From Pararhizobium capsulatum DSM 1112 (GTDB lineage: Bacteria; Pseudomonadota; Alphaproteobacteria; Rhizobiales; Rhizobiaceae): DNA of 64,000 nucleotides. This document shows, one piece after another, positions 1 to 64,000 of the stretch. A model generated the notes under the pieces. That model was not told the origin of the DNA. It searched no databases and saw nothing but the letters and a program-made list of their open reading frames with translations. Each line of letters begins with the position of its first letter. The first letter of the stretch is position 1. The DNA lies in assembly GCF_030814475.1 (NCBI RefSeq), contig NZ_JAUSVF010000003.1, positions 310,001-374,000 on the forward strand, given 5' to 3'. The position numbers and the translations under genes are program-made.

Positions 1-448
1 TCAACAGTGCCGCCATGCCTTTGATCCGGCGCTTCCTGTGCCATAGGCCAGTCACGGCGCCCAGCGAGCCCCCCACCGCCGCTGCCCAGAGCGTCGAAAC
101 CAGTGCGATGAAAAGATCGATCCGCGGCGCGTGCAGGACACGGGAGAAGATATCGAGGCCGGCGGCATCGGTTCCCATTGGATGGGTCCAGCTTGGTGCC
201 AGCAGGTAGACAGTCGCATCGGCGTCGACTGGCGAATGAAGCGGCATCAGAGGTGCAATCAGACCGTTCAGGGCCGTGAGAATGACGATGATATAACCTG
301 CCGCAAAGCTCTTGCGACTGCCGAGAAAGTTGAGAAATTCCCGTGTCGTGCCCAGCGTGGGGCCAGCGGCGGGTATCGGCCCGCCTCTGGCTTCCACGTT
401 AGGTTCGACTTGTCGATAGACAGCCGGTTCGGGCACCATGTCAGACAC
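1..448 (-). CDS. Peptide-type ABC transporter permease (DppC-like), C-terminus beyond window
   Basis: The inner-membrane permease half of a dipeptide/oligopeptide importer. The translated part has an N-terminal cytoplasmic tail, a first membrane span (FAAGYIIVILTALNGLIAPL), then the HPMGTDAAGLDIFSRVLHAPR stretch typical of DppC/OppC proteins, in which GTD-x-x-GxDxxSR is the family signature. The frame is open to base 1, so roughly the last half is missing. The GTG at 448 is preferred because an AGGA lies 8 bases upstream; an in-frame ATG at 439 is the alternative. The GTG overlaps the stop of the upstream binding-protein gene, so the two are probably translationally coupled. The partner permease and ATPase should lie further left. 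Confidence 0.85.
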   Translation of the reverse strand, partial: MSDMVPEPAVYRQVEPNVEARGGPIPAAGPTLGTTREFLNFLGSRKSFAAGYIIVILTALNGLIAPLMPLHSPVDADATVYLLAPSWTHPMGTDAAGLDIFSRVLHAPRIDLFIALVSTLWAAAVGGSLGAVTGLWHRKRRIKGMAALL

Positions 449-2096
449 GCTTGTAATCCTGGAAATTCAGCCGGTTAGACGTATAATAAACAATACCGCC
501 GACATCTTTTCCATGGGCAAGATGAAAGCCGGGATTGGCGATCAGGGCCCAGGGCGCGTCATCATTGATGATCTTCTGGGCGTCCTTGGTGGCAGACATG
601 CGCGCCTTCTCGTCCAGCGTCGACAGCGACTGCTTGATCAGCGTATCGGCCTTCTCGTTCTTGTAGTTGGAGAAATCGAGGAAGGAGGCCGAATGGAAAT
701 AGAGATTGAGCGAGAAGCCAGGATCGGGGGTGAACGGCGCGTCGAGATTGAAGATCATCGGTTCGGTGCGCTTGACGAGACTGTCGAAGAAGGTGCCTGC
801 GGGCAGCTTCTTGAGCTCTATGGTCACACCGATCTTCCTTAGCGCCGTCTGGTACATGATGGCGATCGGTTCTTCGATCGGATCGCCGGCATTGTAGGCG
901 AGCGTGGTCGCGAAGCCATCGGCAAAACCGGCTTCTGCCAGCAGCGCCTTGGCCTTGTCGATGTCGAAGTCATAGCCGTAGAATTCGCTGGTCGCACCGG
1001 GATAGAAATCCGGCATGAAAGCAGTCTGTTTCTTGCCAAAGCCCTGCAGGATGGTCTTGACGATTTCATCCTTCGGCATAGCGAAGTTCAGCGCCTGGCG
1101 CACCTTGGGATTGTCGAGCGGCTTGAAGGCCGTATTGAGCTCTATCCACAGCATCTGCGACGCCTCGATCGAGGTCACCTCGGCCTTGGGGCTGGCAGAA
1201 AGGCTTTTCATCTCGGTTGGCGCCAGAGCCTGCGCGATATCCACAGCGCCGCCGTTCAAAAGCTGCAGGCGGGTGGCAGAGGCCGGCACTTCTCGGAAGA
1301 CGACGGTCTCGAAGAACGGCTTCTCGTCGTAATAGTCAGGCCGCGCGGTGGCGACCATCTGCTGGCCGCGCACAATGGTCTTGAGATTGTAGGGGCCGAA
1401 GCCCGCGACATTGGTGTCGAGGAACTTGCGTGCCCACGGATCGTCGGCGGTCGCCATTTCCTGGCATTTCACGGAGTCGAAGATCGGGTTGGCCAGATGG
1501 CCGCAGACGATCATCAGGATCGGATTGGGATTTTCGAGATGGAAGGAAACGACATGTTCGTCCTCGACCACGACCGCGTCCTTGTTGGGCAGCCCCATGA
1601 CGAACGTCATGAAGGCGCCCGCGCCCTTGACCTCAAACTTGCGGTCGAACGTGTATTTCACATCCTTGGCAGTCAGCGGATTGCCCCAGTTGCTGACCAC
1701 GCCCTTGCGCAGCACGAAGCGCACAGACTTGCCGTCGGGTGCGAACTCCCAGCTCTCGGCGAGCTTGCCCTTGAGATTGTAGCCGCCCGGTAGCGCCGCG
1801 TTCGGCGCCAGATCCTCGCGCATGACGCCCGGTACTTTCGGGTCTGGCACTTTGTTGAACTCGATCAGGTAATCATAGAAGGCGGCCACCGTATCGATCG
1901 TGCCCAGCGACAGTGAATTCTCGACGTCGAGGCTAAGGGGCGTCGCGGGAGCGGCGATGACGAGCGTCTTGGCGCGATCCTGCGCGAAAGCCGAACCGAT
2001 GAAGCCTGGCGCCAACGCAGTCGCGCCGCCAACCGCACCCGCCTTTAGCAGCGAGCGCCGGGAGATCATTGTAAGGTCTCTAAAATCCATTGCCAT
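441..2096 (-). CDS. ABC transporter substrate-binding protein, peptide family (SBP_bac_5)
   Basis: Periplasmic binding protein of a peptide/nickel/oligosaccharide-class importer, 551 residues, the usual size. A twin-arginine-type leader (SRRSLLKAGAVGG, residues 12-24) followed by a hydrophobic stretch ending FAQ suggests Tat export. The body shows the family pattern: LAESWEFAPDGKSVRFVLRKGV near residue 90, then TAKDVKYTFDR, and NPKVRQALNFAMPKDEI in the second lobe. GGAG sits 6 bases before the ATG at 2096. It is the first gene of a leftward operon continuing into a DppC-like permease. The ligand cannot be read from sequence; peptides, opines or glycosides are all possible for this family. Confidence 0.9.
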   Translation of the reverse strand: MAMDFRDLTMISRRSLLKAGAVGGATALAPGFIGSAFAQDRAKTLVIAAPATPLSLDVENSLSLGTIDTVAAFYDYLIEFNKVPDPKVPGVMREDLAPNAALPGGYNLKGKLAESWEFAPDGKSVRFVLRKGVVSNWGNPLTAKDVKYTFDRKFEVKGAGAFMTFVMGLPNKDAVVVEDEHVVSFHLENPNPILMIVCGHLANPIFDSVKCQEMATADDPWARKFLDTNVAGFGPYNLKTIVRGQQMVATARPDYYDEKPFFETVVFREVPASATRLQLLNGGAVDIAQALAPTEMKSLSASPKAEVTSIEASQMLWIELNTAFKPLDNPKVRQALNFAMPKDEIVKTILQGFGKKQTAFMPDFYPGATSEFYGYDFDIDKAKALLAEAGFADGFATTLAYNAGDPIEEPIAIMYQTALRKIGVTIELKKLPAGTFFDSLVKRTEPMIFNLDAPFTPDPGFSLNLYFHSASFLDFSNYKNEKADTLIKQSLSTLDEKARMSATKDAQKIINDDAPWALIANPGFHLAHGKDVGGIVYYTSNRLNFQDYKRV

Positions 2097-2146
2097 TGAA
2101 TGCTCCGTGATTAATGCCGAAAGACCACCAGTCAGCTTACTTTACT

Positions 2147-2160
2147 GATAATCAATTATC
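2147..2160. promoter_or_regulatory. Perfect inverted repeat upstream of the leftward SBP gene
   Basis: GATAATCAATTATC is a 6-base inverted repeat around a CA centre, about 50 bases upstream of the SBP start in AT-rich DNA. Position and symmetry suit an operator, but no factor can be assigned. Confidence 0.3.
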
Positions 2161-2377
2161 GTGCCAGATCGCTACTGCTGAAACGTGCGGCCGCTAGCGA
2201 GATGTAAACACTACCATTTTCAAATTTCGAAGCGAGCGAATCACATTCTTGGCTGGAAACTTTATTCATAGTCATGTAGAATTATTAGTCATCACTGGAT
2301 ATGATTTTTGATCGGTTTGCCGGAATCTTGGGCAATGTGCAAACTTGCGCAATGCGCCGCTGATAAATCACCGCTTC

Positions 2378-2665
2378 TTACAGCGCGACGACGGCGTTAC
2401 CGAACTGACTGTTTCCTTCGAGATACAGGTGGGCAGCAACGATGTCGTCGAATGTGAACTGCTTATCGAGCAACGGCTTCAGCTTGCCTTGGCGAAGACC
2501 TTCCGTGATGAAATCGACAGCTATCTTCTGGAGGGTCGGGTCGTCGCTCGTATGCCAGATGTTATGGCCTTTGACCGTCTGCAGATTTGCGATGAATTCG
2601 ATACCGGGCAGTGGCGTGACCTGTTCACGGAGGGCGCCATACAGGTAGGCTGTGGCCTCCCCGCA
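2378..2665 (-). pseudogene. C-terminal remnant of a quinone oxidoreductase (zinc-type MDR)
   Basis: On the minus strand an open stretch ends in GKLKPLLDKQFTFDDI followed by HLYLEGNSQFGNAVVAL and a TAA stop. This is the standard C-terminus of NADPH:quinone reductase/zinc-binding-dehydrogenase proteins (GKLxPxID-FxLxxxxxAHxxLExxxxxGKxVV). Only about 90 codons remain of some 320; the nucleotide-binding domain is absent and the 5' side runs into unrelated sequence. It is therefore a decayed fragment. Fragment identity is fairly secure; its upstream limit is approximate. Confidence 0.65.
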
Positions 2666-2667
2666 AG

Positions 2668-2820
2668 TGCTTCCATCACTACGCGTCGGTCATCGGCGCA
2701 ATGACGATGCCTTTTCATGGCACAGCGTGTTGATGCGTGAGGTAGAATCCAGCGTTTTGGGCATGTCCTGGGCGCCCGCCGGCCCCTCGCGGCGCACAAT
2801 CACCATGTTGTGGTTCTGAA
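2668..2820 (-). pseudogene. Frameshifted fragment, possibly of an IlvD/Edd-type dehydratase
   Basis: The minus strand reads NMVIVRREGPAGAQDMPKTL, then STSRINTLCHEKGIVIAPMTDA after one frame change, then stops. The string EGPxGxxxMxxxLxxTS followed by a ...ALxTDGR-like element recalls the C-terminal half of dihydroxy-acid dehydratases, but the match is loose. It directly abuts the quinone-oxidoreductase remnant, so two unrelated scars lie side by side. Family assignment is weak; the frameshift and lack of a complete frame are what the sequence shows. Confidence 0.3.
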
Positions 2821-2875
2821 AGAGCTCAGAGGTCCCGAATTGATTTCCCGCACCAGTTTGCTATGAGTTCAATAA

Positions 2876-2889
2876 TTTCAAAATTGAAA
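2876..2889. promoter_or_regulatory. Palindrome before the RpiR-family gene
   Basis: TTTCAAAATTGAAA is a perfect 6-base inverted repeat with a 2-base centre, ending 10 bases before the regulator ATG. A related TGAAA-N7-TTTCA repeat lies on the other side of the gene at 3814-3830. Both suit binding by the regulator between them (autoregulation and control of the transport operon). This is inferred from symmetry and position only. Confidence 0.4.
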
Positions 2890-2899
2890 ATGTAGTGCC

Positions 2900-3763
2900 A
2901 TGCAGACGATGTCCACATTGCCTTTGGGCGAGCGTATTCTCGACGCCTATGACGACCTGACGAAAAGCGAGCGCCGGCTTGCGGATGTGCTGCTGAAGAA
3001 CCAGGACGCACTCGTGCTCTATTCAGCCAGCGAGCTGTCGGAGCGCGCGCGCACATCCAAGGCGACGACCGCGCGTTTTTTTCAGCGGATGGGCTTCCCC
3101 AGTTTCAAAACTGCTCAAAAGGATGCGCGAAGCACCGTACCCGTCGTCCCCAGCGAGGCGGACAGGTTCACCCGTTCGAGCTTGGGAAAGGCCGATTTGA
3201 GCGAGCATCTGGCAACCGACATGCAGAACCTAGTTCGATCGGTCGAGCAACTGCGATCGGACGAGCTCTCTCAGGCGGTCCAACTGATGGCGCGCGCTGA
3301 AAAACTTTGGATCGTGGGCTTTGGCGACAATTACGCACTGGCGCACTTCGCGCGCGCACTGCTGATCAGGGTCAAACCCGACATAAGGATGATTCCGATC
3401 GGCGGCTTTTCGGTGCCGGAAGAGTTCGCCTCTATCGCACGGACCGATGCGATGCTGGCGCTCGGCGTGGGAAGAAGAACCCGCAGCCTACGTTCGATCA
3501 TGCGCTCCGGGGTCAATGCCGGTGCGCAGGTGGTTCTGGTCACGGATCAGAATGTGCGAGCGGGCAATGAAGTCGCCAGCGTGACGCTGCGCTGCCGAAC
3601 GAAAGGCACGGGCGTCTTCGACAGCGTCGTGGCGCCGGTGTCGTTGATCACCTTTCTCTGCAACGCGCTGGCGCTGCGGATCGGCCAGTCCGCAATCGAG
3701 CGGCTGCAGTTCATTGACAGTATTCACGAGGAGTGGGGCGACGTTCTTTCCGGCGATCTTTGA
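2900..3763 (+). CDS. RpiR/MurR-family transcriptional regulator (HTH + SIS domain)
   Basis: Cytoplasmic DNA-binding regulator, 287 residues, the normal size for the family. Residues 10-80 form the RpiR helix-turn-helix domain (LTKSERRLADVLLKNQDALV, then SASELSERARTSKATTARFFQRMGF). Residues about 125-260 form a SIS domain, which in this family binds phosphosugars (LWIVGFGDNYALAHFARALL, then DAMLALGVGRRTRSLRSIMR). A serine-rich SIS binding loop is not obvious, so the ligand may differ from a sugar phosphate. No clear Shine-Dalgarno precedes the ATG at 2900; a second in-frame ATG is at 2909. It lies between two peptide-type importers and probably controls at least the rightward one starting at 4005. 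Confidence 0.85.
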   Translation: MQTMSTLPLGERILDAYDDLTKSERRLADVLLKNQDALVLYSASELSERARTSKATTARFFQRMGFPSFKTAQKDARSTVPVVPSEADRFTRSSLGKADLSEHLATDMQNLVRSVEQLRSDELSQAVQLMARAEKLWIVGFGDNYALAHFARALLIRVKPDIRMIPIGGFSVPEEFASIARTDAMLALGVGRRTRSLRSIMRSGVNAGAQVVLVTDQNVRAGNEVASVTLRCRTKGTGVFDSVVAPVSLITFLCNALALRIGQSAIERLQFIDSIHEEWGDVLSGDL

Positions 3764-3813
3764 GACAGAAACGATGCAAAATCCAAGTGGATTCTACAAT
3801 TTTTCTGCATTAA

Positions 3814-3830
3814 TGAAAATAATAGTTTCA
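3814..3830. promoter_or_regulatory. Inverted repeat upstream of the rightward peptide-importer operon
   Basis: TGAAA-N7-TTTCA, a perfect 5-base inverted repeat in an AT-rich stretch 175 bases before the binding-protein start. It resembles the palindrome in front of the RpiR gene (TTTCAA/TTGAAA) and may be its target. Confidence 0.35.
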
Positions 3831-4004
3831 GGAATGAAATTTAGTTGACGGACGTTTTGTTCGCCTGCATGTTCACCTCGAAAACAGCCGTCGGCCGGGC
3901 ATATTGCCGCCCGGCACAGCCACTTTCGTGAAAAGCAGATCGCTATTGCCCGCACGCAACGCTGGATTGCCGAATCGTGCCCAATCGTCAACAGGGGAAG
4001 CAAA

Positions 4005-5552
4005 ATGAAGTTTATAGGAAAGGCCATGTTGGCAGCCATCGCTGCATCGGCACTTGCCGCAGTTGCGACGCCCGCCATGTCGAAGGACATCGTTTGGGCA
4101 CGTTACGGCGATATCGACACGCTCGATCCGCACCGCGCCACCAGCACCTTGTCGCTCCAGGTCTGGAGCCTCATTTACGACAGTTTGCTGGCCACGGATG
4201 CCAACGGCAAACCGGTGCCACATATCGCCGAGAGCTGGGCATCCGACCCGGCTGGTCTCGAATATACGTTCAAGCTCCACAGTGGAGTGACCTGCCACGA
4301 TGGTACGCCGCTCGATGCCAATGACGTGAAATACACAGTCGATCGCGCGTTCGACGACGCCAACCCAAGTGTCACCAAGTCGAGTTGGGGGCCGATCACA
4401 TCGGCAGAAGTCGTCGACCCGTTAACGGTGAAGCTGACGCTCGACAGGCCTTTTGTTGCGCTGATCCCGTTCCTGGCTGACAGTTTCTCGTCGATCATCT
4501 GCGACAGCAACAAGGATGCGGCGGGCTTCGGGATCTCCACCGCAATCGGCTCTGGTCCATGGAAGCTCACATCCTGGACCAAGGGCGACAAGATCGTACT
4601 GGCCAAGAACGAAAAGTACCAGAACTTCGGCAAGCTGGCCGAAAACAAGGGCGGCCCCTATATGGACGGCCTGGTGATTACCACTGTTCCTGAACCACAG
4701 GCGCGCCTCGCCGGCCTCAAGACCGGCGCCATTCAGATCGCTGAGCCGCCGCTCGACGACGTCGCCGACCTCAAGAAAAGTGGCGAGATGAAGATCGTCA
4801 TCGCGGAGAATACCGGACAGAATGTGTTCTGGGAATTTGCCGCGCATCGCCCACCCTTCAACGACGAACGCGCCCGCCGAGCTGTCGCTTACGCCACGGA
4901 TGCGGCAGCCGCGATCGAGTTGGTCTATGGTGATCTCTCGATCCCGGAGAAATGCCCGATCTCGCGAGGCGTCTTCGGCAACGATCAGGACTTTTGCACC
5001 AAGCACGGCCAGGCCTATGATCCTGACAAAGCCAAGGCGCTGCTTGCCGAACTCGGCTATGGCCCCGACAAGCCACTTGAGGTCACCATGATCGCCTGGA
5101 CCGGCGGCAAGCGCGACAAACTGGCCGAAGTTTTCCAGAGCCAACTCGCGGAAGTCGGCATTACCGCCAAGATCGAGATCATGGACATCGGTACGATGAA
5201 CGCCCGCGTTCGGCAGGAAAACGAGAAGACGGACGGCGTCGGCACAATGGATATGATGACGTGGTCCTGGTACGATCCGGATATCCTCTATGCTCTCTGG
5301 CATTCGCCGGGCGCCTATCGCGGCTTTACGTCGCCGGAACTCGACGCCATGCTGGACAAGACACGCGTGCTGACCGGTGAGGCCGAGCGCAAGGCCGCGG
5401 TGCAGGACGTGATGGCCTTTCTGCTGGAAAAGGCGATCCACGTGCCGCTCTATACGCCGGGCTGGGAATGGGTATTCGCGACCCGGCCTGAAGTTGAAGG
5501 CTTCAAGGTGGCACCTTTCGTCTATCCCATCTTCAGTGACGTGAAATTCTAG
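4005..5552 (+). CDS. ABC transporter substrate-binding protein, peptide family (SBP_bac_5)
   Basis: Periplasmic receptor of the rightward importer, 515 residues. It starts with a Sec signal peptide (KAMLAAIAASALAAVATPAM, cut near residue 26). The mature protein begins IVWARYGDIDTLDPHRAT, typical of peptide/nickel/opine binding proteins, and continues with LAESWxxDPxGLEYTFKLHSGV, DANDVKYTVDRAF and DPDKAKALLAELGY. GGGGA precedes the ATG at 4005. The next genes encode two permeases and a double ATPase on the same strand, giving a complete system. A GC-rich hairpin after the stop separates it from the first permease. The ligand is not known; an ending protein of unknown function in the same operon may process it. 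Confidence 0.92.
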   Translation: MKFIGKAMLAAIAASALAAVATPAMSKDIVWARYGDIDTLDPHRATSTLSLQVWSLIYDSLLATDANGKPVPHIAESWASDPAGLEYTFKLHSGVTCHDGTPLDANDVKYTVDRAFDDANPSVTKSSWGPITSAEVVDPLTVKLTLDRPFVALIPFLADSFSSIICDSNKDAAGFGISTAIGSGPWKLTSWTKGDKIVLAKNEKYQNFGKLAENKGGPYMDGLVITTVPEPQARLAGLKTGAIQIAEPPLDDVADLKKSGEMKIVIAENTGQNVFWEFAAHRPPFNDERARRAVAYATDAAAAIELVYGDLSIPEKCPISRGVFGNDQDFCTKHGQAYDPDKAKALLAELGYGPDKPLEVTMIAWTGGKRDKLAEVFQSQLAEVGITAKIEIMDIGTMNARVRQENEKTDGVGTMDMMTWSWYDPDILYALWHSPGAYRGFTSPELDAMLDKTRVLTGEAERKAAVQDVMAFLLEKAIHVPLYTPGWEWVFATRPEVEGFKVAPFVYPIFSDVKF

Positions 5553-5570
5553 TTCACCCGCCTCTCATGC

Positions 5571-5594
5571 GCTGGGCCCGCGGACGGGCCCAGC
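5571..5594 (+). terminator. GC-rich hairpin between the binding-protein and permease genes
   Basis: GCTGGGCCCG-CGGA-CGGGCCCAGC forms a perfect 10-bp stem with a 4-base loop. There is no long U-tract, so it more likely stabilises the upstream message or partly attenuates transcription than fully terminates it. That would fit the excess of binding protein over permease normal in ABC importers. Confidence 0.6.
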
Positions 5595-5612
5595 CTTTCC
5601 ATCGGAGTTCCC

Positions 5613-6536
5613 ATGTGGTCTTTTCTCGGCAAGCGTATCGCCTTCGGTATCCTGACGATCTTTGTCACCACCGTGGCCGTGACGCTGCTCATCCATCTTG
5701 TGCCCGGCGATCCGGTGCAGATCATGTATGCCCAGAGCCAGGGAACCACGCCAGAGCAGCTCGAACAAATCCGTCATTCACTTGGCCTCGACCGGCCGAT
5801 CATCGAGCAATATGTCATGTTTGTCGAACGGCTGGCACAGGGGGACATGGGTGTCACGGTCAGAGGTCGACAGCCGGTCGCCGATCTGCTGCTGCAGCGA
5901 TTGCCCAATACGCTGGCGCTTGCCACACTCTCAATGCTGATCGCATTCGCTATCGGAATTCCGGTCGGCTTCGTCGCTGCCTACAAGCGCAGAACGGCTT
6001 GGGATACGATCCTGATGACGCTGGCCCTGACCGGCGTATCGATCCCGCATTTCTGGCTCGGACTGATGCTGCTCTTCTTGTTCGCTGTCAATCTGCAATG
6101 GCTGCCTGTCGCGGGAACCGGCCCGCTCAATATCGTGCTGCCTGCGCTCACGCTCGGCCTCTCCAACGCCGCCATCATTGCCCGGATGACGCGGGCCTCG
6201 ATGATCGACGTGATGAACCAGGATTTCGTGCGCACCGCGCGGGCCAAGGGCCTGTATCAGACCACGGTGCTGCGCCGGCATGTACTGCGCGCCGGGCTGG
6301 TGCCGATCCTCACCATGGCCGGCATGCAGTTCGCCGCGATGTTAGGCGGCGCGATCGTCGTCGAGAACATCTTTGCCTGGAACGGCATCGGCCGGCTTGC
6401 GATCGAAGCCATCTTCCAACGCGATTATCCATTGATCCAAGGCTTCATTCTGGTCTTCGCGGCGGTTGTGGTGGTGGTCTCGATCGCGCTCGATGTCGTC
6501 TACGCGTTCGCCGATCCCCGCGTGCGGAGAGCCTGA
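5613..6536 (+). CDS. Peptide-type ABC transporter permease (DppB-like)
   Basis: Inner-membrane permease, 307 residues, six predicted spans. The N-terminus (GKRIAFGILTIFVTTVAVTL then LIHLVPGDPVQIM) is the classic DppB/OppB start. The EAA-type loop that contacts the ATPase is visible near residues 195-215 (TRASMIDVMNQDFVRTARAKG), and the VENIFAWNGIGRLAIEAI segment is typical of the C-terminal half. GGAG lies just upstream of the ATG. The stop is one base from the start of the second permease, so the two are coupled. Confidence 0.93.
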   Translation: MWSFLGKRIAFGILTIFVTTVAVTLLIHLVPGDPVQIMYAQSQGTTPEQLEQIRHSLGLDRPIIEQYVMFVERLAQGDMGVTVRGRQPVADLLLQRLPNTLALATLSMLIAFAIGIPVGFVAAYKRRTAWDTILMTLALTGVSIPHFWLGLMLLFLFAVNLQWLPVAGTGPLNIVLPALTLGLSNAAIIARMTRASMIDVMNQDFVRTARAKGLYQTTVLRRHVLRAGLVPILTMAGMQFAAMLGGAIVVENIFAWNGIGRLAIEAIFQRDYPLIQGFILVFAAVVVVVSIALDVVYAFADPRVRRA

Positions 6537-6537
6537 C

Positions 6538-7431
6538 ATGCTGGGCACCAAAACAGAGACCGTGATCGAAGCCCACAACGCGCCGGTCCATAATCCCAGG
6601 TCTCCCGCATTCATCCGCCTGATCAGCACGCCAAGTGGCGCTATCGGCCTTGCCATCCTGCTGATCTTACTGATCGCGTCTGCATTCCCGGATCTGATCT
6701 CGCCGTATGCGCCGACCAAAATAGGTGCGGGCCGGAAATTGCTGGCGCCGGGCTTTAGATATCTCGCGGGCACCGACGAGTTCGGCCGTGACATGTTCTC
6801 TCGCCTTGTCCATGGCGCTCGGTTGACGCTGGAAATCGGCATAATCGCCGTCAGCATCTCGCTCGTCTCCGGCACATTGCTCGGCCTCGCCGCCGCATAT
6901 GCGCGCGGCTTTCTGGAAGTCATTCTAATGCGACTTTCCGACGTCCTCTTCTCCTTCACCGAAACGCTGATCGCATTGGCCTGTGTCGCCGTCCTGGGTC
7001 CGAGCCTTGAAAATGCGATGATAGCCGTCGGACTTGCGGGCATTCCCTACTACGCCCGCACATCCTATGCCGCCGCCTTGGTGGAAACGTCCAAACCGTA
7101 TTTCGAGGCCTCCATCGCCGCAGGGGCCGGCCATCTGCGTCTGATATTCGTGCATCTCCTGCCGAATATTCTCCCCATCATGATAGTCGTCGCCACGCTC
7201 GGTCTGTCCTCGGCGATCCTGGCCGCAGCTGGCCTCAGCTTCCTCGGCCTTGGCGCACAACCGCCGGCACCAGAATGGGGCGCAATGTTGTCGTCGGGCC
7301 GCGACTTCTTCAACAAGGCGCCATGGCTGATGATTTATCCAGGCCTCGCCATAGCCATCGTCGTGCTCGCCTTCAACCTGCTCGGGGATGCGATACGCGA
7401 GGTCGTCGACCCCATGGAGGCCGAGCGATGA
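6538..7431 (+). CDS. Peptide-type ABC transporter permease (DppC-like)
   Basis: Second permease of the importer, 297 residues from the ATG at 6538. A longer in-frame opening to 6466 exists, but it would overlap the first permease; the ATG at 6538 has GGAGAG upstream and is preferred. The family signature GTDEFGRDMFSRLVHGARLT lies near residue 80, followed by five or six membrane segments and the coupling loop (ETSKPYFEASIAAGAGHLRL). The protein ends with VLAFNLLGDAIREVVDP, the standard DppC C-terminus. Its stop overlaps the ATG of the ATPase gene (ATGA). Confidence 0.93.
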   Translation: MLGTKTETVIEAHNAPVHNPRSPAFIRLISTPSGAIGLAILLILLIASAFPDLISPYAPTKIGAGRKLLAPGFRYLAGTDEFGRDMFSRLVHGARLTLEIGIIAVSISLVSGTLLGLAAAYARGFLEVILMRLSDVLFSFTETLIALACVAVLGPSLENAMIAVGLAGIPYYARTSYAAALVETSKPYFEASIAAGAGHLRLIFVHLLPNILPIMIVVATLGLSSAILAAAGLSFLGLGAQPPAPEWGAMLSSGRDFFNKAPWLMIYPGLAIAIVVLAFNLLGDAIREVVDPMEAER

Positions 7432-9134
7432 GCACGACGCCCCTACTTGTGGTGAAGAACCTTTCGGTCACATTCGGCCGCCAAGCCCCTTCCACCGTCG
7501 TGTCCGGACTCGGTTTCGAAGTCATGCGCGGCGAGGCAGTGGCGATTGTCGGTGAAAGCGGATCTGGAAAGAGCGTTACCGCGCTTTCGATCATGGGCCT
7601 GCTGCCGGAGGCAAGTGCTAACATTTCGAGCGGCGAGATCACCTTCGAAGGTTGCGATCTCCTTCGTCTTGAACCAAACCAGCGCCGGGCGCTGCGCGGG
7701 CTGAAGATTGGCATGATCTTCCAGGAGCCGACGACCTCGCTCAATCCGGTGCTGACCATCGGTCGCCAGATGACCGAGGCGCTACAGCAGCATCTCGGTA
7801 TCAATCGTCACGAAGCCGATGGTCGGGCAATCGATATGCTAGACCGCGTCGGGATCAAATCCGCCCGCCAACAACTCCCACGCTATCCGCACGAATTCTC
7901 GGGCGGCATGCGCCAGCGGGTGATGATCGCGGCAGCGATGATGATGCAGCCAAGGCTGCTGATCGCCGACGAGCCCACGACAGCGCTCGACGTGACGGCT
8001 CAAGCTCAGGTCATGCGCCTGATGCGGGAACTGGTCAGCGAAAGTGGCGCCAGCCTGTTACTAATCACTCACGATATGGGCGTGGTGGCGGAGAACGCGG
8101 ATCGCGTGGTGGTTATGAAAAGGGGTGTGGGCGTCGAGACCGCACCGGCTGGAAGCCTGTTCGCCAATCCGGGCTGTGACTACACGAGGCGATTGCTGGC
8201 TGCGGTGCCCAATGTTCTTGACAAGACCACACGCCTCGATTTCAGGCACAGCCCCAAAACTGCCCTCAAACTCACACGCATCACCAAATCATTTGGCAGC
8301 AACGGATGGTTTTCCCCCCGCAGGTCGCCCAAAGTGCTCGACGATGTTTCACTGACCATCGCCAAGGGCGAGACACTGGCGCTTGTTGGCGAAAGCGGCT
8401 CGGGCAAGTCAACGCTCGGCCGCATCGCCTGCCGGCTGCTGGCAAGCGATTTCGGTGAAGTCGAAGTGGACGGCGAAACCATCACGCATCTTGGCGGGAG
8501 CAGCCTTCGCAACGCCCGTAGCCGCATCCAGATGATCTTTCAAGACCCCTACGCCTCGCTTGATCCGCGCCGCACCATCGGCCAGACGCTTGCCGAGCCG
8601 CTCGCTATCCAAGGCAGGCTCGGCACACAAGAGATCGACGTCGAGGTGGGGCGGTTGCTCGACCTGGTCCAGCTCGGCTCGTCGGTTACCGGACGCTTTC
8701 CCCATCAGTTTTCTGGCGGCCAGCGCCAGCGCATTGCCATCGCGCGGGCACTCGCCGTCAATCCGTCCGTCATCGTCGCCGACGAGCCGACATCTGCGCT
8801 CGATGTATCGATCCAGGCCGGTATTCTCGACCTGCTGGGCGATATCCAGAGGGAGAACAACCTTGCTCTCCTGTTCATCACCCACGACCTGGCGGTGGTT
8901 CGGAAAATCGCCCATCGCGTCGCCGTGATGAGGACGGGCAGGATCGTCGAACTTGGCACGACCGGCCATGTACTCGATGCGCCGGCGCATGCCTATACTC
9001 GGCTCCTGCTCTCCTCGGTTCCGGTTCCTGACCCTGCTTTTCGAGGCAAGCGGCTCGCCATGCCGGATGGTGAGTTGGACATGCCGATAGGAAGCCTGCG
9101 GATGGTCGCGTCGGGCCATTGGGTGGCGTCATGA
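7428..9134 (+). CDS. Fused double ATPase of peptide ABC importer (DppD-DppF in one chain)
   Basis: Cytoplasmic ATPase of 568 residues carrying both nucleotide-binding domains that are separate genes (dppD, dppF) in many bacteria. Domain 1 has Walker A GESGSGKS at 42-49, FSGGMRQR signature near 158 and DEPTTALD near 181. Domain 2 has Walker [10 protein letters not shown] at 321-329, [15 protein letters not shown] and [12 protein letters not shown]. Each domain ends with an oligopeptide-transporter-type C-terminal extension ([15 protein letters not shown] and [15 protein letters not shown]). The ATG at 7428 overlaps the preceding stop and has GGAG upstream. Fusions like this are common in rhizobial peptide and glycoside importers. 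Confidence 0.94.
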
Positions 9135-10090
9135 CGATCGGCATTGCAACTTACGGCCCGAATGCCGGCCTTGCGGCAATCGAGGCACTCGCCGCCGTTG
9201 AGAAAATCGGCTCGGGTGCTATCGGCGGCTTCGTCAGTTTTGCAGTGATGGATATCGATGGCACGATCCACAGGGCCGAAACTCAGACTGGTGGCACCGG
9301 TAATCTTCCGATTGACGCAATTCGAGAAGCGATTCAACGCGCCCGCATCGCCGTATTGATGTCGAGCGGACCTAATCGCCCATCACCCTTGTCACAGTTC
9401 ACACCAGGCATGAAAGACATCGGCCTTGTCACCGGCCACCGGCTGCCCAATGTCCGGGGCACTAGGGCTTCCGCCCTCAATATGGACGTGCTGCAAGCCA
9501 TTAATTCCGGCGCTGCGGTGGAACAAGCGGTCCGAACGGTGCTGGATGAAAACCCCGTTGCCGATGCAGGCATCATCGCGATCTCCGCAGCCGGAGACCT
9601 CGCTATGGGAAACACGGACTATGTCGAACGGTTCTTCGATGCCGGTTCCGCGATGCTACAATCGGCATTCGATCCCGACATCAGGGCGGGTGTGCTGCAC
9701 AATGCGATCCATCCGCATCGCGGTCTGGCGCTGATGGCCGCGCAGTTCGCAATCAATATCATGGACCCGCCGGATCGGGCAGATTCCACGGTCACTATTG
9801 CGGCGGGTACGCCACTGGTGGTCGGGCCGCGAAACGAGATCCGCCTCAAAAGCCACGGTGTCGAGATCGCGATAGAAAATCCCCTTTACCTGACGGGATC
9901 ATGGGATTTGGGTCTCGGCCCGCGCGTACCGGTCGTCGAGGCGGGAACCGACGTCGCCGTGGCCGTCTATGAGCCGTACTTGAGGGCAGCAAATGGTCTG
10001 ATACAAACGATCGATGGACAGTCAGCATTCGAGGTGCCGGTGCGGACGATGACCGTCGATCAAGTCTCAGAAGTGGCGGTACAAGTTTAG
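9131..10090 (+). CDS. Uncharacterised protein closing the peptide-importer operon
   Basis: A 319-residue protein starting [20 protein letters not shown]; the ATG at 9131 overlaps the ATPase stop (ATGA), so it belongs to the operon. There is no signal peptide or membrane span. The N-terminus, the GAIGGFVSFAVMDIDG and TQTGGTGNLP stretches and later LHNAIHPHRGLALMAAQFAI look enzyme-like. The overall look recalls an uncharacterised family (I believe DUF6963, not certain) and loosely an Ntn-hydrolase-like layout. Position suggests it acts on the imported compound or a breakdown product. No catalytic residue can be named with confidence. Confidence 0.75.
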   Translation: MTIGIATYGPNAGLAAIEALAAVEKIGSGAIGGFVSFAVMDIDGTIHRAETQTGGTGNLPIDAIREAIQRARIAVLMSSGPNRPSPLSQFTPGMKDIGLVTGHRLPNVRGTRASALNMDVLQAINSGAAVEQAVRTVLDENPVADAGIIAISAAGDLAMGNTDYVERFFDAGSAMLQSAFDPDIRAGVLHNAIHPHRGLALMAAQFAINIMDPPDRADSTVTIAAGTPLVVGPRNEIRLKSHGVEIAIENPLYLTGSWDLGLGPRVPVVEAGTDVAVAVYEPYLRAANGLIQTIDGQSAFEVPVRTMTVDQVSEVAVQV

Positions 10091-10303
10091 CCCAGCTTCA
10101 GGTTGGGTCATGAACTTTTGAACGGAAACGCTTTCAGAATCGATATCACTCTCGCAAACTAGAACGGAGCACACGACGGGTATGAGCTCAATAAGAAATC
10201 CTCTGGACATATTTATCGTGTCAGCAATAGTTTTTATGCCTTCAGCTCTCTGAAGAGGACTCGACCCAGAGCGCGGCGTAGTTGGCATACGGGAGCACCG
10301 GAG

Positions 10304-10747
10304 GTGCGCAAAAATGCAGTTTGCATGCCGGTGTGGGCTGAATTTCGAACGGTCCTATCCTTTGGAACCATAAGACAGCACCGTGGAGGTCCCTTTGATT
10401 TCAGGCCGCCGTACTCTTCCCACGCTGACGTTGTATCGGCCCGACGGGCATTGGCACTGGGTCTGGCAGTCAACCATCTCATGACGAAACCGTCATTCAT
10501 GAGAATTCGTTTCGGAGAGCTGTCGCAGTTATTGGCTGGGATTGTTAATCGCGATCACTACTTTTTCGTGGTCGATCAGACTCATCAAATTCAAGGGTTT
10601 GCGGGTTGGGCGCTGACCAGCCGTAGCAATGCAGAAAACTGGCTTAGTGGGCGCTTCGGACTGAGGTCCAAGGATTGCATCGCGGGTGAATGCATTGTCA
10701 TGAACGCCTGGTCAGGGTTACGAGATCACGAGCGAGACCCTGCCTAA
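10304..10747 (+). pseudogene. Truncated toxin-activating lysine-acyltransferase-like gene
   Basis: The frame reads ALALGLAVNHLMTKPSFMRI, FGELSQLLAGIVNRDHYFFV and IQGFAGWALTSRSNAENW, then ends soon after GECIVMNAWSG. This resembles the N-terminal two-thirds of HlyC-like (RTX toxin-activating) lysine acyltransferases common in rhizobia (LxxxxxLMTKP..., GFAGWAL, NAWA). Family members normally continue about 50 residues past NAW; here the frame runs into unrelated codons and stops. The 5' limit is unclear because the first 45 codons do not resemble the family. Probably a truncated, inactive copy. Confidence 0.45.
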
Positions 10748-10775
10748 GTCAACCACCTACTTCTTCCCGACAGCA

Positions 10776-11012
10776 ATGTCGGAGGCCGACCAATTTGGGC
10801 TAATGAAAGCCAATCATGAGCAAGCTGAAGCTGCACAATTGAAGTTGATCAGCGAAAAGCGGTGGGAGAGATTTATCGACGCAATCAAAGTTGCGCTGTC
10901 GCCTCCCATCGTCCTTCTGCTGATCGGGTTGGTAATCCGCTGGGGTGATCACAGGCCTCCGCAGACAAGCGCCCCCAGAGCCCTGACACTCAACACTCCC
11001 CGACCACGCTAG
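10776..11012 (+). CDS. Hypothetical small membrane protein
   Basis: 78 residues if started at 10776. The first 45 residues are polar and helical (EADQFGLMKANHEQAEAAQL, then KLISEKRWERFIDAIKVAL), followed by one hydrophobic segment (PPIVLLLIGLVIRW) and a short tail. The same frame is open upstream of the ATG through YEITSETLPKSTTYFFPTAM, back to a TGA at 10699-10701. No good Shine-Dalgarno is visible; an internal ATG at 10804 is an alternative. Not recognised. The single-span layout recalls holin-like or phage-accessory proteins, but that is only an impression. Confidence 0.35.
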   Translation: MSEADQFGLMKANHEQAEAAQLKLISEKRWERFIDAIKVALSPPIVLLLIGLVIRWGDHRPPQTSAPRALTLNTPRPR

Positions 11013-11122
11013 AATTCGAGGGACACCCAATCGCCGTCCCGTTATCCTGACGTCCTGACGTCCTGCCTGCAGTAGAACTGGCCGTCGCTGCGTTGGAAAA
11101 CTACACAGCCCGGATCTCTAAC

Positions 11123-11443
11123 TCACATGGAAGCCTTCATTCGCGATAACGCCTCGACAAGGTTCGGTGCAGCAATCCATAAGATGCCGAGACCCACATG
11201 CAGCACTCCGATTGTCATCAGGATGCTGCGGAACGGCTCCTTGCGCGTTTTGTGACGAAGTACTTGCTGTGCCGTAAGGGCTCCGAGACTTCCACCGGCA
11301 ATAGCCAGCCAGAGCAGCGTGCTCTCCCTCACGCGCCACGCACCCTCTATCGTGGCTTGCTTGTCCCATCAATAGACGCAGTAGACCACGACGTTGACGA
11401 GGAGATAAATTAGAAGGAGTGTGAACGGTGTCGAAAGGTGCAT
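11123..11443 (-). pseudogene. DUF1294-family membrane protein gene with an in-frame TGA
   Basis: From an ATG at 11443 the minus strand encodes a hydrophobic first segment (TPFTLLLIYLLVNVVVYCVY), then TGA at 11371-11369, then WDKQATIEGAWRVRESTLLW, LAIAGGSLGALTAQ and LRHKTRKEPFRSI, with a final membrane segment. This is the DUF1294 layout, whose hallmark is a Y-x-W-DK motif followed by LLxLLGGxxGAxxAxxxxRHKTxKxxF. The TGA replaces the first of two codons where family members normally carry aromatic/tryptophan residues just before DK. Everything else is intact in one frame, so this is a single nonsense change. The full frame is 106 codons, close to the family size. Confidence 0.65.
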
Positions 11444-11538
11444 GGTCGGATTTTTGCACGCACGCAGGCGTTAATCTCCGGTTAACCTACAGTTCGATGA
11501 TCGTCGCGTTGATCTATGCGACGCCGCCTGCTGCGACC

Positions 11539-11601
11539 TTAAACGAACGGCGGCTTATGGAATTTGGTGCCCTATCCACTTAACGTCTGGAACGCAGGCG
11601 C
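11539..11601. repeat. 63-base dispersed repeat, copy 1
   Basis: This block matches 63809-63871 in the same orientation at 60 of 63 positions (differences at 11562, 11583 and 11595). It begins TTAAACGAACGGCGGCTTAT and ends GGAACGCAGGCGC. On the minus strand both copies encode the end of an open frame finishing VPD-x-KWIGHQ-x-P and a TAA stop. Flanks on both sides are unrelated. It may be the 3' end of a repeated gene or part of a small mobile element. Confidence 0.85.
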
Positions 11602-12289
11602 AAAGCTGCCGATTGTTTGATTTGTGATACCAAATGAGGGGGATGGACGCAGCACTGACCTTAGCGCGGACCAGCGGGCGACGACGCGAGGACGCGGGCT
11701 GGACAAACGCACAATCGATCGCGATCATCGTAAGGGCGGCAGTGGTGCAGCCTTCGAGGGTCACATTCTCGAAACTGTAGCGGCGCAAAGCCGTCGATAT
11801 TCAATGCGGGCCGAGGGGCGTTCCTGCGATTTTCACGCAATCGAATCGCACAGTTCCGTTGTCTTCCGGGCAATGAGAATGAATGACGTTTATCTGAACG
11901 CAACGTTCTTGAGGTCCTGGTGATGGCTGTATCCTTCGACTATCGCGCGTCCCTCTGCTCCAGTGGGCCGATCGTTTCGGAGCCTTTCGCGCGCAGCTAC
12001 GGGACGCGTACTTGTCAGCGTCATGACCGATTTCGGACACCTGGATGCCGGGCGCACCCCTCCCTCACCCCAAAGGTGACACGTCCTTCCGCATTGCTTC
12101 CAGAAGCCGCAAATCCTTGCCTAAATTCTGCCGCCACAAACAACATGAATTTCGGTCCGCGCCAGAACGCGCCGACCGAGACCCGCGCGATCACATGTTG
12201 TAGTAGCAACTCAGCCGAACGAAGAGGCTTGGGTTGAGCAGGGAAGACAGAGCGGACTCAGGGACCGTGTGGCGTTCCAATGTGAGGTC
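11602..12289. other. Stretch with no recognisable gene
   Basis: Short frames occur on both strands, including the 77-codon minus frame 11555-11788 that ends inside the 63-base repeat, but none resembles a known family or has a convincing ribosome-binding site. It probably consists of decayed fragments, like the stretch to its left. Confidence 0.4.
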
Positions 12290-12405
12290 TCACGCTGTCC
12301 GGACCGGGAACATGTCCCCACCATAATCATGCAGGCGTGTGTGATGACAGTGGCAGAGCCAGCGGACGTCGACAGGTTCGTCGTAATGGTCATGATTGCT
12401 GTCGG
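12290..12405 (-). pseudogene. C-terminal remnant of a small zinc-finger/HNH-like protein
   Basis: The minus strand ends NHDHYDEPVDVRWLCHCHHT then RLHDYGGDMFPVRTA and a TGA. The pattern HHDDYxxPxDVRWLCxxCHxxxH is found in small phage and plasmid proteins with a zinc-knuckle or HNH-like end, where the partner Cys-x-x-Cys lies about 15 residues earlier. That N-terminal half is missing: the frame runs straight into the adhP coding region in a non-coding phase. Hence a fragment. Identity rests on about 25 residues. Confidence 0.4.
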
Positions 12406-12407
12406 CA

Positions 12408-13436
12408 TCAAAACCGGATGACGTAGCGGCCCTTGGCGTTGCCTTTTTCCAACGAAGCAAGCGCTTCGGAGGCGCGATCGAGTGAGATTTCCTCAATCTC
12501 TGCTTCGAATGGTTTTTGCGCATGCATGGCGACAACCTCACGCATTTCCTGCGCCGTGCCGACGCTGGTGCCTGTAATGGTGACGCCGGTGCCGGTCAGC
12601 CATTCCTGGCTAATCTCGACGGGTTGGGACACTAGCGCTGCGGCGATGATGCGACCGCGCGGGCGGATGGCCGATATAATGGCATGCCAGGTTTTCGGCG
12701 TCGGCGCGAAATTGATGCAGGCGTGGAATTTCTGACCGCGTGCGCCAAGTCTGTCAGCGAGGCCTTCGTCGGCGATCTCGGTTTCGACGGCGCCGAGTCG
12801 CAAAGCATTTTCCAGTTTTGCCGGGCTGCGATCGACGGCAAGGACTCTTACGCCGAGGCGGGTGGCAATCTGGACAGCGTAGAGGCCGAGGCCACCGCAG
12901 CCGAAGATAGCGCATGTCTCGCCTGCCTTCAGGCCTGCACGGCGGATGGCGCCATAGGCGGTGACGCCTGCACACATGACGGGTGCGGTGGTAAGCGGGT
13001 CCATTTCCGGAATGAGCCTTACGGCAAAGCGCGCATCGACCACGACATAGTCGGCGAAAGCGCCGGGGACATTGAGGCCATGAGCACGCTGTTGTTGGCA
13101 GAAAGACTCTTCGCCGGCCAGGCATTCATCGCATTGCATGCAGGTATCATGCAGCCATGGAACGCCGATCGCGTCGCCTGGGGTCCAGTCTTCAACCCCG
13201 GGTCCGAGCGCTTCGATAGTACCGACGCCCTCATGGCCGAGAATAAATAACGAGGGGACAGGGGTCGCTGTCACGTCGCCCTTCCAGATATGGACATCGG
13301 AATGGCAAACGCCGCAGGCCTTGAGCCGGACCAGTATCTGGCCGGGTCCCGGCGTGGGGATAGCTTCGCAACGGATGGTCAACGGCGATCCCGGTGTGGT
13401 GAGCACCGCCGCATTCATGGTGTTTTCACTAAGCAC
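12408..13436 (-). CDS. adhP: Zinc-dependent alcohol dehydrogenase (AdhP type)
   Basis: Medium-chain alcohol dehydrogenase, alcohol to aldehyde with NAD, cytoplasmic. The catalytic zinc set is visible (ACGVCHSDVHIWKGD near 40-54, GHEGVG near 70). The structural zinc cysteines follow (DTCMQCDECLAGEESFC, about 97-113). The Rossmann motif is GCGGLGLYAVQIATRLG near 180, and the protein ends GRYVIRF. Length (336-342) fits. The frame begins with a GTG at 13436 directly after the choX stop (TAA GTG), which suggests coupling; an ATG at 13418 (MNAAVL) is the more family-like start. A role in oxidising choline, betaine aldehyde or another alcohol is possible from the neighbour but not proven. Confidence 0.88.
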   Translation of the reverse strand: MLSENTMNAAVLTTPGSPLTIRCEAIPTPGPGQILVRLKACGVCHSDVHIWKGDVTATPVPSLFILGHEGVGTIEALGPGVEDWTPGDAIGVPWLHDTCMQCDECLAGEESFCQQQRAHGLNVPGAFADYVVVDARFAVRLIPEMDPLTTAPVMCAGVTAYGAIRRAGLKAGETCAIFGCGGLGLYAVQIATRLGVRVLAVDRSPAKLENALRLGAVETEIADEGLADRLGARGQKFHACINFAPTPKTWHAIISAIRPRGRIIAAALVSQPVEISQEWLTGTGVTITGTSVGTAQEMREVVAMHAQKPFEAEIEEISLDRASEALASLEKGNAKGRYVIRF

Positions 13437-14381
13437 TTACTTCAATCCCAGTTCGGCTTTGATGGTTTCCAGACCCGACTTGCCATCGATTGTCGTGACG
13501 CCGTCTAGCCAGGCGACGACTTTCTCTGGATGTTCGATCATCATTTTCTTCGCCGTAACTGGCACTTCGACACCGTCGGTCATGATCATGTTCATCCCCG
13601 CATTTTCGTAGTTTATGTCAAACTTCAGGTTGGAGAAGAATTTTGTGACGTTGGGGCAGGCTTCTGGATAGCCGTTGCGAACCAGAGTGCGCACGGTGGC
13701 GCCACCGAAGTCTGGGCCGAATTCAGTATCACCGCCGGAGAGATAGGTCAGTTCCATATTGACGTTCATTGGGTGCGGCTGCCAGCCGAGGAAGATGATC
13801 CAGTCTTTCTTCTCGACTGCGCGCTTGACCTGCGCCAGCATACCGGCCTCGCTAGATTCCACCAGTTCCCAATCACCGGAAAGGTCGTGAGCCTTGGCGG
13901 CCAGCATGTCCTCGATCGGTTTGTTGGAGCCAGGTTCGATGCCGTAAATCTTGTAGTCGAATTTAGCACCGTGGGCGGCGAGATCGTCGAAACTCCTGAC
14001 GCCGGCGTCCGCGACATATTTCGGCACAGCGAGAGTATACTTCGCCCCTTCGAGATTGGTGCCTACTGCTATCACCGAGCCATCGTCGAAATATGACTTG
14101 AAGTCGATGTCCTGCACCGGCCGCCAATTGCCCTGGAACACATCCATGTCGTTGTTTTTCAGTGCCTCAAACGTCACATTGAGCCCGAGAATGGTCGAGT
14201 TTGGATCGTAGCCCAATGCCTTCAACAGAATTTCCGCCGTGGCATTGGTCAGTGCGATGTCCGTCCAGCCGAGGTCCGCCATGCGCACGGCCCTGCACTC
14301 CTCTTTGTCTAGCGCAAATGCAGTCATCGGCAGGCACGCAGAGGCGATGGCGACCGCGGCTACTTTCATGGATCTATGCAT
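13437..14381 (-). CDS. choX: Choline/glycine betaine ABC substrate-binding protein (ChoX-like)
   Basis: Periplasmic receptor, 314 residues from the ATG at 14381, which follows a GGGG ribosome site; an upstream in-frame ATG at 14438 is less likely. It has a Sec signal peptide (MKVAAVAIASACLPMTAFAL). The mature protein has the OpuAC-type pattern: VRMADLGWTDIALTNATAEI, then KNNDMDVFQGNWRPVQD, GIEPGSNKPIEDML, and FLGWQPHPMNVNMELTYLSG with the aromatic residues that cage quaternary amines. No choW permease or choV ATPase lies nearby, so it must use a transporter encoded elsewhere or be an orphan. Divergent from a BetI-like regulator, which supports choline as ligand. Confidence 0.85.
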   Translation of the reverse strand: MHRSMKVAAVAIASACLPMTAFALDKEECRAVRMADLGWTDIALTNATAEILLKALGYDPNSTILGLNVTFEALKNNDMDVFQGNWRPVQDIDFKSYFDDGSVIAVGTNLEGAKYTLAVPKYVADAGVRSFDDLAAHGAKFDYKIYGIEPGSNKPIEDMLAAKAHDLSGDWELVESSEAGMLAQVKRAVEKKDWIIFLGWQPHPMNVNMELTYLSGGDTEFGPDFGGATVRTLVRNGYPEACPNVTKFFSNLKFDINYENAGMNMIMTDGVEVPVTAKKMMIEHPEKVVAWLDGVTTIDGKSGLETIKAELGLK

Positions 14382-14487
14382 GGAATTCCCCTTTTTTGTT
14401 AGATGGGCGTAATGTATGGCGGCTAGTTTATATGGCAAGATAAAAAATTGTTAGTGCGCACAAAAATTTTAAAGCCTATGGAAAATC
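14382..14487. promoter_or_regulatory. Divergent promoter region of choX and the BetI-like regulator
   Basis: About 106 AT-rich bases between two divergent starts, including AAAAAATTGTTAGTGCGCAC and TTTATATGGCAAGATAAA. A TetR/BetI operator is expected here by analogy with bet loci; no clean long palindrome stands out. Confidence 0.35.
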
Positions 14488-15135
14488 ATGATGGCACCAC
14501 GCAAGAAGCAAAAGACCCGGATCGAAGACATCAGGCGCGTCGAGCTGATCGAGGCAGCGCATCGGATTTTTCTGCGGGAGGGACTCAAAGGTCTGACGAC
14601 GACTAAGATTTGCCACGAGGCAGGCATGTCGCAGGGCATCCTGACTTATTATTTCAAGGATAAGGAACAAGTTCTGTTCGAAATGGTGCGCGTGGCCAAT
14701 CGCGTGCTGATGGAGCAGGTCGTTTCCAATCTTCGCCGCGCCACAACACGCTGGCAGCGATTGCTGGCGATCATCGATGGCAATTTTCCGGCGAACCGCT
14801 ATGATCGCAGCACCGCTAATGCTTGGATTTCGCTCGTCGCGGAAACGGCGCATAATGCCCGCTATGCGCGATTGCAACGGCCATTCTACAGCCGGCTGCG
14901 TTCCAATATCGCCTCTGCGCTGGCGCCATCGTTGTCGCGGGACGAAATCGATCACTTCGTGCGTGGTTTCGCAGCCATGATCGATGGCCTGTGGCTGCGC
15001 CGCGGTCATTCCGAGACCGATATGTGGCTTGAAGAAGCCAAATTGCTGTTGACCGAATATACCGAAAAGATGCTGGGCGACAAGCTTGTGGAGACTCTCA
15101 AGCAGGATGACGCCTTGTTTCTGATTTCTACGTAG
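14488..15135 (+). CDS. TetR-family regulator, BetI-like
   Basis: 215-residue repressor-type protein. Residues 18-66 form the TetR helix-turn-helix (LIEAAHRIFLREGLKGLTTT, then ICHEAGMSQGILTYYFKDKE). The C-terminal part (DGNFPANRYDRSTANAWISL, HNARYARLQRPFYSRLRSNI, MIDGLWLRRG) matches BetI, the choline-responsive repressor of betaine synthesis and uptake. It is divergent from the choline-binding protein, so choline control of choX and adhP is the likely role. Two start methionines are adjacent (14488 and 14491). It ends just before a debris region. Confidence 0.85.
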   Translation: MMAPRKKQKTRIEDIRRVELIEAAHRIFLREGLKGLTTTKICHEAGMSQGILTYYFKDKEQVLFEMVRVANRVLMEQVVSNLRRATTRWQRLLAIIDGNFPANRYDRSTANAWISLVAETAHNARYARLQRPFYSRLRSNIASALAPSLSRDEIDHFVRGFAAMIDGLWLRRGHSETDMWLEEAKLLLTEYTEKMLGDKLVETLKQDDALFLIST

Positions 15136-15167
15136 GGTTGACCATACTTGAGCCCAGTGCGGCTCGC

Positions 15168-15494
15168 TTAAGCTCGGCGAATTGCTGGGGTTGGATAGTT
15201 CTGGCTGCCAGCGCGCGGGTATCGCTGTGGCGGATCGAGCATCGAGCGCGACTGGTTGTCGTAGACGGTGAACGACCAGAATTTTTCCGCTGGAATGTTT
15301 GCTGGCAGAGACACGTTGTAGGTCTTGCTACCGCCGAAAAACGCGCCCTTGGAATCGACGGTCTGCACAAGGTACTGCGAACCGATCTCCGTGAGCCGCA
15401 TGATCATCGCCGGAGTGATGAACGTGTAGCCGAAGAACATGGTCGTCCGGACGTTCAACGTACGCGCGCCAGTCCGCTGTATGAATGTCTGCAA
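15168..15494 (-). pseudogene. C-terminal remnant of a DUF1254/DUF1214-family protein
   Basis: The minus strand reads GSQYLVQTVDSKGAFFGGSK, TYNVSLPANIPAEKFWSFTV and YDNQSRSMLDPPQRYPRAGS. This is the DUF1214 end domain of DUF1254-family proteins (GSQYLxxxxDxxGxxxxGSKTYxxxxPxxxPAxxFWSxxxYDxxSRSMLxxxxxxPxxxSQ). Both the roughly 250-residue N-terminal DUF1254 region and the final lobe are missing or frameshifted. It is a broken gene; the family is clear from the core motif. Confidence 0.6.
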
Positions 15495-15939
15495 CCCGCC
15501 CGACAGCTGTCGAACTGACCTGGCCTGGGTGCGCTACGGGCACACATCGTGTCTGCGCTCGTTACGCTGACCAGCATGGCTTCGATCGCCGCGCCCGGCG
15601 GCAGCGCGTTGGGCGACCACGCGGAATGTTGGCCTTGAGGCGATTTCCGGTGCCACCGTGCGTGGTCGTGCAGTTCCCCATATGCTGCTTCGGGTACGCC
15701 CGCCTGCCAGCGGCATCATCGCTGCGACGCTCAAAACAGCGGCTGCCATACGCAATCTGCAATCGCGTTTTCACACGACCTCGGTCCAACCCGGACATCA
15801 TGTTGCCGGAGCCGACTGTCTGCTTTCGGGAAACGACGAAGGGATCTCAATCGCGGACATGGTGAAGGGTTTCGGGTGCCGTCAGGCGTACGAAAACCTC
15901 TCATGCAGGAACCCGCGGTCGGCATTCTCTGAGCTATGG
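15495..15939. other. Stretch with no recognisable gene
   Basis: Several overlapping short frames are open on both strands (a sign of GC-rich non-coding or decayed DNA). A possible signal-peptide-like run (MAAAVLSVAAMMPLAGG on the minus strand near 15735) could be the start of the broken DUF1254 gene. Nothing else is recognisable. Confidence 0.35.
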
Positions 15940-16290
15940 GGTTTTGTGGATTGTCGCTTCCAGCGGGCGGCCGATCGCAGCGACAGTTGTCAGTCCCGGC
16001 GCTCCGAGGGTGGGGTTTGCAGGGGTAGTTCTCCGGATTTTCGGAGTGAATGAGAGCACGTTTGCCCCGCTGAATGCCCTCGCCATAGGGACTGGCACAG
16101 ACCTCCCCGTTGGCCAGCTCTGCGGTGAGTAGACCATATGAATGGATCTGCCATGCCGGGTCATGACGCACTCTCCCGGTTCGTCGTAGCCTCGTCCGGC
16201 GGTCCACGCGGCTGCCGCCAGCGTTCGAACACCTTGATGACGATCATGCGTCCGCCGCAGCATGGGCATGGCGGCGGTGGCAGGAGTCAT
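15940..16290 (-). mobile_element. 3' remnant of an IS91-family element
   Basis: A short minus-strand frame reads LLPPPPCPCCGGRMIVIKVF then ERWRQPRGPPD and stops at 16161. CPCCGGRM-[IV]-[IV]-[IV]-x-x-F followed by a Pro/Arg-rich tail is the zinc-knuckle C-terminus of IS91-type (HUH) transposases. A TGA immediately upstream and the absence of the catalytic HUH domain show truncation. The roughly 220 bases beyond the stop, ending near CCACAAAACCCCATAGC, resemble the right end of such elements. The 5' limit is the observed stop; the 3' limit is a guess. Confidence 0.5.
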
Positions 16291-16803
16291 TAAAAACAGA
16301 CAAGGCCTTCCGGTTGGCACCTGTGGAGGTGTGTCAAAGCGTTGCAATTTTCTACTGGTGCCAGAACACATTTCGATAGTTGTTTCAGTATTTTAGAGAA
16401 AACATTGATAAGGCGATTTATGGAACTTGTTTGATGTCGTCCCGAACGGCACCGGCTGGATTGGCAATGGCCACATACTGCACAATGCAGGGAAGTACAC
16501 TATCCTGGCTGTCGCTTAGCCATATCGGCGGCATCCGCAATAACTGATCCGACAGCTCGATCGATGTCGTCCTTTTCGTTACACTGCAGTCAGCAGCGTG
16601 GCTCCTTCAAGCCTACCCTGGTTGATCCGCAATATCGATATCTCAGTCAGCGCCAAGGCCATGCTGGGCGCCATCAACCTGGCTCTCTGTCTGGTACCGC
16701 CCCACGCCAGATGAGACTGCGGAGCCAGACCTTAGCGTCTCGCTAATGGCGGGGAAGTCCTTTCCGCCTTTGCCCAGCTTTTCGAAGAGACCTTGGGCCT
16801 GCG
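16291..16803. other. Stretch with no recognisable gene
   Basis: About 500 bases between the IS91 remnant and the small ORF at 16804. No frame has a family resemblance or a ribosome site. The segment 16380-16440 is AT-rich. Confidence 0.4.
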
Positions 16804-17007
16804 CTACTTCACCACAAAGAAGCGTAGGCGCCGTTGCGATACTTTCTGCTGGGAGAGCTTCAGATCTTTCAGCATCAGGGCGGCTCCATTGCTGCACGGC
16901 GAATAGTCGGCAAGAAGCAGCTCCGCGATTGCCTTTTGCGTGCCGTAACTCCGGAGCGGCGTCGTGAACAATTCGTCGTCACTCGTCTTGAGAGTTCGCA
17001 TTTTCAC
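16804..17007 (-). CDS. Hypothetical small protein B of an overlapping pair
   Basis: 67 residues, reading KMRTLKTSDDELFTTPLRSY then LLADYSPCSNGAALMLKDLK; polar, no signal peptide or membrane span. Its GTG start overlaps the stop of the upstream small ORF (GTGA), which supports both being translated. An ATG two codons in is an alternative. Not recognised. Confidence 0.4.
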   Translation of the reverse strand: MKMRTLKTSDDELFTTPLRSYGTQKAIAELLLADYSPCSNGAALMLKDLKLSQQKVSQRRLRFFVVK

Positions 17008-17246
17008 TTAGGGATTGTATCGGCATCGATAGCCGCCGCAAACGTCACGCAGAAGTCGTGTGCTGCCGTCGCCGCCTCGTACTCATCCCTAAATGGCCCC
17101 AGAACAGTGATGAAGCCATCAACATTCACGGTAATCGTGTTGGACTTGGGATCGAAGATAAAGGCCCCGCTCAATGGATTTGCGTCGCACATTGTCACCG
17201 GAAGCCTCCAGCTTCGTTCTGATGTGGCCGTTTCGCTATAGTTCAA
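17004..17246 (-). CDS. Hypothetical small protein A of an overlapping pair
   Basis: 80 residues, including NPLSGAFIFDPKSNTITVNV then DGFITVLGPFRDEYEAATAA; it looks like a small folded cytoplasmic domain. It starts 54 bases after the biotin carboxylase stop on the same strand and its last codons overlap the next small ORF. It could therefore be the tail of the 17-kb operon or a leftover of the debris zone. Not recognised. Confidence 0.45.
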   Translation of the reverse strand: MNYSETATSERSWRLPVTMCDANPLSGAFIFDPKSNTITVNVDGFITVLGPFRDEYEAATAAHDFCVTFAAAIDADTIPK

Positions 17247-17300
17247 GGGATGAGGGCTTGCGACGCGCGTCGTATAAAATCGTCGGTCTTGGAAAACCGT

Positions 17301-18674
17301 TCAGCGCTCGACAACCTCACAACTCCGCTCCATGAGTTCACCGACGAACGCGGTGTTAAAGTTGCTCGATTGAAATTTCGGATGGCTCAAGACCATTTTG
17401 TGAAAGCCGGCGGTGGTGGTTACTCCCTCAATCACAACTTCATCAAGAGCTCTGCGCATCCTCGCAATAGCCTCATCGCGATCCCTCCCCCAGCATACGA
17501 GCTTGCCCACCATGGAATCGTAGAACGGCGGGATCACGTAGCCGGTCTCGATGTGGGTTTCCATCCTGACGCCAAACCCGCCCGGTGGATGATAGCGAGT
17601 GACTTTTCCCGGACTGGGCGCAAAATCCCGCTCTGGATTTTCCGCGTTAATGCGGCATTCAATTGCATGCCCCGAAATGCGGACGTCTTCCTGACGTAAC
17701 CTGATCGGCATTCCGCTGGCGATTTCGAGCTGCATCTTAATCAGATCGATACCCGTCACCATTTCCGAGACCGGATGCTCGACCTGAATGCGGGTGTTCA
17801 TTTCAATGAAGTAAAATTTCCGTTCGCTGTTATCAAAGACAAACTCCACCGTGCCGGCGTTCTTGTATTGCACAGCATTGCAAAGCGCGATTGCTGCCTC
17901 CGCAAGCGCGTCCCGCAGGGTCTGGTCGAGAACGGGCGAAGGCGCTTCCTCGATGAGTTTTTGATTGCGTCTTTGCGCAGAGCAGTCACGCTCCCCCAGA
18001 TGGAGCGTCCGGTTACCGTCGGAGATAACCTGAATTTCGATGTGCCTGATATCGGTCAGGTAACGCTCGATATAGACGGCAGCATCGCCGAAGGCGACCT
18101 CCGCTTCGGACATGATTTCCGACAGATCACGTTCGAGGGTTTCGCGCCGCTGCACGACACGCATGCCACGTCCGCCACCGCCTGCTGCTGCTTTGATCAG
18201 CAGGGGGAAGCCGACCTCGTCTGCAACAGCAAGTGCTTCCGCAGCGTCAGAAATGGAACCGATTGAGCCAGGAACATTTGGAACCCCCGCCTTACGGGCG
18301 ATTTTCTTGGCCTCGATCTTGTCGCCCATCTGGCGAATGACATGCCCGGGAGGGCCAACAAAGATGAGGCCTTCCTTTTCACACGTCTCGGCGAATTCTG
18401 AATTCTCGGCCAGAAAACCGTAGCCGGGATGGATGGCCTCCACCTTGAAGGCCAGAGCCGCGCCAATAATAGCCTGCTGATTGCGATAGCTGAACTTCGC
18501 CTGGGCAGGTCCGATGCAGATGGACTGATCGGCAAGCCTCACCGGCAGAGAGTCTGCATCCGCCTCAGAATAGGCAATCACGCTGCGGATACCAAGTTCC
18601 TTGCATGCCCGGATGATCCGCAGAGCGATTTCACCGCGATTGGCGATCAGAACACTCTTAATGAGTTCTGGCAT
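17301..18674 (-). CDS. accC: Biotin carboxylase subunit of a multi-gene carboxylase
   Basis: ATP- and bicarbonate-dependent carboxylation of biotin on the carrier protein. 457 residues, the normal AccC size. The N-terminal pre-ATP-grasp domain starts VLIANRGEIALRIIRACKEL. The glycine-rich loop KAAAGGGGRGM is at 161-171, HIEIQV and ERDCSAQRRNQKLIEE lie in the ATP-grasp core, and EMNTRIQVEH carries metal and catalytic residues near 285. The ATG at 18674 follows the carrier gene by 25 bases. Together with the carrier and a carboxyltransferase upstream it forms a complete biotin enzyme in three chains. A housekeeping acetyl-CoA carboxylase copy should exist elsewhere, so this is a specialised paralogue. 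Confidence 0.93.
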   Translation of the reverse strand: MPELIKSVLIANRGEIALRIIRACKELGIRSVIAYSEADADSLPVRLADQSICIGPAQAKFSYRNQQAIIGAALAFKVEAIHPGYGFLAENSEFAETCEKEGLIFVGPPGHVIRQMGDKIEAKKIARKAGVPNVPGSIGSISDAAEALAVADEVGFPLLIKAAAGGGGRGMRVVQRRETLERDLSEIMSEAEVAFGDAAVYIERYLTDIRHIEIQVISDGNRTLHLGERDCSAQRRNQKLIEEAPSPVLDQTLRDALAEAAIALCNAVQYKNAGTVEFVFDNSERKFYFIEMNTRIQVEHPVSEMVTGIDLIKMQLEIASGMPIRLRQEDVRISGHAIECRINAENPERDFAPSPGKVTRYHPPGGFGVRMETHIETGYVIPPFYDSMVGKLVCWGRDRDEAIARMRRALDEVVIEGVTTTAGFHKMVLSHPKFQSSNFNTAFVGELMERSCEVVER

Positions 18675-18699
18675 TGTTCGTCTCCCGATTTCCGCTCTA

Positions 18700-19197
18700 T
18701 CAGTGCTTCTTGATGATCATCAGCGGCTGGCCGTATTCGACAGGTTGTTCATTATCGACAAAGATCCTGGCGACGGTTCCCGCGACCCCGGCCTCGATGT
18801 TGTTCATCAGCTTCATAACTTCGACAATGCACAGGACGGTTTGCAAACCGACAGCGTCGCCGACCTTCACAAAATTCGGGGCTCCGGGTTTAGGCCCTGC
18901 ATAGAAGGTCCCGACCATTGGCGCCTTGATAAGGACCTCGTCTATGGCAAGTTCACTTGAGGCAGCAGCGGGTGCAGGCGCGACCACAACTGCCGGCGTA
19001 TCGGTTACGGCGCGCGTTGAAGACGATATTGCAAGGGAGGCAGGAACAACGGGCTCGGGAGTAACACCCTGCTTGTTGCGCGAGATGAACAGTTCCAGCT
19101 CGCCGAACTTCAGTGAGAATTCACGCACATCCTCCGTAACATTCACCCAGTCAACGATCGCCTTCACTTCTTTCAGATCGATATCTTTAAGCGACAT
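18700..19197 (-). CDS. accB: Biotin carboxyl carrier protein
   Basis: 165 residues; carries biotin between carboxylase and carboxyltransferase. The N-terminal part (LKDIDLKEVKAIVDWVNVTE, then DVREFSLKFGELELFISR) matches AccB. An Ala/Pro/Val-rich linker follows at 50-82, then a biotinyl domain with APMVGTFYAGPKPGAPNFVK and the attachment site EVMKLMN with Lys129. The chosen ATG at 19197 overlaps the carboxyltransferase end by 11 bases; the longer frame to 19233 lies wholly inside that gene. The AccB-type N-terminus beside an OadA/PycB-type partner is a mixed arrangement. Confidence 0.93.
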   Translation of the reverse strand: MSLKDIDLKEVKAIVDWVNVTEDVREFSLKFGELELFISRNKQGVTPEPVVPASLAISSSTRAVTDTPAVVVAPAPAAASSELAIDEVLIKAPMVGTFYAGPKPGAPNFVKVGDAVGLQTVLCIVEVMKLMNNIEAGVAGTVARIFVDNEQPVEYGQPLMIIKKH

Positions 19198-20728
19198 TTT
19201 CACTCTCTCCCTTTTCGAGGCTGATGCGTACATCCGCGGTTTTCAAGACGATGGTTCCGCGACTTTTTTTCTGGTGAAGACCCTTGATCACATCCAGAAG
19301 CGAAGATGGTGCATCGTCAGCCCTGCCGCCGGATGCCACGGCTTTCTGCATTTCATCGACCTGTGTGCCGGCGAACATCGCACGCAGCAGCACATGATCG
19401 ATGCTGTCGTCGGGATGGCGCGCATGAATGTCCGGCAGCATCGGCGCGATCGTTGTCGGCTCAAGCGCGATGTTGGACGCCCCATTGGCAATGATCCGGT
19501 CATGCAACTCGGGCGCAATCGGGGCCAGTAGCTTGCCATAATAACCGAGCGCATATTTCTTGATCTCGTTCGGTACGACACCGTACCGGTCACCTGAAAT
19601 CATGTTCATGACTGCCTGGGTTCCGACGAACTGGGCAAAAGGCGTGATCATGATCGGAAAAGCGAGCTCAGCGCGCACGCGAGCAACCTCGTAAAGGAGC
19701 TCATCGAACCGGTGCGAGAGACCCGCCGTTTCCAGTTGCGACCGGAAATTCGAGAGCATTCCGCCGGGGAGCTGGTGCATGTAGTGGAGGCCGTCATATT
19801 CCACCGGGATACCCAGTGGCTTGCCCTCGTCCTCCGCAATTTTTTTCAGCTTCTGCGAAATGGCGTCGATTGCGTCGTCGTTGACGTTCACCGTGTACCC
19901 AAGAGCCCGCAAATCACGCACGATACGTTGTGTCGATGGCTGGCCGGCACCATTGGCCAGCGGCGCGATCGATGTGTGCAGTGCATCGCAACCAAGTTCG
20001 ACCGCCTCCAGATAAACCAGTGGCGCCAAGGCTGTCAGGCAATGACTGTGAAGCTCGAGCGGGCGGTCGCCGATTACATTCTTGATGGCCGGAACTAGGG
20101 TTCGGATCCGTTCAGGCGTCAACAGACCACCCGCGTCCTTGAGCATGATGGCATCGACATCGGTCTTGTCGATCAGTTCACGTGCCTTAGAGATATAGAG
20201 CTCGTCCGTGTGCACCGGGCTTTCGCAAAACGACAGAGCGCCGAAAGTGGAGGCCCCGAGTTCCTTGGCCCTGACGAGACCGGGCGCGATATTGTCGATG
20301 TCATTCAGGCCGTCGAACGAGCCTATAACGCGGAATCCGTTCGCATAAAGTCTTTCGACCCAAGCCTTGATGACGTCGTCAGCCAAAAAATCGAACGAAG
20401 CAATGTTCTTTGAACGGACCAACGCCCGAAACAGGGTATTCGGCGCGGCCTTGTGGGCCAGTCTTACCCGCTCCCAGGGGTCTTCCTTGAGATAGCGAAC
20501 CGCGACATCGAACTGGATCGGCGCCATCAGGTCGACCTGTTCGAACCCGCCATGATCGAACTCATCCGCCATGGAAAGAATGTGTTCTGTGCGCATGCGT
20601 GTCGCCCACAGGCTCTGGTGCGCGTCCCGCAGGGTCGTGTCGATGATCTTGATCTCGCGCCGACTGTTTGGCGGGCGGCCGCCCATGCTCATGATGCTGG
20701 CGATCGTTTGCTTGTCTTCTATCGTCAT
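19187..20728 (-). CDS. Carboxyltransferase subunit, OadA/PycB-like
   Basis: 513-residue homologue of the carboxyltransferase of oxaloacetate decarboxylase alpha and two-subunit pyruvate carboxylase. The HMGL-like TIM barrel opens IKIIDTTLRDAHQSLWATRM at 27-45. MLKDAGG carries the metal-bridging lysine at 197 and LELHSHC the metal histidines at 227 and 229. A PYC_OADA conserved region follows (YDGLHYMHQLPGGMLSNFRS, then GTQAVMNMISGDRYGVVPNE). No biotinyl domain is fused; the carrier is the next gene. Pyruvate is the usual acceptor or product, so it may feed or drain pyruvate/oxaloacetate for this sugar operon, or use another 2-keto acid. Confidence 0.85.
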   Translation of the reverse strand: MTIEDKQTIASIMSMGGRPPNSRREIKIIDTTLRDAHQSLWATRMRTEHILSMADEFDHGGFEQVDLMAPIQFDVAVRYLKEDPWERVRLAHKAAPNTLFRALVRSKNIASFDFLADDVIKAWVERLYANGFRVIGSFDGLNDIDNIAPGLVRAKELGASTFGALSFCESPVHTDELYISKARELIDKTDVDAIMLKDAGGLLTPERIRTLVPAIKNVIGDRPLELHSHCLTALAPLVYLEAVELGCDALHTSIAPLANGAGQPSTQRIVRDLRALGYTVNVNDDAIDAISQKLKKIAEDEGKPLGIPVEYDGLHYMHQLPGGMLSNFRSQLETAGLSHRFDELLYEVARVRAELAFPIMITPFAQFVGTQAVMNMISGDRYGVVPNEIKKYALGYYGKLLAPIAPELHDRIIANGASNIALEPTTIAPMLPDIHARHPDDSIDHVLLRAMFAGTQVDEMQKAVASGGRADDAPSSLLDVIKGLHQKKSRGTIVLKTADVRISLEKGESENVA

Positions 20729-20816
20729 CTCATCGGTCTCCCGTCATTGTTTTCCAAGTTGCATCCGACATCGCCTGCAAGTCCCAGAGGCGGAATTCCC
20801 GGTGCCTCCGAAAGGA

Positions 20817-21905
20817 TCACGCGGCCAACCTCTCGACGCGACGGATCGCAGCAGCGACATCGACGGCGGTGATCGAGAATGGCAGGTTGTTGAGATGCGG
20901 CGCGGTCATTGTCCAATCGGCGATTTCGGCAATTTCCGCTCCAGTAGCGTCCTCCATGCCGAGTTGCTGTAGGGTCGTGGCAAGTTCGATGGAGCGGTGA
21001 AATGCGATTATGTCCGCAAGCTCAGCATCAGAGCGACCCTCCGCGGCAAGCTGGACCAAAACACCCCAGGCGACGTGCTGACCATGAATCGCATTTTTCG
21101 CACCCCGCGCCTTGACCAGGCCGCGCGTCAGCGAATGGGACAGCGATAATCCCCCATTTTCGAAACCAAGGCCGCTCATCAAGATCACCGCCTCGATGGT
21201 AGCCTCGAGGGCGTCGCTGACTTCACCGAGCTCCACTGACTGCAGTGCGGCTTCGGAATGCTCTCGCAGGACGCGGTAACAAGCATCGGCGATGACGATA
21301 GCGGTAAGCAATGGCCGAGTGCCGAAGGGGGTTATGCCATTGCCGGCAAGGCATCCGTCCGCCTCGAATTTTTTCGAGATCGCGTCGCCTATCCCGGCGC
21401 GCAAAAATAGCGCCGGCGCAGCCGCAATCAATTTCGTATCGACGATCACCGCCTGCGGGCTGCGCTTCAAACGGTCGACTGAGATCATTACGTGATGGTC
21501 GTCATACATCGCGATCGAAGCGCTAGTCGGGCTGTCGTTGGAGGCAATGGTCGGAACGGTGATCACATCGATGCCAAGCTTTAGAGCCAGCCCCTTCGAT
21601 GCATCCAGCGATTTGCCGCCGCCAATGCCGATGGCGACACTAGGAACGATGCCGCCCAACGTGGCAATGACCGCATCAATGGCTGCATAGGTGATCTCGC
21701 CGTCAAACGCACATATGATCGGCGTAAGCCCAGCATCCCTCAGGATGGCTTCGATGCGGGGGCCCATCTTTTCGAGAATGAACGCATCGGCGATCACCGC
21801 CGGTGACGGGCCGAAGGCAGCAGCCACCTGGCCAAGTTCATCCAGCGCGTCTGGTCCCTGGATATAACGATGGGGCGCGCCAAAAATTTTTCGAATACTC
21901 GTCAT
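20817..21905 (-). CDS. GldA-like iron-containing alcohol dehydrogenase
   Basis: NAD-dependent polyol dehydrogenase of the glycerol dehydrogenase group, 362 residues. The dinucleotide-binding GIGGGKSLDASKGLA lies near 92-106, ITVPTIASNDSPTSASIAMY near 115, then the metal-site residues: Asp in RAGIGDAISKKFEA, His in GLSLSHSLTRGL, His in HGQHVAWG. Family members interconvert glycerol and dihydroxyacetone or similar polyols. The ATG overlaps the cupin gene stop (ATGA). With the split transketolase and FGGY kinases in the same operon, a role in handling dihydroxyacetone or another short ketose is plausible but inferred. Confidence 0.85.
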   Translation of the reverse strand: MTSIRKIFGAPHRYIQGPDALDELGQVAAAFGPSPAVIADAFILEKMGPRIEAILRDAGLTPIICAFDGEITYAAIDAVIATLGGIVPSVAIGIGGGKSLDASKGLALKLGIDVITVPTIASNDSPTSASIAMYDDHHVMISVDRLKRSPQAVIVDTKLIAAAPALFLRAGIGDAISKKFEADGCLAGNGITPFGTRPLLTAIVIADACYRVLREHSEAALQSVELGEVSDALEATIEAVILMSGLGFENGGLSLSHSLTRGLVKARGAKNAIHGQHVAWGVLVQLAAEGRSDAELADIIAFHRSIELATTLQQLGMEDATGAEIAEIADWTMTAPHLNNLPFSITAVDVAAAIRRVERLAA

Positions 21906-22456
21906 CGGGTGATCCTCTCGGCATAATCGGCACCTAAACCAATTGCCTCGTAGTGGCGGCGGACCATTGCCAGCTTTGTAAACACATCCTCGTAGCCGAG
22001 CGCCACACCGTTCGGATCGACATAGACGTAGCCACCGGTGACGTGGAACAAGGTGATCATTTCCGGAACGTCGTCTGGAACCACTAGAGTGTGCGTTTCG
22101 CCAGGAGGCTCGAAGGCATAACTCTGCGGCACGGCTTCCCAGTCATGCTCAAGGTATGACCAGCGGCCGCGAAGGGTAAAGGCGTGTACCGGGCCAGCAT
22201 GCCGGTGTCTCGACAGGACACCGGAATTGCGAACCCTCAACAAATTGACATAGTAACCTTGGCTCACGCAGAGCACGAGCGGCTTGAACCACACGCCATC
22301 TGCCTGTGGCACCCACAACTCCTCGCCCGCATCGAGATCAATGGCTCCCGCCATAAAGATATCCGGCATCATGCCGAAGGGCTGCGGTCCGCGATAGGCA
22401 ATTTTGGAGTGGTCGCGGCGATCCGGAACAGTCTCGCGGCCGGTTTCATCGAGCAT
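21902..22456 (-). CDS. Cupin, 2,4'-dihydroxyacetophenone dioxygenase-like
   Basis: 184-residue single cupin with an AGGAGG site before the ATG at 22456; the longer frame to 22615 lies inside the next gene. Metal-type residues are in GVLSRHRHAGPVHAFTLRGR and the second cupin motif in YAFEPPGETHTLVVPDDVPE. A C-terminal stretch FHVTGGYVYVDPNGVALGYE then DVFTKLAMVRRHY is shared with the dioxygenase family that cleaves 2,4'-dihydroxyacetophenone. In a sugar operon such a cupin could act on a hydroxyketone or aldose as an isomerase or oxygenase. The exact reaction cannot be told. Confidence 0.75.
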   Translation of the reverse strand: MLDETGRETVPDRRDHSKIAYRGPQPFGMMPDIFMAGAIDLDAGEELWVPQADGVWFKPLVLCVSQGYYVNLLRVRNSGVLSRHRHAGPVHAFTLRGRWSYLEHDWEAVPQSYAFEPPGETHTLVVPDDVPEMITLFHVTGGYVYVDPNGVALGYEDVFTKLAMVRRHYEAIGLGADYAERITR

Positions 22457-22475
22457 GATGTCCTCCTGTTTTCTG

Positions 22476-23252
22476 TCAATCCAATGGGAACGCGTCGCTG
22501 GGCGCCCCCCAGGAGCAGTAGCCTCCGTCCACCGGCAGCGTGATGGCGGTGATAAACTTCGCCTTGTCCGAGGCCAGGAACACCATCGCCTCGGCGATGT
22601 CCTCGGCCGAACCAAGCTTGCCCATCGGCGTGCGCCGGCGGATGCGCTTCTCGTCGATCTTGCCCTCGGCGATCAGCTTTTCGGTGAGCGGCGTCAGCAT
22701 ATAGCCGGGGGCCACCGCATTGACGCGGACATTGTGGGGACCCCATTCGCAGCCGAGTACCTGGGTAAGCATACCGATGCCGGCCTTGGCGGCGCTGTAG
22801 GCGGTGCGGACCGGCAGGCCGAGCAGGCCGGCGATCGAGTTGAGATTGAGGATGACCCCGGATTTCTGCGCAATCATCGAGGGCGCTACGGTTTTCGACA
22901 CCAGATAGGTGCCGGTCAGATGCACATCGAGCAGGCGCTGCCAATGGGTGAGCGTTTGCTCGACCGTTGGCGTGAAGCTGTCGGGCATGCCGGCATTGTT
23001 GACGAGGATGTCGATGCGGCCGAAGCGTTCCAGCACAGTCTTGACCATGGCCTCGACATCGGCCTCGCTGGAGACGTCGCCGCCGACAGAGAAATGTTTA
23101 TCCCCGAGCCGGGCGGCCGCCTCCCGGGCGGCGTCGGCCCGCAGGTCGTTGATGACCACGGTTGCGCCCTCGCGGGCAAAGGCGGTGGCGGTGGCATAGC
23201 CCAGCCCGCTCGCGCCGCCGGTGACGAGCGCAATCCTGTCTTGCAGAAGCAT
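22476..23252 (-). CDS. Short-chain dehydrogenase/reductase
   Basis: Classical SDR of 258 residues, cytoplasmic, NAD(P)-dependent. The cofactor motif TGGASGLG lies at 11-18, NNAGMP near 88, catalytic Tyr and Lys in YSAAK near 155, and the end DGGYCSWG is typical. The acidic residue after the second strand (INDLRADAA) favours NAD. It starts 9 bases after the transketolase C-half gene. Likely oxidises or reduces a sugar, polyol or aldonate intermediate. Confidence 0.88.
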   Translation of the reverse strand: MLLQDRIALVTGGASGLGYATATAFAREGATVVINDLRADAAREAAARLGDKHFSVGGDVSSEADVEAMVKTVLERFGRIDILVNNAGMPDSFTPTVEQTLTHWQRLLDVHLTGTYLVSKTVAPSMIAQKSGVILNLNSIAGLLGLPVRTAYSAAKAGIGMLTQVLGCEWGPHNVRVNAVAPGYMLTPLTEKLIAEGKIDEKRIRRRTPMGKLGSAEDIAEAMVFLASDKAKFITAITLPVDGGYCSWGAPSDAFPLD

Positions 23253-23261
23253 GGTTCTCTC

Positions 23262-24260
23262 CTATTGACCGTCGACGATGGCACGCAGGAAGCGTGGCGT
23301 GTCGACGCCGTATTTTGCTTCGAGATATTCCTGCGACCCGCATTCGAAGAAGCTGTCGACGAGCCCGATCTTGATCATCGGCTTGACGATGCCGGCATCA
23401 TAGAGCGCCTCAACTACCAGCGAGGCGAGACCGCCGGAGGTCTTGTGGTTTTCGGCGACGATGACGCGGTCGAACCGCTTTGCGAATTCGATCACCGATT
23501 TTGCGTCGAACGGCTTGATGGTGCCGACATGCAGGACACCGGCGTCGACGCCCCGGTCCTTCGCCGCCTTGGCGGCGTCGAGCGCCCGTGCCGTCATGTA
23601 ACCGGCAGAGATGATGCCAACCTCGCGGCCCGGCCTCAGCACTTTCGCCTTGCCGACCTCGAAGACGTAGTCCGGTCCAAGCTCGACCGGCACCTTACCG
23701 CGCAGGTTGCGGACATAGACGGTACCGGGGATATCGGCGACGGCGCGCACCACCTGCTTCAGTTCGGTGGCGTCGCAGGGATCGATGATGGTGAGATCGG
23801 CAATGCCGCGCATCATGTTGAGGTCTTCGGTCGCCTGGTGTGTGGCGCCATAGCCGTTGACCAGCCCTGGCATGCCGGCGAAGATCTTCACATTGGCCAT
23901 AGAATGGGCACAGGCGAGCGCGACGAAGTCATAGGCACGCCTGGTGATGAACACCGAATAGGTGGTGCAGTAGGCGATCTTGCCAGTCTTGGCGAGGCCG
24001 GCGGCGGTCATAATCAAGTTCTGCTCGGCCATGCCGACATTGAAGAAGCGGGTCGGGTGGGCATCTCGGAACGGCAGGATGTCGCTATAGCGGCCCATGT
24101 CGGCAGTCAGCCCGACGATTTCCGGCCGCTCGCTGGCAAGAGCTGCCAGTGTGTGGCCGAAGGGAGCGATCTCGGTGACCTTGCCGGCGATGTCGATCAG
24201 TTCGCCCATGCCGCGGGTGCGGCCGGACACCGATGCAGTGGTGGCGGGGGTATCAGCCAT
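23262..24260 (-). CDS. Transketolase, C-terminal subunit
   Basis: 332 residues covering the pyrimidine-binding and C-terminal domains of a split transketolase. Visible signatures are VGLTADMGRYSDILPFRDAH, then GMAEQNLIMTAAGLAKTGKI with the catalytic glutamate of GxAEQN, and VIVAENHKTSGGLASLV in the last domain. The gene overlaps the N-subunit stop by 8 bases, so the two are made together. Two-chain transketolases appear in specialised sugar pathways such as apulose-4-phosphate transketolase (subunits AptA/AptB). Confidence 0.9.
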   Translation of the reverse strand: MADTPATTASVSGRTRGMGELIDIAGKVTEIAPFGHTLAALASERPEIVGLTADMGRYSDILPFRDAHPTRFFNVGMAEQNLIMTAAGLAKTGKIAYCTTYSVFITRRAYDFVALACAHSMANVKIFAGMPGLVNGYGATHQATEDLNMMRGIADLTIIDPCDATELKQVVRAVADIPGTVYVRNLRGKVPVELGPDYVFEVGKAKVLRPGREVGIISAGYMTARALDAAKAAKDRGVDAGVLHVGTIKPFDAKSVIEFAKRFDRVIVAENHKTSGGLASLVVEALYDAGIVKPMIKIGLVDSFFECGSQEYLEAKYGVDTPRFLRAIVDGQ

Positions 24261-25095
24261 TATGGGTCTCCAGTTCCTCGATGAGCGCGGTCCATTCGGA
24301 ATTGTCGATGCGCACGAAATGGGCGCGGTCGCGGGCCATAACGGTGGGAATGCCGAAGCCGGGCGTGGTGCGCATAACGATGGCCTTCGGTTTTCCGTTT
24401 GGATTACGCGATGATGCCAACGCCTGCACGAGTTCCTCGATGCTGTTGCCGTTGATCTCGACGGTCTCCCAGCCGAAGGCGGTGAGCTTGTCGGCTACCG
24501 GCTCGATCTTCACCGTCACCGGACCATCGGCCTGGATGCCGTTGCAGTCGATCAGCGCGACAAGATTGTCGCATTTGAAGGTGGCGCCGCCCATGGCGGC
24601 CTCCCAGGTCGAGCCCTCCTGCAGTTCGCCGTCGGAAAATTCGCAGAAGACGCGAGCCGGCGAACCGTCGAGCCTGAGACCCATGGCCATGCCGACCGCC
24701 TGGCCGAGGCCGTGGCCGAGCGAGCCGCCAACCATCTCGACGCCGGGCGTGTCGTCAAAGGTGCTCATCGGCAGGCGCGAGCCGTTGAGGCCATAGCTCG
24801 AAAGTTCGTCCTCGCGGATGATGCCGGCTTCGGCGAGCACCGCATACATCGCGATCGAATAATGACCGGTCGACAAAACGAAACGGTCGCGGCCCTTCCA
24901 CTCGGGATCCTGCGGATCGTAGCGCATCTCGTGGAAATACAGCGTCGCCAGGCAATCGGCCATGCCGAGCCCCTGGGCGATGTAGCCCTCGCCCTTGCCG
25001 CTCGCCATGTTCATCATCTTGCGGCGCAGGTTGAGGGCCCGGCTGGCAAGCGCCGTCAGGTCCGGCGACGAGGGAGGATGGTTGAGAATGGTCAT
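24253..25095 (-). CDS. Transketolase, N-terminal (thiamine diphosphate) subunit
   Basis: 280 residues from the ATG at 25095, which has GAGGAG upstream; the longer frame (25116) begins inside that site. Signatures: GKGEGYIAQGLGMADCLATL, RDRFVLSTGHYSIAMYAVLA, GGSLGHGLGQAVGMAMG, and the ThDP motif SDGELQEGSTWEAAMGGATF followed by NLVALIDCNG. It transfers two-carbon ketol units between phosphosugars. Pairing with the next gene gives a complete enzyme. Its place in an inducible-looking sugar operon points to a branched or rare ketose phosphate as donor. Confidence 0.9.
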   Translation of the reverse strand: MTILNHPPSSPDLTALASRALNLRRKMMNMASGKGEGYIAQGLGMADCLATLYFHEMRYDPQDPEWKGRDRFVLSTGHYSIAMYAVLAEAGIIREDELSSYGLNGSRLPMSTFDDTPGVEMVGGSLGHGLGQAVGMAMGLRLDGSPARVFCEFSDGELQEGSTWEAAMGGATFKCDNLVALIDCNGIQADGPVTVKIEPVADKLTAFGWETVEINGNSIEELVQALASSRNPNGKPKAIVMRTTPGFGIPTVMARDRAHFVRIDNSEWTALIEELETHNG

Positions 25096-25138
25096 GATAC
25101 AAAACTCCTCATGCAATGACTAAAACAGGTGGGTCGGG

Positions 25139-26047
25139 TCATACCGGCAGACCGGGGCGAGCCCAGTCCATCGACACCAGTCGGCCGCTGCCTGACAGGG
25201 TAACAAAGGCGGTCTTCATCTCGGGACCGCCGAAGCACAGATTGGTGGTGTAGGGGTCGGGGGTGCGGATGCGCTCGACCTCGGTTCCATTCGGGGAGAC
25301 CACGACGATGCCGCCGAGCCGCAGCGTGGCGATGCAGATATTGCCGCCGGCTTCGACGGCGAGCGAATCGTAGCGCTGGAAGCCCGGCAGGCCGGCTGCG
25401 AGATCGCCACCGGTCGGCGACGGCCAGTCGACCTTTGCCAGGACCCCGGGTGCGTCGATCTTCCACGACCACAGCCGGCCTGACGAAGTTTCGGCGACAT
25501 AGAGAATGCGGCCGTCCGGCGACAGGCCGATGCCGTTGGGACCGACCAGCGGATAGGCGACCTCCTGGATGAAGCTGCCATCGGCCCTGGCATAGTAGAC
25601 GGCACCGAAATCGACCTTGCGACCCTCGCGGTGGCCGTGATCGGTGAAATAGAAACCGCCATGGCTGTCGAAGACGATGTCGTTGGGGGCCGACAGCGGG
25701 ATAGCGCCGCAGCGGTCATAAAGTATTTCGACCTTGCCGGTTTCCGGGTCTACGCGTTGGATACTGCCGCCCGTATTGTCAGGTGCCTTGCCGACCGGGC
25801 GCCAGCCGGCCGGGCCGCGATCCCAGCTGAAGCCGCCATTGTTGCAGACATAGATATGACCGTCCGGCCCCATGGCTAGGCCATTGGGGCCACCGCCGGT
25901 GTCGGCGACCAGCGACTTGTTCCCATCGGGCGTGATCCGGGTCAGCTGACCGCGGCCGATTTCGCCGAGCACGATACTGCCATCCGGCACTAGCACCGGA
26001 CCTTCCGGGAAGGCCAGATCGCCGGTGATTTCGATAAAATCCCTCAT
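25139..26047 (-). CDS. SMP-30/gluconolactonase family lactonase
   Basis: 302-residue six-bladed beta-propeller hydrolase. Metal-binding features are seen in FPEGPVLVPDGSIVLGEIGR (first Glu), GPNGLAMGPDGHIYVCNNGG, SAPNDIVFDSHGGFYFTDHG and GPNGIGLSPDGRILYVAETS. Such enzymes open sugar lactones made by sugar dehydrogenases. No signal peptide is present, so it acts in the cytoplasm. Its start overlaps the HAD gene stop. A lactonase beside an SDR suggests an oxidative arm (aldose to lactone to aldonate) in the same pathway. Confidence 0.85.
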   Translation of the reverse strand: MRDFIEITGDLAFPEGPVLVPDGSIVLGEIGRGQLTRITPDGNKSLVADTGGGPNGLAMGPDGHIYVCNNGGFSWDRGPAGWRPVGKAPDNTGGSIQRVDPETGKVEILYDRCGAIPLSAPNDIVFDSHGGFYFTDHGHREGRKVDFGAVYYARADGSFIQEVAYPLVGPNGIGLSPDGRILYVAETSSGRLWSWKIDAPGVLAKVDWPSPTGGDLAAGLPGFQRYDSLAVEAGGNICIATLRLGGIVVVSPNGTEVERIRTPDPYTTNLCFGGPEMKTAFVTLSGSGRLVSMDWARPGLPV

Positions 26048-26736
26048 TGTGATGCCCTGGACATATGCGCGACGCCGAGGGCGGCCGCGAGGCCGGCTAC
26101 GTTGTCGACTAAAACCGTTGGGGTATGGGTAGCCAGCAGCGAGCCGTCATAAAACCCGTAGCTCACAGCGACGCAGTCCATGCCGGCGGCGCGGGCGGCG
26201 AGAATGTCCTGCGGCCCGTCACCGACATAGACAGCATCGCCGACATTGGCCCCCGCGCGCTCGAGCCCGAGCAGGATCGGCGCCGGATGCGGCTTGCGAT
26301 CGACAGTGTCCTCGGCGGTTACGATGGCGGCAAAGACTTCCGGTGCGATGTTCGCGACCTGGAGGTCGATCAACGTGCGCTCAAGCCCCTTGTTGGTGAC
26401 GACGCTCGGCTTGCGGCCGGCGCTGGCCAGGTCGAGGATCAGTTCGCGGATGCCAGCAAAGACTTTGATCAGCGCCGTGCATTGCGGGTAGGTGTCGCGA
26501 TAGGCAGCGTGCAGCTCGTCGATCCGGTCCGGCGCGACGACGGCAAACACTTCCGCCGGGCGCATGGCGAACAGGTCGGCGATCGGAAATTCTTCCGGCG
26601 GAAAGTTGCTGTCGAGCTTGCTGCGAAAGACGCGGGTGTAGCATTCGACGACGGCGCCGCGGGTGTCGACCAGGGTGCCGTCTAGGTCAAACAACACGTG
26701 CATCTTCTGTTTTGGATTGGGAGATGCGAGCGTCAT
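26044..26736 (-). CDS. HAD-superfamily phosphatase (Gph-like)
   Basis: 230 residues. The nucleophile motif FDLDGTLVDTRG is at 16-27, TNKG is motif II near 115, the RKPHPAPILLGLE lysine is motif III and VGDGPQDILAARAAG motif IV. It is similar to phosphoglycolate phosphatase and sugar-phosphatase proteins. It overlaps both neighbours by ATGA. It may clear a dead-end phosphorylated sugar or act as a pathway step; substrate unknown. Confidence 0.85.
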   Translation of the reverse strand: MTLASPNPKQKMHVLFDLDGTLVDTRGAVVECYTRVFRSKLDSNFPPEEFPIADLFAMRPAEVFAVVAPDRIDELHAAYRDTYPQCTALIKVFAGIRELILDLASAGRKPSVVTNKGLERTLIDLQVANIAPEVFAAIVTAEDTVDRKPHPAPILLGLERAGANVGDAVYVGDGPQDILAARAAGMDCVAVSYGFYDGSLLATHTPTVLVDNVAGLAAALGVAHMSRASQ

Positions 26737-28280
26737 GGCGCGTCCTTTGTGTGGTCAGTGCGCTCCAGGAGTGCAGCACGAAGTTTCCAGAGAGGGGCCA
26801 AATCGCGGCCGAGGTCGCGAAACAGCGGATAGGCAGCGGCATAACGGACGGCTAGCTGCGGATCGGGTTCGACGGTCGCGGCAATGCGGACCATGGCGGC
26901 GGCGGCGGCGGTCAGGCTGTCGTAAAAGCCGGCCGCCCTGGCGGCGAGCAGAGCGACGCCGAGCGCGCCGGTCTCCTCCGCCTCCGGCACCAACAGCGTC
27001 CGGTTCATCGCCGCGGCGCAGATCTCCCGCCACAACGGCGAACGCGCACCGCCACCGGTGATGCAGATGGTGTCGACCGGCGCGTTTAGCGCGCCGTAAC
27101 AATCGATCATCGAGAAGGCGACGCCTTCCATCACCGCGCGGATCAGCGCCATCGGCGAGGTCGCCATGTCGAGGCCGAAGATCGAACCGCGGGCCAGCGG
27201 CTCGTGGCGCGGCGCGGTCATGCCGGAGGTGTTGAAATAGGGATGGATGACCAGGCCGTTGCTGAGCGGCGCAATCGCCCGCGCCTCGGTCTCGATGCGG
27301 GTGAACAGGTCGTCGTCGCCGCCGAAGGCTTTGGCGCCAAAGGCTTCGACGATCCAGTCGAGGCAGAGCGAGCCGCCGCCGGTGTTGGACATCAGCCGCT
27401 GCCAGCGGCCGTCCGGCATCAGGAACAGGAAACCGACGCCCTCCGGCTCCAGAAGCGGCTGGTCGACGGTGAGATTGTTCATGAAGCTGGTACCGATCAC
27501 CGTTACCGCCTGGCCGCTAGCGAGCGCGCCGACGCCAATCGCGGCGGCCACCGCATCGCCGGCGCCGGTCACGACCAGCGTGCCTTCCGTCAGCCCGGTC
27601 TCGGCGGCGGCCACAGCCGTCACCCGGCCGACGACGGCGCCGATCTCCAGCACTGGGGCTAGTTTTTCCCGCATCTCGGGAATGCCGGCGAGCGCGAACA
27701 GATCGTCGGAAGGTTTGCGGCTGCGGATATCACAGGGAAACAGCGACAGATCGGATTCATCTGTGGCGATGTTTCCGGTCAGGCGGTAATTGACATAGTC
27801 CTTGGCGAGAAAGACGGTCTCGATGCGGTTATAGAAACTGCGGTCATTGTCCTTCAGCCAGGCGAGCAGCACCAGCGGCAGGCCGGGAATGGGCGCGTTA
27901 CCGGAAATCTCGAACAGCTTTTTCACCCGGCATTCGTCGCGCCAACGCTCAAGAAGCGCCGAGGCCCGTGCATCCGGCCAAGCGATGGCAGGACCGGCCG
28001 GCCGGCCTTGCGCGTCGAGCGACCAGAGGCCGCCCATATGGCCGCTGACACCGACGGCGGCGATCTCGCTAGCCGCGATGCCGGCACGGTCGATCGCCTC
28101 GCGGATGGCAGCGGCCACACCAGCATAGGTGCCGTCCATGTCTTCCTCGTGCCAGTCCGGATGCGGCCGGAAGCTCTTGGTCGGGCGGCGGGCGGTGGCC
28201 AGCACCCGGCCATCGGCGGTGTTGAAGATCGCCGCCTTGGTGGTGGTGGTGCCCTTGTCGATGCCCAGCACATAGCTCAT
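26733..28280 (-). CDS. FGGY-family carbohydrate kinase 2
   Basis: 515 residues. The actin-like ATPase fold begins VLGIDKGTTTTKAAIFNTAD; VGVSGHMGGLWSLDAQGRPA carries the FGGY substrate-domain pattern, VVTGAGDAVAAAIGVGAL the catalytic aspartate (GDA), and CITGGGARSPLWREICAAAM the second ATP motif. It overlaps the previous kinase gene (ATGA). The two proteins share the same layout but have diverged, so they may use different substrates or form a hetero-oligomer. Family substrates include xylulose, ribulose, erythritol and apulose. Confidence 0.9.
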   Translation of the reverse strand: MSYVLGIDKGTTTTKAAIFNTADGRVLATARRPTKSFRPHPDWHEEDMDGTYAGVAAAIREAIDRAGIAASEIAAVGVSGHMGGLWSLDAQGRPAGPAIAWPDARASALLERWRDECRVKKLFEISGNAPIPGLPLVLLAWLKDNDRSFYNRIETVFLAKDYVNYRLTGNIATDESDLSLFPCDIRSRKPSDDLFALAGIPEMREKLAPVLEIGAVVGRVTAVAAAETGLTEGTLVVTGAGDAVAAAIGVGALASGQAVTVIGTSFMNNLTVDQPLLEPEGVGFLFLMPDGRWQRLMSNTGGGSLCLDWIVEAFGAKAFGGDDDLFTRIETEARAIAPLSNGLVIHPYFNTSGMTAPRHEPLARGSIFGLDMATSPMALIRAVMEGVAFSMIDCYGALNAPVDTICITGGGARSPLWREICAAAMNRTLLVPEAEETGALGVALLAARAAGFYDSLTAAAAAMVRIAATVEPDPQLAVRYAAAYPLFRDLGRDLAPLWKLRAALLERTDHTKDAP

Positions 28281-29809
28281 GCCGCCATCTCCGGAACCAG
28301 GCGCAGATCGGCGCGGGCCGTCGAGTAGCTGCGATAGACATCGCGGGTCCGGCGGTAGAGATCGAACCAGCCGTCATAGTCGCGCGCCGCGTGCGGGTCC
28401 GGCCGGTAACAGGCGACGATCCGGGTGGTTCTTGCTGCCGCAGTCTCCAGGTCGGGCCACAAGCCGACGGCGACACCGGCCAGCAGTGCAACGCCCAGGG
28501 CACCGGATTCCTCCGTGGCGACGATCTCGATCGGCAGGCCGCAGACATCAGCGAACAACTGCGACCAGAAGGCGCTCTTGGCGCCGCCGCCAGTGAGGAT
28601 CAGCGATTGCGGCCGGGTGCTCATCGCCGCAAAACAGTCGCGGGTGGCAAAGCACAGGGCCTCGTAGACGGCGCGCAGCAGGTGATCATAGCTGGTATGG
28701 CTGCCGACCCCGAAAAAGTTGCCGCGGGCCAGCGTGTCGTAGAACGGCGCCAGCACGCCGCTGCCGTTGACATAGGGAATGAAGGTAACACCACCGGCGC
28801 CGCGGGCGATGCCGGACGCCTTCACCTCGAGGGCTGTAAAGTCCGGCGTTCCGTCGGGCATCAGGGGCGCGCCGAACCGTTCCAAAAACCAGTCGAAGGC
28901 GATGGTGCCGGAGGTATTGGGCAGGATTCGTAGGTATCGGTCGAGCGGCATCGAGAACAGGAAACCGAGGCCCTCCGGCTCCCTGCCGGGAGCGCCCAGC
29001 ACCTGGCTGTTGAGGCAGCTGGTGCCAAGCACCGTCAAAGCAGCGCCGGGGCGGATCGCGCCGACGCCAAGGGCATTGGCGCAGGCATCGCCAAGACCGG
29101 TGACGACGGGCGTGCCTTCGCGCAGGCCGGTTTCAGCTGCAGATGCTGCAGAAATGATGCCGGCAATGGCGCCGGACGGCAGGATAGTTGGCAGCTTGTC
29201 CATCCAGGCGGAGGCACCGCAAAGCTCCATCACCCGCGCCGAATGCGCGCGTCCTTCGATATCGCCGGGCACGAAGGAGACGTCGGAGGGATCGGTGGCG
29301 ATCTCTCCGGTCAGCCGGAAGCGTAAGAAATCCTTGGCGCAGAGCACGGCACGGGTTCGCGTCACCGTTTCCGGCTCGTGGCGGGCGAGCCAGCCGAGCA
29401 GCATAGCGGTGATGCCAGGCATCAGGCCGTTGCCGGAGATGGCGAAGACTTCAGTCAAAAGGCCGGTCTTTTCCATGGCGATCTGGTCGGCTTGGGCGCG
29501 CTCGTCCGGCCAGCAGATGGCGTTGCGCACCGTTGCCCCATCGGAATCGATCAGCCAGGCGCCGCCCATATGGCCGGCAATGCCGATCGCGGCGATATCG
29601 GCACCAGTGAGGCCGGCCTTGGTCAACGCCTCACGGATCGTCTCGGCGCACAGCGCCCAAGTGGCCTCCGGTGCTTCCTCGTGCCAGCCGGGCTTGGGCT
29701 GCAGCACCTGGACGCGGCGCTGCGACACGCCGACGGTCTCCCCTTCCGTGTCGAAAACCACCGCCTTGATAACAGACGTGCCCTTGTCGATGCCGAGCAG
29801 ATACACCAT
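28277..29809 (-). CDS. FGGY-family carbohydrate kinase 1
   Basis: 510 residues with all kinase motifs: LLGIDKGTSVIKAVVFDTEG, IGIAGHMGGAWLIDSDGATV, VVTGLGDACANALGVGAIRP (catalytic Asp in GDA), and LILTGGGAKSAFWSQLFADV. It starts 9 bases after the importer ATPase, so sugar uptake is directly linked to phosphorylation. It probably commits the imported compound (or its ketose form) as a phosphate that the split transketolase then uses. Confidence 0.9.
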   Translation of the reverse strand: MVYLLGIDKGTSVIKAVVFDTEGETVGVSQRRVQVLQPKPGWHEEAPEATWALCAETIREALTKAGLTGADIAAIGIAGHMGGAWLIDSDGATVRNAICWPDERAQADQIAMEKTGLLTEVFAISGNGLMPGITAMLLGWLARHEPETVTRTRAVLCAKDFLRFRLTGEIATDPSDVSFVPGDIEGRAHSARVMELCGASAWMDKLPTILPSGAIAGIISAASAAETGLREGTPVVTGLGDACANALGVGAIRPGAALTVLGTSCLNSQVLGAPGREPEGLGFLFSMPLDRYLRILPNTSGTIAFDWFLERFGAPLMPDGTPDFTALEVKASGIARGAGGVTFIPYVNGSGVLAPFYDTLARGNFFGVGSHTSYDHLLRAVYEALCFATRDCFAAMSTRPQSLILTGGGAKSAFWSQLFADVCGLPIEIVATEESGALGVALLAGVAVGLWPDLETAAARTTRIVACYRPDPHAARDYDGWFDLYRRTRDVYRSYSTARADLRLVPEMAA

Positions 29810-29818
29810 GCCCCTGCC

Positions 29819-30976
29819 TCAGCCGTACGAGGCCATGCGGTCGACCTGCGGCGCAGACTGACCGGATGCAAATCGCAGCGTGCGCTGATCGTCGCCATCG
29901 AACACATAGAGCGCGTCCTCGCGGATCACGACATCTACCGGCTCGTCTATCCCAAAGCGATACTGCGGTGATGTCATCGCCTGGATAGTCGTATCACCGG
30001 CCTGAACCGTGACAAGGATCGCATCGCCAAGTTGCTCGGCGACATAGACGCGGCCCGACAGCCTCAATGCAGCGCCATCACGCGGTGCTTCTCCTTGTTT
30101 GTAGACCGAGACGCCTCCCGGCCGGCTGCCGACCTGAACTTTTCGACCTTGCGCACTCACATGCGGCTTGACGCAATCGGGCAAAATGACTTTCTGCTGT
30201 CCACATTGGCCGACAAGCTCCGGCGTTTCGTGCACGTCGCAGATAGTGAAGACGTTCATCGAATGCAGACCGAAAAACTGTGCCACGAACGCGTTTACGG
30301 GGCGCATGTAAATCTCGTCGGCAGTGCCGATCTGCTGCATCAGGCCGTCCCGCATCACAGCGATGCGATCGGTCATGGTCATGGCCTCGATCGGGTCATG
30401 GGTTACGATCACCGAAGTGGTGCCGAGCGCCCGCTGCAATCGCTTCAACTCGCCGCGCAGGCGGGCGCGCAATAGCGTATCGAGATGGGCGATCGGCTCG
30501 TCGAGGCAAAGTAGATTGGGACGACGGACCAGGGCGCGGGCGATGGCGACCCGCTGCTGCTGACCTCCGGACATCTGCGAGGCGCGGCGGTCGATCAAAT
30601 GACCGATATTAAGAAGCGCAGCGACTTCTGCCACCTTCGTCTCGATCTCGGACTTGGAAAGACCGCGGATTTTGAGGGGATAGCTGATGTTCTGACGCGC
30701 GCTCATATGCGGATAAAGCGCATTCTGCTCGAATACCATCGCGACATTGCGGTCCTGCGGTGTTTTCGCCTCGACGGAGGTGCCGTCGAAAGAGATCGTT
30801 CCGGAGGTTGGACGCTCCAGTCCCGCAAGCATTCGCAGCACGGACGTCTTGCCGGAACCTGAGGGACCGAGCAGGCCAAAAAACTCGCCGTCCTCTATCT
30901 TGAACGAGATATCGCGAACTGCATGAACCGCGCCGCCATACCATTTGTTGATCCCGGAGAGGGTGACTGATGCCAT
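29819..30976 (-). CDS. Sugar ABC importer ATPase (UgpC/MalK type)
   Basis: 385 residues from the ATG at 30976 (MASVTLSG); the much longer open frame upstream is non-coding. Walker A GPSGSGKTS near 39-47, signature MSGGQQQRVAIARAL, Walker B LLCLDEPIAHLD, and a C-terminal TOBE region (VGSRPGGVSVYKQGEAP). It energises the two permeases encoded just upstream. The signature and TOBE domains match importers of polyols, glycerol-phosphate and oligosaccharides. Confidence 0.93.
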   Translation of the reverse strand: MASVTLSGINKWYGGAVHAVRDISFKIEDGEFFGLLGPSGSGKTSVLRMLAGLERPTSGTISFDGTSVEAKTPQDRNVAMVFEQNALYPHMSARQNISYPLKIRGLSKSEIETKVAEVAALLNIGHLIDRRASQMSGGQQQRVAIARALVRRPNLLCLDEPIAHLDTLLRARLRGELKRLQRALGTTSVIVTHDPIEAMTMTDRIAVMRDGLMQQIGTADEIYMRPVNAFVAQFFGLHSMNVFTICDVHETPELVGQCGQQKVILPDCVKPHVSAQGRKVQVGSRPGGVSVYKQGEAPRDGAALRLSGRVYVAEQLGDAILVTVQAGDTTIQAMTSPQYRFGIDEPVDVVIREDALYVFDGDDQRTLRFASGQSAPQVDRMASYG

Positions 30977-30987
30977 GACTGATCTCC

Positions 30988-31863
30988 TTACCGTCCGCCG
31001 CTGCCGACGGAAAAACTGCGAATGAGGAAGCGCTGCATGTAGTATGAAAGGACGAGCAGCGGTGCGATTGCGACAATGCCGATGGCGCCGAGCTGGCCCC
31101 AGTTCGGTTGCTGGAACAGGAAGAAGCTGGCCAGTGCCTTCGGCAGGGTAATAACCTTTTCCCCGGTAAGGACGAGCGCGAATAGGAACTCGTTCCAGGC
31201 AAAGATCATGGCCAGAATACCGGCCGTGAGGATGCCCGGCGCCGAGAGCGGAAGCAGGACATCCCAGAATAGGCGATACCAGGGCGCTCCGTCGATGCGA
31301 GCAGCTTCCTCGTAGGTCTTTGGAATCTGGCGGATGAACTCTGCCAGAAGCCAGATGACCAACGGCAGGTTCATGAACGTGTAGACCACGATCAGTCCCG
31401 TATAGGTATCGAACAGCGACAATTCCTGGAACAGGAGGTAGAAACCGATGACAGGGACGATGGGGGGCATCATCCGAAGGGAGAGGATGGTGAAACTGAG
31501 CTGACCGTGTGCCGAGAACCACCGCGCTAGCGCGTAGGCAGCGGGATAGCCAAGGATAAGGCAAAGCACCGTTGAGATCGAGGCTACGAACAAGCTGTCA
31601 CCGATCCCCTTGCCACCACCGATTGCCCAGCCTTCGGTGAAATTGACCAACGTGCCGTTGATCGGCAGCACCGACGGCGGGCTGGTGAACAGCTCCGCAT
31701 AGGGCTTGAATGCCGTGAGAAGCAGCCAGGCGAGCGGTAGCAGGAAAAGTACGAGTACCATGATCAGTACCACATGCTTGACCACGACGGACAGACGCAC
31801 CGCCAACGTCACATTTTCAGCCGCGGAGACGTCGGCGTAGGGTGTTGAAACCGACATGGTCAT
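30988..31863 (-). CDS. Sugar ABC importer permease (MalG type)
   Basis: 291 residues, six spans. Features: VLIMVLVLFLLPLAWLLLTA FKPYAELF at the first span, and the coupling loop EFIRQIPKTYEEAARIDGAP before LFWDVLLPLSAPGILTAGIL. ATG at 31863 overlaps the stop of the other permease. The protein ends near RFLIRSFSVGSGGR, as MalG-type proteins do (xGAVKG-like end varied). Confidence 0.92.
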   Translation of the reverse strand: MTMSVSTPYADVSAAENVTLAVRLSVVVKHVVLIMVLVLFLLPLAWLLLTAFKPYAELFTSPPSVLPINGTLVNFTEGWAIGGGKGIGDSLFVASISTVLCLILGYPAAYALARWFSAHGQLSFTILSLRMMPPIVPVIGFYLLFQELSLFDTYTGLIVVYTFMNLPLVIWLLAEFIRQIPKTYEEAARIDGAPWYRLFWDVLLPLSAPGILTAGILAMIFAWNEFLFALVLTGEKVITLPKALASFFLFQQPNWGQLGAIGIVAIAPLLVLSYYMQRFLIRSFSVGSGGR

Positions 31864-32861
31864 GGGTTTTCTCCCTGAAATGTATGCGCAGAGGCGTTGA
31901 ACACCGTAGGCGGCAGCGGGGAATCGGAAACCGGCCCCTTTTCGCGGCTTTTCGCAAAGCTCAGGATCGCCATCGTGCCGCCGGTCAGAAGCACCAGCTG
32001 GATGATGCTGAGTGCACCGGCGATCGAAAATTCGAACCGCCCGAAACCCATGTCGTACGTGTAGTAGGCGAGGTTCTGGGTTGCAGTGCCGGGACCGCCA
32101 CGCGTCAGAATATAAATGATATCGAACACTCGGAAACTGTCGATGAAGCGCAGCACGAAGGCTACCATCATGTAGGGAAACAACATCGGCAGCACGATGT
32201 GGACAAAGGTCTGCCAGCGATTGGAGCCGTCGACCCTGGCCGCCTCGTAGACCCGCTGCGGGATCGAGTTAAGACCGGCCAGAAGCACGATCATCACGAA
32301 TGGCGTCCACTGCCAGGTGTCGACGACCACCAGCGTCGGCAAAGCCCAATCGGGAGACTGCGCCCAGGCCGGCGGGTCGAAACCGATGGCTTTCAACAGG
32401 TTGTTGAGCGGCCCGTAGATAGGATTCAGGAAAAGATTCCATGAAAAGCCGACAACGATCGGCGCCACCATCATTGGGATCAGGAACAGTGATGCATAAA
32501 ATTCACGCCCGCGGGTCACACCGTTTAAAAGAAGTGCCATGCTGAGGCCGGCCACGATCTGCAGCGGCACAGCGACAAGCGCAAAAATTCCGGTAATGCC
32601 AAGGCTGCTCCAAAAACGCGGATTCGTCATCATCCTGGTGAAATTGTCGACGCCGACCCATTCGATCGGAATCGGAATTGCAAGCTGATAGGACGTAAAG
32701 GACGCGTAGATGAGGTAGACGAACGGCCAGACCGATAGAACCGCCAGAAAAGTCAGCGCCGGTCCGAGGAGAAACAGCGTCGCCCGCCGCTCTCGCCTGT
32801 TATCACTGGTTTTCGTTGCAGGTGGCAATGCTGTGCCCTGAACGGGTATCGTGGTCATCAT
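31860..32861 (-). CDS. Sugar ABC importer permease (MalF/UgpA type)
   Basis: 333 residues; the N-terminal cytoplasmic tail of about 30 residues is followed by ATLFLLGPALTFLAVLSVWP and five further spans. The coupling loop is LNSIPQRVYEAARVDGSNRW, then FVHIVLPMLFPYMMVAFVLR. The start at 32861 (MMTTIP) has two possible ATGs. It is separated from the binding-protein gene by a strong hairpin. Partner of the MalG-type permease. Confidence 0.92.
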   Translation of the reverse strand: MMTTIPVQGTALPPATKTSDNRRERRATLFLLGPALTFLAVLSVWPFVYLIYASFTSYQLAIPIPIEWVGVDNFTRMMTNPRFWSSLGITGIFALVAVPLQIVAGLSMALLLNGVTRGREFYASLFLIPMMVAPIVVGFSWNLFLNPIYGPLNNLLKAIGFDPPAWAQSPDWALPTLVVVDTWQWTPFVMIVLLAGLNSIPQRVYEAARVDGSNRWQTFVHIVLPMLFPYMMVAFVLRFIDSFRVFDIIYILTRGGPGTATQNLAYYTYDMGFGRFEFSIAGALSIIQLVLLTGGTMAILSFAKSREKGPVSDSPLPPTVFNASAHTFQGENP

Positions 32862-32921
32862 GACATCCGAATTCTGTGTAGAAGCTGATGGATCGAGCCG
32901 GAGCGCGTCTCCGCCGACGAT

Positions 32922-32952
32922 CTGTCGCCGCCGGAAATCCCGGCGGCGACAG
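32922..32952 (-). terminator. Strong hairpin between the binding-protein gene and its permease
   Basis: CTGTCGCCGCCGG-AAATC-CCGGCGGCGACAG is a perfect 13-bp stem with a 5-base loop, just past the binding-protein stop (10 bases downstream on the minus strand). No U-tract follows, so partial attenuation or 3'-end protection of the first-gene message is more likely than full termination. Confidence 0.65.
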
Positions 32953-32961
32953 CGGGGAGGA

Positions 32962-34458
32962 TCAGGACCAGTAGCCCTGCTTGATCATCCGCTGACGGTA
33001 TTCGTCATAATGCGCGATTTGGCGGTCACGACCGTACGTCTCGGTTGTTTCCTCGAACTCGGCCGTCATCGCCTCCAATGCTTCTTTCGGCGTTGCCTGG
33101 CCGGTGATCGCACGCGGAACATGCTGCATGATTGAACTGAGATAGCGGTTGGTGCCAGGGATCGAGATGTCGAGATATGCCTTGGGCGCTGCCAGAAGTT
33201 CCTTGCTCACGCTTGCGAAATTGTCCGCAAAACCGGATTCCGCCTGAAGCGGGAAGGTGCTCTTCGGATCGTCGAACATGCTGTTGCGCCACGGGTCCAT
33301 CAGCGATTGCTCGAAGGTCTCGGCAACCCATCGATTGGCATTCGCCGATTGCTGCATCCAGGCAATGACCTTGAACGCACCTTCCTTGTTCGCCGAGTTG
33401 CCGGCAATGCCCATCGCACGACCGTAGGGAAGGACAGTTACGTCGCCGAAACTGCGGGCGCACTTGATCTTATTGGCCACCTTAGAGATCTTCGGATCGG
33501 CAGCGCCCTTCGGCATGTCTGTCCACCAATTGGCCTGGGCCACGCGACCGTCGAAAAATATCTGCCGCCCGACATCCCACGGCATCGCTTGGGCGAGATC
33601 CTTCGGCATGAAGGCGGACATTTCGGTGTAGCGACGGATGGCCTCCTCGCCGATTTCATTGACAAGCTTAGGCTTCATCTGTTCATCGAAAAGTTCGCCG
33701 TAGCGCACGCCTTTTTCCGAACCCAATTGGACCAACTGGTTAATGAAGAAAGCATAGACGAAGAAGCTTGTTACCTCGACGTGGCCGTAGAGATTCTGAT
33801 CGGGTCGGGTGAAGAATTCCGCGGTATCGCGATATTCCTTGTAACCCTTGGGGGGCGCCAGATCGTACCCATATTTCGTCTTGAAAGTCTGCATCTCCTG
33901 TTCGTTTTCGAACAGGTCGGTCCGGTAGGTATTGATGAACATATCGCCATCAATCATGACGCCGACAACTTTGTTCTCATAGATGTTTAATTGTTGGAAC
34001 GGCTTGGCGATGTCGGAGAAATTGAGTTCCTCGAGCGTGCCGACCTCTTCGAGCGGCGTCAGGAACGGGCCGAAGTCACCCACGAAATTTGGCCAGAAAT
34101 CAAAGACGTCAAAGCGGGCTGTGCCCTGCCGCAGGGCCAGCAGGTTCTGGTCGTACATATTGCCGAGCGGATAGGATGCAAACTCGACATCGATACCAGT
34201 AGCTGCCTTAAACTCCGGGGCAAAGTTTTTGAGGATTGGTGTGAACGCCCCGCTGTCGAGACCGACCACGACCTTGCCGCTGCCGTCCTGACCTGCAGCC
34301 GATAGAACACCTCCGAAGGTTGACAGGGTGGCAGCAGCACCAAACATTGCGCTGCGACGCATGAGTTCACGCCGCGATATCAGGCCGTGGGTATCCATGC
34401 TGGATAGAATGTCGAGATCGCGCTCGACGGCTTTCGGACGTCTGTTAAACAGATGCAT
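32962..34458 (-). CDS. Sugar ABC importer substrate-binding protein
   Basis: 498 residues, extracellular solute-binding protein family 1. A twin-arginine leader is evident: ISRRELMRRSAMFGAAATLS starting near residue 27, ending near SAAGQ, so it is probably exported folded by Tat. The mature part includes FAPEFKAATGIDVEFASYPL, YDQNLLALRQGTARFDVFDF and GWRRIDxx-like late segments typical of family 1 sugar receptors. GGAGGAG lies 9 bases before the ATG. It heads the leftward operon and thus defines its promoter. The long N-terminal region before the RR motif is unusual. Confidence 0.9.
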   Translation of the reverse strand: MHLFNRRPKAVERDLDILSSMDTHGLISRRELMRRSAMFGAAATLSTFGGVLSAAGQDGSGKVVVGLDSGAFTPILKNFAPEFKAATGIDVEFASYPLGNMYDQNLLALRQGTARFDVFDFWPNFVGDFGPFLTPLEEVGTLEELNFSDIAKPFQQLNIYENKVVGVMIDGDMFINTYRTDLFENEQEMQTFKTKYGYDLAPPKGYKEYRDTAEFFTRPDQNLYGHVEVTSFFVYAFFINQLVQLGSEKGVRYGELFDEQMKPKLVNEIGEEAIRRYTEMSAFMPKDLAQAMPWDVGRQIFFDGRVAQANWWTDMPKGAADPKISKVANKIKCARSFGDVTVLPYGRAMGIAGNSANKEGAFKVIAWMQQSANANRWVAETFEQSLMDPWRNSMFDDPKSTFPLQAESGFADNFASVSKELLAAPKAYLDISIPGTNRYLSSIMQHVPRAITGQATPKEALEAMTAEFEETTETYGRDRQIAHYDEYRQRMIKQGYWS

Positions 34459-34576
34459 TGTGGTTGTCTCCTCCCAGATGACGCTCTCCCGCTCAACGTG
34501 TCACTTGCTCCACCAGAGTCTCCATTTCTCTCCGGTGGACAAATTGAGCTTTCGAAAAGAACCTAAGCATGTTATT

Positions 34577-34597
34577 GAAATATGACAATCGAAATAT
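34577..34597. repeat. Direct repeats in the divergent promoter of the MocR regulator
   Basis: GAAATAT-GACAATC-GAAATAT: two identical 7-mers 14 bases apart, 13 bases before the regulator ATG and 119 bases before the importer start. MocR-type regulators usually bind direct repeats near their own gene, so this is a reasonable operator. Confidence 0.45.
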
Positions 34598-34609
34598 TGA
34601 TATACAGAT

Positions 34610-35983
34610 ATGCTGAACAATGTGATACAATTTCCTGATAAACCGGGGTATGCGGCGATTGTATCGACGATCGTCGATGGAATTGCCCGGCGTATTCTCG
34701 TCGCTGGCGAACGAATGCCGCCACAGCGTGAGCTTGCACACCAGCTTGGGGTGGCGATCGCAACGGTCGGGCGCGCATACTCTCAGCTGGAGCTTCAGGG
34801 CTTTGTTGAAAGCCATGTCGGCCGAGGGACGTACATTGCCGGCGGGCGTGGAAGGGCCGACACCCTGAGCGACCCCGCGGATACGGAAACCATTGATCTC
34901 TCGATCTACCGGATCCCGGTGCCGGATTTGGACAGTAAACTGTCGGACACGCTGAAAACGATCATTGCCGAACACCATCCCCAGCAAATTCTGGGTTCTT
35001 CGCCCGCTGCCGGTCAACTTAGCCACCGGCAGGCCATAGCTGGATGGTTGCAACGTTATGGTGTGGACGCGTCAGCAGGACAAATCATTATCACCAATGG
35101 CGGGCAGCATGCCGCCATGGCGGCAATCTCGACATTGACACATGCTGGCGAGACGATCGCAACGGAAGAATTCACAGATCCGAAGATGAAATCCGTCGCA
35201 AGCTATCTCGACAGAAAGCTCGTCGGCGTCGAGATGGACGAGGACGGCATGATCCCGTCGTCGCTCGAAGTGCTCTGCCAAAGACAATCGATTGGCGCCA
35301 TCTATGTCACGACCCGAGGACAAAATCCGACCAATGCAACACTGCCGTTGCTCCGCAGGAAGGAGATTGCCGAAATTGCGCGGCGTCACGACCTACCGAT
35401 CATCGAAAGTGATATCTACGGCACGACCATGGCTGATCCACAGCCACCAATTTTCTCTATCGCTCCTGAGAGAACACATTTCCTAACCAGCTTCGGACGG
35501 ATCATCGGACCTGGCATCAAGGTCGGGTGCCTGGTTTCACCTCCTGCCGACGTCCCAACGACGCAAGCCGGCGTGGGCATGTCTACGGGGTCCGCGACAT
35601 TGATCGCTGCTGAAATCGTAGCGCGCTGGATCACCGGCAACCAACTTGAAGGCATGATCCGCTGGCAACAGGCAGAGAATATTCGACGGCTTTCCCTGTT
35701 GACCACATATCCTCTGCTTGGGACTGCCCGAACCGATGTAACCAGTCCCCACGTCTGGCTTCCTCTGCCCGAGCAATGGCGCGCCGAGGATTTCGTCGAT
35801 GCGGCAGCCGCACAGCACATCACGATCGCGCCAACCCACAGTTTTGTGGTCGGGCGTCGCTCGATGCCGCACGCAGTGCGCCTGTGCATCGGCTCGCCGT
35901 CGTCTGTCGAAGCCCTCCAGATTGCCTGCGAACGACTTGAACGTCTGCTGAATTCGCAACCGAAGAGTAGTTTCGAGACCTAA
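34610..35983 (+). CDS. MocR-type regulator (GntR HTH + aminotransferase-like domain)
   Basis: 457 residues. Residues 8-80 form a GntR winged helix (GIARRILVAGERMPPQRELA, HQLGVAIATVGRAYSQLELQ, GFVESHVGRGTYIAGG). Residues about 95-450 form a fold-type I aminotransferase-like domain with NGGQHAAMAAISTLTHAGET, GQNPTNATLPLLRRKEIAEI and PIIESDIYGT. At the place where the family has SFSK with the PLP-binding lysine, this protein reads SFGR (Arg297), followed by GPGIKVG. PLP Schiff-base formation is thus doubtful. No Shine-Dalgarno is obvious before the ATG at 34610. Divergent from the sugar importer, so probably its regulator. Confidence 0.88.
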   Translation: MLNNVIQFPDKPGYAAIVSTIVDGIARRILVAGERMPPQRELAHQLGVAIATVGRAYSQLELQGFVESHVGRGTYIAGGRGRADTLSDPADTETIDLSIYRIPVPDLDSKLSDTLKTIIAEHHPQQILGSSPAAGQLSHRQAIAGWLQRYGVDASAGQIIITNGGQHAAMAAISTLTHAGETIATEEFTDPKMKSVASYLDRKLVGVEMDEDGMIPSSLEVLCQRQSIGAIYVTTRGQNPTNATLPLLRRKEIAEIARRHDLPIIESDIYGTTMADPQPPIFSIAPERTHFLTSFGRIIGPGIKVGCLVSPPADVPTTQAGVGMSTGSATLIAAEIVARWITGNQLEGMIRWQQAENIRRLSLLTTYPLLGTARTDVTSPHVWLPLPEQWRAEDFVDAAAAQHITIAPTHSFVVGRRSMPHAVRLCIGSPSSVEALQIACERLERLLNSQPKSSFET

Positions 35984-35992
35984 CTGGGAGAG

Positions 35993-37090
35993 ATGGCATT
36001 GTATCAGGATGGCGGAGGATCCGTCCTCATCGTCGGCGCAACGGGTGTGGTGGGCCGCGCTGCGTTGGAAATCTACGAGTCCGACGACAGCTGGGATGTC
36101 AGCGTTCTTTCGCGCAAGAAGCCGAGCTCTGCAACAGCCGCCAAGTGGCTTGGAGCCGATCTTGAAGATATGGATGCGCTGACGCATGCCCTCATAGGCG
36201 CCGGTCCGTTCACGCATATCGTCTATGCAGCGCTGCAGGAAGAAGCAGCACTGGTCGATGGCTGGACTTCCGTTTCCCAGATCAGCCGCAACGCCGGTAT
36301 GCTACAGAATCTCCTCGAGGCGTTGTCTGTGTGCGGTTTGCGTTTCTCGCATCTGACCTTGTTGCAAGGCACGAAGGCCTACGGCGTTCACCATGGTCCC
36401 TATAAGATGCCGGCGAAGGAAAGTGATCCCCGCTTCATCGCGTCGAACTTCTACTATGATCAGGAGGACATCGCTCTCGCTAAGGCAAAGGAGCATGGGT
36501 TTCACATCACGATCCTGCGCCCGCAGATTGTTTGCGGTTTTGCGCTGGGCAATCCGATGAATGCGGTGACCGCCATCGGGGTTTACGGGGCGATCTGCAG
36601 AGAGCTTGATCAACCTTTCCGTTTTCCAGGCGGCCATACTTGCTTACAGGAAGCCGTCGATGCGCGCCTGCTTGGTCGAGCGATAAAATGGGCGGGCAGT
36701 GAAACGCTCTGTCGCGGAGAAACTTATAACATCGCGAATGGAGACTGCTTTTCCTGGCCGACCCTTTGGCCGGAGTTTGCCCGGCAATTGGGCGTCGAGG
36801 CGGGTATAGCGCATTCGTTTTCCCTGGCGGAAGTCATGAGTGACAAGCAGCCTGTCTGGGACAAGATTGTACGAAAACATGCGCTCGTTCCGCACACATA
36901 TGACGAAATCGTTTCTTCATGGCAGTTCATGGATTACCTGCTCCGCCACGGCAAAGCATATCCACATCACTCCATCGTCTCCACGATTAAGGCCCGCAAG
37001 CATGGCTTTCACGATTGTGTCGACACGGAGGAGATGTTTCGAACCCTGTTCGCAGAGCTTCAGTCATCAAAAATATTGCCGGCACGATAA
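35993..37090 (+). CDS. NAD(P)-dependent reductase, PRISE-like (progesterone 5-beta-reductase/iridoid synthase family)
   Basis: 365-residue extended-SDR protein. The cofactor motif is LIVGATGVVGRAAL at 13-26. The PRISE-type motifs include LTLLQGTKAYGVHHGPYKMP, RFIASNFYYDQEDIALAKAK (where the active tyrosine lies in NFYYxQED) and ITILRPQIVCGFALGNPMNA. The family reduces enones such as progesterone or 8-oxogeranial in plants, and related enzymes occur in bacteria. GGGAGAG precedes the ATG. It sits 9 bases after the MocR gene, so it is co-expressed with the regulator and may act on the imported compound or an aglycone. Confidence 0.82.
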   Translation: MALYQDGGGSVLIVGATGVVGRAALEIYESDDSWDVSVLSRKKPSSATAAKWLGADLEDMDALTHALIGAGPFTHIVYAALQEEAALVDGWTSVSQISRNAGMLQNLLEALSVCGLRFSHLTLLQGTKAYGVHHGPYKMPAKESDPRFIASNFYYDQEDIALAKAKEHGFHITILRPQIVCGFALGNPMNAVTAIGVYGAICRELDQPFRFPGGHTCLQEAVDARLLGRAIKWAGSETLCRGETYNIANGDCFSWPTLWPEFARQLGVEAGIAHSFSLAEVMSDKQPVWDKIVRKHALVPHTYDEIVSSWQFMDYLLRHGKAYPHHSIVSTIKARKHGFHDCVDTEEMFRTLFAELQSSKILPAR

Positions 37091-37475
37091 GATGTTCCGA
37101 GGATTGCTCAGTAGGGGCGATCAGGGCGGGTAGATTTGCCGGTTGAACGGAGCAGCGAAGCTCAGCGCGTCGGCCCCTCACCCGCACTGACGCGTACGAC
37201 TGAAGGCGCGCTGTCAGAAGGGGAAGCGTTGGCCAAGTCGCCTGAGATTCATCATTCGTTCATGTCTACCGTATGATTTCGAGCAGTTCTTGTTCCGACC
37301 CCGAATATGCGTAGACCGAGCGAACCCACCCGCCGACCATCTGGTCAAACAAACCCAACTGCAACCACGCGGATACGTGGACGAAAGTCTGACAAGGGCA
37401 TCGCCCGGCATCTACTGGCACACAATTTGTCTGTGATGGACGGTGTGCTTTGTTAGGACACACCGCCCGGCGTTG
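37091..37475. other. Intergenic region between convergent genes
   Basis: 385 bases between the ends of the PRISE-like gene and gfa. A minus-strand frame here ends FDQMVGGWVRSVYAYSGSEQ and a few more residues at 37266, which looks protein-like and could be a decayed gene tail, but no family is recognised. No strong terminator hairpin was found. Confidence 0.35.
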
Positions 37476-38051
37476 TCAGCTTGGAAGGGCGCCGGATTTC
37501 TTTGCAACCCAGGTTGCAACGTAGTCCATCAGTCCCGGCGACAGGCAATCATAGGGCTCGAGACCAACCTCCCGCAGCCGCGACCGTATGCCATCCATCT
37601 GGCCCGGATCGACGCCGGATTCGATAATCGAGGACACGAAGGCCGCGAAACCCGGAGGCGCCCAGCCCCCCTCCTGGAAACGCTCGGGATGGATGAAATC
37701 CAGTCCCTGGAAGGCATGTTCGCGTTCGACCGGTCCATACATGTGAACGCCGCACTCCTTGCAGGCATGGCGCTGGATCAGCGCGGACGGATCCACCACC
37801 TGCAGCTTGTCGCCGTTCTCGAGCACCGTCACCTTGTCATGCGGGACGACGGCGACGATGGAAAAATGGGTCCCCGCCGGCTTCCAGCATTTGGTGCAAC
37901 CGCATGCGTGGTTGTGGGCAACCTGTCCTTCGATCCGCACCTTCACCGGTTTGTCGGCACAGGCACAGACCAGCGTTCCACCGCCGAAGTTCGGATCGGC
38001 CGATTTCAGACCTGCGTCCACCGCCGGATGAATATGAGCTGTATTTGCCAT
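37476..38051 (-). CDS. gfa: S-(hydroxymethyl)glutathione synthase (glutathione-dependent formaldehyde-activating enzyme)
   Basis: 191 residues from the ATG at 38051 (MANTAHIHP), preceded by GGGAGGAG. It speeds adduct formation between formaldehyde and glutathione. Zinc ligands typical of Gfa are visible: [44 protein letters not shown]. The C-terminal [17 protein letters not shown] is family-typical. It is the last gene of the xox-frm-gfa run, feeding the FrmA dehydrogenase encoded immediately upstream. The longer upstream frame is not needed. Confidence 0.94.
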
Positions 38052-38142
38052 TGCATTACTCCTCCCTGTCGATCTCATCTGAAAACCTTGGCGCGCCAGA
38101 TAGTTTGGGAGCGCCGTCACGCAAACGACTGTCCTTCCTCCC

Positions 38143-39270
<1,128 letters not shown>

Positions 39271-39335
39271 GGGTCACTCCCCCTTCTTCGACATCGTTTC
39301 CCTCATGCCGGTGATGAAACGTCACGTATATCCGC

Positions 39336-40211
39336 TCATTGGGTAATGCTGGCATCGTGTTCATCCAGCAGCGGCACGCCATAGTCGAGCAGCAGCTTGT
39401 TGATTTCCGGCTGATTGTCTCTGATGAATGCATTGAGCGTGCGTTTCCAATGCTGGTCAGACGGCCTGACGCCCATGGTGATCCGATAGATCATGCGCTG
39501 GCCGCCCTTTTCCTTGGTCAGGGGAACGACTGCCAGATCCAAACCGGATTTTCTCGCGTAGTAGCCCGCCATTGGTCCCCATGCCACGGCCGCATCGATC
39601 ACGCCCGCCTGCATGTCCTTGATCATGAGCTCCGCCATTGATGGCATCACCCGCGTATCGACCATTAGGGGATAGACCTTGGCGTTTCGCATGAGCTTTG
39701 CCGCTGCCATGTTCGCGCTCGGAGGCGTTCCCTCCACGACCCCAATCTTCTTGCCAGCTAGCCTGGGATCGACCAGCGTTTCTACCCCCGTTAGATCACT
39801 GTTCTTTTTGTAGAGCAGGACATAAGAGGATCTGTAATAAGCATTTGTATTCTGCACGAGTTCGTCGCCCTGAGCGTATCCCATGATAATGTCACAGCGG
39901 TTGGCCCCGAGCGTATTGCGCACGAAGCCCGTGACTGACGGAAACCAGGTATAGGCAACGGCGCTTCGTCCGGTCTCGGTTGCGACCATCTTGGCAAGCT
40001 TGTCCTCGAAGCCCTCGCCGCCCTGGTCGGAGAAAGGTAAGTTGGATGGGTCGGCGCAGACCCGCAACGTGGTGGGGTCCACCAGTTCTCCAGCCGCACC
40101 AAGACCGGCATTGGGGGCGGTGCTCTGGGCGCAGACAGGTGAAGACAAAGCGGTGACTATGGCCAGGACGACCAGGCCGCTTCTCTTCATTCCATGCATA
40201 CGACGCAGCAT
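39336..40211 (-). CDS. xoxJ: XoxJ, periplasmic binding protein of the lanthanide methanol dehydrogenase system
   Basis: 291 residues from the ATG at 40211, which lies directly after the xoxG stop; longer upstream opening is non-coding. Sec signal peptide (SGLVVLAIVTALSSPVCAQS). The mature part is an SBP_bac_3/MxaJ-like fold: LRVCADPSNLPFSDQGGEGF, ETGRSAVAYTWFPSVTGFVR, IMGYAQGDELVQNTNAYYRS, KIGVVEGTPPSANMAA. In Methylorubrum XoxJ interacts with XoxF and may help its maturation. The order xoxF-xoxG-xoxJ matches known clusters. Confidence 0.9.
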   Translation of the reverse strand: MLRRMHGMKRSGLVVLAIVTALSSPVCAQSTAPNAGLGAAGELVDPTTLRVCADPSNLPFSDQGGEGFEDKLAKMVATETGRSAVAYTWFPSVTGFVRNTLGANRCDIIMGYAQGDELVQNTNAYYRSSYVLLYKKNSDLTGVETLVDPRLAGKKIGVVEGTPPSANMAAAKLMRNAKVYPLMVDTRVMPSMAELMIKDMQAGVIDAAVAWGPMAGYYARKSGLDLAVVPLTKEKGGQRMIYRITMGVRPSDQHWKRTLNAFIRDNQPEINKLLLDYGVPLLDEHDASITQ

Positions 40212-40212
40212 G

Positions 40213-40734
40213 TCATCCCCCCATGCAGGAGGCTTCGTGGACCTTTGCCGCTTCGGGCTTGTCGGCCTTCTTTGGCGGACGTCCCCGGGGAGCGGCACCA
40301 ACGGCACGAGCCCGCAGATAGACATAGATGTCGTCCAGGTAGCAGTAGACATTCTTGTTGTCGCCGAATGCCGGCATGACGTTTTCTTTGCCGCCGCCCA
40401 CGTTCTTTCGGCCTTCGGCGACGATCGAGATGAAAGTCGGATAGTCCAGGTTCTTCATGCTTTCGACCAGACGGGGCGCATAACTCGAACCCATGCCGTC
40501 CGGCCCGTGACAGACGTGACAGTCCGAATGGTAACGGCGGTAGCCGCTGAACGTGTACCAATCGACGGTGCCGTTTTCGATCTTGAACGTCGGATTTCCA
40601 TCCGCGTCGAAATACTTTCCGTCTTCTTCCGACGCCACCGCCGCTTTTTTCTCGTCATCCGCGGCTGTGGCAATTCCATGTATTGAGATCGCGAAGAAAG
40701 CGCTGAGCGCAAGTCGTGTTATGCGAAAAGCCAT
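40213..40734 (-). CDS. xoxG: XoxG, c-type cytochrome electron acceptor of XoxF
   Basis: 173 residues with a signal peptide (SAFFAISIHGIATA). A single heme site CHVCH is near residue 73 (YHSDCHVCHGPDGMGSSYAP), with an axial methionine candidate in ENVMPAFGDNKNVYCYLDDI. The Lys/Pro-rich C-tail (RPPKKADKPEAAK) ends in SCMGG. It takes electrons from reduced PQQ in XoxF in the periplasm. It follows xoxF by 172 bases containing a hairpin, and is coupled to xoxJ. Confidence 0.92.
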   Translation of the reverse strand: MAFRITRLALSAFFAISIHGIATAADDEKKAAVASEEDGKYFDADGNPTFKIENGTVDWYTFSGYRRYHSDCHVCHGPDGMGSSYAPRLVESMKNLDYPTFISIVAEGRKNVGGGKENVMPAFGDNKNVYCYLDDIYVYLRARAVGAAPRGRPPKKADKPEAAKVHEASCMGG

Positions 40735-40867
40735 AAAAAAACCTCATCGGAAATAAGCTTGCATCTTCGAAAATCTGGGTGAGGCATTGGTGTGCTGCCC
40801 TGTCTAAAAATGGCCAAGACACAACGCCCAGCCTCGCAGCAGGCTTCCTCGTTCATCGTGACGAAAC

Positions 40868-40897
40868 CGACAGGGCGTGCAAAAAGCCGCCCTGTCG
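40868..40897 (-). terminator. Hairpin between xoxF and xoxG
   Basis: CGACAGGGCG ... CGCCCTGTCG: a perfect 10-bp stem with a 10-base loop, 10 bases past the xoxF stop on the minus strand. No long U-run follows. It may reduce read-through into xoxG or protect the xoxF message, fitting the much higher demand for the dehydrogenase. Confidence 0.6.
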
Positions 40898-40906
40898 TAA
40901 ATGCTA

Positions 40907-42811
40907 TCAGTCGGGAAGACCGAAGACGGTCAGTTGCCCGCCAAGCGTCGTATAGTCAGCCAGCGCGGCATAGCCGCCGACTGCACCTAGACCCGCGGTC
41001 CCAACGACCGCGGCCGTGTCGCCTTGCGCGCGCCCCTGATCGACGGCACCATGCCATGCGGCCGCATTATCGGGTGAAAGCAACCCGCCGGCGAGGCCAA
41101 TGCCGGCCCATCCGCCGACACCCGACAGGACGGCGATATACTGCTTGCCGCCATGCTCGAACGTGTTGATATTGCCGATAATGCCAGACGGCGTCTTGAA
41201 CTTGTAGAGTTCCTTGCCGTTGAGATCCACCGCCTTGATGTAGCCTTCGAGGGTCCCGTAGAAGACCACGTCACCCTCAGTTGCCAGAGCGCCTGACCAG
41301 ACCGAGAACTGCTCAGGTTTCGACCAGACAATCTCACCCTTTGCTGCGTCCCATGCGATGAAGTTGCCCATGCCGCCATGACTGTCCGGCGCGGGATACA
41401 TCGACACCGTCGCTCCGACGTAGGGCTGACCGGCGGTGTAGCTGACCTTGTAGGGCTCGTAATCCATGCAGACATGGTTGGTGGGCACGTAGAACAGACC
41501 CGTTTTCGGCGAATAGGCTGCCGGCTGCTGGTCTTTGGTGCCAAGCGCTGCCGGGCATACGCCGGATGTATTCGCGTCCTCGCCGTTCTGCTGGGTGGAG
41601 TATTGCGCTACCACCTGCGGTCGACCATATTGGGCGCTTGAAGGGTCCATGACAACTTCCGTGGCCCAGTTGACCTTCGGATCATATTTTTTCGCGACCA
41701 GCAGCTCGCCTGTGCCCCTATCAAGCGTATAGGCGAAGCCGTTGCGGTCGAAATGCACCAACACATCGCGGGGCTTGCCGTTGATTTGCATCGCATCGAC
41801 CAGAATGCTCTCGTTGACGCCGTCATAGTCCCACTCGTCATGCGGGGTCATCTGATAAAGCCACTTGGCTGCACCAGTATCAGCATCACGCGCCATCAGG
41901 GTCATCGACCACCTGTTGTCGCCGGGCCGTTGCACCGGATTCCAGGTCGAAGGATTGCCCGTACCATAGAAGACCAGGTTGGTTTTGGGATCATAGGAGA
42001 ACCAACCCCACGTCGTACCGCCGCCGGTCTTCCACTGCTCGCCTTCCCAGGTGTTGATACCGGAGTCGGGGCCGACCGGTTTGCCAAGGTGAGTTGTCTT
42101 TTCCGGATCGATGAGGGTCTCGGCGTCCGGGCCAGTGGAATAGGCCTTCCAGGCGAGCGAGCCGTCCTTCAGATTGTAGGCGGCCGTCCAGCCGCGCACA
42201 CCGAATTCGGCGCCTGACACGCCGATAATCACCTTGTCCTTGACGATCATCGGGGCCGCTGTGCCGGACTCGCCTTTGCCACCATCTGTCTGATCGCCAT
42301 TCTTCACCGACCAGACGACTTTGCCGGTCTTGGCATCGAGGGCAACAACAGTCGTGTCGGCCTGGTTGAGAATGATCTTGCCATCACCATAGGCGACGCC
42401 GCGATTGACCGTGTCACAACACATGATGGCGATGACGTTCGGATCCTGTCGTGGTTCGTATTTCCAGAGGATCTTGCCGTCGTTCTTCAGATCGAGTGCA
42501 TAGACGATGTTGGGGAACGGCGTGTGGATATACATGACATCGCCAATCACGAGAGGTCCCCCTTCATGGCCGCGCAATACGCCGGTCGAGAAGGTCCATT
42601 TGACCTGGAGGTCCTTGACGTTGTCCTTGGTGATCTGGTTCAGCTTTGAATAACGGTGGTTGGCATAGTCGCCCGTGGGCATCGCCCAATTCTTGGAGTC
42701 TGCCGAAAGAGCCGTCAGTTCATCGTTTGCTAAGACATGGCCGGCAAATGCCGCCGTCAGAAATCCGGCGGCGGTCAATGACGGATAGATTATTCTGGCG
42801 AGCACGTTCAT
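40907..42811 (-). CDS. xoxF: XoxF, lanthanide-dependent PQQ methanol dehydrogenase
   Basis: 634 residues with a signal peptide ([17 protein letters not shown]). Eight-bladed PQQ propeller; oxidises methanol to formaldehyde (or formate) in the periplasm. The adjacent cysteine pair [10 protein letters not shown] is at 131-132. The sequence [11 protein letters not shown] shows D328-Y-D330, the extra aspartate (DYD) that marks lanthanide enzymes and distinguishes them from calcium MxaF (DYA). Trp-docking repeats such as [10 protein letters not shown] and GKILWKYEP are present. It is followed by xoxG, xoxJ, frmA and gfa; no mxaF/mxaI occurs in the window. pqqABCDE lie 7 kb away. Confidence 0.96.
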
Positions 42812-43200
42812 GTAAATTCCTCCCGATGCAGTTGTTCATCCGAGGTTCGTCATCATGACGCAAACGACTCCGTTATCGGTCGAAGCAACTCATGAGCGAC
42901 GCATGCTTTTTAAGGGATTACGCTTCCGTCAGCGTGTCACAGCCAGGGTTGGACAGAGGGGGCACCGATACTGCCTTCCTCCTGGCCTACGAAGCTCCGC
43001 CTCTCCCGTCGGCAAAGCCTTGAAGCCGGAAACTTATGAATAGATATTATAGTTTATCAATATAGGCAATGACGACATTGTTTTTTGGCACTGCGAAAAT
43101 ATTGTTGCGGCGCAATACGCAATTATTACTTCCTATTGGAATTTTATGTTTTCTCAAAATTCATATTTGTTATTCTGCATCAAGACTATGGAGTCCGCTT
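42812..43200. promoter_or_regulatory. Divergent control region between xoxF and the small secreted-protein gene
   Basis: 389 bases; the half nearest 43201 is AT-rich. CGGCGCAAT at 43108-43116 also occurs upstream of pqqA (49894-49902), and TTGCG-N8-CGCAA here forms a short inverted repeat around it (43105-43122). Expected to hold the xoxF promoter and a site for its regulator, not encoded in the window. Confidence 0.4.
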
Positions 43201-43575
43201 ATGGATTTTACATCGAAGATTACCTCAGGATTGGCGATAGCCGGCCGGGGAGGACTTGTCAGCGCGGCCTTTCTCATGGGCGTTGGCGCAGCACAGGGCG
43301 CCGGAAGCTACCCGACAGTTGCCATCGTCGATTACGTGTATGGGTGCATGAAGGCAAACGGCGAAACGCCCGCCGCCCTCGCAAACTGTTCTTGCTCCAT
43401 TGACGTCATTGCCTCGATCGTTCCCTACGAGCGGTATGAAACGGCTGAAACTTTCAGGAGCCTCGGGCTGCAGACAGGGGAGCGAGGCGTGCTGTTCCGG
43501 CAAAGCGCGCCCGCCAAATCCGCCGTCTCGGAGCTGAAACGCGCGCAGGCAGAAGCGGAAGTCCGATGCTTCTGA
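43201..43575 (+). CDS. Small secreted protein of the PQQ alcohol oxidation region, function unknown
   Basis: 124 residues from the ATG at 43201 (MDFTSK); a longer frame from 43069 has no ribosome site. A signal-peptide-like segment (GGLVSAAFLMGVGAAQGAGS) precedes a mature part reading VAIVDYVYGCMKANGETPAA, LANCSCSIDVIASIVPYERY and ending KRAQAEAEVRCF. The spaced cysteines (C, CxC, terminal C) suggest disulfides. I have seen similar proteins beside PQQ-dependent alcohol dehydrogenases, but no function is known to me. Divergent from xoxF. Confidence 0.7.
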   Translation: MDFTSKITSGLAIAGRGGLVSAAFLMGVGAAQGAGSYPTVAIVDYVYGCMKANGETPAALANCSCSIDVIASIVPYERYETAETFRSLGLQTGERGVLFRQSAPAKSAVSELKRAQAEAEVRCF

Positions 43576-43732
43576 GGGACCATCGGGCCGTACTCGAGCT
43601 TCAGACCACAGGAAGCGCGGGAGCCCGATGGACGTTCGTCCGCGCATCATCCCTTTGCAAGGAAAGTTGCCTCCAGAAAAAACGTGCACTGATAGGTTCA
43701 TAGTGCCAGTTTCTCGAAGATCCACAGCAATG

Positions 43733-43942
43733 TCAGATTTCCCGACTCCCGTCCGGGAATATGCATTTCCATCGCATTATTTTCAACGCCGGATGCCGCT
43801 CAGACCACTTCGCTATCTCTGTGGGGGCCAGCATCATGCATTGGAAAAGCGAGCCGCGGCTCTCGAAGTACAGATGCTCGGTGCGGCAACTCGTTGGATT
43901 GGCCAGCAAGCAGACGGTCAGGACAAGGTCGACAAAATTCAA
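43733..43942 (-). CDS. Small cysteine-containing protein, function unknown
   Basis: 69 residues from a TTG at 43942 with GAGAGG 7 bases upstream. It reads LVLTVCLLANPTSCRTEHLY, FESRGSLFQCMMLAPTEIAK, WSERHPALKIMRWKCIFPDG. This pattern (LTVCLxANPxxCxxxHLxFExxGSLxQCMxxAPxEIAxWxxxHP) is one I recognise from small rhizobial proteins of unknown role. The first 15 residues are hydrophobic, hinting at a signal peptide. It is on the strand opposite to its two neighbours. Confidence 0.6.
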   Translation of the reverse strand: MNFVDLVLTVCLLANPTSCRTEHLYFESRGSLFQCMMLAPTEIAKWSERHPALKIMRWKCIFPDGSREI

Positions 43943-44214
43943 TTGAGCACCTCTCCCCGCGCGATTGCCCGGAATATCTGGGTGACAACATGCTCCGCAT
44001 CCTTACCAAACCGACGGCCTTGCAAGACGCCCGATGGAAGACCGGAAACTACGATACGCGCGCGGGAAATATGCGTCAACTACTCCAAGAAATAGTCTGT
44101 CAAAGGAACCTTGTTGACACGCATAGCCTCTAGCCTAACTTGTATATTGGAGCGTCTTTCTGGGCGATGTTTCGGGGTTGCACGGGAAAGTACAAGAATT
44201 TCAGGAGGAGCAAC

Positions 44215-44595
44215 ATGAAAATTACTATGTGGATCGGCGCTATCGGCATGATGCTTGCGGCCAAAGGGCACTGTCTCGCGCAGGACGCCACCGCCGGCGA
44301 GAAGGTTTTCGCCAAGTGCAAGGTCTGCCACATCGTGGACGCGGACAAGAACAAGATCGGTCCGTCGCTGATGGGTGTGATCGGCCGGACTGCCGGCACC
44401 CACGCCGGGTTCCGGTATTCCACGGCCATGGTCGATGCCGGAAAATCAGGAATTATCTGGGACGAGACGACGCTGAACACCTATCTCCGCAACCCAAAGG
44501 CGTTCGTCAAGGGTACGAAGATGGCCTTCGCCGGCCTGAAGACGGACGATGATATCGCCAACGTCATTGCCTATCTCAAGCAGTTCCCAAAGTAG
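44215..44595 (+). CDS. Soluble c-type cytochrome (cytochrome c2/c550-like)
   Basis: 126 residues from the ATG at 44215, preceded by AGGAGG. Signal peptide ends near GHCLAQ; the mature protein has GEKVFAKCKVCHIVDADKNK with the heme site CKVCH and a methionine ligand in FVKGTKMAFAGLKTDDDIAN. It closes with VIAYLKQFPK. It is a class I cytochrome c that could carry electrons from XoxG to the terminal oxidase. It converges with the next operon and shares a symmetrical terminator with it. Confidence 0.92.
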   Translation: MKITMWIGAIGMMLAAKGHCLAQDATAGEKVFAKCKVCHIVDADKNKIGPSLMGVIGRTAGTHAGFRYSTAMVDAGKSGIIWDETTLNTYLRNPKAFVKGTKMAFAGLKTDDDIANVIAYLKQFPK

Positions 44596-44627
44596 GCCAC
44601 CACCGAGTGGGTCGTCGAGCCTACTTT
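44589..44627. terminator. Bidirectional terminator-like inverted repeat between convergent genes
   Basis: AAAGTAGGC at 44589-44597 pairs with GCCTACTTT at 44619-44627, a perfect 9-bp stem over a 21-base loop. Each arm contains the stop codon of one of the two convergent genes. T and A runs on the outer sides make it usable in both directions. Confidence 0.55.
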
Positions 44628-45247
44628 GCTTCCAGAACTTCTGTGATCGTCCGAACCAGCGCATAGAGGCGCTGCTCGATGAGCGTCGGCACTTCACAGA
44701 CATACGTCAGGGATTGAGCCCGTTCCTGGAAGATGCGCGTGCGAAAAATCAGGGTTTCGTTGCGCCGATCAAGAGCAAGCTGATCAGCATCTGGCTTGGC
44801 TCGCAATGCATCCACCTCTGAAGCCTCGTGCCTGAGAAACGCCGCCATGTCCCTCTGGCCGCGGGCGTAGCGGCCGATACCGGAAATGACCTGCGAGCGC
44901 TCGCCATTCATATGATCGAACAATCCCTCGACCAGCATCGCCATGCGCTCTTTCCGCTCGCCTTCCGACAGGGTCGCCGCAAACAAACGGATTTTCTGCT
45001 GCGCCTCCGGCAACGGCAGGCGACGGGCCGCCAGCTCCGGGACCAGCGCATGGAGCGTGGCATCCTTCGCCCAGTCAGCGGCCGCTTCAGGCAGCGCGGG
45101 GCCATTCCATATCTGACCAAGCGACAGCTCCGGCACCTTGCGCTGGATGCATGGCCAATTGGGGTCGTCACCCTGTGCGGCAAGCATCGGGCCGCCAAGA
45201 TTGGCCGTGATCGTCAGAGCGACAATGAAAAGGGCTGTCCATCTCAT
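44621..45247 (-). CDS. Putative periplasmic protein of the PQQ-linked exporter operon
   Basis: 208 residues from the ATG at 45247 (MRWTALFIV), which overlaps the permease stop (TGATG). Signal peptide about 1-25; the mature part is helical (DPNWPCIQRKVPELSLGQIW, AAADWAKDATLHALVPELAA, EGLFDHMNGERSQVISGIGR). No known domain recognised. It is the last gene of the six-gene leftward set. The long upstream frame to 45664 is an artefact. Confidence 0.7.
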   Translation of the reverse strand: MRWTALFIVALTITANLGGPMLAAQGDDPNWPCIQRKVPELSLGQIWNGPALPEAAADWAKDATLHALVPELAARRLPLPEAQQKIRLFAATLSEGERKERMAMLVEGLFDHMNGERSQVISGIGRYARGQRDMAAFLRHEASEVDALRAKPDADQLALDRRNETLIFRTRIFQERAQSLTYVCEVPTLIEQRLYALVRTITEVLEAK

Positions 45248-46119
45248 CAGGCATTTCCTCCGGGATCTTGCCTGCGGCCGAGCAAACCGCTGGAGGGATC
45301 GTAGGCGAGAATTGCACCGCCAAGAAACAGCATGGCACACGCCACGACCACCGCCAGAGATTCCCAGTCGATCTGCCCGTACAGAGCAAATCGGACAAGT
45401 TCCACCGCGTAGGTAAACGGATTGGCAAGACAGATCTTGTGGAGCAACGGGCTCGATTCCTGGATACGCCAGAGCGGGTAAAGAGCCGAAGAGGCAAAAT
45501 ACATTGGGAAGATCACGAAATTCATGATCCCCGCGAAATTCTCCAGTTGCTTGATTATCGAGGACAGCAGCAGGCCGAGGGCGCACAGCATCAATCCCGA
45601 CAAAAACAATGCGGGCATCGCCATGAGGTAGCCTGCAAATGACGGCCTGACGCCCCAGAACCACGCAACAGCTAAGAAGACATAGACCTGGAGGATAGAG
45701 ATCGCCACACCGGCGAGCAATTTTGAAACCAGCAGGAACCAGCGCGGAAACGGGCTGACAAGAAGTGTCCGCATATTCCCCATTTCCCTGTCATAGACCA
45801 TGGAGAGCGACGACTGCATGCCACTGAACAACAGGATCATGCCGCACAGGCCTGGCGTGATGTACACCTCGTACAACACATAGGTCTTATAGGGCGGGAT
45901 GATGGAAACGCCGAGAACCTGGCGAAATCCCGCGGCAAAGACGAAAAGCCACAGAAGCGGCCGGACCAGCGAGGAGATAAAACGTTCGCGCTGGTTGAGG
46001 AAGCGAAGCCCCTCGCGGACAAGGATTCCTCCGAGGCAGACGAGATATTGGTGGAATCTGAAACCAGGTAGCGATCCGGCCAGCGGGGCCTGAACGGTCG
46101 CCTGCGCATGGTGCCCCAT
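45247..46119 (-). CDS. ABC-2 type exporter permease
   Basis: 290 residues, about six spans. The pattern fits ABC-2 transporters: YITPGLCGMILLFSGMQSSL, SMVYDREMGNMRTLLVSPFP, then FPMYFASSALYPLWRIQESS. ATG at 46119 overlaps the ATPase stop. Paired with the ATPase it forms a complete exporter of unknown cargo. Similar ABC-2 pairs accompany PQQ ethanol or methanol dehydrogenase loci, where export of a lipid, polymer or toxic product has been suggested. Confidence 0.85.
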   Translation of the reverse strand: MGHHAQATVQAPLAGSLPGFRFHQYLVCLGGILVREGLRFLNQRERFISSLVRPLLWLFVFAAGFRQVLGVSIIPPYKTYVLYEVYITPGLCGMILLFSGMQSSLSMVYDREMGNMRTLLVSPFPRWFLLVSKLLAGVAISILQVYVFLAVAWFWGVRPSFAGYLMAMPALFLSGLMLCALGLLLSSIIKQLENFAGIMNFVIFPMYFASSALYPLWRIQESSPLLHKICLANPFTYAVELVRFALYGQIDWESLAVVVACAMLFLGGAILAYDPSSGLLGRRQDPGGNA

Positions 46120-46907
46120 CACGCCGTCCCCTTCCCGGCGGAGACCGGAGCCAGCCCGACCAATGCGGCAAATGCCTCGCGGATGCTGGTTGCCCCCGCT
46201 GAACGGACGACCTCGTCCACCCTGTCATTTGCAAGGACCCTGCCTTTGTCCAGAATGACGACATGATCGCTGTCACCGACTTCATCGATCAAGTGGGTGG
46301 CCCAGAGAACGCCGATACCGTCGGTGACCACCAGCTTGCGAATGATCGCCAGGATTTCTGCGCGCGACTGGATGTCCAGCCCGACTGTTGCCTCGTCGAG
46401 CAGAAGCATTGGCGGCCGATGCAGCAGCGCCCGGGCAATCTCAATCCGCCGCATCTGGCCGCCTGAAAGACCGCGGGCCTTGTCGTGCACACGGTCGGAC
46501 ATGTCGACCTGCGCGAGCAGCGTTTCGATGCGGGCACGGGCGGCGGCACGGCCGATACCATGCAGCGCGGCATGGTAGGACAGGTTCTGGTAGACACTGA
46601 GGTCGAGATCGAGCGTGCGCGCCTGGAAAACGATGCCCAGGCGACGCAGCGCTTCACCAGGCGCGCGGCCGATATCGTTGCCGAAGATGCGGATCGAGCC
46701 ATGGCGCATGCCGTAGAGATGACTGATCAACGAAAACAGCGTGGTCTTGCCGGCGCCGTTGAGGCCGAGCAGCACTGTAAACCGGCCCGCAGCAACCGAA
46801 AACGAGACCTCGGACAAGGCCTGTTTACGGCCATAGGCGTGACTGACACCCGCCACGTCAAGTGCTGCCGGCAGGCGCATTCCCTCTTCGGATTTCACAT
46901 GCTGCAT
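46119..46907 (-). CDS. ABC exporter ATPase
   Basis: 262 residues from the ATG at 46907; GGGAGG lies upstream, so the further TTG start is less likely. Walker A LLGLNGAGKTTLFSL, signature LSGGQMRRIEIARALL, Walker B MLLLDEATVGLDIQSR and H-loop WATHLIDEVGDSDHVVILD. Partner of the ABC-2 permease encoded next. Confidence 0.9.
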   Translation of the reverse strand: MQHVKSEEGMRLPAALDVAGVSHAYGRKQALSEVSFSVAAGRFTVLLGLNGAGKTTLFSLISHLYGMRHGSIRIFGNDIGRAPGEALRRLGIVFQARTLDLDLSVYQNLSYHAALHGIGRAAARARIETLLAQVDMSDRVHDKARGLSGGQMRRIEIARALLHRPPMLLLDEATVGLDIQSRAEILAIIRKLVVTDGIGVLWATHLIDEVGDSDHVVILDKGRVLANDRVDEVVRSAGATSIREAFAALVGLAPVSAGKGTA

Positions 46908-46965
46908 GGCGTCCTGTCCTCCCAAGATCGCTAAGATTACCGATATTCCAGCCCATTTCCGGGTT

Positions 46966-47445
46966 CTATTTGATCGTGATCGTGCCCTTCATGCCCTTGT
47001 CGGCAAGATCGGGGACCGACCACGTGTAGACACCTGGGCGGACCGTCGTGAACTGCACTTGTATCGTGCCTTCTGAATCGAATTCGAGCCAGGCCGGCGC
47101 GCCGTTCATATGGACTTCAAGATCGTTGATGACGATCTGGTTCATCCAGACATTACGAAACAGGTCGGTGGCAAACTTGTACTCAAGCCCTGCCGCCGAG
47201 GTAATCTTCCAGCGGTAACCCTGCCCGGCGATCAGCTTGAAGTCTTTCTGGTTGACCGTAAAACTGTCTTCGGCGGATCCGAGCATCAATTCGGGCACGT
47301 CCTTGCTGGCGCGTGCGACCTGCTCGGCAACGGCGGCGGGGGCGGGGTCACCGTCATCGTCGTCCGCCTGCTGAGCAAAACCAGGGCTTACAAACAGCGG
47401 CGATCCAACGAGAATTGCAAATACCAGAGACCTACATCCATGCAT
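46966..47445 (-). CDS. Secreted cupredoxin-like or Ig-like protein of unknown function
   Basis: 159 residues from the ATG at 47445, which has AGGGAGG 8 bases upstream (a GTG at 47454 is also in frame). Signal peptide (LVFAILVGSPLFVSPGFAQQ). An acidic linker (DDDDGDPAPAAV) is followed by a beta-rich domain with YRWKITSAAGLEYKFATDLF and QVQFTTVRPGVYTWSVPDLA, then KGMKGTITIK. The end recalls plastocyanin-like domains (PGxYxWxCP...HxMKGxIxV), but the copper ligands are not all there: the expected Cys and His are replaced. It is probably structural or an electron-transfer relic. Confidence 0.65.
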   Translation of the reverse strand: MHGCRSLVFAILVGSPLFVSPGFAQQADDDDGDPAPAAVAEQVARASKDVPELMLGSAEDSFTVNQKDFKLIAGQGYRWKITSAAGLEYKFATDLFRNVWMNQIVINDLEVHMNGAPAWLEFDSEGTIQVQFTTVRPGVYTWSVPDLADKGMKGTITIK

Positions 47446-47489
47446 GCTACTCACCTCCCTATGGTTTCAAAATTCTCTTGCCCGAGCCC

Positions 47490-48467
47490 TCAATTTGGAG
47501 ACACCACAACTCCCCAAGGCATGGCACCAACTGTTACCGACTGGACTGGTTCGTCGGTTGCAACATCAATGAAGGTGATGTCGTTGGAAACACCATTGGT
47601 GCTGATGATCGTCTTCTGGTCGGGCGTAAATGCAAGTTGCCAGACGCGCTGGCCGACAAGAACATAACTTTCGACTTCGTAGCTCTCTGCATTGACCACC
47701 GCCACCCGATTGGCTGGCCCCAACGCGATATAAGCCTTCTTGCCGTCCGCGGTGATGCGAATTCCAACCGGCTGGATCGCTTCCGCCCGCAGACCGGGGA
47801 TCGCGAACGTGATCTTGTGCTTCACTTCGCGCGTCGCGTTGTCGATCACCGTAACGGTACCGCCGATCTCGGCACTGACCCATATTTCAGAATTGTCGGG
47901 CTTGAACTCGGCGAACCGAGGGCGGGAATCCACGAGCACATTGTCAGTTATCTCGTTGGTCGCCGTGTCGATGAAATGGGCCATGTTGGTGGTCTCTGAG
48001 GTATTGACCAGAGATTTCCCGTCCGGGCTGATCCCCATACCTTCGGGCTCGACGCCAACCGGCACCTCCGCCTTCACGTGCTTGCTTTCCAGATCTATGA
48101 CGGTCACGAGATTGTCGTCCTCGTTGGCGACGTAGAGCGTTGTTCCATCCGGCGAGAGCACGAACAATTCAGGATCAGGTCCCGATGGCAGCGACCCAAC
48201 GATCGCGTGGGTTGCGGTGTCGATGATCTCGATCGTGTCGTCGTCACTCGCACACAGATAGACGAACTTGCCGTCGTGGGAGATCGTTATGCCGCGCGGC
48301 CGCTGGCCGACTTCGATGGTGCGGACGACCTCCTTCGTGTCCGAATCGACCACCGTTACCGTATTGTCCTTCTCGTTGGAGACGTAGACCATGTATGCTG
48401 CGGCGGGAGTTGGCTGCAACCCGGTTGCGGCAAAACCGGCCAATAGAACAAACAATCCTCGTCGCAT
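47490..48467 (-). CDS. YVTN-type beta-propeller protein (PQQ-associated)
   Basis: 325 residues with a signal peptide (FVLLAGFAATGLQPTPAAAY). Seven or so blades repeat the YVxNxxxxTVxVxD pattern, for example MVYVSNEKDNTVTVVDSDTK, LYVANEDDNLVTVIDLESKH, IWVSAEIGGTVTVIDNATRE and GVSNDITFIDVATDEPVQSV. A TAGGAGAA site precedes the ATG. Proteins of this type are often annotated as PQQ-dependent catabolism-associated beta-propellers. It lies between a solute-binding protein and a small secreted protein in the same operon. Confidence 0.85.
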   Translation of the reverse strand: MRRGLFVLLAGFAATGLQPTPAAAYMVYVSNEKDNTVTVVDSDTKEVVRTIEVGQRPRGITISHDGKFVYLCASDDDTIEIIDTATHAIVGSLPSGPDPELFVLSPDGTTLYVANEDDNLVTVIDLESKHVKAEVPVGVEPEGMGISPDGKSLVNTSETTNMAHFIDTATNEITDNVLVDSRPRFAEFKPDNSEIWVSAEIGGTVTVIDNATREVKHKITFAIPGLRAEAIQPVGIRITADGKKAYIALGPANRVAVVNAESYEVESYVLVGQRVWQLAFTPDQKTIISTNGVSNDITFIDVATDEPVQSVTVGAMPWGVVVSPN

Positions 48468-48500
48468 CCGGCTTCTCCTATTTTGTCTGGCTCGGCCAAG

Positions 48501-49745
48501 CTATTTCAGTACGCATTTCGTCTCAGGCTGATCGACGCCCAGAGTATCCAGCTCGGACACCTGGTGAAGGAATCCTTCCTGCGGCGACGTCGATACGACC
48601 GAGCGGCCATCGCCCAGGAAAATCGGCTGGCGCAACTGCCAGTTCCATTTCCGGAAGGTCAACTTCTGCCCTTTGAACGCCGCGATGGAAAAATCATCCG
48701 AACGGATGAAGGCGGCGATCTTGCCGGGGTCCGCGCTATGGGTCCGGGTGGCAGCCTCCCCGACTATTCTTGCAGCCGTCCAGGCCGCCATATCCTTTGA
48801 CAGCATCCGCCTGCCATTGGCCTTGAGGAAACGGTTCTGGATTTGCGTGCCACCCCATTGCTCGCTGGCCGGGTGCCATGCGGAGGGAACAAGACCGGCG
48901 GATCCCGCCACGGGTCGCGGGATCCAGGTCCGGAACGGCAGGTAGGTCCCGAAGACTTCGCTTTCGTCCGCGACAAGCAGCACATCATACTCTGGAAGGT
49001 CCTGCGTGAAGACAGGCATTTGCCGCTGAATCTGGACGATGCCGGAATCCGTCCGCCGCGCTGAGCCGGTGTCCTTGAACTCCTTTTCGGCAACGATCTC
49101 GCCACCGAAACGCGTGGCGGCACGGCGGAGCGCATCGGCAAAAAGCCGGTCGCCCTCATGGGAACCGTATACCAACGCCCACCGACGCCACTGTTTCCAA
49201 ATGAGGTACTGCGCAAGACCGTCAGCCAACATCGAGCGGGTGGGTGCGGTGTGGAAGATGTTGGCCCTGCATTCCTCTTCGCGCAAGCTGTCGTCGGTAG
49301 CGCCAACATTGAAGATCAGCACATCCCGGTCGCGGGCAAGATCGGCGATTGACAGAAGCTGTGCGGCCGAGAGATCCGCCAGCAGGTAACGGGCGCCCTT
49401 GGATACCATGTCGTTGAAGGCGGGAACGACATCCGAATTCGGCTTCACCTCAATCACGTCAAGCGTAAAGCGCTGATTTAGGAAGGTCCCCGTGGTGTTA
49501 TTGTCGCCAATGGCGGTGTTTGCGCCGGCAATCCCGTCATCACGGGGCGGCACATCCAGGACGGAGAGCGCCAGCTCAGGAGCATAGGCTCGAAGATACC
49601 CGATTCTGATTTCCGAGACGTGTTGTTCAGCCCGCGCCGGCTTGGCCGGCTGGGAAGTTTCCTGGGCAGAGACCCCTGAGAAGGGCAACGCCACGAGACA
49701 GGCTGGAATGAACAAGAACAGGAAAAAGCGCACCGCATATCCCAC
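48501..49745 (-). CDS. Periplasmic ligand-binding protein (branched-chain amino acid receptor-like)
   Basis: 414 residues, GTG start at 49745 or a GTG 4 codons later. Signal peptide (FFLFLFIPACLVALPFSGVS). Periplasmic-binding-protein type I fold: EIRIGYLRAYAPELALSVLD, RFTLDVIEVKPNSDVVPAFN, NVGATDDSLREEECRANIFH, KQWRRWALVYGSHEGDRLFA. It has no importer permease; instead an exporter lies downstream. This matches binding proteins linked to PQQ alcohol dehydrogenases. It could sense or deliver a substrate for the dehydrogenase system. Divergent from pqqA. Confidence 0.85.
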   Translation of the reverse strand: MGYAVRFFLFLFIPACLVALPFSGVSAQETSQPAKPARAEQHVSEIRIGYLRAYAPELALSVLDVPPRDDGIAGANTAIGDNNTTGTFLNQRFTLDVIEVKPNSDVVPAFNDMVSKGARYLLADLSAAQLLSIADLARDRDVLIFNVGATDDSLREEECRANIFHTAPTRSMLADGLAQYLIWKQWRRWALVYGSHEGDRLFADALRRAATRFGGEIVAEKEFKDTGSARRTDSGIVQIQRQMPVFTQDLPEYDVLLVADESEVFGTYLPFRTWIPRPVAGSAGLVPSAWHPASEQWGGTQIQNRFLKANGRRMLSKDMAAWTAARIVGEAATRTHSADPGKIAAFIRSDDFSIAAFKGQKLTFRKWNWQLRQPIFLGDGRSVVSTSPQEGFLHQVSELDTLGVDQPETKCVLK

Positions 49746-49895
49746 ATATTCGACAAAAAACGTCCATCTCCGACGCTGATCGGATACGTCAAAATTATCG
49801 GTGCCGTGGGCACCTTAGCTCAGAAACACTGGATTACAACCGAAAATAAGAGTGTGGCGGCCAAGAATTTATGAACATCCCGGGGGTTGGATACG

Positions 49896-49907
49896 GCGCA
49901 ATTGCGC
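49896..49907. promoter_or_regulatory. 12-base palindrome upstream of pqqA
   Basis: GCGCAATTGCGC is perfectly self-complementary, 44 bases before the pqqA ATG, in the gap between divergent operons. It overlaps CGGCGCAAT, which also occurs upstream of xoxF. Candidate operator for coordinate control. Confidence 0.4.
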
Positions 49908-49951
49908 GTATGATGGGGATGGCCGAGATGGCCCTTTGTGAGGAGGAACTT

Positions 49952-50047
49952 ATGAAGAAGACGTGGACGAAACCGGCTATGTGCACTGTTGCCGTTGGGA
50001 TGGAAATGTCACGTTACTTTCCGGCTCAGCTACCTGCAAAAAAATAA
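49952..50047 (+). CDS. pqqA: PqqA, precursor peptide of PQQ
   Basis: 31 residues, too short for standard gene calling. The sequence contains VGMEMSRYFPAQ, in which E-M-S-R-Y gives the conserved Glu and Tyr spaced E-x3-Y that are joined to make PQQ. GAGGAGG lies 6 bases upstream of the ATG. It is followed by a hairpin and then pqqB. The peptide is crosslinked by PqqE with PqqD as carrier. Confidence 0.95.
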   Translation: MKKTWTKPAMCTVAVGMEMSRYFPAQLPAKK

Positions 50048-50059
50048 TCCGCCTGTACC

Positions 50060-50084
50060 GCCTCATCCGGACCCCGGATGAGGC
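50060..50084 (+). terminator. Hairpin between pqqA and pqqB
   Basis: GCCTCATCCGG-ACC-CCGGATGAGGC is a perfect 11-bp stem with a 3-base loop, 12 bases after the pqqA stop. No strong U-tract follows, so it likely attenuates. In methylotrophs pqqA message is far more abundant than pqqB and later genes, which this structure would explain. Confidence 0.65.
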
Positions 50085-50144
50085 ACCCCTCGGACACACT
50101 CAAGGGCCGCGGCGTGCGGTACGCTTCGGCGGGGGAAACGTACC

Positions 50145-51083
50145 ATGCGCGTGAAGATTGTGGGATCAGCCGCCGGAGGCGGCTTTCCTCAATGGAACTG
50201 TAATTTCCATTTGAGCCGGGCAGCGCGAAAGGGCGTGTCAACCGTCCGTCCGAGAACCCAGTCAAGCCTAGCCGCAAGCGCCAACGGAACGGACTGGATC
50301 CTTTTCAATGCGTCTCCCGATATTCGCGAACAGATAGCCGCCACACCGGAACTGCAACCTTCCGAAAGCGGTCCCTTACGCTCCAGTCCGATCTCCGCCG
50401 TGATTCTGACAAACGCCGATGTGGATCACATCGCCGGTCTCCTGAGTCTGCGGGAACGAGAGCGCTTCGTCATCTATGCCACCGGTCGCGTGCTTGCCGT
50501 GCTGGAAAAGAACGCGATCTTCAACGTGATCGATCCCGCATTGGTCGAGCGCCGCGAGCTTGCCATCAACAGAGTTTCACCTGTTCTCAACTGGCGACGG
50601 GAGCCCACGGGGATCACCGTCGAAGCTTTCCCGGTTCCGGCCAAGATCGCTCTTTTCCTGGAGGACGAGACGAAGGCCGACAGCGGCTTCGGGACGGAAG
50701 AAGGTGATACGATCGGCCTGAAGATCACGTCGGAGACCGGCGGGGTCGCCCTTTTCTACATTCCCGGCTGCGCCCACATCGACAAAGGGCTGAAAGCGCG
50801 GCTGCGCCAGGCCCCATGCCTTCTCTTCGATGGGACAGTCTATACCGACGATGAAATGATCACGTCAGGCGTCGGTTTCAAGACGGGCAAGCGGATGGGA
50901 CACCTGCACATCTCCGGCCCCGACGGTTCGATGGCATCGCTGGCCGACCTCGCGATCAGGCGCAATATCTATGTTCATATCAATAACACCAATCCCATCC
51001 TGGACGAGCAATCGCCAGAAGCAGCGGCGGTGAGGCAGAACGGCTGGGAGATCGGCTATGACGGCATGGAGATCCAGTTGTGA
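50145..51083 (+). CDS. pqqB: PqqB, PQQ biosynthesis hydroxylase
   Basis: 312 residues, metallo-beta-lactamase fold. VGSAAGGGFPQWNCNFHLSR opens the protein, LTNADVDHIAGLLSLRER carries metal-site residues (the family has Asp-His here), GCAHIDKGLKARLRQAPCLL and MGHLHISGPDGSMASLADLA follow. It hydroxylates the crosslinked Glu-Tyr. It ends in a GTGA overlap with pqqC. Confidence 0.95.
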   Translation: MRVKIVGSAAGGGFPQWNCNFHLSRAARKGVSTVRPRTQSSLAASANGTDWILFNASPDIREQIAATPELQPSESGPLRSSPISAVILTNADVDHIAGLLSLRERERFVIYATGRVLAVLEKNAIFNVIDPALVERRELAINRVSPVLNWRREPTGITVEAFPVPAKIALFLEDETKADSGFGTEEGDTIGLKITSETGGVALFYIPGCAHIDKGLKARLRQAPCLLFDGTVYTDDEMITSGVGFKTGKRMGHLHISGPDGSMASLADLAIRRNIYVHINNTNPILDEQSPEAAAVRQNGWEIGYDGMEIQL

Positions 51084-51838
51084 ACGAGTATGCAGACGCA
51101 GCACAAGGTGGGCTTGCTCCCGATACGCTGGAGACGGTCCTGCGCGACATCGGCGCTTCCCGTTATCATAATCGCCATCCTCTCCACCGCATGATGACCT
51201 CCGGCTCGCTCTCGAAGGAGCAATTGCAGGCCTGGGCATTAAACCGCTACTGCTACCAGGCCGTTATTCCGCGCAAGGATGCGATGATCCTGGCGCGTGC
51301 CGAGGACCCCGCCTTTCGCGCGGAGTGGCGAAAGCGGATCGAGGATCACGACGGCAGCGACGGATGGAACGGAGGAATTGCCCGTTGGCTTAAGCTTGCA
51401 ACGGGTCTTGGGCTTGCCCCCGAACTGGTGGTCAGCGAGCGAGGCGCGCTGCCTGCTACACGGTTTGCCGTTGGCGCCTATCTTTCCTTCTGCACCAACA
51501 GAAGCCTGCTGGAGGCGGTTGCCTCCTCGCTCACCGAGCTTTTCTCGCCCATGATCATCAGCGAGCGCGTGCCGGCAATGCTTGCGAAATACGACTACGT
51601 GACCGAGGATATTCTCGAATATTTCCGCCCCCGCCCCGCGCAGGCATCGCGCGATGCGGATTTCGCCCTGTCCTATGTTGTCCGGCATGCCGACACGCCC
51701 GAAAGACAACAGGCGGTGATCGACGCGCTCGTCTTCAAATGCGACGTGCTCTGGGCTATGCTGGATGCCTTGGAACAGGCGTATGGCGATCACGGCCACA
51801 TTCCGCCAGGCGCCTTCGACCCGAAGCGATCACCATGA
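51080..51838 (+). CDS. pqqC: PqqC, final-step PQQ synthase
   Basis: 252 residues, cofactorless oxidase that closes the ring and carries out the final eight-electron oxidation. RYHNRHPLHRMMTSGSLSKE near 30-50, LNRYCYQAVIPRKDAMILAR, EDHDGSDGWNGGIARWLKLA and YDYVTEDILEYFRPRPAQAS are PqqC signatures with the active-site His, Tyr and Arg. GTG start at 51080 overlaps the pqqB stop, and its own stop overlaps pqqD. Confidence 0.95.
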   Translation: MNEYADAAQGGLAPDTLETVLRDIGASRYHNRHPLHRMMTSGSLSKEQLQAWALNRYCYQAVIPRKDAMILARAEDPAFRAEWRKRIEDHDGSDGWNGGIARWLKLATGLGLAPELVVSERGALPATRFAVGAYLSFCTNRSLLEAVASSLTELFSPMIISERVPAMLAKYDYVTEDILEYFRPRPAQASRDADFALSYVVRHADTPERQQAVIDALVFKCDVLWAMLDALEQAYGDHGHIPPGAFDPKRSP

Positions 51839-52131
51839 GGCAAGAACGCACACGCACCATGCTTTCATCTGGATCTGCCCCGGTCCTGAAGCCGCATGTT
51901 CGCCTGCAATACGATCCAGTCCGGCAGGCTTGGGCTGTGCTTTCCCCTGAGAAGGTCTTCTGGCCGGATGAGGTCAGCCTCGACATTCTGAGGCTATGCG
52001 ACGGCAGACATTCGGTGACGCAGATCCTGGAGGACCTTGCTGTACGATACGACGCGCCTCATGACGAAATGGAAGCCGACGTGGAAGCCTTTCTGCAGGA
52101 ATGGTCCGATCGATTTCTGGTGGCGCTATGA
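51835..52131 (+). CDS. pqqD: PqqD, peptide chaperone for PQQ synthesis
   Basis: 98 residues from the ATG at 51835 (ATGA overlap with pqqC); the longer open frame starts within pqqC. RiPP recognition element: VLKPHVRLQYDPVRQAWAVL, SPEKVFWPDEVSLDILRLCD, SVTQILEDLAVRYDAPHDEM. It binds PqqA and presents it to PqqE. Separate pqqC and pqqD here, rather than a fusion. Confidence 0.95.
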   Translation: MRQERTRTMLSSGSAPVLKPHVRLQYDPVRQAWAVLSPEKVFWPDEVSLDILRLCDGRHSVTQILEDLAVRYDAPHDEMEADVEAFLQEWSDRFLVAL

Positions 52132-53276
52132 GCGGCCCCCTGCTTCCGCCGATCGGCATGCTGGCCGAACTCACGCATCGATGTCCTCTGCAATGCCCCT
52201 ATTGCTCGAACCCGGTCGAGCTTCTGAAGGCAAACCGCGAAATGACGACGGAGAGCTGGCTTGCCCTATTTGACCAGGCGGCCGATCTCGGTGTCCTGCA
52301 AATCCACCTTTCCGGCGGCGAACCGACGCTGCGGACGGACCTCGAAGTACTGGTCGGCCGGCTTGCGGACCGTGGCGTCTATACCAACCTCATCACCGCC
52401 GGCGTCGGGATTCCCGAAGGGCGTATCGATGCGTTGGCCGAGGCCGGATTAAATCACGTACAGATCAGCTTCCAGGGTGCTTTCGCCGTAACCACGGAAA
52501 AAATCGGCAATCATCGCGGCGCCCATGAGAAGAAAGTCGAGACCGCGGGTCGCGTGCGGGCAGCCCGCCTGCCGCTGACCATCAACGCTCCTATCCATCG
52601 CCACAATATCCAGGAGGTACCTGCCTTTATCGACCTTGCCCTGGAGCTTGGCGCAGAGAGACTGGAGATCGCCAACGTGCAGTATGCCGGTTGGGCGCTT
52701 CTCAACCGCAACGCCCTGATGCCCGACCGCGCGGCGGTAGAGCGCCAGGTGGAGGTGGTCCGCCAGGCCCAGGAGAAGCTATACGGTATTCTCACCATCG
52801 ATTTCGTCACGCCCGACTATTTTGCGATCTATCCTAAACCCTGCATGGGAGGATGGGCCCGCGACGCATTTGTGGTTGCGCCGGACGGATCCGTTCTTCC
52901 TTGCCACGCAGCAAGGACAATCCCGAACCTGGCTTTCGAACGCTTTGGAGAGAAAGACCTCGCCGCAATCTGGCATCATTCCCCGGCATTCAACGCCTTT
53001 CGCGGCACGGACTGGATGCTCGAACCATGCAAGAGTTGTGATCGGAAGGAGATCGATTGGGGCGGATGCCGCTGCCAGGCCATGGCCATCGCCGGCAGCC
53101 CGCACGCCACCGATCCCGCCTGCATCAAATCGCCTGTCCACGCCCGGATGGCGACCCTGATCGAAGAAGCCACAACCGTCGCTGACAGTTCCGATTTTCA
53201 ATACCGGCGCATCGGTGGTCGCGCATCCGGCCCCGAGCATGTCGCCCCTGCTGTGATCGCCGATCTCCTACCGTGA
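52128..53276 (+). CDS. pqqE: PqqE, radical SAM Glu-Tyr crosslinking enzyme
   Basis: 382 residues from the ATG at 52128 (ATGA overlap). The radical SAM cluster motif is in ELTHRCPLQCPYCSNPVE (CxxxCxxC), GGEPTLR is the SAM-binding motif, and the SPASM cysteines appear in GSVLPCHAARTIPNLAFE and CKSCDRKEIDWGGCRCQA. It forms the carbon-carbon bond in PqqA. Last gene of the operon; pqqF/G proteases are not present nearby. Confidence 0.95.
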   Translation: MSGPLLPPIGMLAELTHRCPLQCPYCSNPVELLKANREMTTESWLALFDQAADLGVLQIHLSGGEPTLRTDLEVLVGRLADRGVYTNLITAGVGIPEGRIDALAEAGLNHVQISFQGAFAVTTEKIGNHRGAHEKKVETAGRVRAARLPLTINAPIHRHNIQEVPAFIDLALELGAERLEIANVQYAGWALLNRNALMPDRAAVERQVEVVRQAQEKLYGILTIDFVTPDYFAIYPKPCMGGWARDAFVVAPDGSVLPCHAARTIPNLAFERFGEKDLAAIWHHSPAFNAFRGTDWMLEPCKSCDRKEIDWGGCRCQAMAIAGSPHATDPACIKSPVHARMATLIEEATTVADSSDFQYRRIGGRASGPEHVAPAVIADLLP

Positions 53277-53310
53277 CATGCTGAGATTTAAGTCGGGCCC
53301 CTGAAAGGCT

Positions 53311-53772
53311 CTAACCCCGAACCACGGAAACGCTCGGCGGGAACGCTCGCGAACCCCAGCGTTGAGCTAACTCCAGGCACTCCCGCCAGGAAACGATCGC
53401 GCCAGTGGTCGAAACGCTGCGAAGCGAAACAGCCGCACAGCCGTGGTCAATGCGCAGGCTGTCCTCTGTACTCCAGCTTTCGTGAATGCCGTAAAGCATG
53501 CCCGCGGCAAACGCATCGCCGGCACCGTTTGCGCCCATGATTTCCGATTCCGGGATCGCGATCGAAGGCAGGACCGTCCTTTCGCCATCGCGGGTCAAGA
53601 CCAGTGCGGAGGATGGGCAGTGCACGACGACCAGCTTCATCGCGCCTTCTTCGAGTACGACCCGCGCAGCACGTTCGCAGGCATCGATTAGCAGTCCGAC
53701 CCGGTCATGGGCATGCCAGCCGCGAAAGACGTCCTCAATCTCCGCAGGTTTATCTTTGATCCGAACAGGCAA
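53311..53772 (-). pseudogene. C-terminal half of a PfkB-family carbohydrate kinase
   Basis: The minus strand carries VGLLIDACERAARVVLEEGA, VVVHCPSSALVLTRDGERTV and the catalytic PfkB signature MGANGAGDAFAAGMLYGIHE with the active Asp, ending PPSVSVVRG. The N-terminal half, including the sugar-binding strands, is missing: at about 53772 the homology stops and a RidA fragment begins on the other strand. Family is clear; the gene is truncated. Confidence 0.75.
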
Positions 53773-53966
53773 TGCATGCTGCGGGCCGCAGCCTTTCCGA
53801 CGTGGTGCAGATTCAGGCCTATCTGATCGACAAGACGGATGCAGCCGGCTTCAACCGCGTCTACCGCGAATTCTTCCGCGCGCCCTACCCCGTACCGGCC
53901 ACCGTGGTCGTGGACCTGCTCTCGACCGACATTCGCCTGGAGATCATGGCAACGGCGGTAGTTTAG
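53772..53966 (+). pseudogene. C-terminal half of a RidA-family protein
   Basis: The plus strand reads AAGRSLSDVVQIQAYLIDKT, DAAGFNRVYREFFRAPYPVP, ATVVVDLLSTDIRLEIMATA. This is the second half of the Rid (YjgF) family: AGxxLxDVVxxxxYLxDxxxxxxxNxVYxxFFxxxxPaRxxVxVxxLxxxxxxEIxxxA, including the substrate Arg site, here Pro/Ala. About 60 N-terminal residues are lost at the junction with the PfkB fragment. Confidence 0.7.
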
Positions 53967-54238
53967 GGGTGTGGTGAAAAGTTGTCGCTATACAGTATCT
54001 TGTGACGAGCTGGCGGGCTTGTTCTGGTATTGTGCCGGTCTTCGCCAAGAGCGCAGCTTCGAGTAAATATTTTATGGGGAATCTTGATACCAAAGGGCGA
54101 TCTCATCGGGCGAGCAGCCATCATGCCAAGGTGCTCGCCTTGAAGGGAAACGAACCACCGACACTGTTCGGCATCAGGCCCATAACCGTCATTACAAATC
54201 TTGAATGGCGAAGATGGCCACGACACAAACTGTACTGA
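53967..54238. other. Intergenic stretch, nothing recognised
   Basis: About 270 bases. A minus-strand frame (53963-54226) shows no family resemblance. No hairpin of note. Confidence 0.35.
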
Positions 54239-54445
54239 TTACGAAAGTGCACCGAGGTCGCGGAAAGTCTGCATTTGTTGATCGCTTTTCTCGCCATCCA
54301 CAACAACACGAAACGCCTTCCCCTGCGCCTTCAACTCCTGCGCAGCCATTACAGCATCAGCGAAATTGAGCCTTGGCTCGTCGCGGGTATCCTCACCCTG
54401 TGGATCGAGTGAACTCAGAGCAATGACCTGAAACGTAGCAATCAT
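54239..54445 (-). CDS. Hypothetical small protein
   Basis: 68 residues from the ATG at 54445, which has AGGGAA upstream; the longer frame to 54673 overlaps the next gene out of phase. Sequence: FQVIALSSLDPQGEDTRDEP, RLNFADAVMAAQELKAQGKA, VVVDGEKSDQQMQTFRDLGA. It looks like a small alpha/beta domain, cytoplasmic. Not recognised. Lies 31 bases after the 74-residue ORF in the same direction, probably an operon. Confidence 0.55.
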   Translation of the reverse strand: MIATFQVIALSSLDPQGEDTRDEPRLNFADAVMAAQELKAQGKAFRVVVDGEKSDQQMQTFRDLGALS

Positions 54446-54476
54446 CAGATTTTCCCTTGTGGCAACGGCGGTGCTG

Positions 54477-54701
54477 CTAACCTTCATTTCCATCCGACAC
54501 GAAATTTTCCGACAAAGCATCCTGGGCTGCTTGAAGACGCTCCGCCTGATGGAGCCACTTGCTTTGAATGATGTTGTTGATTGCATGCGCGACATCAAGG
54601 GCGTTCCAGTCTGCATTTTCCATTTCGCTGACAAGGGCCACGAGTTTCCGCTCGACAATTTCGTGCAGATCATCGGCCGGACTAATGAGATCGTTCGTCA
54701 T
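54477..54701 (-). CDS. Hypothetical small acidic protein
   Basis: 74 residues with AGGGAA before the ATG. Strongly helical and acidic: MTNDLISPADDLHEIVERKL, VALVSEMENADWNALDVAHA, INNIIQSKWLHQAERLQAAQ. No membrane span. Not recognised; the paired small gene downstream suggests a two-gene unit. Confidence 0.6.
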   Translation of the reverse strand: MTNDLISPADDLHEIVERKLVALVSEMENADWNALDVAHAINNIIQSKWLHQAERLQAAQDALSENFVSDGNEG

Positions 54702-54858
54702 GATGTGTTCCCTCTGTTGTCAATGGGAAACGGTCTTACTCGCCGTGAGTTCCCAGTCGAATGCGGCAGGTAAGCCAACATCGAAACGAATTGCGTTCTA
54801 TCGAAAATACAACCAAATTATTGAAGATCTTTCTGTCTGGTTGCGTGAAGGTGTCTTG

Positions 54859-55077
54859 ATGGAAGCTTGGTTGAAGATGATGATCATGGATGCCGAAACT
54901 GGCGCACGGCTACTCGGCATAACGGATCAACAGATGGCCCATTGCCTTACTGGCTCGATCCCGCGCCACATCGCGCTCGCCTGTTCGGCGCTCTATCATC
55001 GGCTCGACCCTGGGAACAATCTGCGCCTGGTAAACGAGCTATCAAGGTTCTCCAGAGGCAAACGAAATTGGCTCTAA
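54859..55077 (+). CDS. Hypothetical small protein with a possible helix-turn-helix
   Basis: 72 residues from the ATG at 54859. AWLKMMIMDAETGARLLGIT then DQQMAHCLTGSIPRHIALAC resembles an XRE-like or Cro-like helix-turn-helix (AxxLLGITxxxxxxxLxGxxxxP). The frame extends upstream to 54568 without similarity. Divergent from the two small genes on its left, so it could be their regulator. Low certainty. Confidence 0.45.
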   Translation: MEAWLKMMIMDAETGARLLGITDQQMAHCLTGSIPRHIALACSALYHRLDPGNNLRLVNELSRFSRGKRNWL

Positions 55078-55123
55078 GCTAGATCACCGCCAGTTGATAT
55101 TTGGAAATTCCGGCTTTTCACCT

Positions 55124-55600
55124 TCAGCGTATCGATGTGCCCCTGATAGTCATCGCACCCATGATACGCTTGTCATCGATGCGCCGGAAATGATCAACAA
55201 TCGGCTGGTCGTCATAAATCATGGCAGCGCTCAAAACGCCTTCGAAGGAAACAGTGCGCGAAGAGGACACTTGACCTCGCGCGCAGAGGCCACGCTGAAG
55301 ATATGAGAACAGATGGCGCGGGACAGCTAGCCTGCCAAGGCTGGAAAAACGCAATGCCAGACGAAGAGGAATTTTCGCCGGATCGATCGCGACGAGCGGC
55401 TTTTCGCCAGAGCGAAACAGCAAGGCGTCTGCCCGAAGATCCGCAGTGAACCGCTTGCCGAACCAACCGAGGTTTTCAAGCACGCCGTCAAACGGATGAT
55501 CAGACGGAATGCCTCGTCCTTTCCAGAGGCCGATCAAGGCTGCCGGTTCCACCGATGGGAGGCGGCAAAACTGTTCAAGGACCGTCTGTTGATCGTTCAC
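55124..55600 (-). CDS. DUF4334/GXWXG-family protein
   Basis: 158 residues if started at the GTG at 55600 (a longer frame to 55720 overlaps the next gene). The N-terminal GXWXG-type segment reads VEPAALIGLWKGRGIPSDHP, FDGVLENLGWFGKRFTADLR; the C-terminal DUF4334 part reads GVLSAAMIYDDQPIVDHFRR then DKRIMGAMTIRG. The family is small, cytoplasmic and of unknown function, common in actinobacteria and rhizobia. It overlaps the HARP-like gene end by about 26 bases, so it may share its transcript. Confidence 0.7.
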   Translation of the reverse strand: MNDQQTVLEQFCRLPSVEPAALIGLWKGRGIPSDHPFDGVLENLGWFGKRFTADLRADALLFRSGEKPLVAIDPAKIPLRLALRFSSLGRLAVPRHLFSYLQRGLCARGQVSSSRTVSFEGVLSAAMIYDDQPIVDHFRRIDDKRIMGAMTIRGTSIR

Positions 55601-56483
55601 CGGATGACGTTGCTCCGTCCCGCCGTTGTCTGGACTTCCTCTTCGATCTTGCATCTCGACGGGCGTCGCGCAACGCATCAAGAGTTGGTATCCACCAGCC
55701 ACGTTTGCGTTCCGTGTCACATGGCGGCAGTCGCGCCGGCCAGGTCGTCACCAATTCCTCGAGCGAGCCCTGCCTCCATGATGCCCAGGTGTAAACATCA
55801 TCATTCTCGGTATCGAAGTAGAAGGCGCGGACAGTTTCCGCGTCTGCGAGCTCTCCATCCGTGCCGATGAAGAACACAATACCGATGTGCGTGCCGATCG
55901 CGTGATCGAAGGGCGGAACATTATTCACAGGAACCGGGTATCGCTTCCGCCGCCTTTCTCTGGCTTTTGCCTTGGAGGCGGCATCTTCGTCTGTCCCTTT
56001 GATCGCGGCTTGCCGTGCTTTCCTGGCTTCCGGTTCACCTCGCTCGGCTGCAGCCTCAATCTTTGGCCAGCGCCGACGCAAATCCTCGAAGGAGCGATAT
56101 GGCACCGTCCACAGCCGCCGATCGGCGTCCCATCGTGCGTAAGGGATCTCCCGTATCTCGTGGACAAGAGTCTTTGAAAAGGGCGTGCGGATCTGCAATG
56201 TCGCAGCCGCAGCCTTGAGATAACGGCTTTCAATTGGATCGAAGGCAAAGGCATCCCTGCCCTTCTCGTCGGCAAACGCATCAGCCTCCGCCTCCATCTC
56301 GGCAAGCCAGCGTCCAATGCGTTTCTGCGCCGTTTGGCCGGGAACGAACCACGCTTTTAGGTCGTCGTTCCATCTGGCACGGGGAAAGGTCGCCCGGAAC
56401 CGCTCGACAGTCATCCGGTCGTGCGGAAGGTCGGTTGTCGCTCCGACGACAGTCGAAGGTATTTCCTGGTCTGCCTTCTCCAT
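55575..56483 (-). CDS. Protein with two HARP-like repeats, linked to ligD
   Basis: 302 residues from the ATG at 56483, which lies 11 bases past the ligD stop. Two related blocks are seen: RFRATFPRARWNDDLKAWFV (about 27-46) and VHEIREIPYARWDADRRLWT (about 109-128), each with F/I-x-x-x-P-x-ARW-x-x-x-x-x-x-W. This resembles the HARP motif of SMARCAL1-type annealing helicases. A basic linker (KARERRRKRY) and a Trp-rich C-terminal domain (DDVYTWASWRQGSLEELVTT) follow. Not a helicase by itself. Position suggests a DNA end-joining accessory role. Confidence 0.6.
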   Translation of the reverse strand: MEKADQEIPSTVVGATTDLPHDRMTVERFRATFPRARWNDDLKAWFVPGQTAQKRIGRWLAEMEAEADAFADEKGRDAFAFDPIESRYLKAAAATLQIRTPFSKTLVHEIREIPYARWDADRRLWTVPYRSFEDLRRRWPKIEAAAERGEPEARKARQAAIKGTDEDAASKAKARERRRKRYPVPVNNVPPFDHAIGTHIGIVFFIGTDGELADAETVRAFYFDTENDDVYTWASWRQGSLEELVTTWPARLPPCDTERKRGWWIPTLDALRDARRDARSKRKSRQRRDGATSSGERSTDGP

Positions 56484-56494
56484 AGTCTCCGCCT

Positions 56495-59161
56495 CTACGC
56501 AGCCCTGTTTTTGGCTTTGCTCAAGCGTTTTATCGCCTGCTCCAATGGCCGCTGACCGTCGCCGTAATCCTGCCAAGCGGTGCTTTTCTCCAACAGGCCT
56601 GGCACAGTGCGGATCGTAAATCGCTTGGGATCGAGACCGGCTTTCACCTGGCTCCAGTTGAGCGGCATAGACACGGTCGCACCTGGGCGGGCGCGGGGGG
56701 ATAACGGGGCAACCGCCGTCGACATACGATCGTTGCGCAAGTAGTCGAGAAAGATCCTCCCCTCTCGCTGCGCCTTGGCCATCTTGATCAGGTAGAGTTC
56801 CGGATTGTCCCGCGCCATCTCCCGACAGACGTCGTGGGCAAAAGCCTTCGCCTCATCCCAACCGAGCTTTTTGCCCTTTGATATAGAAAGCGGCGTCACG
56901 ACGTGGAGCCCCTTGCCGCCGGTTGTTTTGCAGAAACTGACAAGACCAAGCTCCTCAAGCCGGTCGCGGATCTCGCGAGCGGCTTCGCTGACGGTGGTAA
57001 ATTCGACGTCAGGTCCTGGGTCGAGGTCGAAGACCAGTCGACCCGGCACCTCCGGCTGCCCAGGCTCACAGTTCCAGGGATGCAATTCGACGCCGCCAAG
57101 CTGGGCAATCGCGGCCAGTCCTTCCACGCGATCGATTTGCAAATACGGCTTCTTGTCGCCAAATACCGTCACCAGCTCAAGCAGGTTGGATGTGCCGGGC
57201 ATGGCGTGGCGTTGGAAGAACTGCTCACCATCAATGCCGTCCGGGGTGCGAATAATCGAGCATGGCCGACCCTTGATGTGATCGATCAGCCAAGAACCGA
57301 CTGCTTGGTAGTAACGGGCAAGCTCGACCTTTGTTACCGGCTCCCCGTCACCGTCATCCGGCCATAGTTGCTTGTCAGGACTGGAGATCATAACGCCCAT
57401 GACCTCCTCTTTCCCTTGTCGGCGAGGCCGCGTCCTTGCTGGCGTGGTCGGCTCGGGATCGGAAACGTCTGTCTTCGACGGCGAGGCCGGCATCTCAGCC
57501 TCGACCTCCTCGGCCGGCTTATCCTCACGCAATCCTTTGAAGGCGGCCTGGCGAACCTGGCCATCTGCCGTCCAGCCCGCGAATTCGATTTCCGCGACGA
57601 GTTCCGGCTTTAGCCAGACAATATCGGCAGACTTCTTCGGGGCACCAATTCCAGTGAACGGCGATTTGGTTGCCTCCATCTCCCGTAGCCTTGGCAGCAG
57701 CTTCTCGACAGTCTTGGCGCCGTAACCCGTGCCAACACGGCCGACATAGACGAAATGGTTGCCTCTGAAGACACCGACCAACAGCGATCGGAACTTGCCG
57801 TTGGTCGTGGCGTAAGCGCCGATGACGACCTCGTGACCGGCCCGGCATTTCGATTTCGCCCAGGTGTTGCTTCGACCGGACTTATAGGGTGCATCCGCCT
57901 GTTTGGAGATGATGCCCTCGAGTGACAGGCGGCAGGCCGATTTCAGCACCGCGTCACCGCCGGTCTCGAAGTGCTCGACGTATCGCAGACGCGGATCGTC
58001 GCCGCTCTCGGACAGAAGGCCGTCCAGCCTCTGTTTGCGCTCGATCAACGGCAACGCTCGCAGATCCTCATCACCCGCGAACAGAAGATCGAAAGCGAAA
58101 TAGGTTAGATTATCTGTCTTGCCTTCCGAGAGAGCCGCCTGAAGTGCGGCAAAATCGGGCGCGCCTTTTTCGTCGAGCGCGCAAATCTCACCGTCAATGA
58201 TACAATCGGGAAGCGCTGACGCTGATTTTGCGATCGCTCCATACTTTGCGGTCCAGTCGAGGCCCTTGCGGGTCTTCAGCGAAACTTCTCCGTCTTCAAC
58301 GCGCATCTGGATGCGGTATCCGTCAAACTTAATCTCGTGGATCCAACCGGTTGCCGACGGCGGGCGTGCCAAACTCTCGCAGAGCTGCGGCGCGATAAAG
58401 TCTGGCATTTCGGATTTCGTGCGCTTGGTTTTCGTGTGCTGCTTCGCAGACTTTGTAGCCGTCTTGGTTCCTGCCTTGCGCTCCTCGGCAGCAAGCCCGT
58501 GGGTGCTATCCCAGACAGCATCGGCTTCGACGTCGCCACCTTGGATCATGAATGGTTTCGGCTTTTTTCCCTTGCCGGCGGCAATCGCATCCATCGGACG
58601 TCCTGATGCAACAGACGTTTCGTTATCCTCCAGAACCACGGCGCCGTTTTCCTCGACCGAAAAGTCATCGTGATGTTTGATCAACAGCCAGTTCGTGCGT
58701 TTGCCGCCATCGCGATCATGTCGCATCCGGACGAGGACGAAACTGCCATGCAGCCTGTCGCCCTCCAAGGTGAACTTGAAGTCGCCTTTGGCCAGAGCTT
58801 CTTCCGGCGTGCGGTTGCCCTCGGGTTCCCAGTAGCCGCGGTCCCAGAGCATGACTGTGCCGCCGCCGTACTGGCCTTTCGGGATGGTCCCTTCGAAATC
58901 ACCGTAGTCAAGTGGATGATCTTCAACCTCAACGGCAAGACGCTTATCATGCGGATCGAGCGAAGGGCCCTTGGTCACAGCCCAGGATTTGAAGACACCG
59001 TCGAGCTCAAGGCGCAGGTCATAGTGCAATCGCGTGGCATCGTGCTTCTGGATCACGAAGCGCCGACGGTTCGAAGCAACGAGTTTGCCTGACCCACTTG
59101 GTTCCCGCGTGAGCTTGAAGTCGCGCTTCGCTTTGTATTTGGAAAGCTTGTCGTCTGCCAT
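56495..59161 (-). CDS. ligD: LigD, multidomain ATP-dependent DNA ligase for end joining
   Basis: 888 residues from the ATG at 59161 (MADDKLSKY). The domain order is phosphoesterase, ligase, polymerase. The phosphoesterase is at about 30-190 ([20 protein letters not shown], with catalytic His and Asp). The ligase is at about 255-560, with motif I EIKFDGYR and nucleotidyl Lys278, then [15 protein letters not shown]. The polymerase/primase is at about 600-880 ([40 protein letters not shown] with catalytic Asp pair). It repairs double-strand breaks with Ku. It forms a probable operon with the HARP-like and DUF4334-like genes. Confidence 0.96.
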
Positions 59162-59414
59162 CGGAACCTCGGACACCTTCGACGTTGATTGGCCATAACG
59201 CCCAGTTTCAACAAAAGATGCGTCTAACGGAAGCCAAGCCGAATTGATTGGTGCGAAAGCTGCAAACGTTGAAGAGCAACGCTCGCATTGCCGAAACTGG
59301 AACCTTCAATCTGATCGTCCGTTTGAAACGAAACAATCGGCGCGACACGCACAAAATGATCAATTCCCACGAGCTGTTCGTTTGGAATCATTGTCATACT
59401 AAGGGATAGCGAAA

Positions 59415-59615
59415 ATGCAGATCGATACCATCGAACATCTGGCGGCAAAGTACCTGGAGGTAGGACTGGACGGCCATCAAATCTTCGTTCGGCAGCTTGA
59501 AGATGAGACCGAGGAAGCCACTTTCCTTTGGCAGGAGGAGGTGGAAGGTCTGGTCGGGGATGATCGCCGCGAGTTTGAGTTGCTGGTCGATGAACTCCGT
59601 CTGGCGACAAATTAA
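59415..59615 (+). CDS. Hypothetical small protein next to ku
   Basis: 66 residues: MQIDTIEHLAAKYLEVGLDG, HQIFVRQLEDETEEATFLWQ, EEVEGLVGDDRREFELLVDE. Acidic and helical; AGGGA precedes the ATG. It sits between ligD (divergent) and the first ku gene on the same strand as ku. Not recognised. The opposite-strand frame is a shadow. Confidence 0.5.
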   Translation: MQIDTIEHLAAKYLEVGLDGHQIFVRQLEDETEEATFLWQEEVEGLVGDDRREFELLVDELRLATN

Positions 59616-59742
59616 CTACTACGCGCGCTGCTGCGGTTAAGGTAGATTCTTGATTCAAGGAAGGCGCCCTGCTCGTCGGCTACCAATGAGGAACAATCCC
59701 GCGCCGCGCCCGTTTCCGCAGGATTCCCACGGAGTAAATCGA

Positions 59743-60537
59743 ATGGCACCTCGCTCGTTCTGGAAGGGCTATCTCAAGCTTTCTCTCGTCAACTGCGCAG
59801 TTTCGATGGTTCCGGCGACTACCGAGAGCGAAAAGGTTCGCTTTCATACACTGAACCGCGCGACAGAAAACCGGGTAGTCAGCCGCTATGTCGACTCCGT
59901 TACGGGGCGCGAGGTCGATGAGGACGATGAGGTCAAAGGATTTGAGCGAGGCGAAAATGAGTATGTCATGCTTGAGGACGACGAAATCGACGCGGTCGCG
60001 CTGGAAAGTACCCGCACGATAAACGTCGAGACATTTGTACCCAAGGACGACATCGAGTGGATCTGGTACGACACTCCGCACTACCTCACACCATCCGATA
60101 AAGTCGGTCAGGAGGCCTTCGCTGTCATCCGCGAGGCGATGGCAAGCCGTGAGGTAGTCGGCATTTCGAAGCTTGTGATGTACCGAAGAGAGCGGGCCGT
60201 GATGCTGGAGCCCCGAGATAACGGCATCATTCTCTGGACGCTTCGATACGGCGATGAGGTGCGGGATCCTAAGGAATTCTTCAGCTCTATAAGTTCGGAG
60301 AAATCTGAGTCAGGCTATATGCAGCTTATGGAAAAGTTCATCGAGGCTCGCTCCACACCGTGGGACCCCTCGATCGTCGATGATCCTGTCCAGGACCGGA
60401 TCCTCGATATGATCGCGAAACGGAAAAAAACGAAGCCAAGGAAGAAGGCTCCAGCGAAAGTGGAAACAAAGAGGCCGAGCAATGTTATCGACATAATGGA
60501 CGCACTTAAGAAAAGCCTTGAAGCATCGAAGAAATAG
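59743..60537 (+). CDS. ku: Ku protein 1 (non-homologous end joining)
   Basis: 264 residues from the ATG at 59743 with GGAG upstream; the longer frame lacks Ku similarity. Ku70/80 bridge and core: FWKGYLKLSLVNCAVSMVPA, VRFHTLNRATENRVVSRYVD, DEVKGFERGENEYVMLEDDE, DIEWIWYDTPHYLTPSDKVG. It ends in a lysine-rich tail (KRKKTKPRKKAPAKVE). It binds DNA ends and recruits LigD. The stop is 3 bases from the second ku gene end. Confidence 0.95.
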   Translation: MAPRSFWKGYLKLSLVNCAVSMVPATTESEKVRFHTLNRATENRVVSRYVDSVTGREVDEDDEVKGFERGENEYVMLEDDEIDAVALESTRTINVETFVPKDDIEWIWYDTPHYLTPSDKVGQEAFAVIREAMASREVVGISKLVMYRRERAVMLEPRDNGIILWTLRYGDEVRDPKEFFSSISSEKSESGYMQLMEKFIEARSTPWDPSIVDDPVQDRILDMIAKRKKTKPRKKAPAKVETKRPSNVIDIMDALKKSLEASKK

Positions 60538-60540
60538 CCG

Positions 60541-61401
60541 CTAGCCCGCCTTCCTTGTCGGTGTTTTCTTTTGCGGCTGTGTCGCAGATCTCTTTGCAGT
60601 CTTTGCCTTCGATTTCTTCTCGCCAGACTTCATACCGGCACTTTGGCGCAAGGCCTCCATAAGGTCGACTACCTTCGTGGGCTCCGGAACGGGTTGGGGC
60701 TTAATCTTCCTGCCTTCGATCTTGGCTTTGACGACTTCAGTCAGAGCATCCTCATATCGATCTTCGAATTTGCTGGGATCAAACTTCCCAATTTTTCCAC
60801 CGATAATGTGATTGGCGAGCTCGAGCATCTCCGCTTCGATTTTCAAATTCGGAGTATCGCTGAAGGCATCCTTAGCCGAGCGGACCTCGTACTCAAAGTT
60901 TAGCGTCGATGCGACAAGGCCCCTGTCGTAGGGCCGGATAAGCAGTTTGCGGACACGTCGAAACAAAACGGTCTCTGCTATGGCTGCTACCTTTCTCTTC
61001 TTGAGACCGTTCCTGATAAGGTTGAAGACCTCGTTGCTCTGCTTATCGGCAGGCGCGAGGTAATAGGGCTTGTCGAAATAGACGTCGTCAATCTCGTCGC
61101 AACTGATAAAACTTTCGGCGTCCAGCATTTTGTCGGCGTCTGGAACGGCGGCGGCAATCTCGTCCGGCTCGAAGACGATGTAGCGACCGTTTGAATCCTC
61201 ATATCCTTTTACCTGATCATCTCGCTCTACGGTCTTGCCCGTCTCGCTGTCGACAAACTCGCGTCGCACACGGTTTCCGGTCTTGCGATTGAGAGTGTGA
61301 AAGGAAATTCGCTCTGAGGTCGATGCGGCCGTGTACAGCGCAACAGCGCAGGTGAGCTCTCCGACTTTAAGGAAGCCCTTCCAATTTGCGCGTGGTGCCA
61401 T
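60541..61401 (-). CDS. ku: Ku protein 2 (non-homologous end joining)
   Basis: 286 residues from the ATG at 61401 (MAPRANWKG). [60 protein letters not shown] and [20 protein letters not shown] match Ku. A long basic tail ([20 protein letters not shown]) is typical of rhizobial Ku. It is convergent with and clearly diverged from Ku 1, so the pair may form a heterodimer, as reported for Sinorhizobium meliloti Ku paralogues. Confidence 0.95.
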
Positions 61402-61603
61402 TGTGCCTCTCCTTGTGTTCCTCGGAAATGCGGGCGCGCACGGTTGGTTCCGTGCTTCTCCAGCCAAGAAGCAAGCTCGGTGCCCCCCGCTTCAAAGTCA
61501 ACGAAGGTCAGGCGTTTATCGATGGCCCTTCAAGCTGGCTTCATCGCCTGGGAACTTAGCAAGTTCTCAGAAGTTCGGTCTTACAGCTTCAACGAGTAAC
61601 TCG

Positions 61604-62467
61604 ATGTCTGACATTTCACGACCCATGCCTCCTCAGCCGAAACAGGAACAGAAGCCACCAGGCGAAACCAAGCTGATGAAACCTGTGCCTGACCATGGCG
61701 AAGATTCTTACAAGGGTTTCGGACGCCTTTCCGGAAAGGTGGCGCTCATCACAGGAGGAGATTCTGGCATCGGTCGTGCGGTTGCAATTGCGTTTGCGCG
61801 AGAAGGCGCAGACATCCTCATTTCCTATCTCAGTGAGCACGATGATGCCGAGGAAACAGCTCGTTGGATTGAGGCCGCGGGACAGAAAGCCATATTGGCG
61901 TCCGGCGATATCAAAAGCGAATCCTTCTGCGTCGCTTTGGTTGAGAAAGCCGTCGACGAACTCGGAGGCATCGACATCCTTGTCAACAGTGCCGCGTTAC
62001 AACGCACCTACTCATCCATCGCGGATATCGACGATGCAGAATGGGATGAAACGTTCCGGACCAACATCTACGCCCCATTCTATCTGTCCAAAGCTGCGAT
62101 CCCACACATGAAGCCTGGCAGTTCAATAATTAACACCACGTCGATCCAATCCCGCCAGCCATCGTCTCACCTGCTTGCCTATGCATCGACGAAAGGAGCC
62201 ATATCCAACTTTACGGCGGGGCTTGCCGAAATGGTGGCGGACAAGGGAATCCGCGTTAATGCCGTAGCGCCCGGACCCATCTGGACCCCGTTAATCCCTT
62301 CCACGATGCCTTCAGACAAGACCGAATCCTTTGGAAAGCAGACGTTGATCGGACGTGCCGGCCAGCCGGCAGAACTAGCAGGTGCATATGTTCTCCTGGC
62401 CTCAAACGAAGGTAGCTACATCACCGGAGCGGTAATTCCCGTCACTGGCGGTGAGATCATGATTTAG
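61604..62467 (+). CDS. Short-chain dehydrogenase (general-stress YdaD/YhdF type)
   Basis: 287 residues from the ATG at 61604. The Pro-rich N-terminal lead (PMPPQPKQEQKPPGETKLMK) followed by GFGRLSGKVALITGGDSGIG is typical of the group. Catalytic YASTK lies near 185. The usual NNAA motif reads NSAALQ, an Asn-to-Ser change at the second position. It ends YITGAVIPVTGGEIMI. Stress-linked SDRs are often found next to ku/ligD in rhizobia, possibly as part of a stress regulon. Confidence 0.85.
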   Translation: MSDISRPMPPQPKQEQKPPGETKLMKPVPDHGEDSYKGFGRLSGKVALITGGDSGIGRAVAIAFAREGADILISYLSEHDDAEETARWIEAAGQKAILASGDIKSESFCVALVEKAVDELGGIDILVNSAALQRTYSSIADIDDAEWDETFRTNIYAPFYLSKAAIPHMKPGSSIINTTSIQSRQPSSHLLAYASTKGAISNFTAGLAEMVADKGIRVNAVAPGPIWTPLIPSTMPSDKTESFGKQTLIGRAGQPAELAGAYVLLASNEGSYITGAVIPVTGGEIMI

Positions 62468-62604
62468 CAGGTTGCGGAAATAGCGCTAATTTTTCTACCG
62501 ATCCTCGCTAGACGGTTCGAAGACGAGCGGGGATGAGGCTTTTTCAGCGGCCTTTTCGGCCATTTTGTCGTCATCCGCCGTGTCTCGGCGGATTGCGGGC
62601 GCGA

Positions 62605-63729
62605 TTATGCCGTCGTCAGCAGCTTTGGCAGCCTCACCAGATTATAAGCCGTCGCTGTCAGGGTGAACATCCAACCGACGCGATCCTTTCCGCGATGGCG
62701 GGTCTTGCGCATTCCGCCGCTGGTCTTGGCCCAGCCGAATACCTCTTCGATGCGTTTTCGGATGCGCTGACTGACAGCGTAGCCGGGGTGATGGGTGGTA
62801 CGACCATCGATGGCTGAGCGTCGGTTCGCCGTGTTCTGAGCAACGTGTGGCGTCACCTTGATATCCCGCAAGGCGGCAACGAAGTCTGCCGTATCGTAGG
62901 CTTTGTCTGCAGCCAATGTGATGCGATGACGACCATCCATGCGGCCCACCATATCCAGTGCAGCCTCGCGCTCTGCGGTTCCTGTCGCATGGGTCAGCGT
63001 GGCGTCGACAACCAGCCCGTTGCGGTTTTCCAGGGTGACGTGGCCCATGTGGCAAAGCTTGGCCGCCTGCCCACGGGCCTTCTTGTAAAGCCTGGCATCC
63101 GGGTCGGTGGTCGACGCGTGAGTTGCGTTGCTGCGCTTCTCGCCGTGGAAATCCCGCTCAGGGTTGCGTGCCGTAGCCTTTGCGGGCTTGTTCGCGTCAG
63201 CGCCGGAGCCGTTGTTGTCATCACCGTCACCATCAGTCTCGTCCTTGGGCTTGAAGCTCTTCATGCTGGCCCAGGCTTCGATCAAGGTGCCGTCCACCGA
63301 GAAGTGCTCGTCTGACAAGAGAGCCTTAACTCGCGGCTGGCTCAGCAATGCGGCCAGGAACTTGGCGGCGATGTCGCCAGCCAGGAGTCGCTCACGGTTC
63401 TTGGTGAACACGGTGACGTCCCAGATCGGCGCGTCCATCGACAAGCCGACGAACCATCGGAACAACAGATTGTAGTCCATCTGCTCCATGAGCTGGCGCT
63501 CCGAGCGGATCGTGTAGAAAGCCTGCAACAACAGGGCGCGCAGAAGCTTCTCCGGCGGGATCGACGGGCGGCCGATCGCTGAATACATCGCCTCGAAATC
63601 AGGCGACAGAACTTCCAGTGCCTCGTCGACAATCGCGCGGATTGCCCGCAGCGGATGGCTTGTCGGAACGCGTGCTTCGCAGCTCACATAAGAAAACAGA
63701 CCCGCCGTCTGGATATCACTGCCCCGCAT
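62605..63729 (-). mobile_element. IS5-family transposase gene
   Basis: 374 residues from the ATG at 63729 (MRGSDIQTAG). DDE-type transposase: the first Asp in HFSVDGTLIEAWASMKSFKP, the second in LAADKAYDTADFVAALRDIK, the Glu in RIRKRIEEVFGWAKTSGGMR. N-terminal DUF772-like region: IPPEKLLRALLLQAFYTIRS, ERQLMEQMDYNLLFRWFVGL. A Gly/Asp-rich insertion (DGDGDDNNGSGADANKP) is typical of one IS5 branch. Terminal repeats were sought near 62540 and 63800 (both have GGATG-x-GG), but no perfect pair was found, so element ends are left open. Confidence 0.85.
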
Positions 63730-63808
63730 GTCCTGCTCCTGCCGGCCAATCACTCGGGCAGGGAATCACGCCAGTCCGCTCGCAGCAAGCGCCTTTTTCC
63801 GCATCCTG

Positions 63809-63871
63809 TTAAACGAACGGCGGCTTATGGATTTTGGTGCCCTATCCACTTAGCGTCTGGAACGAAGGCGC
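63809..63871. repeat. 63-base dispersed repeat, copy 2
   Basis: Same orientation as 11539-11601, with 3 differences in 63. Here it starts 80 bases past the transposase start. On the minus strand it forms the end of a frame open to the window edge, finishing AFVPDAKWIGHQNP. Confidence 0.85.
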
Positions 63872-64000
63872 GTTGCGGACCGCTGCTCAAGCCAAGATCG
63901 TCGATAAGTTTTGGCGTCGTCTTCGGACCATCTGTTCTTGGAGTGCCAATGAGAAAGCTGCAATGCGCCCGACTGGGCGACGATCGATGAATAGAGTCCT
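63825..64000 (-). CDS. Possible C-terminal end of an unknown gene, cut by the window edge
   Basis: An open minus-strand frame of 58 codons runs in from the right edge and stops at TAA (63825). It reads HCSFLIGTPRTDGPKTTPKL, IDDLGLSSGPQRAFVPDAKW and IGHQNP. The last 14 residues match those encoded by repeat copy 1 apart from 3 substitutions. The plus strand is also open here, so coding is uncertain. Family unknown. Confidence 0.25.
   Translation of the reverse strand, partial: DSIHRSSPSRAHCSFLIGTPRTDGPKTTPKLIDDLGLSSGPQRAFVPDAKWIGHQNP

Follow-up and report, generated by a model that had tools for sequence, protein, structure and literature searches.

Which compound is consumed by an operon that joins a sugar importer and a two-chain transketolase to a three-chain biotin carboxylase, and what does the carboxylase do there? 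We addressed this question for a locus of Pararhizobium capsulatum DSM 1112, which lies in an analysed stretch of 64,000 nucleotides (the window). Sixteen closely spaced minus-strand ORFs occupy positions 34458 to 17301, with a divergent MocR-type regulator upstream (Table 1).

Layout and sugar-type proteins of the operon

The ORF list and the protein family matches bear out the 17-kb single-strand run of sixteen genes described in the initial annotation, and the ATGA overlaps noted there are found as 4-base overlaps at five junctions (permease 1/permease 2, kinase A/kinase B, kinase B/HAD, HAD/SMP-30 and cupin/GldA). Two further junctions have overlaps of 8 and 11 bases, the latter value depending on a biotin carrier start set at the second Met. 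The widest gaps are 100 bp on the 3' side of the binding protein gene and 88 bp on the 5' side of the carboxyltransferase gene, and the hairpin scan listed no terminator in this 88-bp gap behind GldA; the SDR and cupin genes are 19 bp apart, the cupin starting at 22456. The same scan gave 21 terminator-like sites against 14.6 expected, so the hairpin behind the last gene is weak, while promoter-like sites stand at chance level (5 against 5.4 expected). Because the same gene order recurs in other genomes, it is not due to chance, and the run is predicted to form one operon.

Table 1 Features of the predicted operon and its surroundings in the window
Feature	Position	Strand	Basis or remark
ABC sugar-binding protein (SBP_bac_1), 498 aa	32962..34458	-	Pfam
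ABC permease 1	31860..32861	-	Pfam
ABC permease 2	30988..31863	-	Pfam; 4-base overlap with permease 1
ABC ATPase (UgpC/MalK type), 385 aa	29819..30976	-	family models
FGGY kinase A (XylB-like)	28277..29809	-	family models; 43% identity to kinase B
FGGY kinase B (XylB-like)	26733..28280	-	family models
HAD phosphatase (PpaX/phosphoglycolate phosphatase-like)	26044..26736	-	scores under the cut-offs of those equivalog models
SMP-30/gluconolactonase-like lactonase (SMP-30/SGL)	25139..26047	-	Pfam
Transketolase N chain, 280 aa	24253..25095	-	family models; N (ThDP) domain
Transketolase C chain, 332 aa	23262..24260	-	family models; pyrimidine/C-terminal domains
SDR dehydrogenase	22476..23252	-	family model
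Cupin (Cupin_7), 2,4'-dihydroxyacetophenone dioxygenase-like, 184 aa	21902..22456	-	match to 4p9g
GldA-like iron alcohol dehydrogenase (Fe-ADH/GldA)	20817..21905	-	glycerol dehydrogenase subfamily cut-off passed
Biotin carboxylase carboxyltransferase chain (PYC/OADA-type)	19187..20728	-	family models, tree
Biotin carboxyl carrier protein	18700..19197	-	biotinylation motif EVMKLMN in biotin domain
Biotin carboxylase chain	17301..18674	-	family models
MocR-type regulator, divergent	34610..35983	+	family models
NAD-dependent epimerase/PRISE-like protein, 3' of mocR	35993..37090	+	family model
Intergenic region common to operon and mocR	34459..34609		imperfect inverted repeat 34501-34518/34530-34547
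Terminator-like hairpin directly 3' of the last stop	17284..17299	-	scan, weak

The protein families support the proposal that the operon, with its FGGY kinases and two-chain transketolase, is dedicated to the uptake and breakdown of a sugar or polyol. Among the best 7,996 word-sharing candidates scored, the binding protein has at least 53 relatives at E<=1e-60; 52 of these share 61-95% identity with it, and the other shares 41%. Its predicted structure (pLDDT 70) folds like CUT1-type sugar-binding proteins, in line with the import of a sugar or polyol. The top Foldseek matches, 4rya and 5iai, are presumably mannitol and ribitol binders and were not counted as evidence; a substrate clue from this model was dropped, since its best matches are sugar binders of many specificities and its pLDDT is 70. 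The transketolase has both the N (ThDP) and the pyrimidine/C-terminal domains, and its C chain carries Tyr before the Gly-X-Thr/Ser-His motif, where the compared PDB split transketolase and DXS chains have Asp. The cupin matches a dioxygenase that cleaves α-hydroxyketones, with E=4.4e-30 to 4p9g and about 1e-30 to 5bpx; two other cupins match more weakly. It keeps the three iron-binding His of 2,4'-dihydroxyacetophenone dioxygenase (His76/78/114; PMC4219425) in an alignment with a hand-counted numbering offset of 21 and two extra N-terminal residues in the query.

The three-chain biotin enzyme

The initial annotation saw no obvious place for the carboxylase in any familiar pathway with these parts, a view that we correct here by naming a likely one: it groups with hpe-type methyl-ketone carboxylases, and 3-oxoacid CoA-transferase genes are present in half of its closest loci. 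The three-chain enzyme is probably a methyl-ketone carboxylase. In a midpoint-rooted tree of carboxyltransferases, a branch with 100/100 support separates 30 ketone-side chains from 9 pyruvate-type chains, and the operon chain falls on the ketone-carboxylase side with chains from hpe-shaped clusters, the hpe-type label being taken from gene content and not from the GD02 sequence. This side includes the chain of a Rhizobium leguminosarum cluster whose eight gene kinds match hpeHICBADEF, to which the operon carboxyltransferase is 38% identical. HpeCBA is reported to be a biotin enzyme that carboxylates an aryl methyl ketone, phospho-acetovanillone, and is inactive on its unphosphorylated ketones, and HpeD removes the phosphate from the product (PMC9618137). 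Carboxyltransferase, carrier and biotin carboxylase are separate chains in the operon, as in the Hpe/Xcc class; no HpeHI-type (PEP-synthase-like) kinase was found among the 16 operon proteins.

A 3-oxoacid CoA-transferase pair lies near the carboxylase in 17 of the 34 near loci and in 0 of the 30 control loci. Most of the controls were fetched for transketolase; one genome contributes more than one stretch to them, several in all, and the control locus L155 itself holds the G199 carboxylase. Of the 17 positives, eight come from Corynebacterium, in which the CoA-transferase is at only 44-49% identity and beyond an MFS gene, and the pair of L064 was partly its own query. Four of the 34 loci (L054, L064, L065 and L066), all counted in this tally, were left out of the neighbour clustering because the GC3 gene picker made no carboxyltransferase call there. 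Elsewhere in the source genome, homologues of acetoacetate-CoA ligase (38%) and 3-oxoacid CoA-transferase A (54%) are encoded.

It seems improbable that the enzyme is a pyruvate carboxylase refilling oxaloacetate during growth on sugar. It matches Pfam and NCBIfam models of pyruvate carboxylase/oxaloacetate decarboxylase type, and it passes the PRK09282 domain model 'pyruvate carboxylase subunit B'. Residues D35, K197, H227, H229 and T362, which we take to be the catalytic metal and carbamyl-Lys positions, are common to the carboxyltransferase (predicted structure at pLDDT 70) and the pyruvate-type chains; Arg34, Gln38 and Arg105, which presumably match pyruvate-site residues, are also retained, with Thr at 105 in three hpe-type chains. 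This retention and the inactivity of HpeCBA on unphosphorylated ketones speak against our reading to the extent that a neutral ketone is only a candidate substrate. However, the fully supported branch sets the enzyme apart from all nine pyruvate-type chains, the substrate-pocket motifs are altered (APIQ-FD for GGAT-FD and KDA for KDM), its relatives have CoA-transferase neighbours, and the genome already holds a full-length PYC-like frame. The retained Arg105 would also suit a keto acid such as levulinate, derived from the sugar and carboxylated to 3-oxoadipate. TRAP transporters are typical of acids, and their genes adjoin the carboxylase in two halomonad relatives; TRAP and MFS transporter genes both occur among its neighbours. 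A neighbouring thiolase of Cnuibacter resembles PcaF and scores best against 3-oxoadipyl-CoA thiolase models, and a Leucobacter neighbour is GABA-transaminase-like, both below the cut-off. Yet the operon's importer is of sugar type, and no route is seen from the transketolase product to such an acid with the operon's enzymes, which makes a keto acid substrate rather remote.

Occurrence of the modules and a candidate route

The same operon is found with the carboxylase in two Rhizobium genomes and without it in three further genomes or records. The divergent mocR holds the same position in G178, G013, La6, G199 and G200; the epimerase/PRISE-like gene adjoins it also in G178, G199 and G200, but was not seen next to it in La6 or G013. 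Relatives of kinase B (45% and 49%) lie near transketolase in Nakamurella and Herbiconiux, and relatives of the SDR (54% and 58%) are present in Cnuibacter and G419. In Variovorax, transketolase-GldA pairs adjoin Liv-type ABC and acyl-CoA genes, so a role in sugar use may not hold for this module in every genome.

Such a carboxylase was absent from 12 of 12 transketolase-bearing genomes and records searched: the four genomes drawn by transketolase similarity alone (G178, G013, G372 and G419, at 80-89%), in which the search gave only long pyruvate-carboxylase frames of 29-31% identity, six genomes with a transketolase at 56-60%, and the La6 and Variovorax records. The carboxylase is thus not essential to the transketolase step. 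In turn, 28 of the 33 genomes or records searched from the carboxylase side (two plasmid records and 31 of at least 79 carboxylase loci) have it without a transketolase of at least 57%. Of 249 genomes from the same family as the Herbiconiux genome G206, 3 have the carboxyltransferase, and the transketolase is present in only 2, both of them among these 3. The count is thin, since the draw was centred on one of the two and the other is probably Cnuibacter itself.

We tentatively propose, at somewhat less than an even chance, that the operon takes up a polyol or ketose with a tertiary alcohol, which is then oxidised and phosphorylated before transketolase splits it; the leftover ketone would be carboxylated, or cleaved by the cupin. 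The ABC importer would take in a sugar-like polyol or ketose, GldA and/or the SDR would oxidise it to an α-hydroxyketone, and one or both FGGY kinases would phosphorylate it. By its family chemistry, the two-chain transketolase would transfer the terminal two-carbon unit to glyceraldehyde 3-phosphate; xylulose 5-phosphate would form, and a fragment would be left over. Given that an enzyme grouping with methyl-ketone carboxylases is encoded in the same operon, the carbon beside the cut would most likely be a tertiary alcohol, and the fragment a methyl ketone, e.g. hydroxyacetone phosphate. The lactonase and the SDR may form an oxidative side arm, as the initial annotation suggests. The HAD enzyme may take off the phosphate before or after carboxylation. 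As its family and neighbourhood suggest, the biotin enzyme would add bicarbonate to the methyl group, forming a 3-oxoacid that the cell's CoA enzymes could turn into acetyl-CoA units, while the cupin may be a second outlet that cleaves the α-hydroxyketone. That the transketolase step supplies the carboxylase substrate falls just short of an even chance, and that this substrate is hydroxyacetone or its phosphate in particular is doubtful. 2-C-methyl-D-erythritol and related 2-methyltetrols are products of plants and of isoprene oxidation in air. A long shot is that the operon degrades these compounds, in which case GldA would yield 3-C-methylerythrulose, a kinase its 4-phosphate, transketolase xylulose 5-phosphate and hydroxyacetone phosphate, and the biotin enzyme a 3-oxoacid from the ketone and CO2; the papers listed in the literature searches named no pathway of this kind, a silence that says little.

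The substrate may instead be an unbranched tetritol or ketose, which we regard as possible but on the unlikely side. The transketolase products would then be xylulose 5-phosphate and glycolaldehyde phosphate, with glycolaldehyde handled by HAD and GldA, and the carboxylase would be a separately acquired ketone scavenger merely sharing the promoter. The independent occurrence of carboxylase and transketolase described above fits this, as do the GC contents of 0.62-0.67 from kinase A to the SDR and 0.54-0.57 from carboxyltransferase to biotin carboxylase; a glycolaldehyde reductase model gives GldA 292 bits, although its cut-off is 550. On the other side, the carboxylase stands behind GldA at the same position in three genomes, and cupin and carboxylase occur together both on a Cnuibacter plasmid stretch and in a Vreelandella locus. 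A divergent D-apiose pathway, with apulose kinase and apulose-4-phosphate transketolase, is very improbable. In kinds of enzyme the operon does agree with the E. coli SE15 cluster, which likewise combines an FGGY kinase and a two-chain transketolase with SDRs and a sugar ABC importer, but the kinship suggested in the initial annotation was not supported: identities to the SE15 set are only 34.8% and 31.8% for the transketolase chains and 22.5% and 21.2% for the kinases, neither being orthologous, and on these low values a D-apiose operon was rejected. Moreover, the SE15 cluster is without HAD, cupin and carboxylase, and no aldose isomerase family matches any of the 16 operon proteins.

Significance and relation to described systems

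The combination of sugar import, transketolase and a biotin-dependent ketone carboxylase in one operon seems not to have been described in the literature searched. The searched literature also held no described pathway that matches, or that unites the kinases and transketolase with the same carboxylase and cupin; this agrees with the earlier suggestion of an undescribed pathway, although such silence says little. If our preferred reading of a branched substrate with a methyl-ketone fragment is right, biotin-dependent methyl-ketone carboxylation would not be confined to aromatic ketones but would also close a sugar pathway. A carboxylase subfamily would gain a function as well; its named entries, among the matches listed from the 7,999 candidates with most shared words, are pyruvate carboxylase subunit B, oxaloacetate decarboxylase alpha, carboxylase and hypothetical protein. 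The transketolase would represent a second two-chain family set apart from the apiose one, and the operon points to a class of branched polyols whose breakdown was not found described in the literature searched.

Compared with the D-apiose system, the operon shares the enzyme kinds named above and a replaced Asp in the transketolase motif (Leu in the E. coli apiose chain, Tyr here), but it is without an isomerase and has HAD, SMP-30, GldA, cupin and carboxylase in addition. The cupin shares its family and three-His iron site with 2,4'-dihydroxyacetophenone dioxygenase, whereas the similarity is moderate and the natural substrate of that dioxygenase is aromatic. The acetone carboxylase AcxABC converts a ketone to a 3-oxoacid, the type of reaction proposed for the operon, but it is an alpha-beta-gamma enzyme described as biotin-free and acting via phosphoenolacetone (PMC5543143), whereas a biotin carrier is present here. 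With pyruvate carboxylase, PycB and oxaloacetate decarboxylase alpha, the enzyme shares the fold family and the catalytic metal and lysine residues, and it differs in its place across the fully supported branch, its changed pocket and its separate carrier chain. It resembles HpeCBA of Rhodococcus rhodochrous GD02 and XccBCA of Aromatoleum aromaticum in having three separate chains, with a HAD phosphatase and kinases in the operon. In the tree it shares its side with hpe-type chains, which were taken from clusters of matching gene content and stand in for the sequences from GD02 and EbN1. The operon differs from these systems in being without a CoA ligase or hydrolase, in its kinases, which are FGGY and not HpeHI-like, and in the linkage of its carboxylase to sugar genes.

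Organization and conservation of the operon

The initial annotation described a packed single-strand operon of sugar or polyol type, which proves real and conserved: ORF calls and protein family searches give 16 genes, with 4-base overlaps at five junctions and widest gaps of 100 and 88 bp, and the operon recurs in other genomes. The genome comprises 6.48 Mb in seven contigs, one of which, 662 kb in length, contains the window. A PRISE-like epimerase gene is located directly behind the MocR regulator. The usual ligands of MocR-type regulators are amino compounds or PLP, a mode of sensing poorly suited to a plain sugar. The GC content is 0.55–0.60 in the importer, 0.62–0.67 from kinase A to the SDR, and 0.54–0.59 from the cupin to the biotin carboxylase; from these shifts, the operon is possibly of mosaic origin.

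Features of the operon and its surroundings in the window
Feature	Position	Strand	Content
Operon	34458 to 17301	minus	16 genes
Genes 1–4		minus	importer: binding protein, two permeases, ATPase
Genes 5–8		minus	FGGY kinase A, FGGY kinase B, HAD phosphatase, SMP-30 lactonase
Genes 9–13		minus	transketolase N chain, transketolase C chain, SDR, cupin, GldA-like dehydrogenase
Genes 14–16		minus	carboxyltransferase (CT), biotin carrier (BCCP), biotin carboxylase (BC)
MocR regulator	34610-35983	opposite to operon	identified by family search
Neighboring cluster	38143-49745		Zn-alcohol dehydrogenase, PQQ dehydrogenase, ABC-2 transporter with ATPase, beta-propeller protein, Peripla_BP_6 protein
Neighboring cluster	4005-10090		SBP_bac_5 binding protein, double ABC ATPase, DUF6963/DUF7259 protein

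The complete operon, including the carboxylase, also occurs in Rhizobium sp. PP-CC-3A-592 (loci L049/L155/L156) and R. lusitanum JHI1118 (L050/L157/L158). Paracoccaceae La6 and two genomes drawn by transketolase similarity, G178 and G013, have matching genes for the regulator, importer, kinases, HAD, SMP-30, transketolase and GldA but lack the window-type SDR and carboxylase. G013 has four ORFs between SMP-30 and transketolase, of which one is TctA and a further one matched no family in a Pfam scan of two of the four. Two more genomes drawn in this way, G372 and G419, contain a shorter transketolase-cupin-GldA module, with no kinases within the fetched stretches. In Cnuibacter (Actinomycetota), transketolase, SDR and GldA adjoin, while the cupin and carboxylase lie about 20 kb off on the same plasmid. 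In Herbiconiux and Nakamurella, a single stretch contains relatives of the SDR, the transketolase and GldA together with those of kinase B (at 49% and 45% identity, respectively) and HAD (47% and 41%). The transketolase is present at ≥81% identity in 3 of 199 genomes of the family sample and at ≥80% in 3 of 397 of the order sample, own genome counted in both. The binding protein looks like a member of a closed family, with at least 52 relatives at 61–95% identity followed by one at 41% among 7,996 scored candidates.

Class and product of the carboxylase

The carboxylase had been thought to lack an obvious place, which the CT phylogeny does not bear out. In a midpoint-rooted tree of 39 chains, the window CT falls among 30 ketone-side chains, split from nine pyruvate-type enzymes by a branch with 100/100 support. 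This CT shares Arg34, Asp35, Gln38, Arg105, Lys197, His227, His229 and Thr362 with the pyruvate-type enzymes in the alignment, whereas APIQ replaces their GGAT and Ala replaces the Met of their KDM motif. A protein recorded from a Shinella genome is 93% identical to it. Also on the ketone side is the CT from a cluster on a plasmid of R. leguminosarum BT01 (L181, NZ_CP125638.1 595160-610614), which contains genes for a PEP-utilising enzyme, a PEP/pyruvate-binding protein, a biotin protein, BC, CT, HAD, an acetoacetate-CoA ligase and an amidohydrolase; these are all eight gene kinds of the acetovanillone pathway hpeHICBADEF of Rhodococcus rhodochrous GD02, as given in PMC9618137, the membership being assigned by gene content and tree rather than by GD02 sequences. 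The most plausible assignment of the window carboxylase is to the methyl-ketone carboxylases. Plasmids of the bisphenol A degraders Pseudomonas putida YC-AE1 (L191) and Sphingomonas bisphenolicum AO1 (L193) have related sets, in which a related biotin carboxylase is accompanied by a HAD gene and a gene for a Tm-1-like ATP-binding protein.

The CoA-transferase and thiolase genes near related carboxylases point to a 3-oxoacid as the product. Specifically, a 3-oxoacid CoA-transferase A+B pair occurs at 17 of the 34 loci with the closest CTs listed versus 0 of 30 control loci, and at 9 of 21 after removal of 13 Corynebacterium loci. The Cnuibacter pair scores above the cut-offs of the 3-oxoacid CoA-transferase models in NCBIfam. 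Behind CT-BCCP-BC in Vreelandella maris come genes for a TRAP transporter, a hydrolase and a cupin that is 56% identical to that of the window, and two CoA-transferase chains and a thiolase are encoded divergently; the Leucobacter cluster contains an amino acid permease, a GABA-transaminase-like gene, a CoA-transferase pair and a thiolase. At the 13 Corynebacterium loci (L067-L079; CT at 64–67% identity), an MFS transporter gene is divergent from CT-BCCP-BC. The 16 genes of the window operon include no CoA-transferase; elsewhere, the genome encodes an acetoacetate-CoA ligase homologue (38%) and a CoA-transferase A homologue (54%).

Transketolase and the proposed pathway

An E. coli cluster with genes named in strain SE15 is tied to growth on D-apiose in PMC13001218. 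The suggested kinship with apiose enzymes fails, and we reject the D-apiose pathway: the window transketolase is 34.8% and 31.8% identical to the SE15 chains, and kinases A and B are 22.5% and 21.2% identical to the SE15 kinase. At one motif position, the alignment shows Asp in PDB split transketolase and DXS chains, Leu in the E. coli apiose transketolase and Tyr in the window family. This Asp contacts the α-hydroxyl of the aldehyde part, so its replacement would be in keeping with a fragment that lacks this group. The replacement is only a hint, because Tyr is also common to the more distant two-chain transketolases aligned, the exceptions being the E. coli apiose chain and an own-genome C4 chain, both with Leu.

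Transketolase cleavage beside a tertiary alcohol yields a ketone, as for apulose 4-phosphate. From the observed enzyme classes, we infer a chain from a tertiary-alcohol substrate to a carboxylated ketone, in which the transketolase would cut next to the tertiary alcohol and release a ketone fragment. A methyl group on the tertiary carbon would make this fragment a methyl ketone, the substrate type of HpeCBA and, by analogy, that proposed for the window carboxylase. With kinase and HAD encoded in the operon, the simplest case would be 3-C-methylerythrulose 4-phosphate giving hydroxyacetone phosphate. α-Hydroxyketones are the kind of product formed by GldA and the kind of donor used by transketolase. 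The cupin is similar to 2,4'-dihydroxyacetophenone dioxygenase (E 4.4e-30), and the alignment retains each of the three histidines that bind iron; PMC4219425 describes that enzyme as converting an aryl α-hydroxyketone to a carboxylic acid and formate.

Against a transketolase-carboxylase link stands a search of 12 genomes or records: four whole genomes selected solely for their transketolase (80–89%) and six with a 56–60% transketolase held no such carboxylase, just long pyruvate-carboxylase frames, and the La6 and Variovorax records gave no match. Conversely, a transketolase at ≥57% occurs in 5 of 33 CT-holding genomes or records searched, among those listed, and among 199 own-family genomes a near CT is confined to the genome of the window, apart from one relative at 50%. 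The transketolase-GldA-SDR set of Variovorax VAI-C (L168, CP063167.1 1747463-1772410) is flanked by Liv-type ABC genes and by genes for acyl-CoA ligase, dehydrogenase and hydratase. Given these absences and the sparse co-occurrence, the evidence for the link comes down to three rhizobial operons and to three Actinomycetota whose genomes contain both.

Comparison with the Hpe system

Kinase, carboxylase and HAD are present in both the Hpe set and the window operon. In R. rhodochrous GD02, according to PMC9618137, HpeCBA carboxylates phospho-acetovanillone and not acetovanillone, and HpeD takes off the phosphate after carboxylation. The window HAD could remove phosphate either ahead of or following carboxylation, and the Hpe parallel is compatible with both orders.
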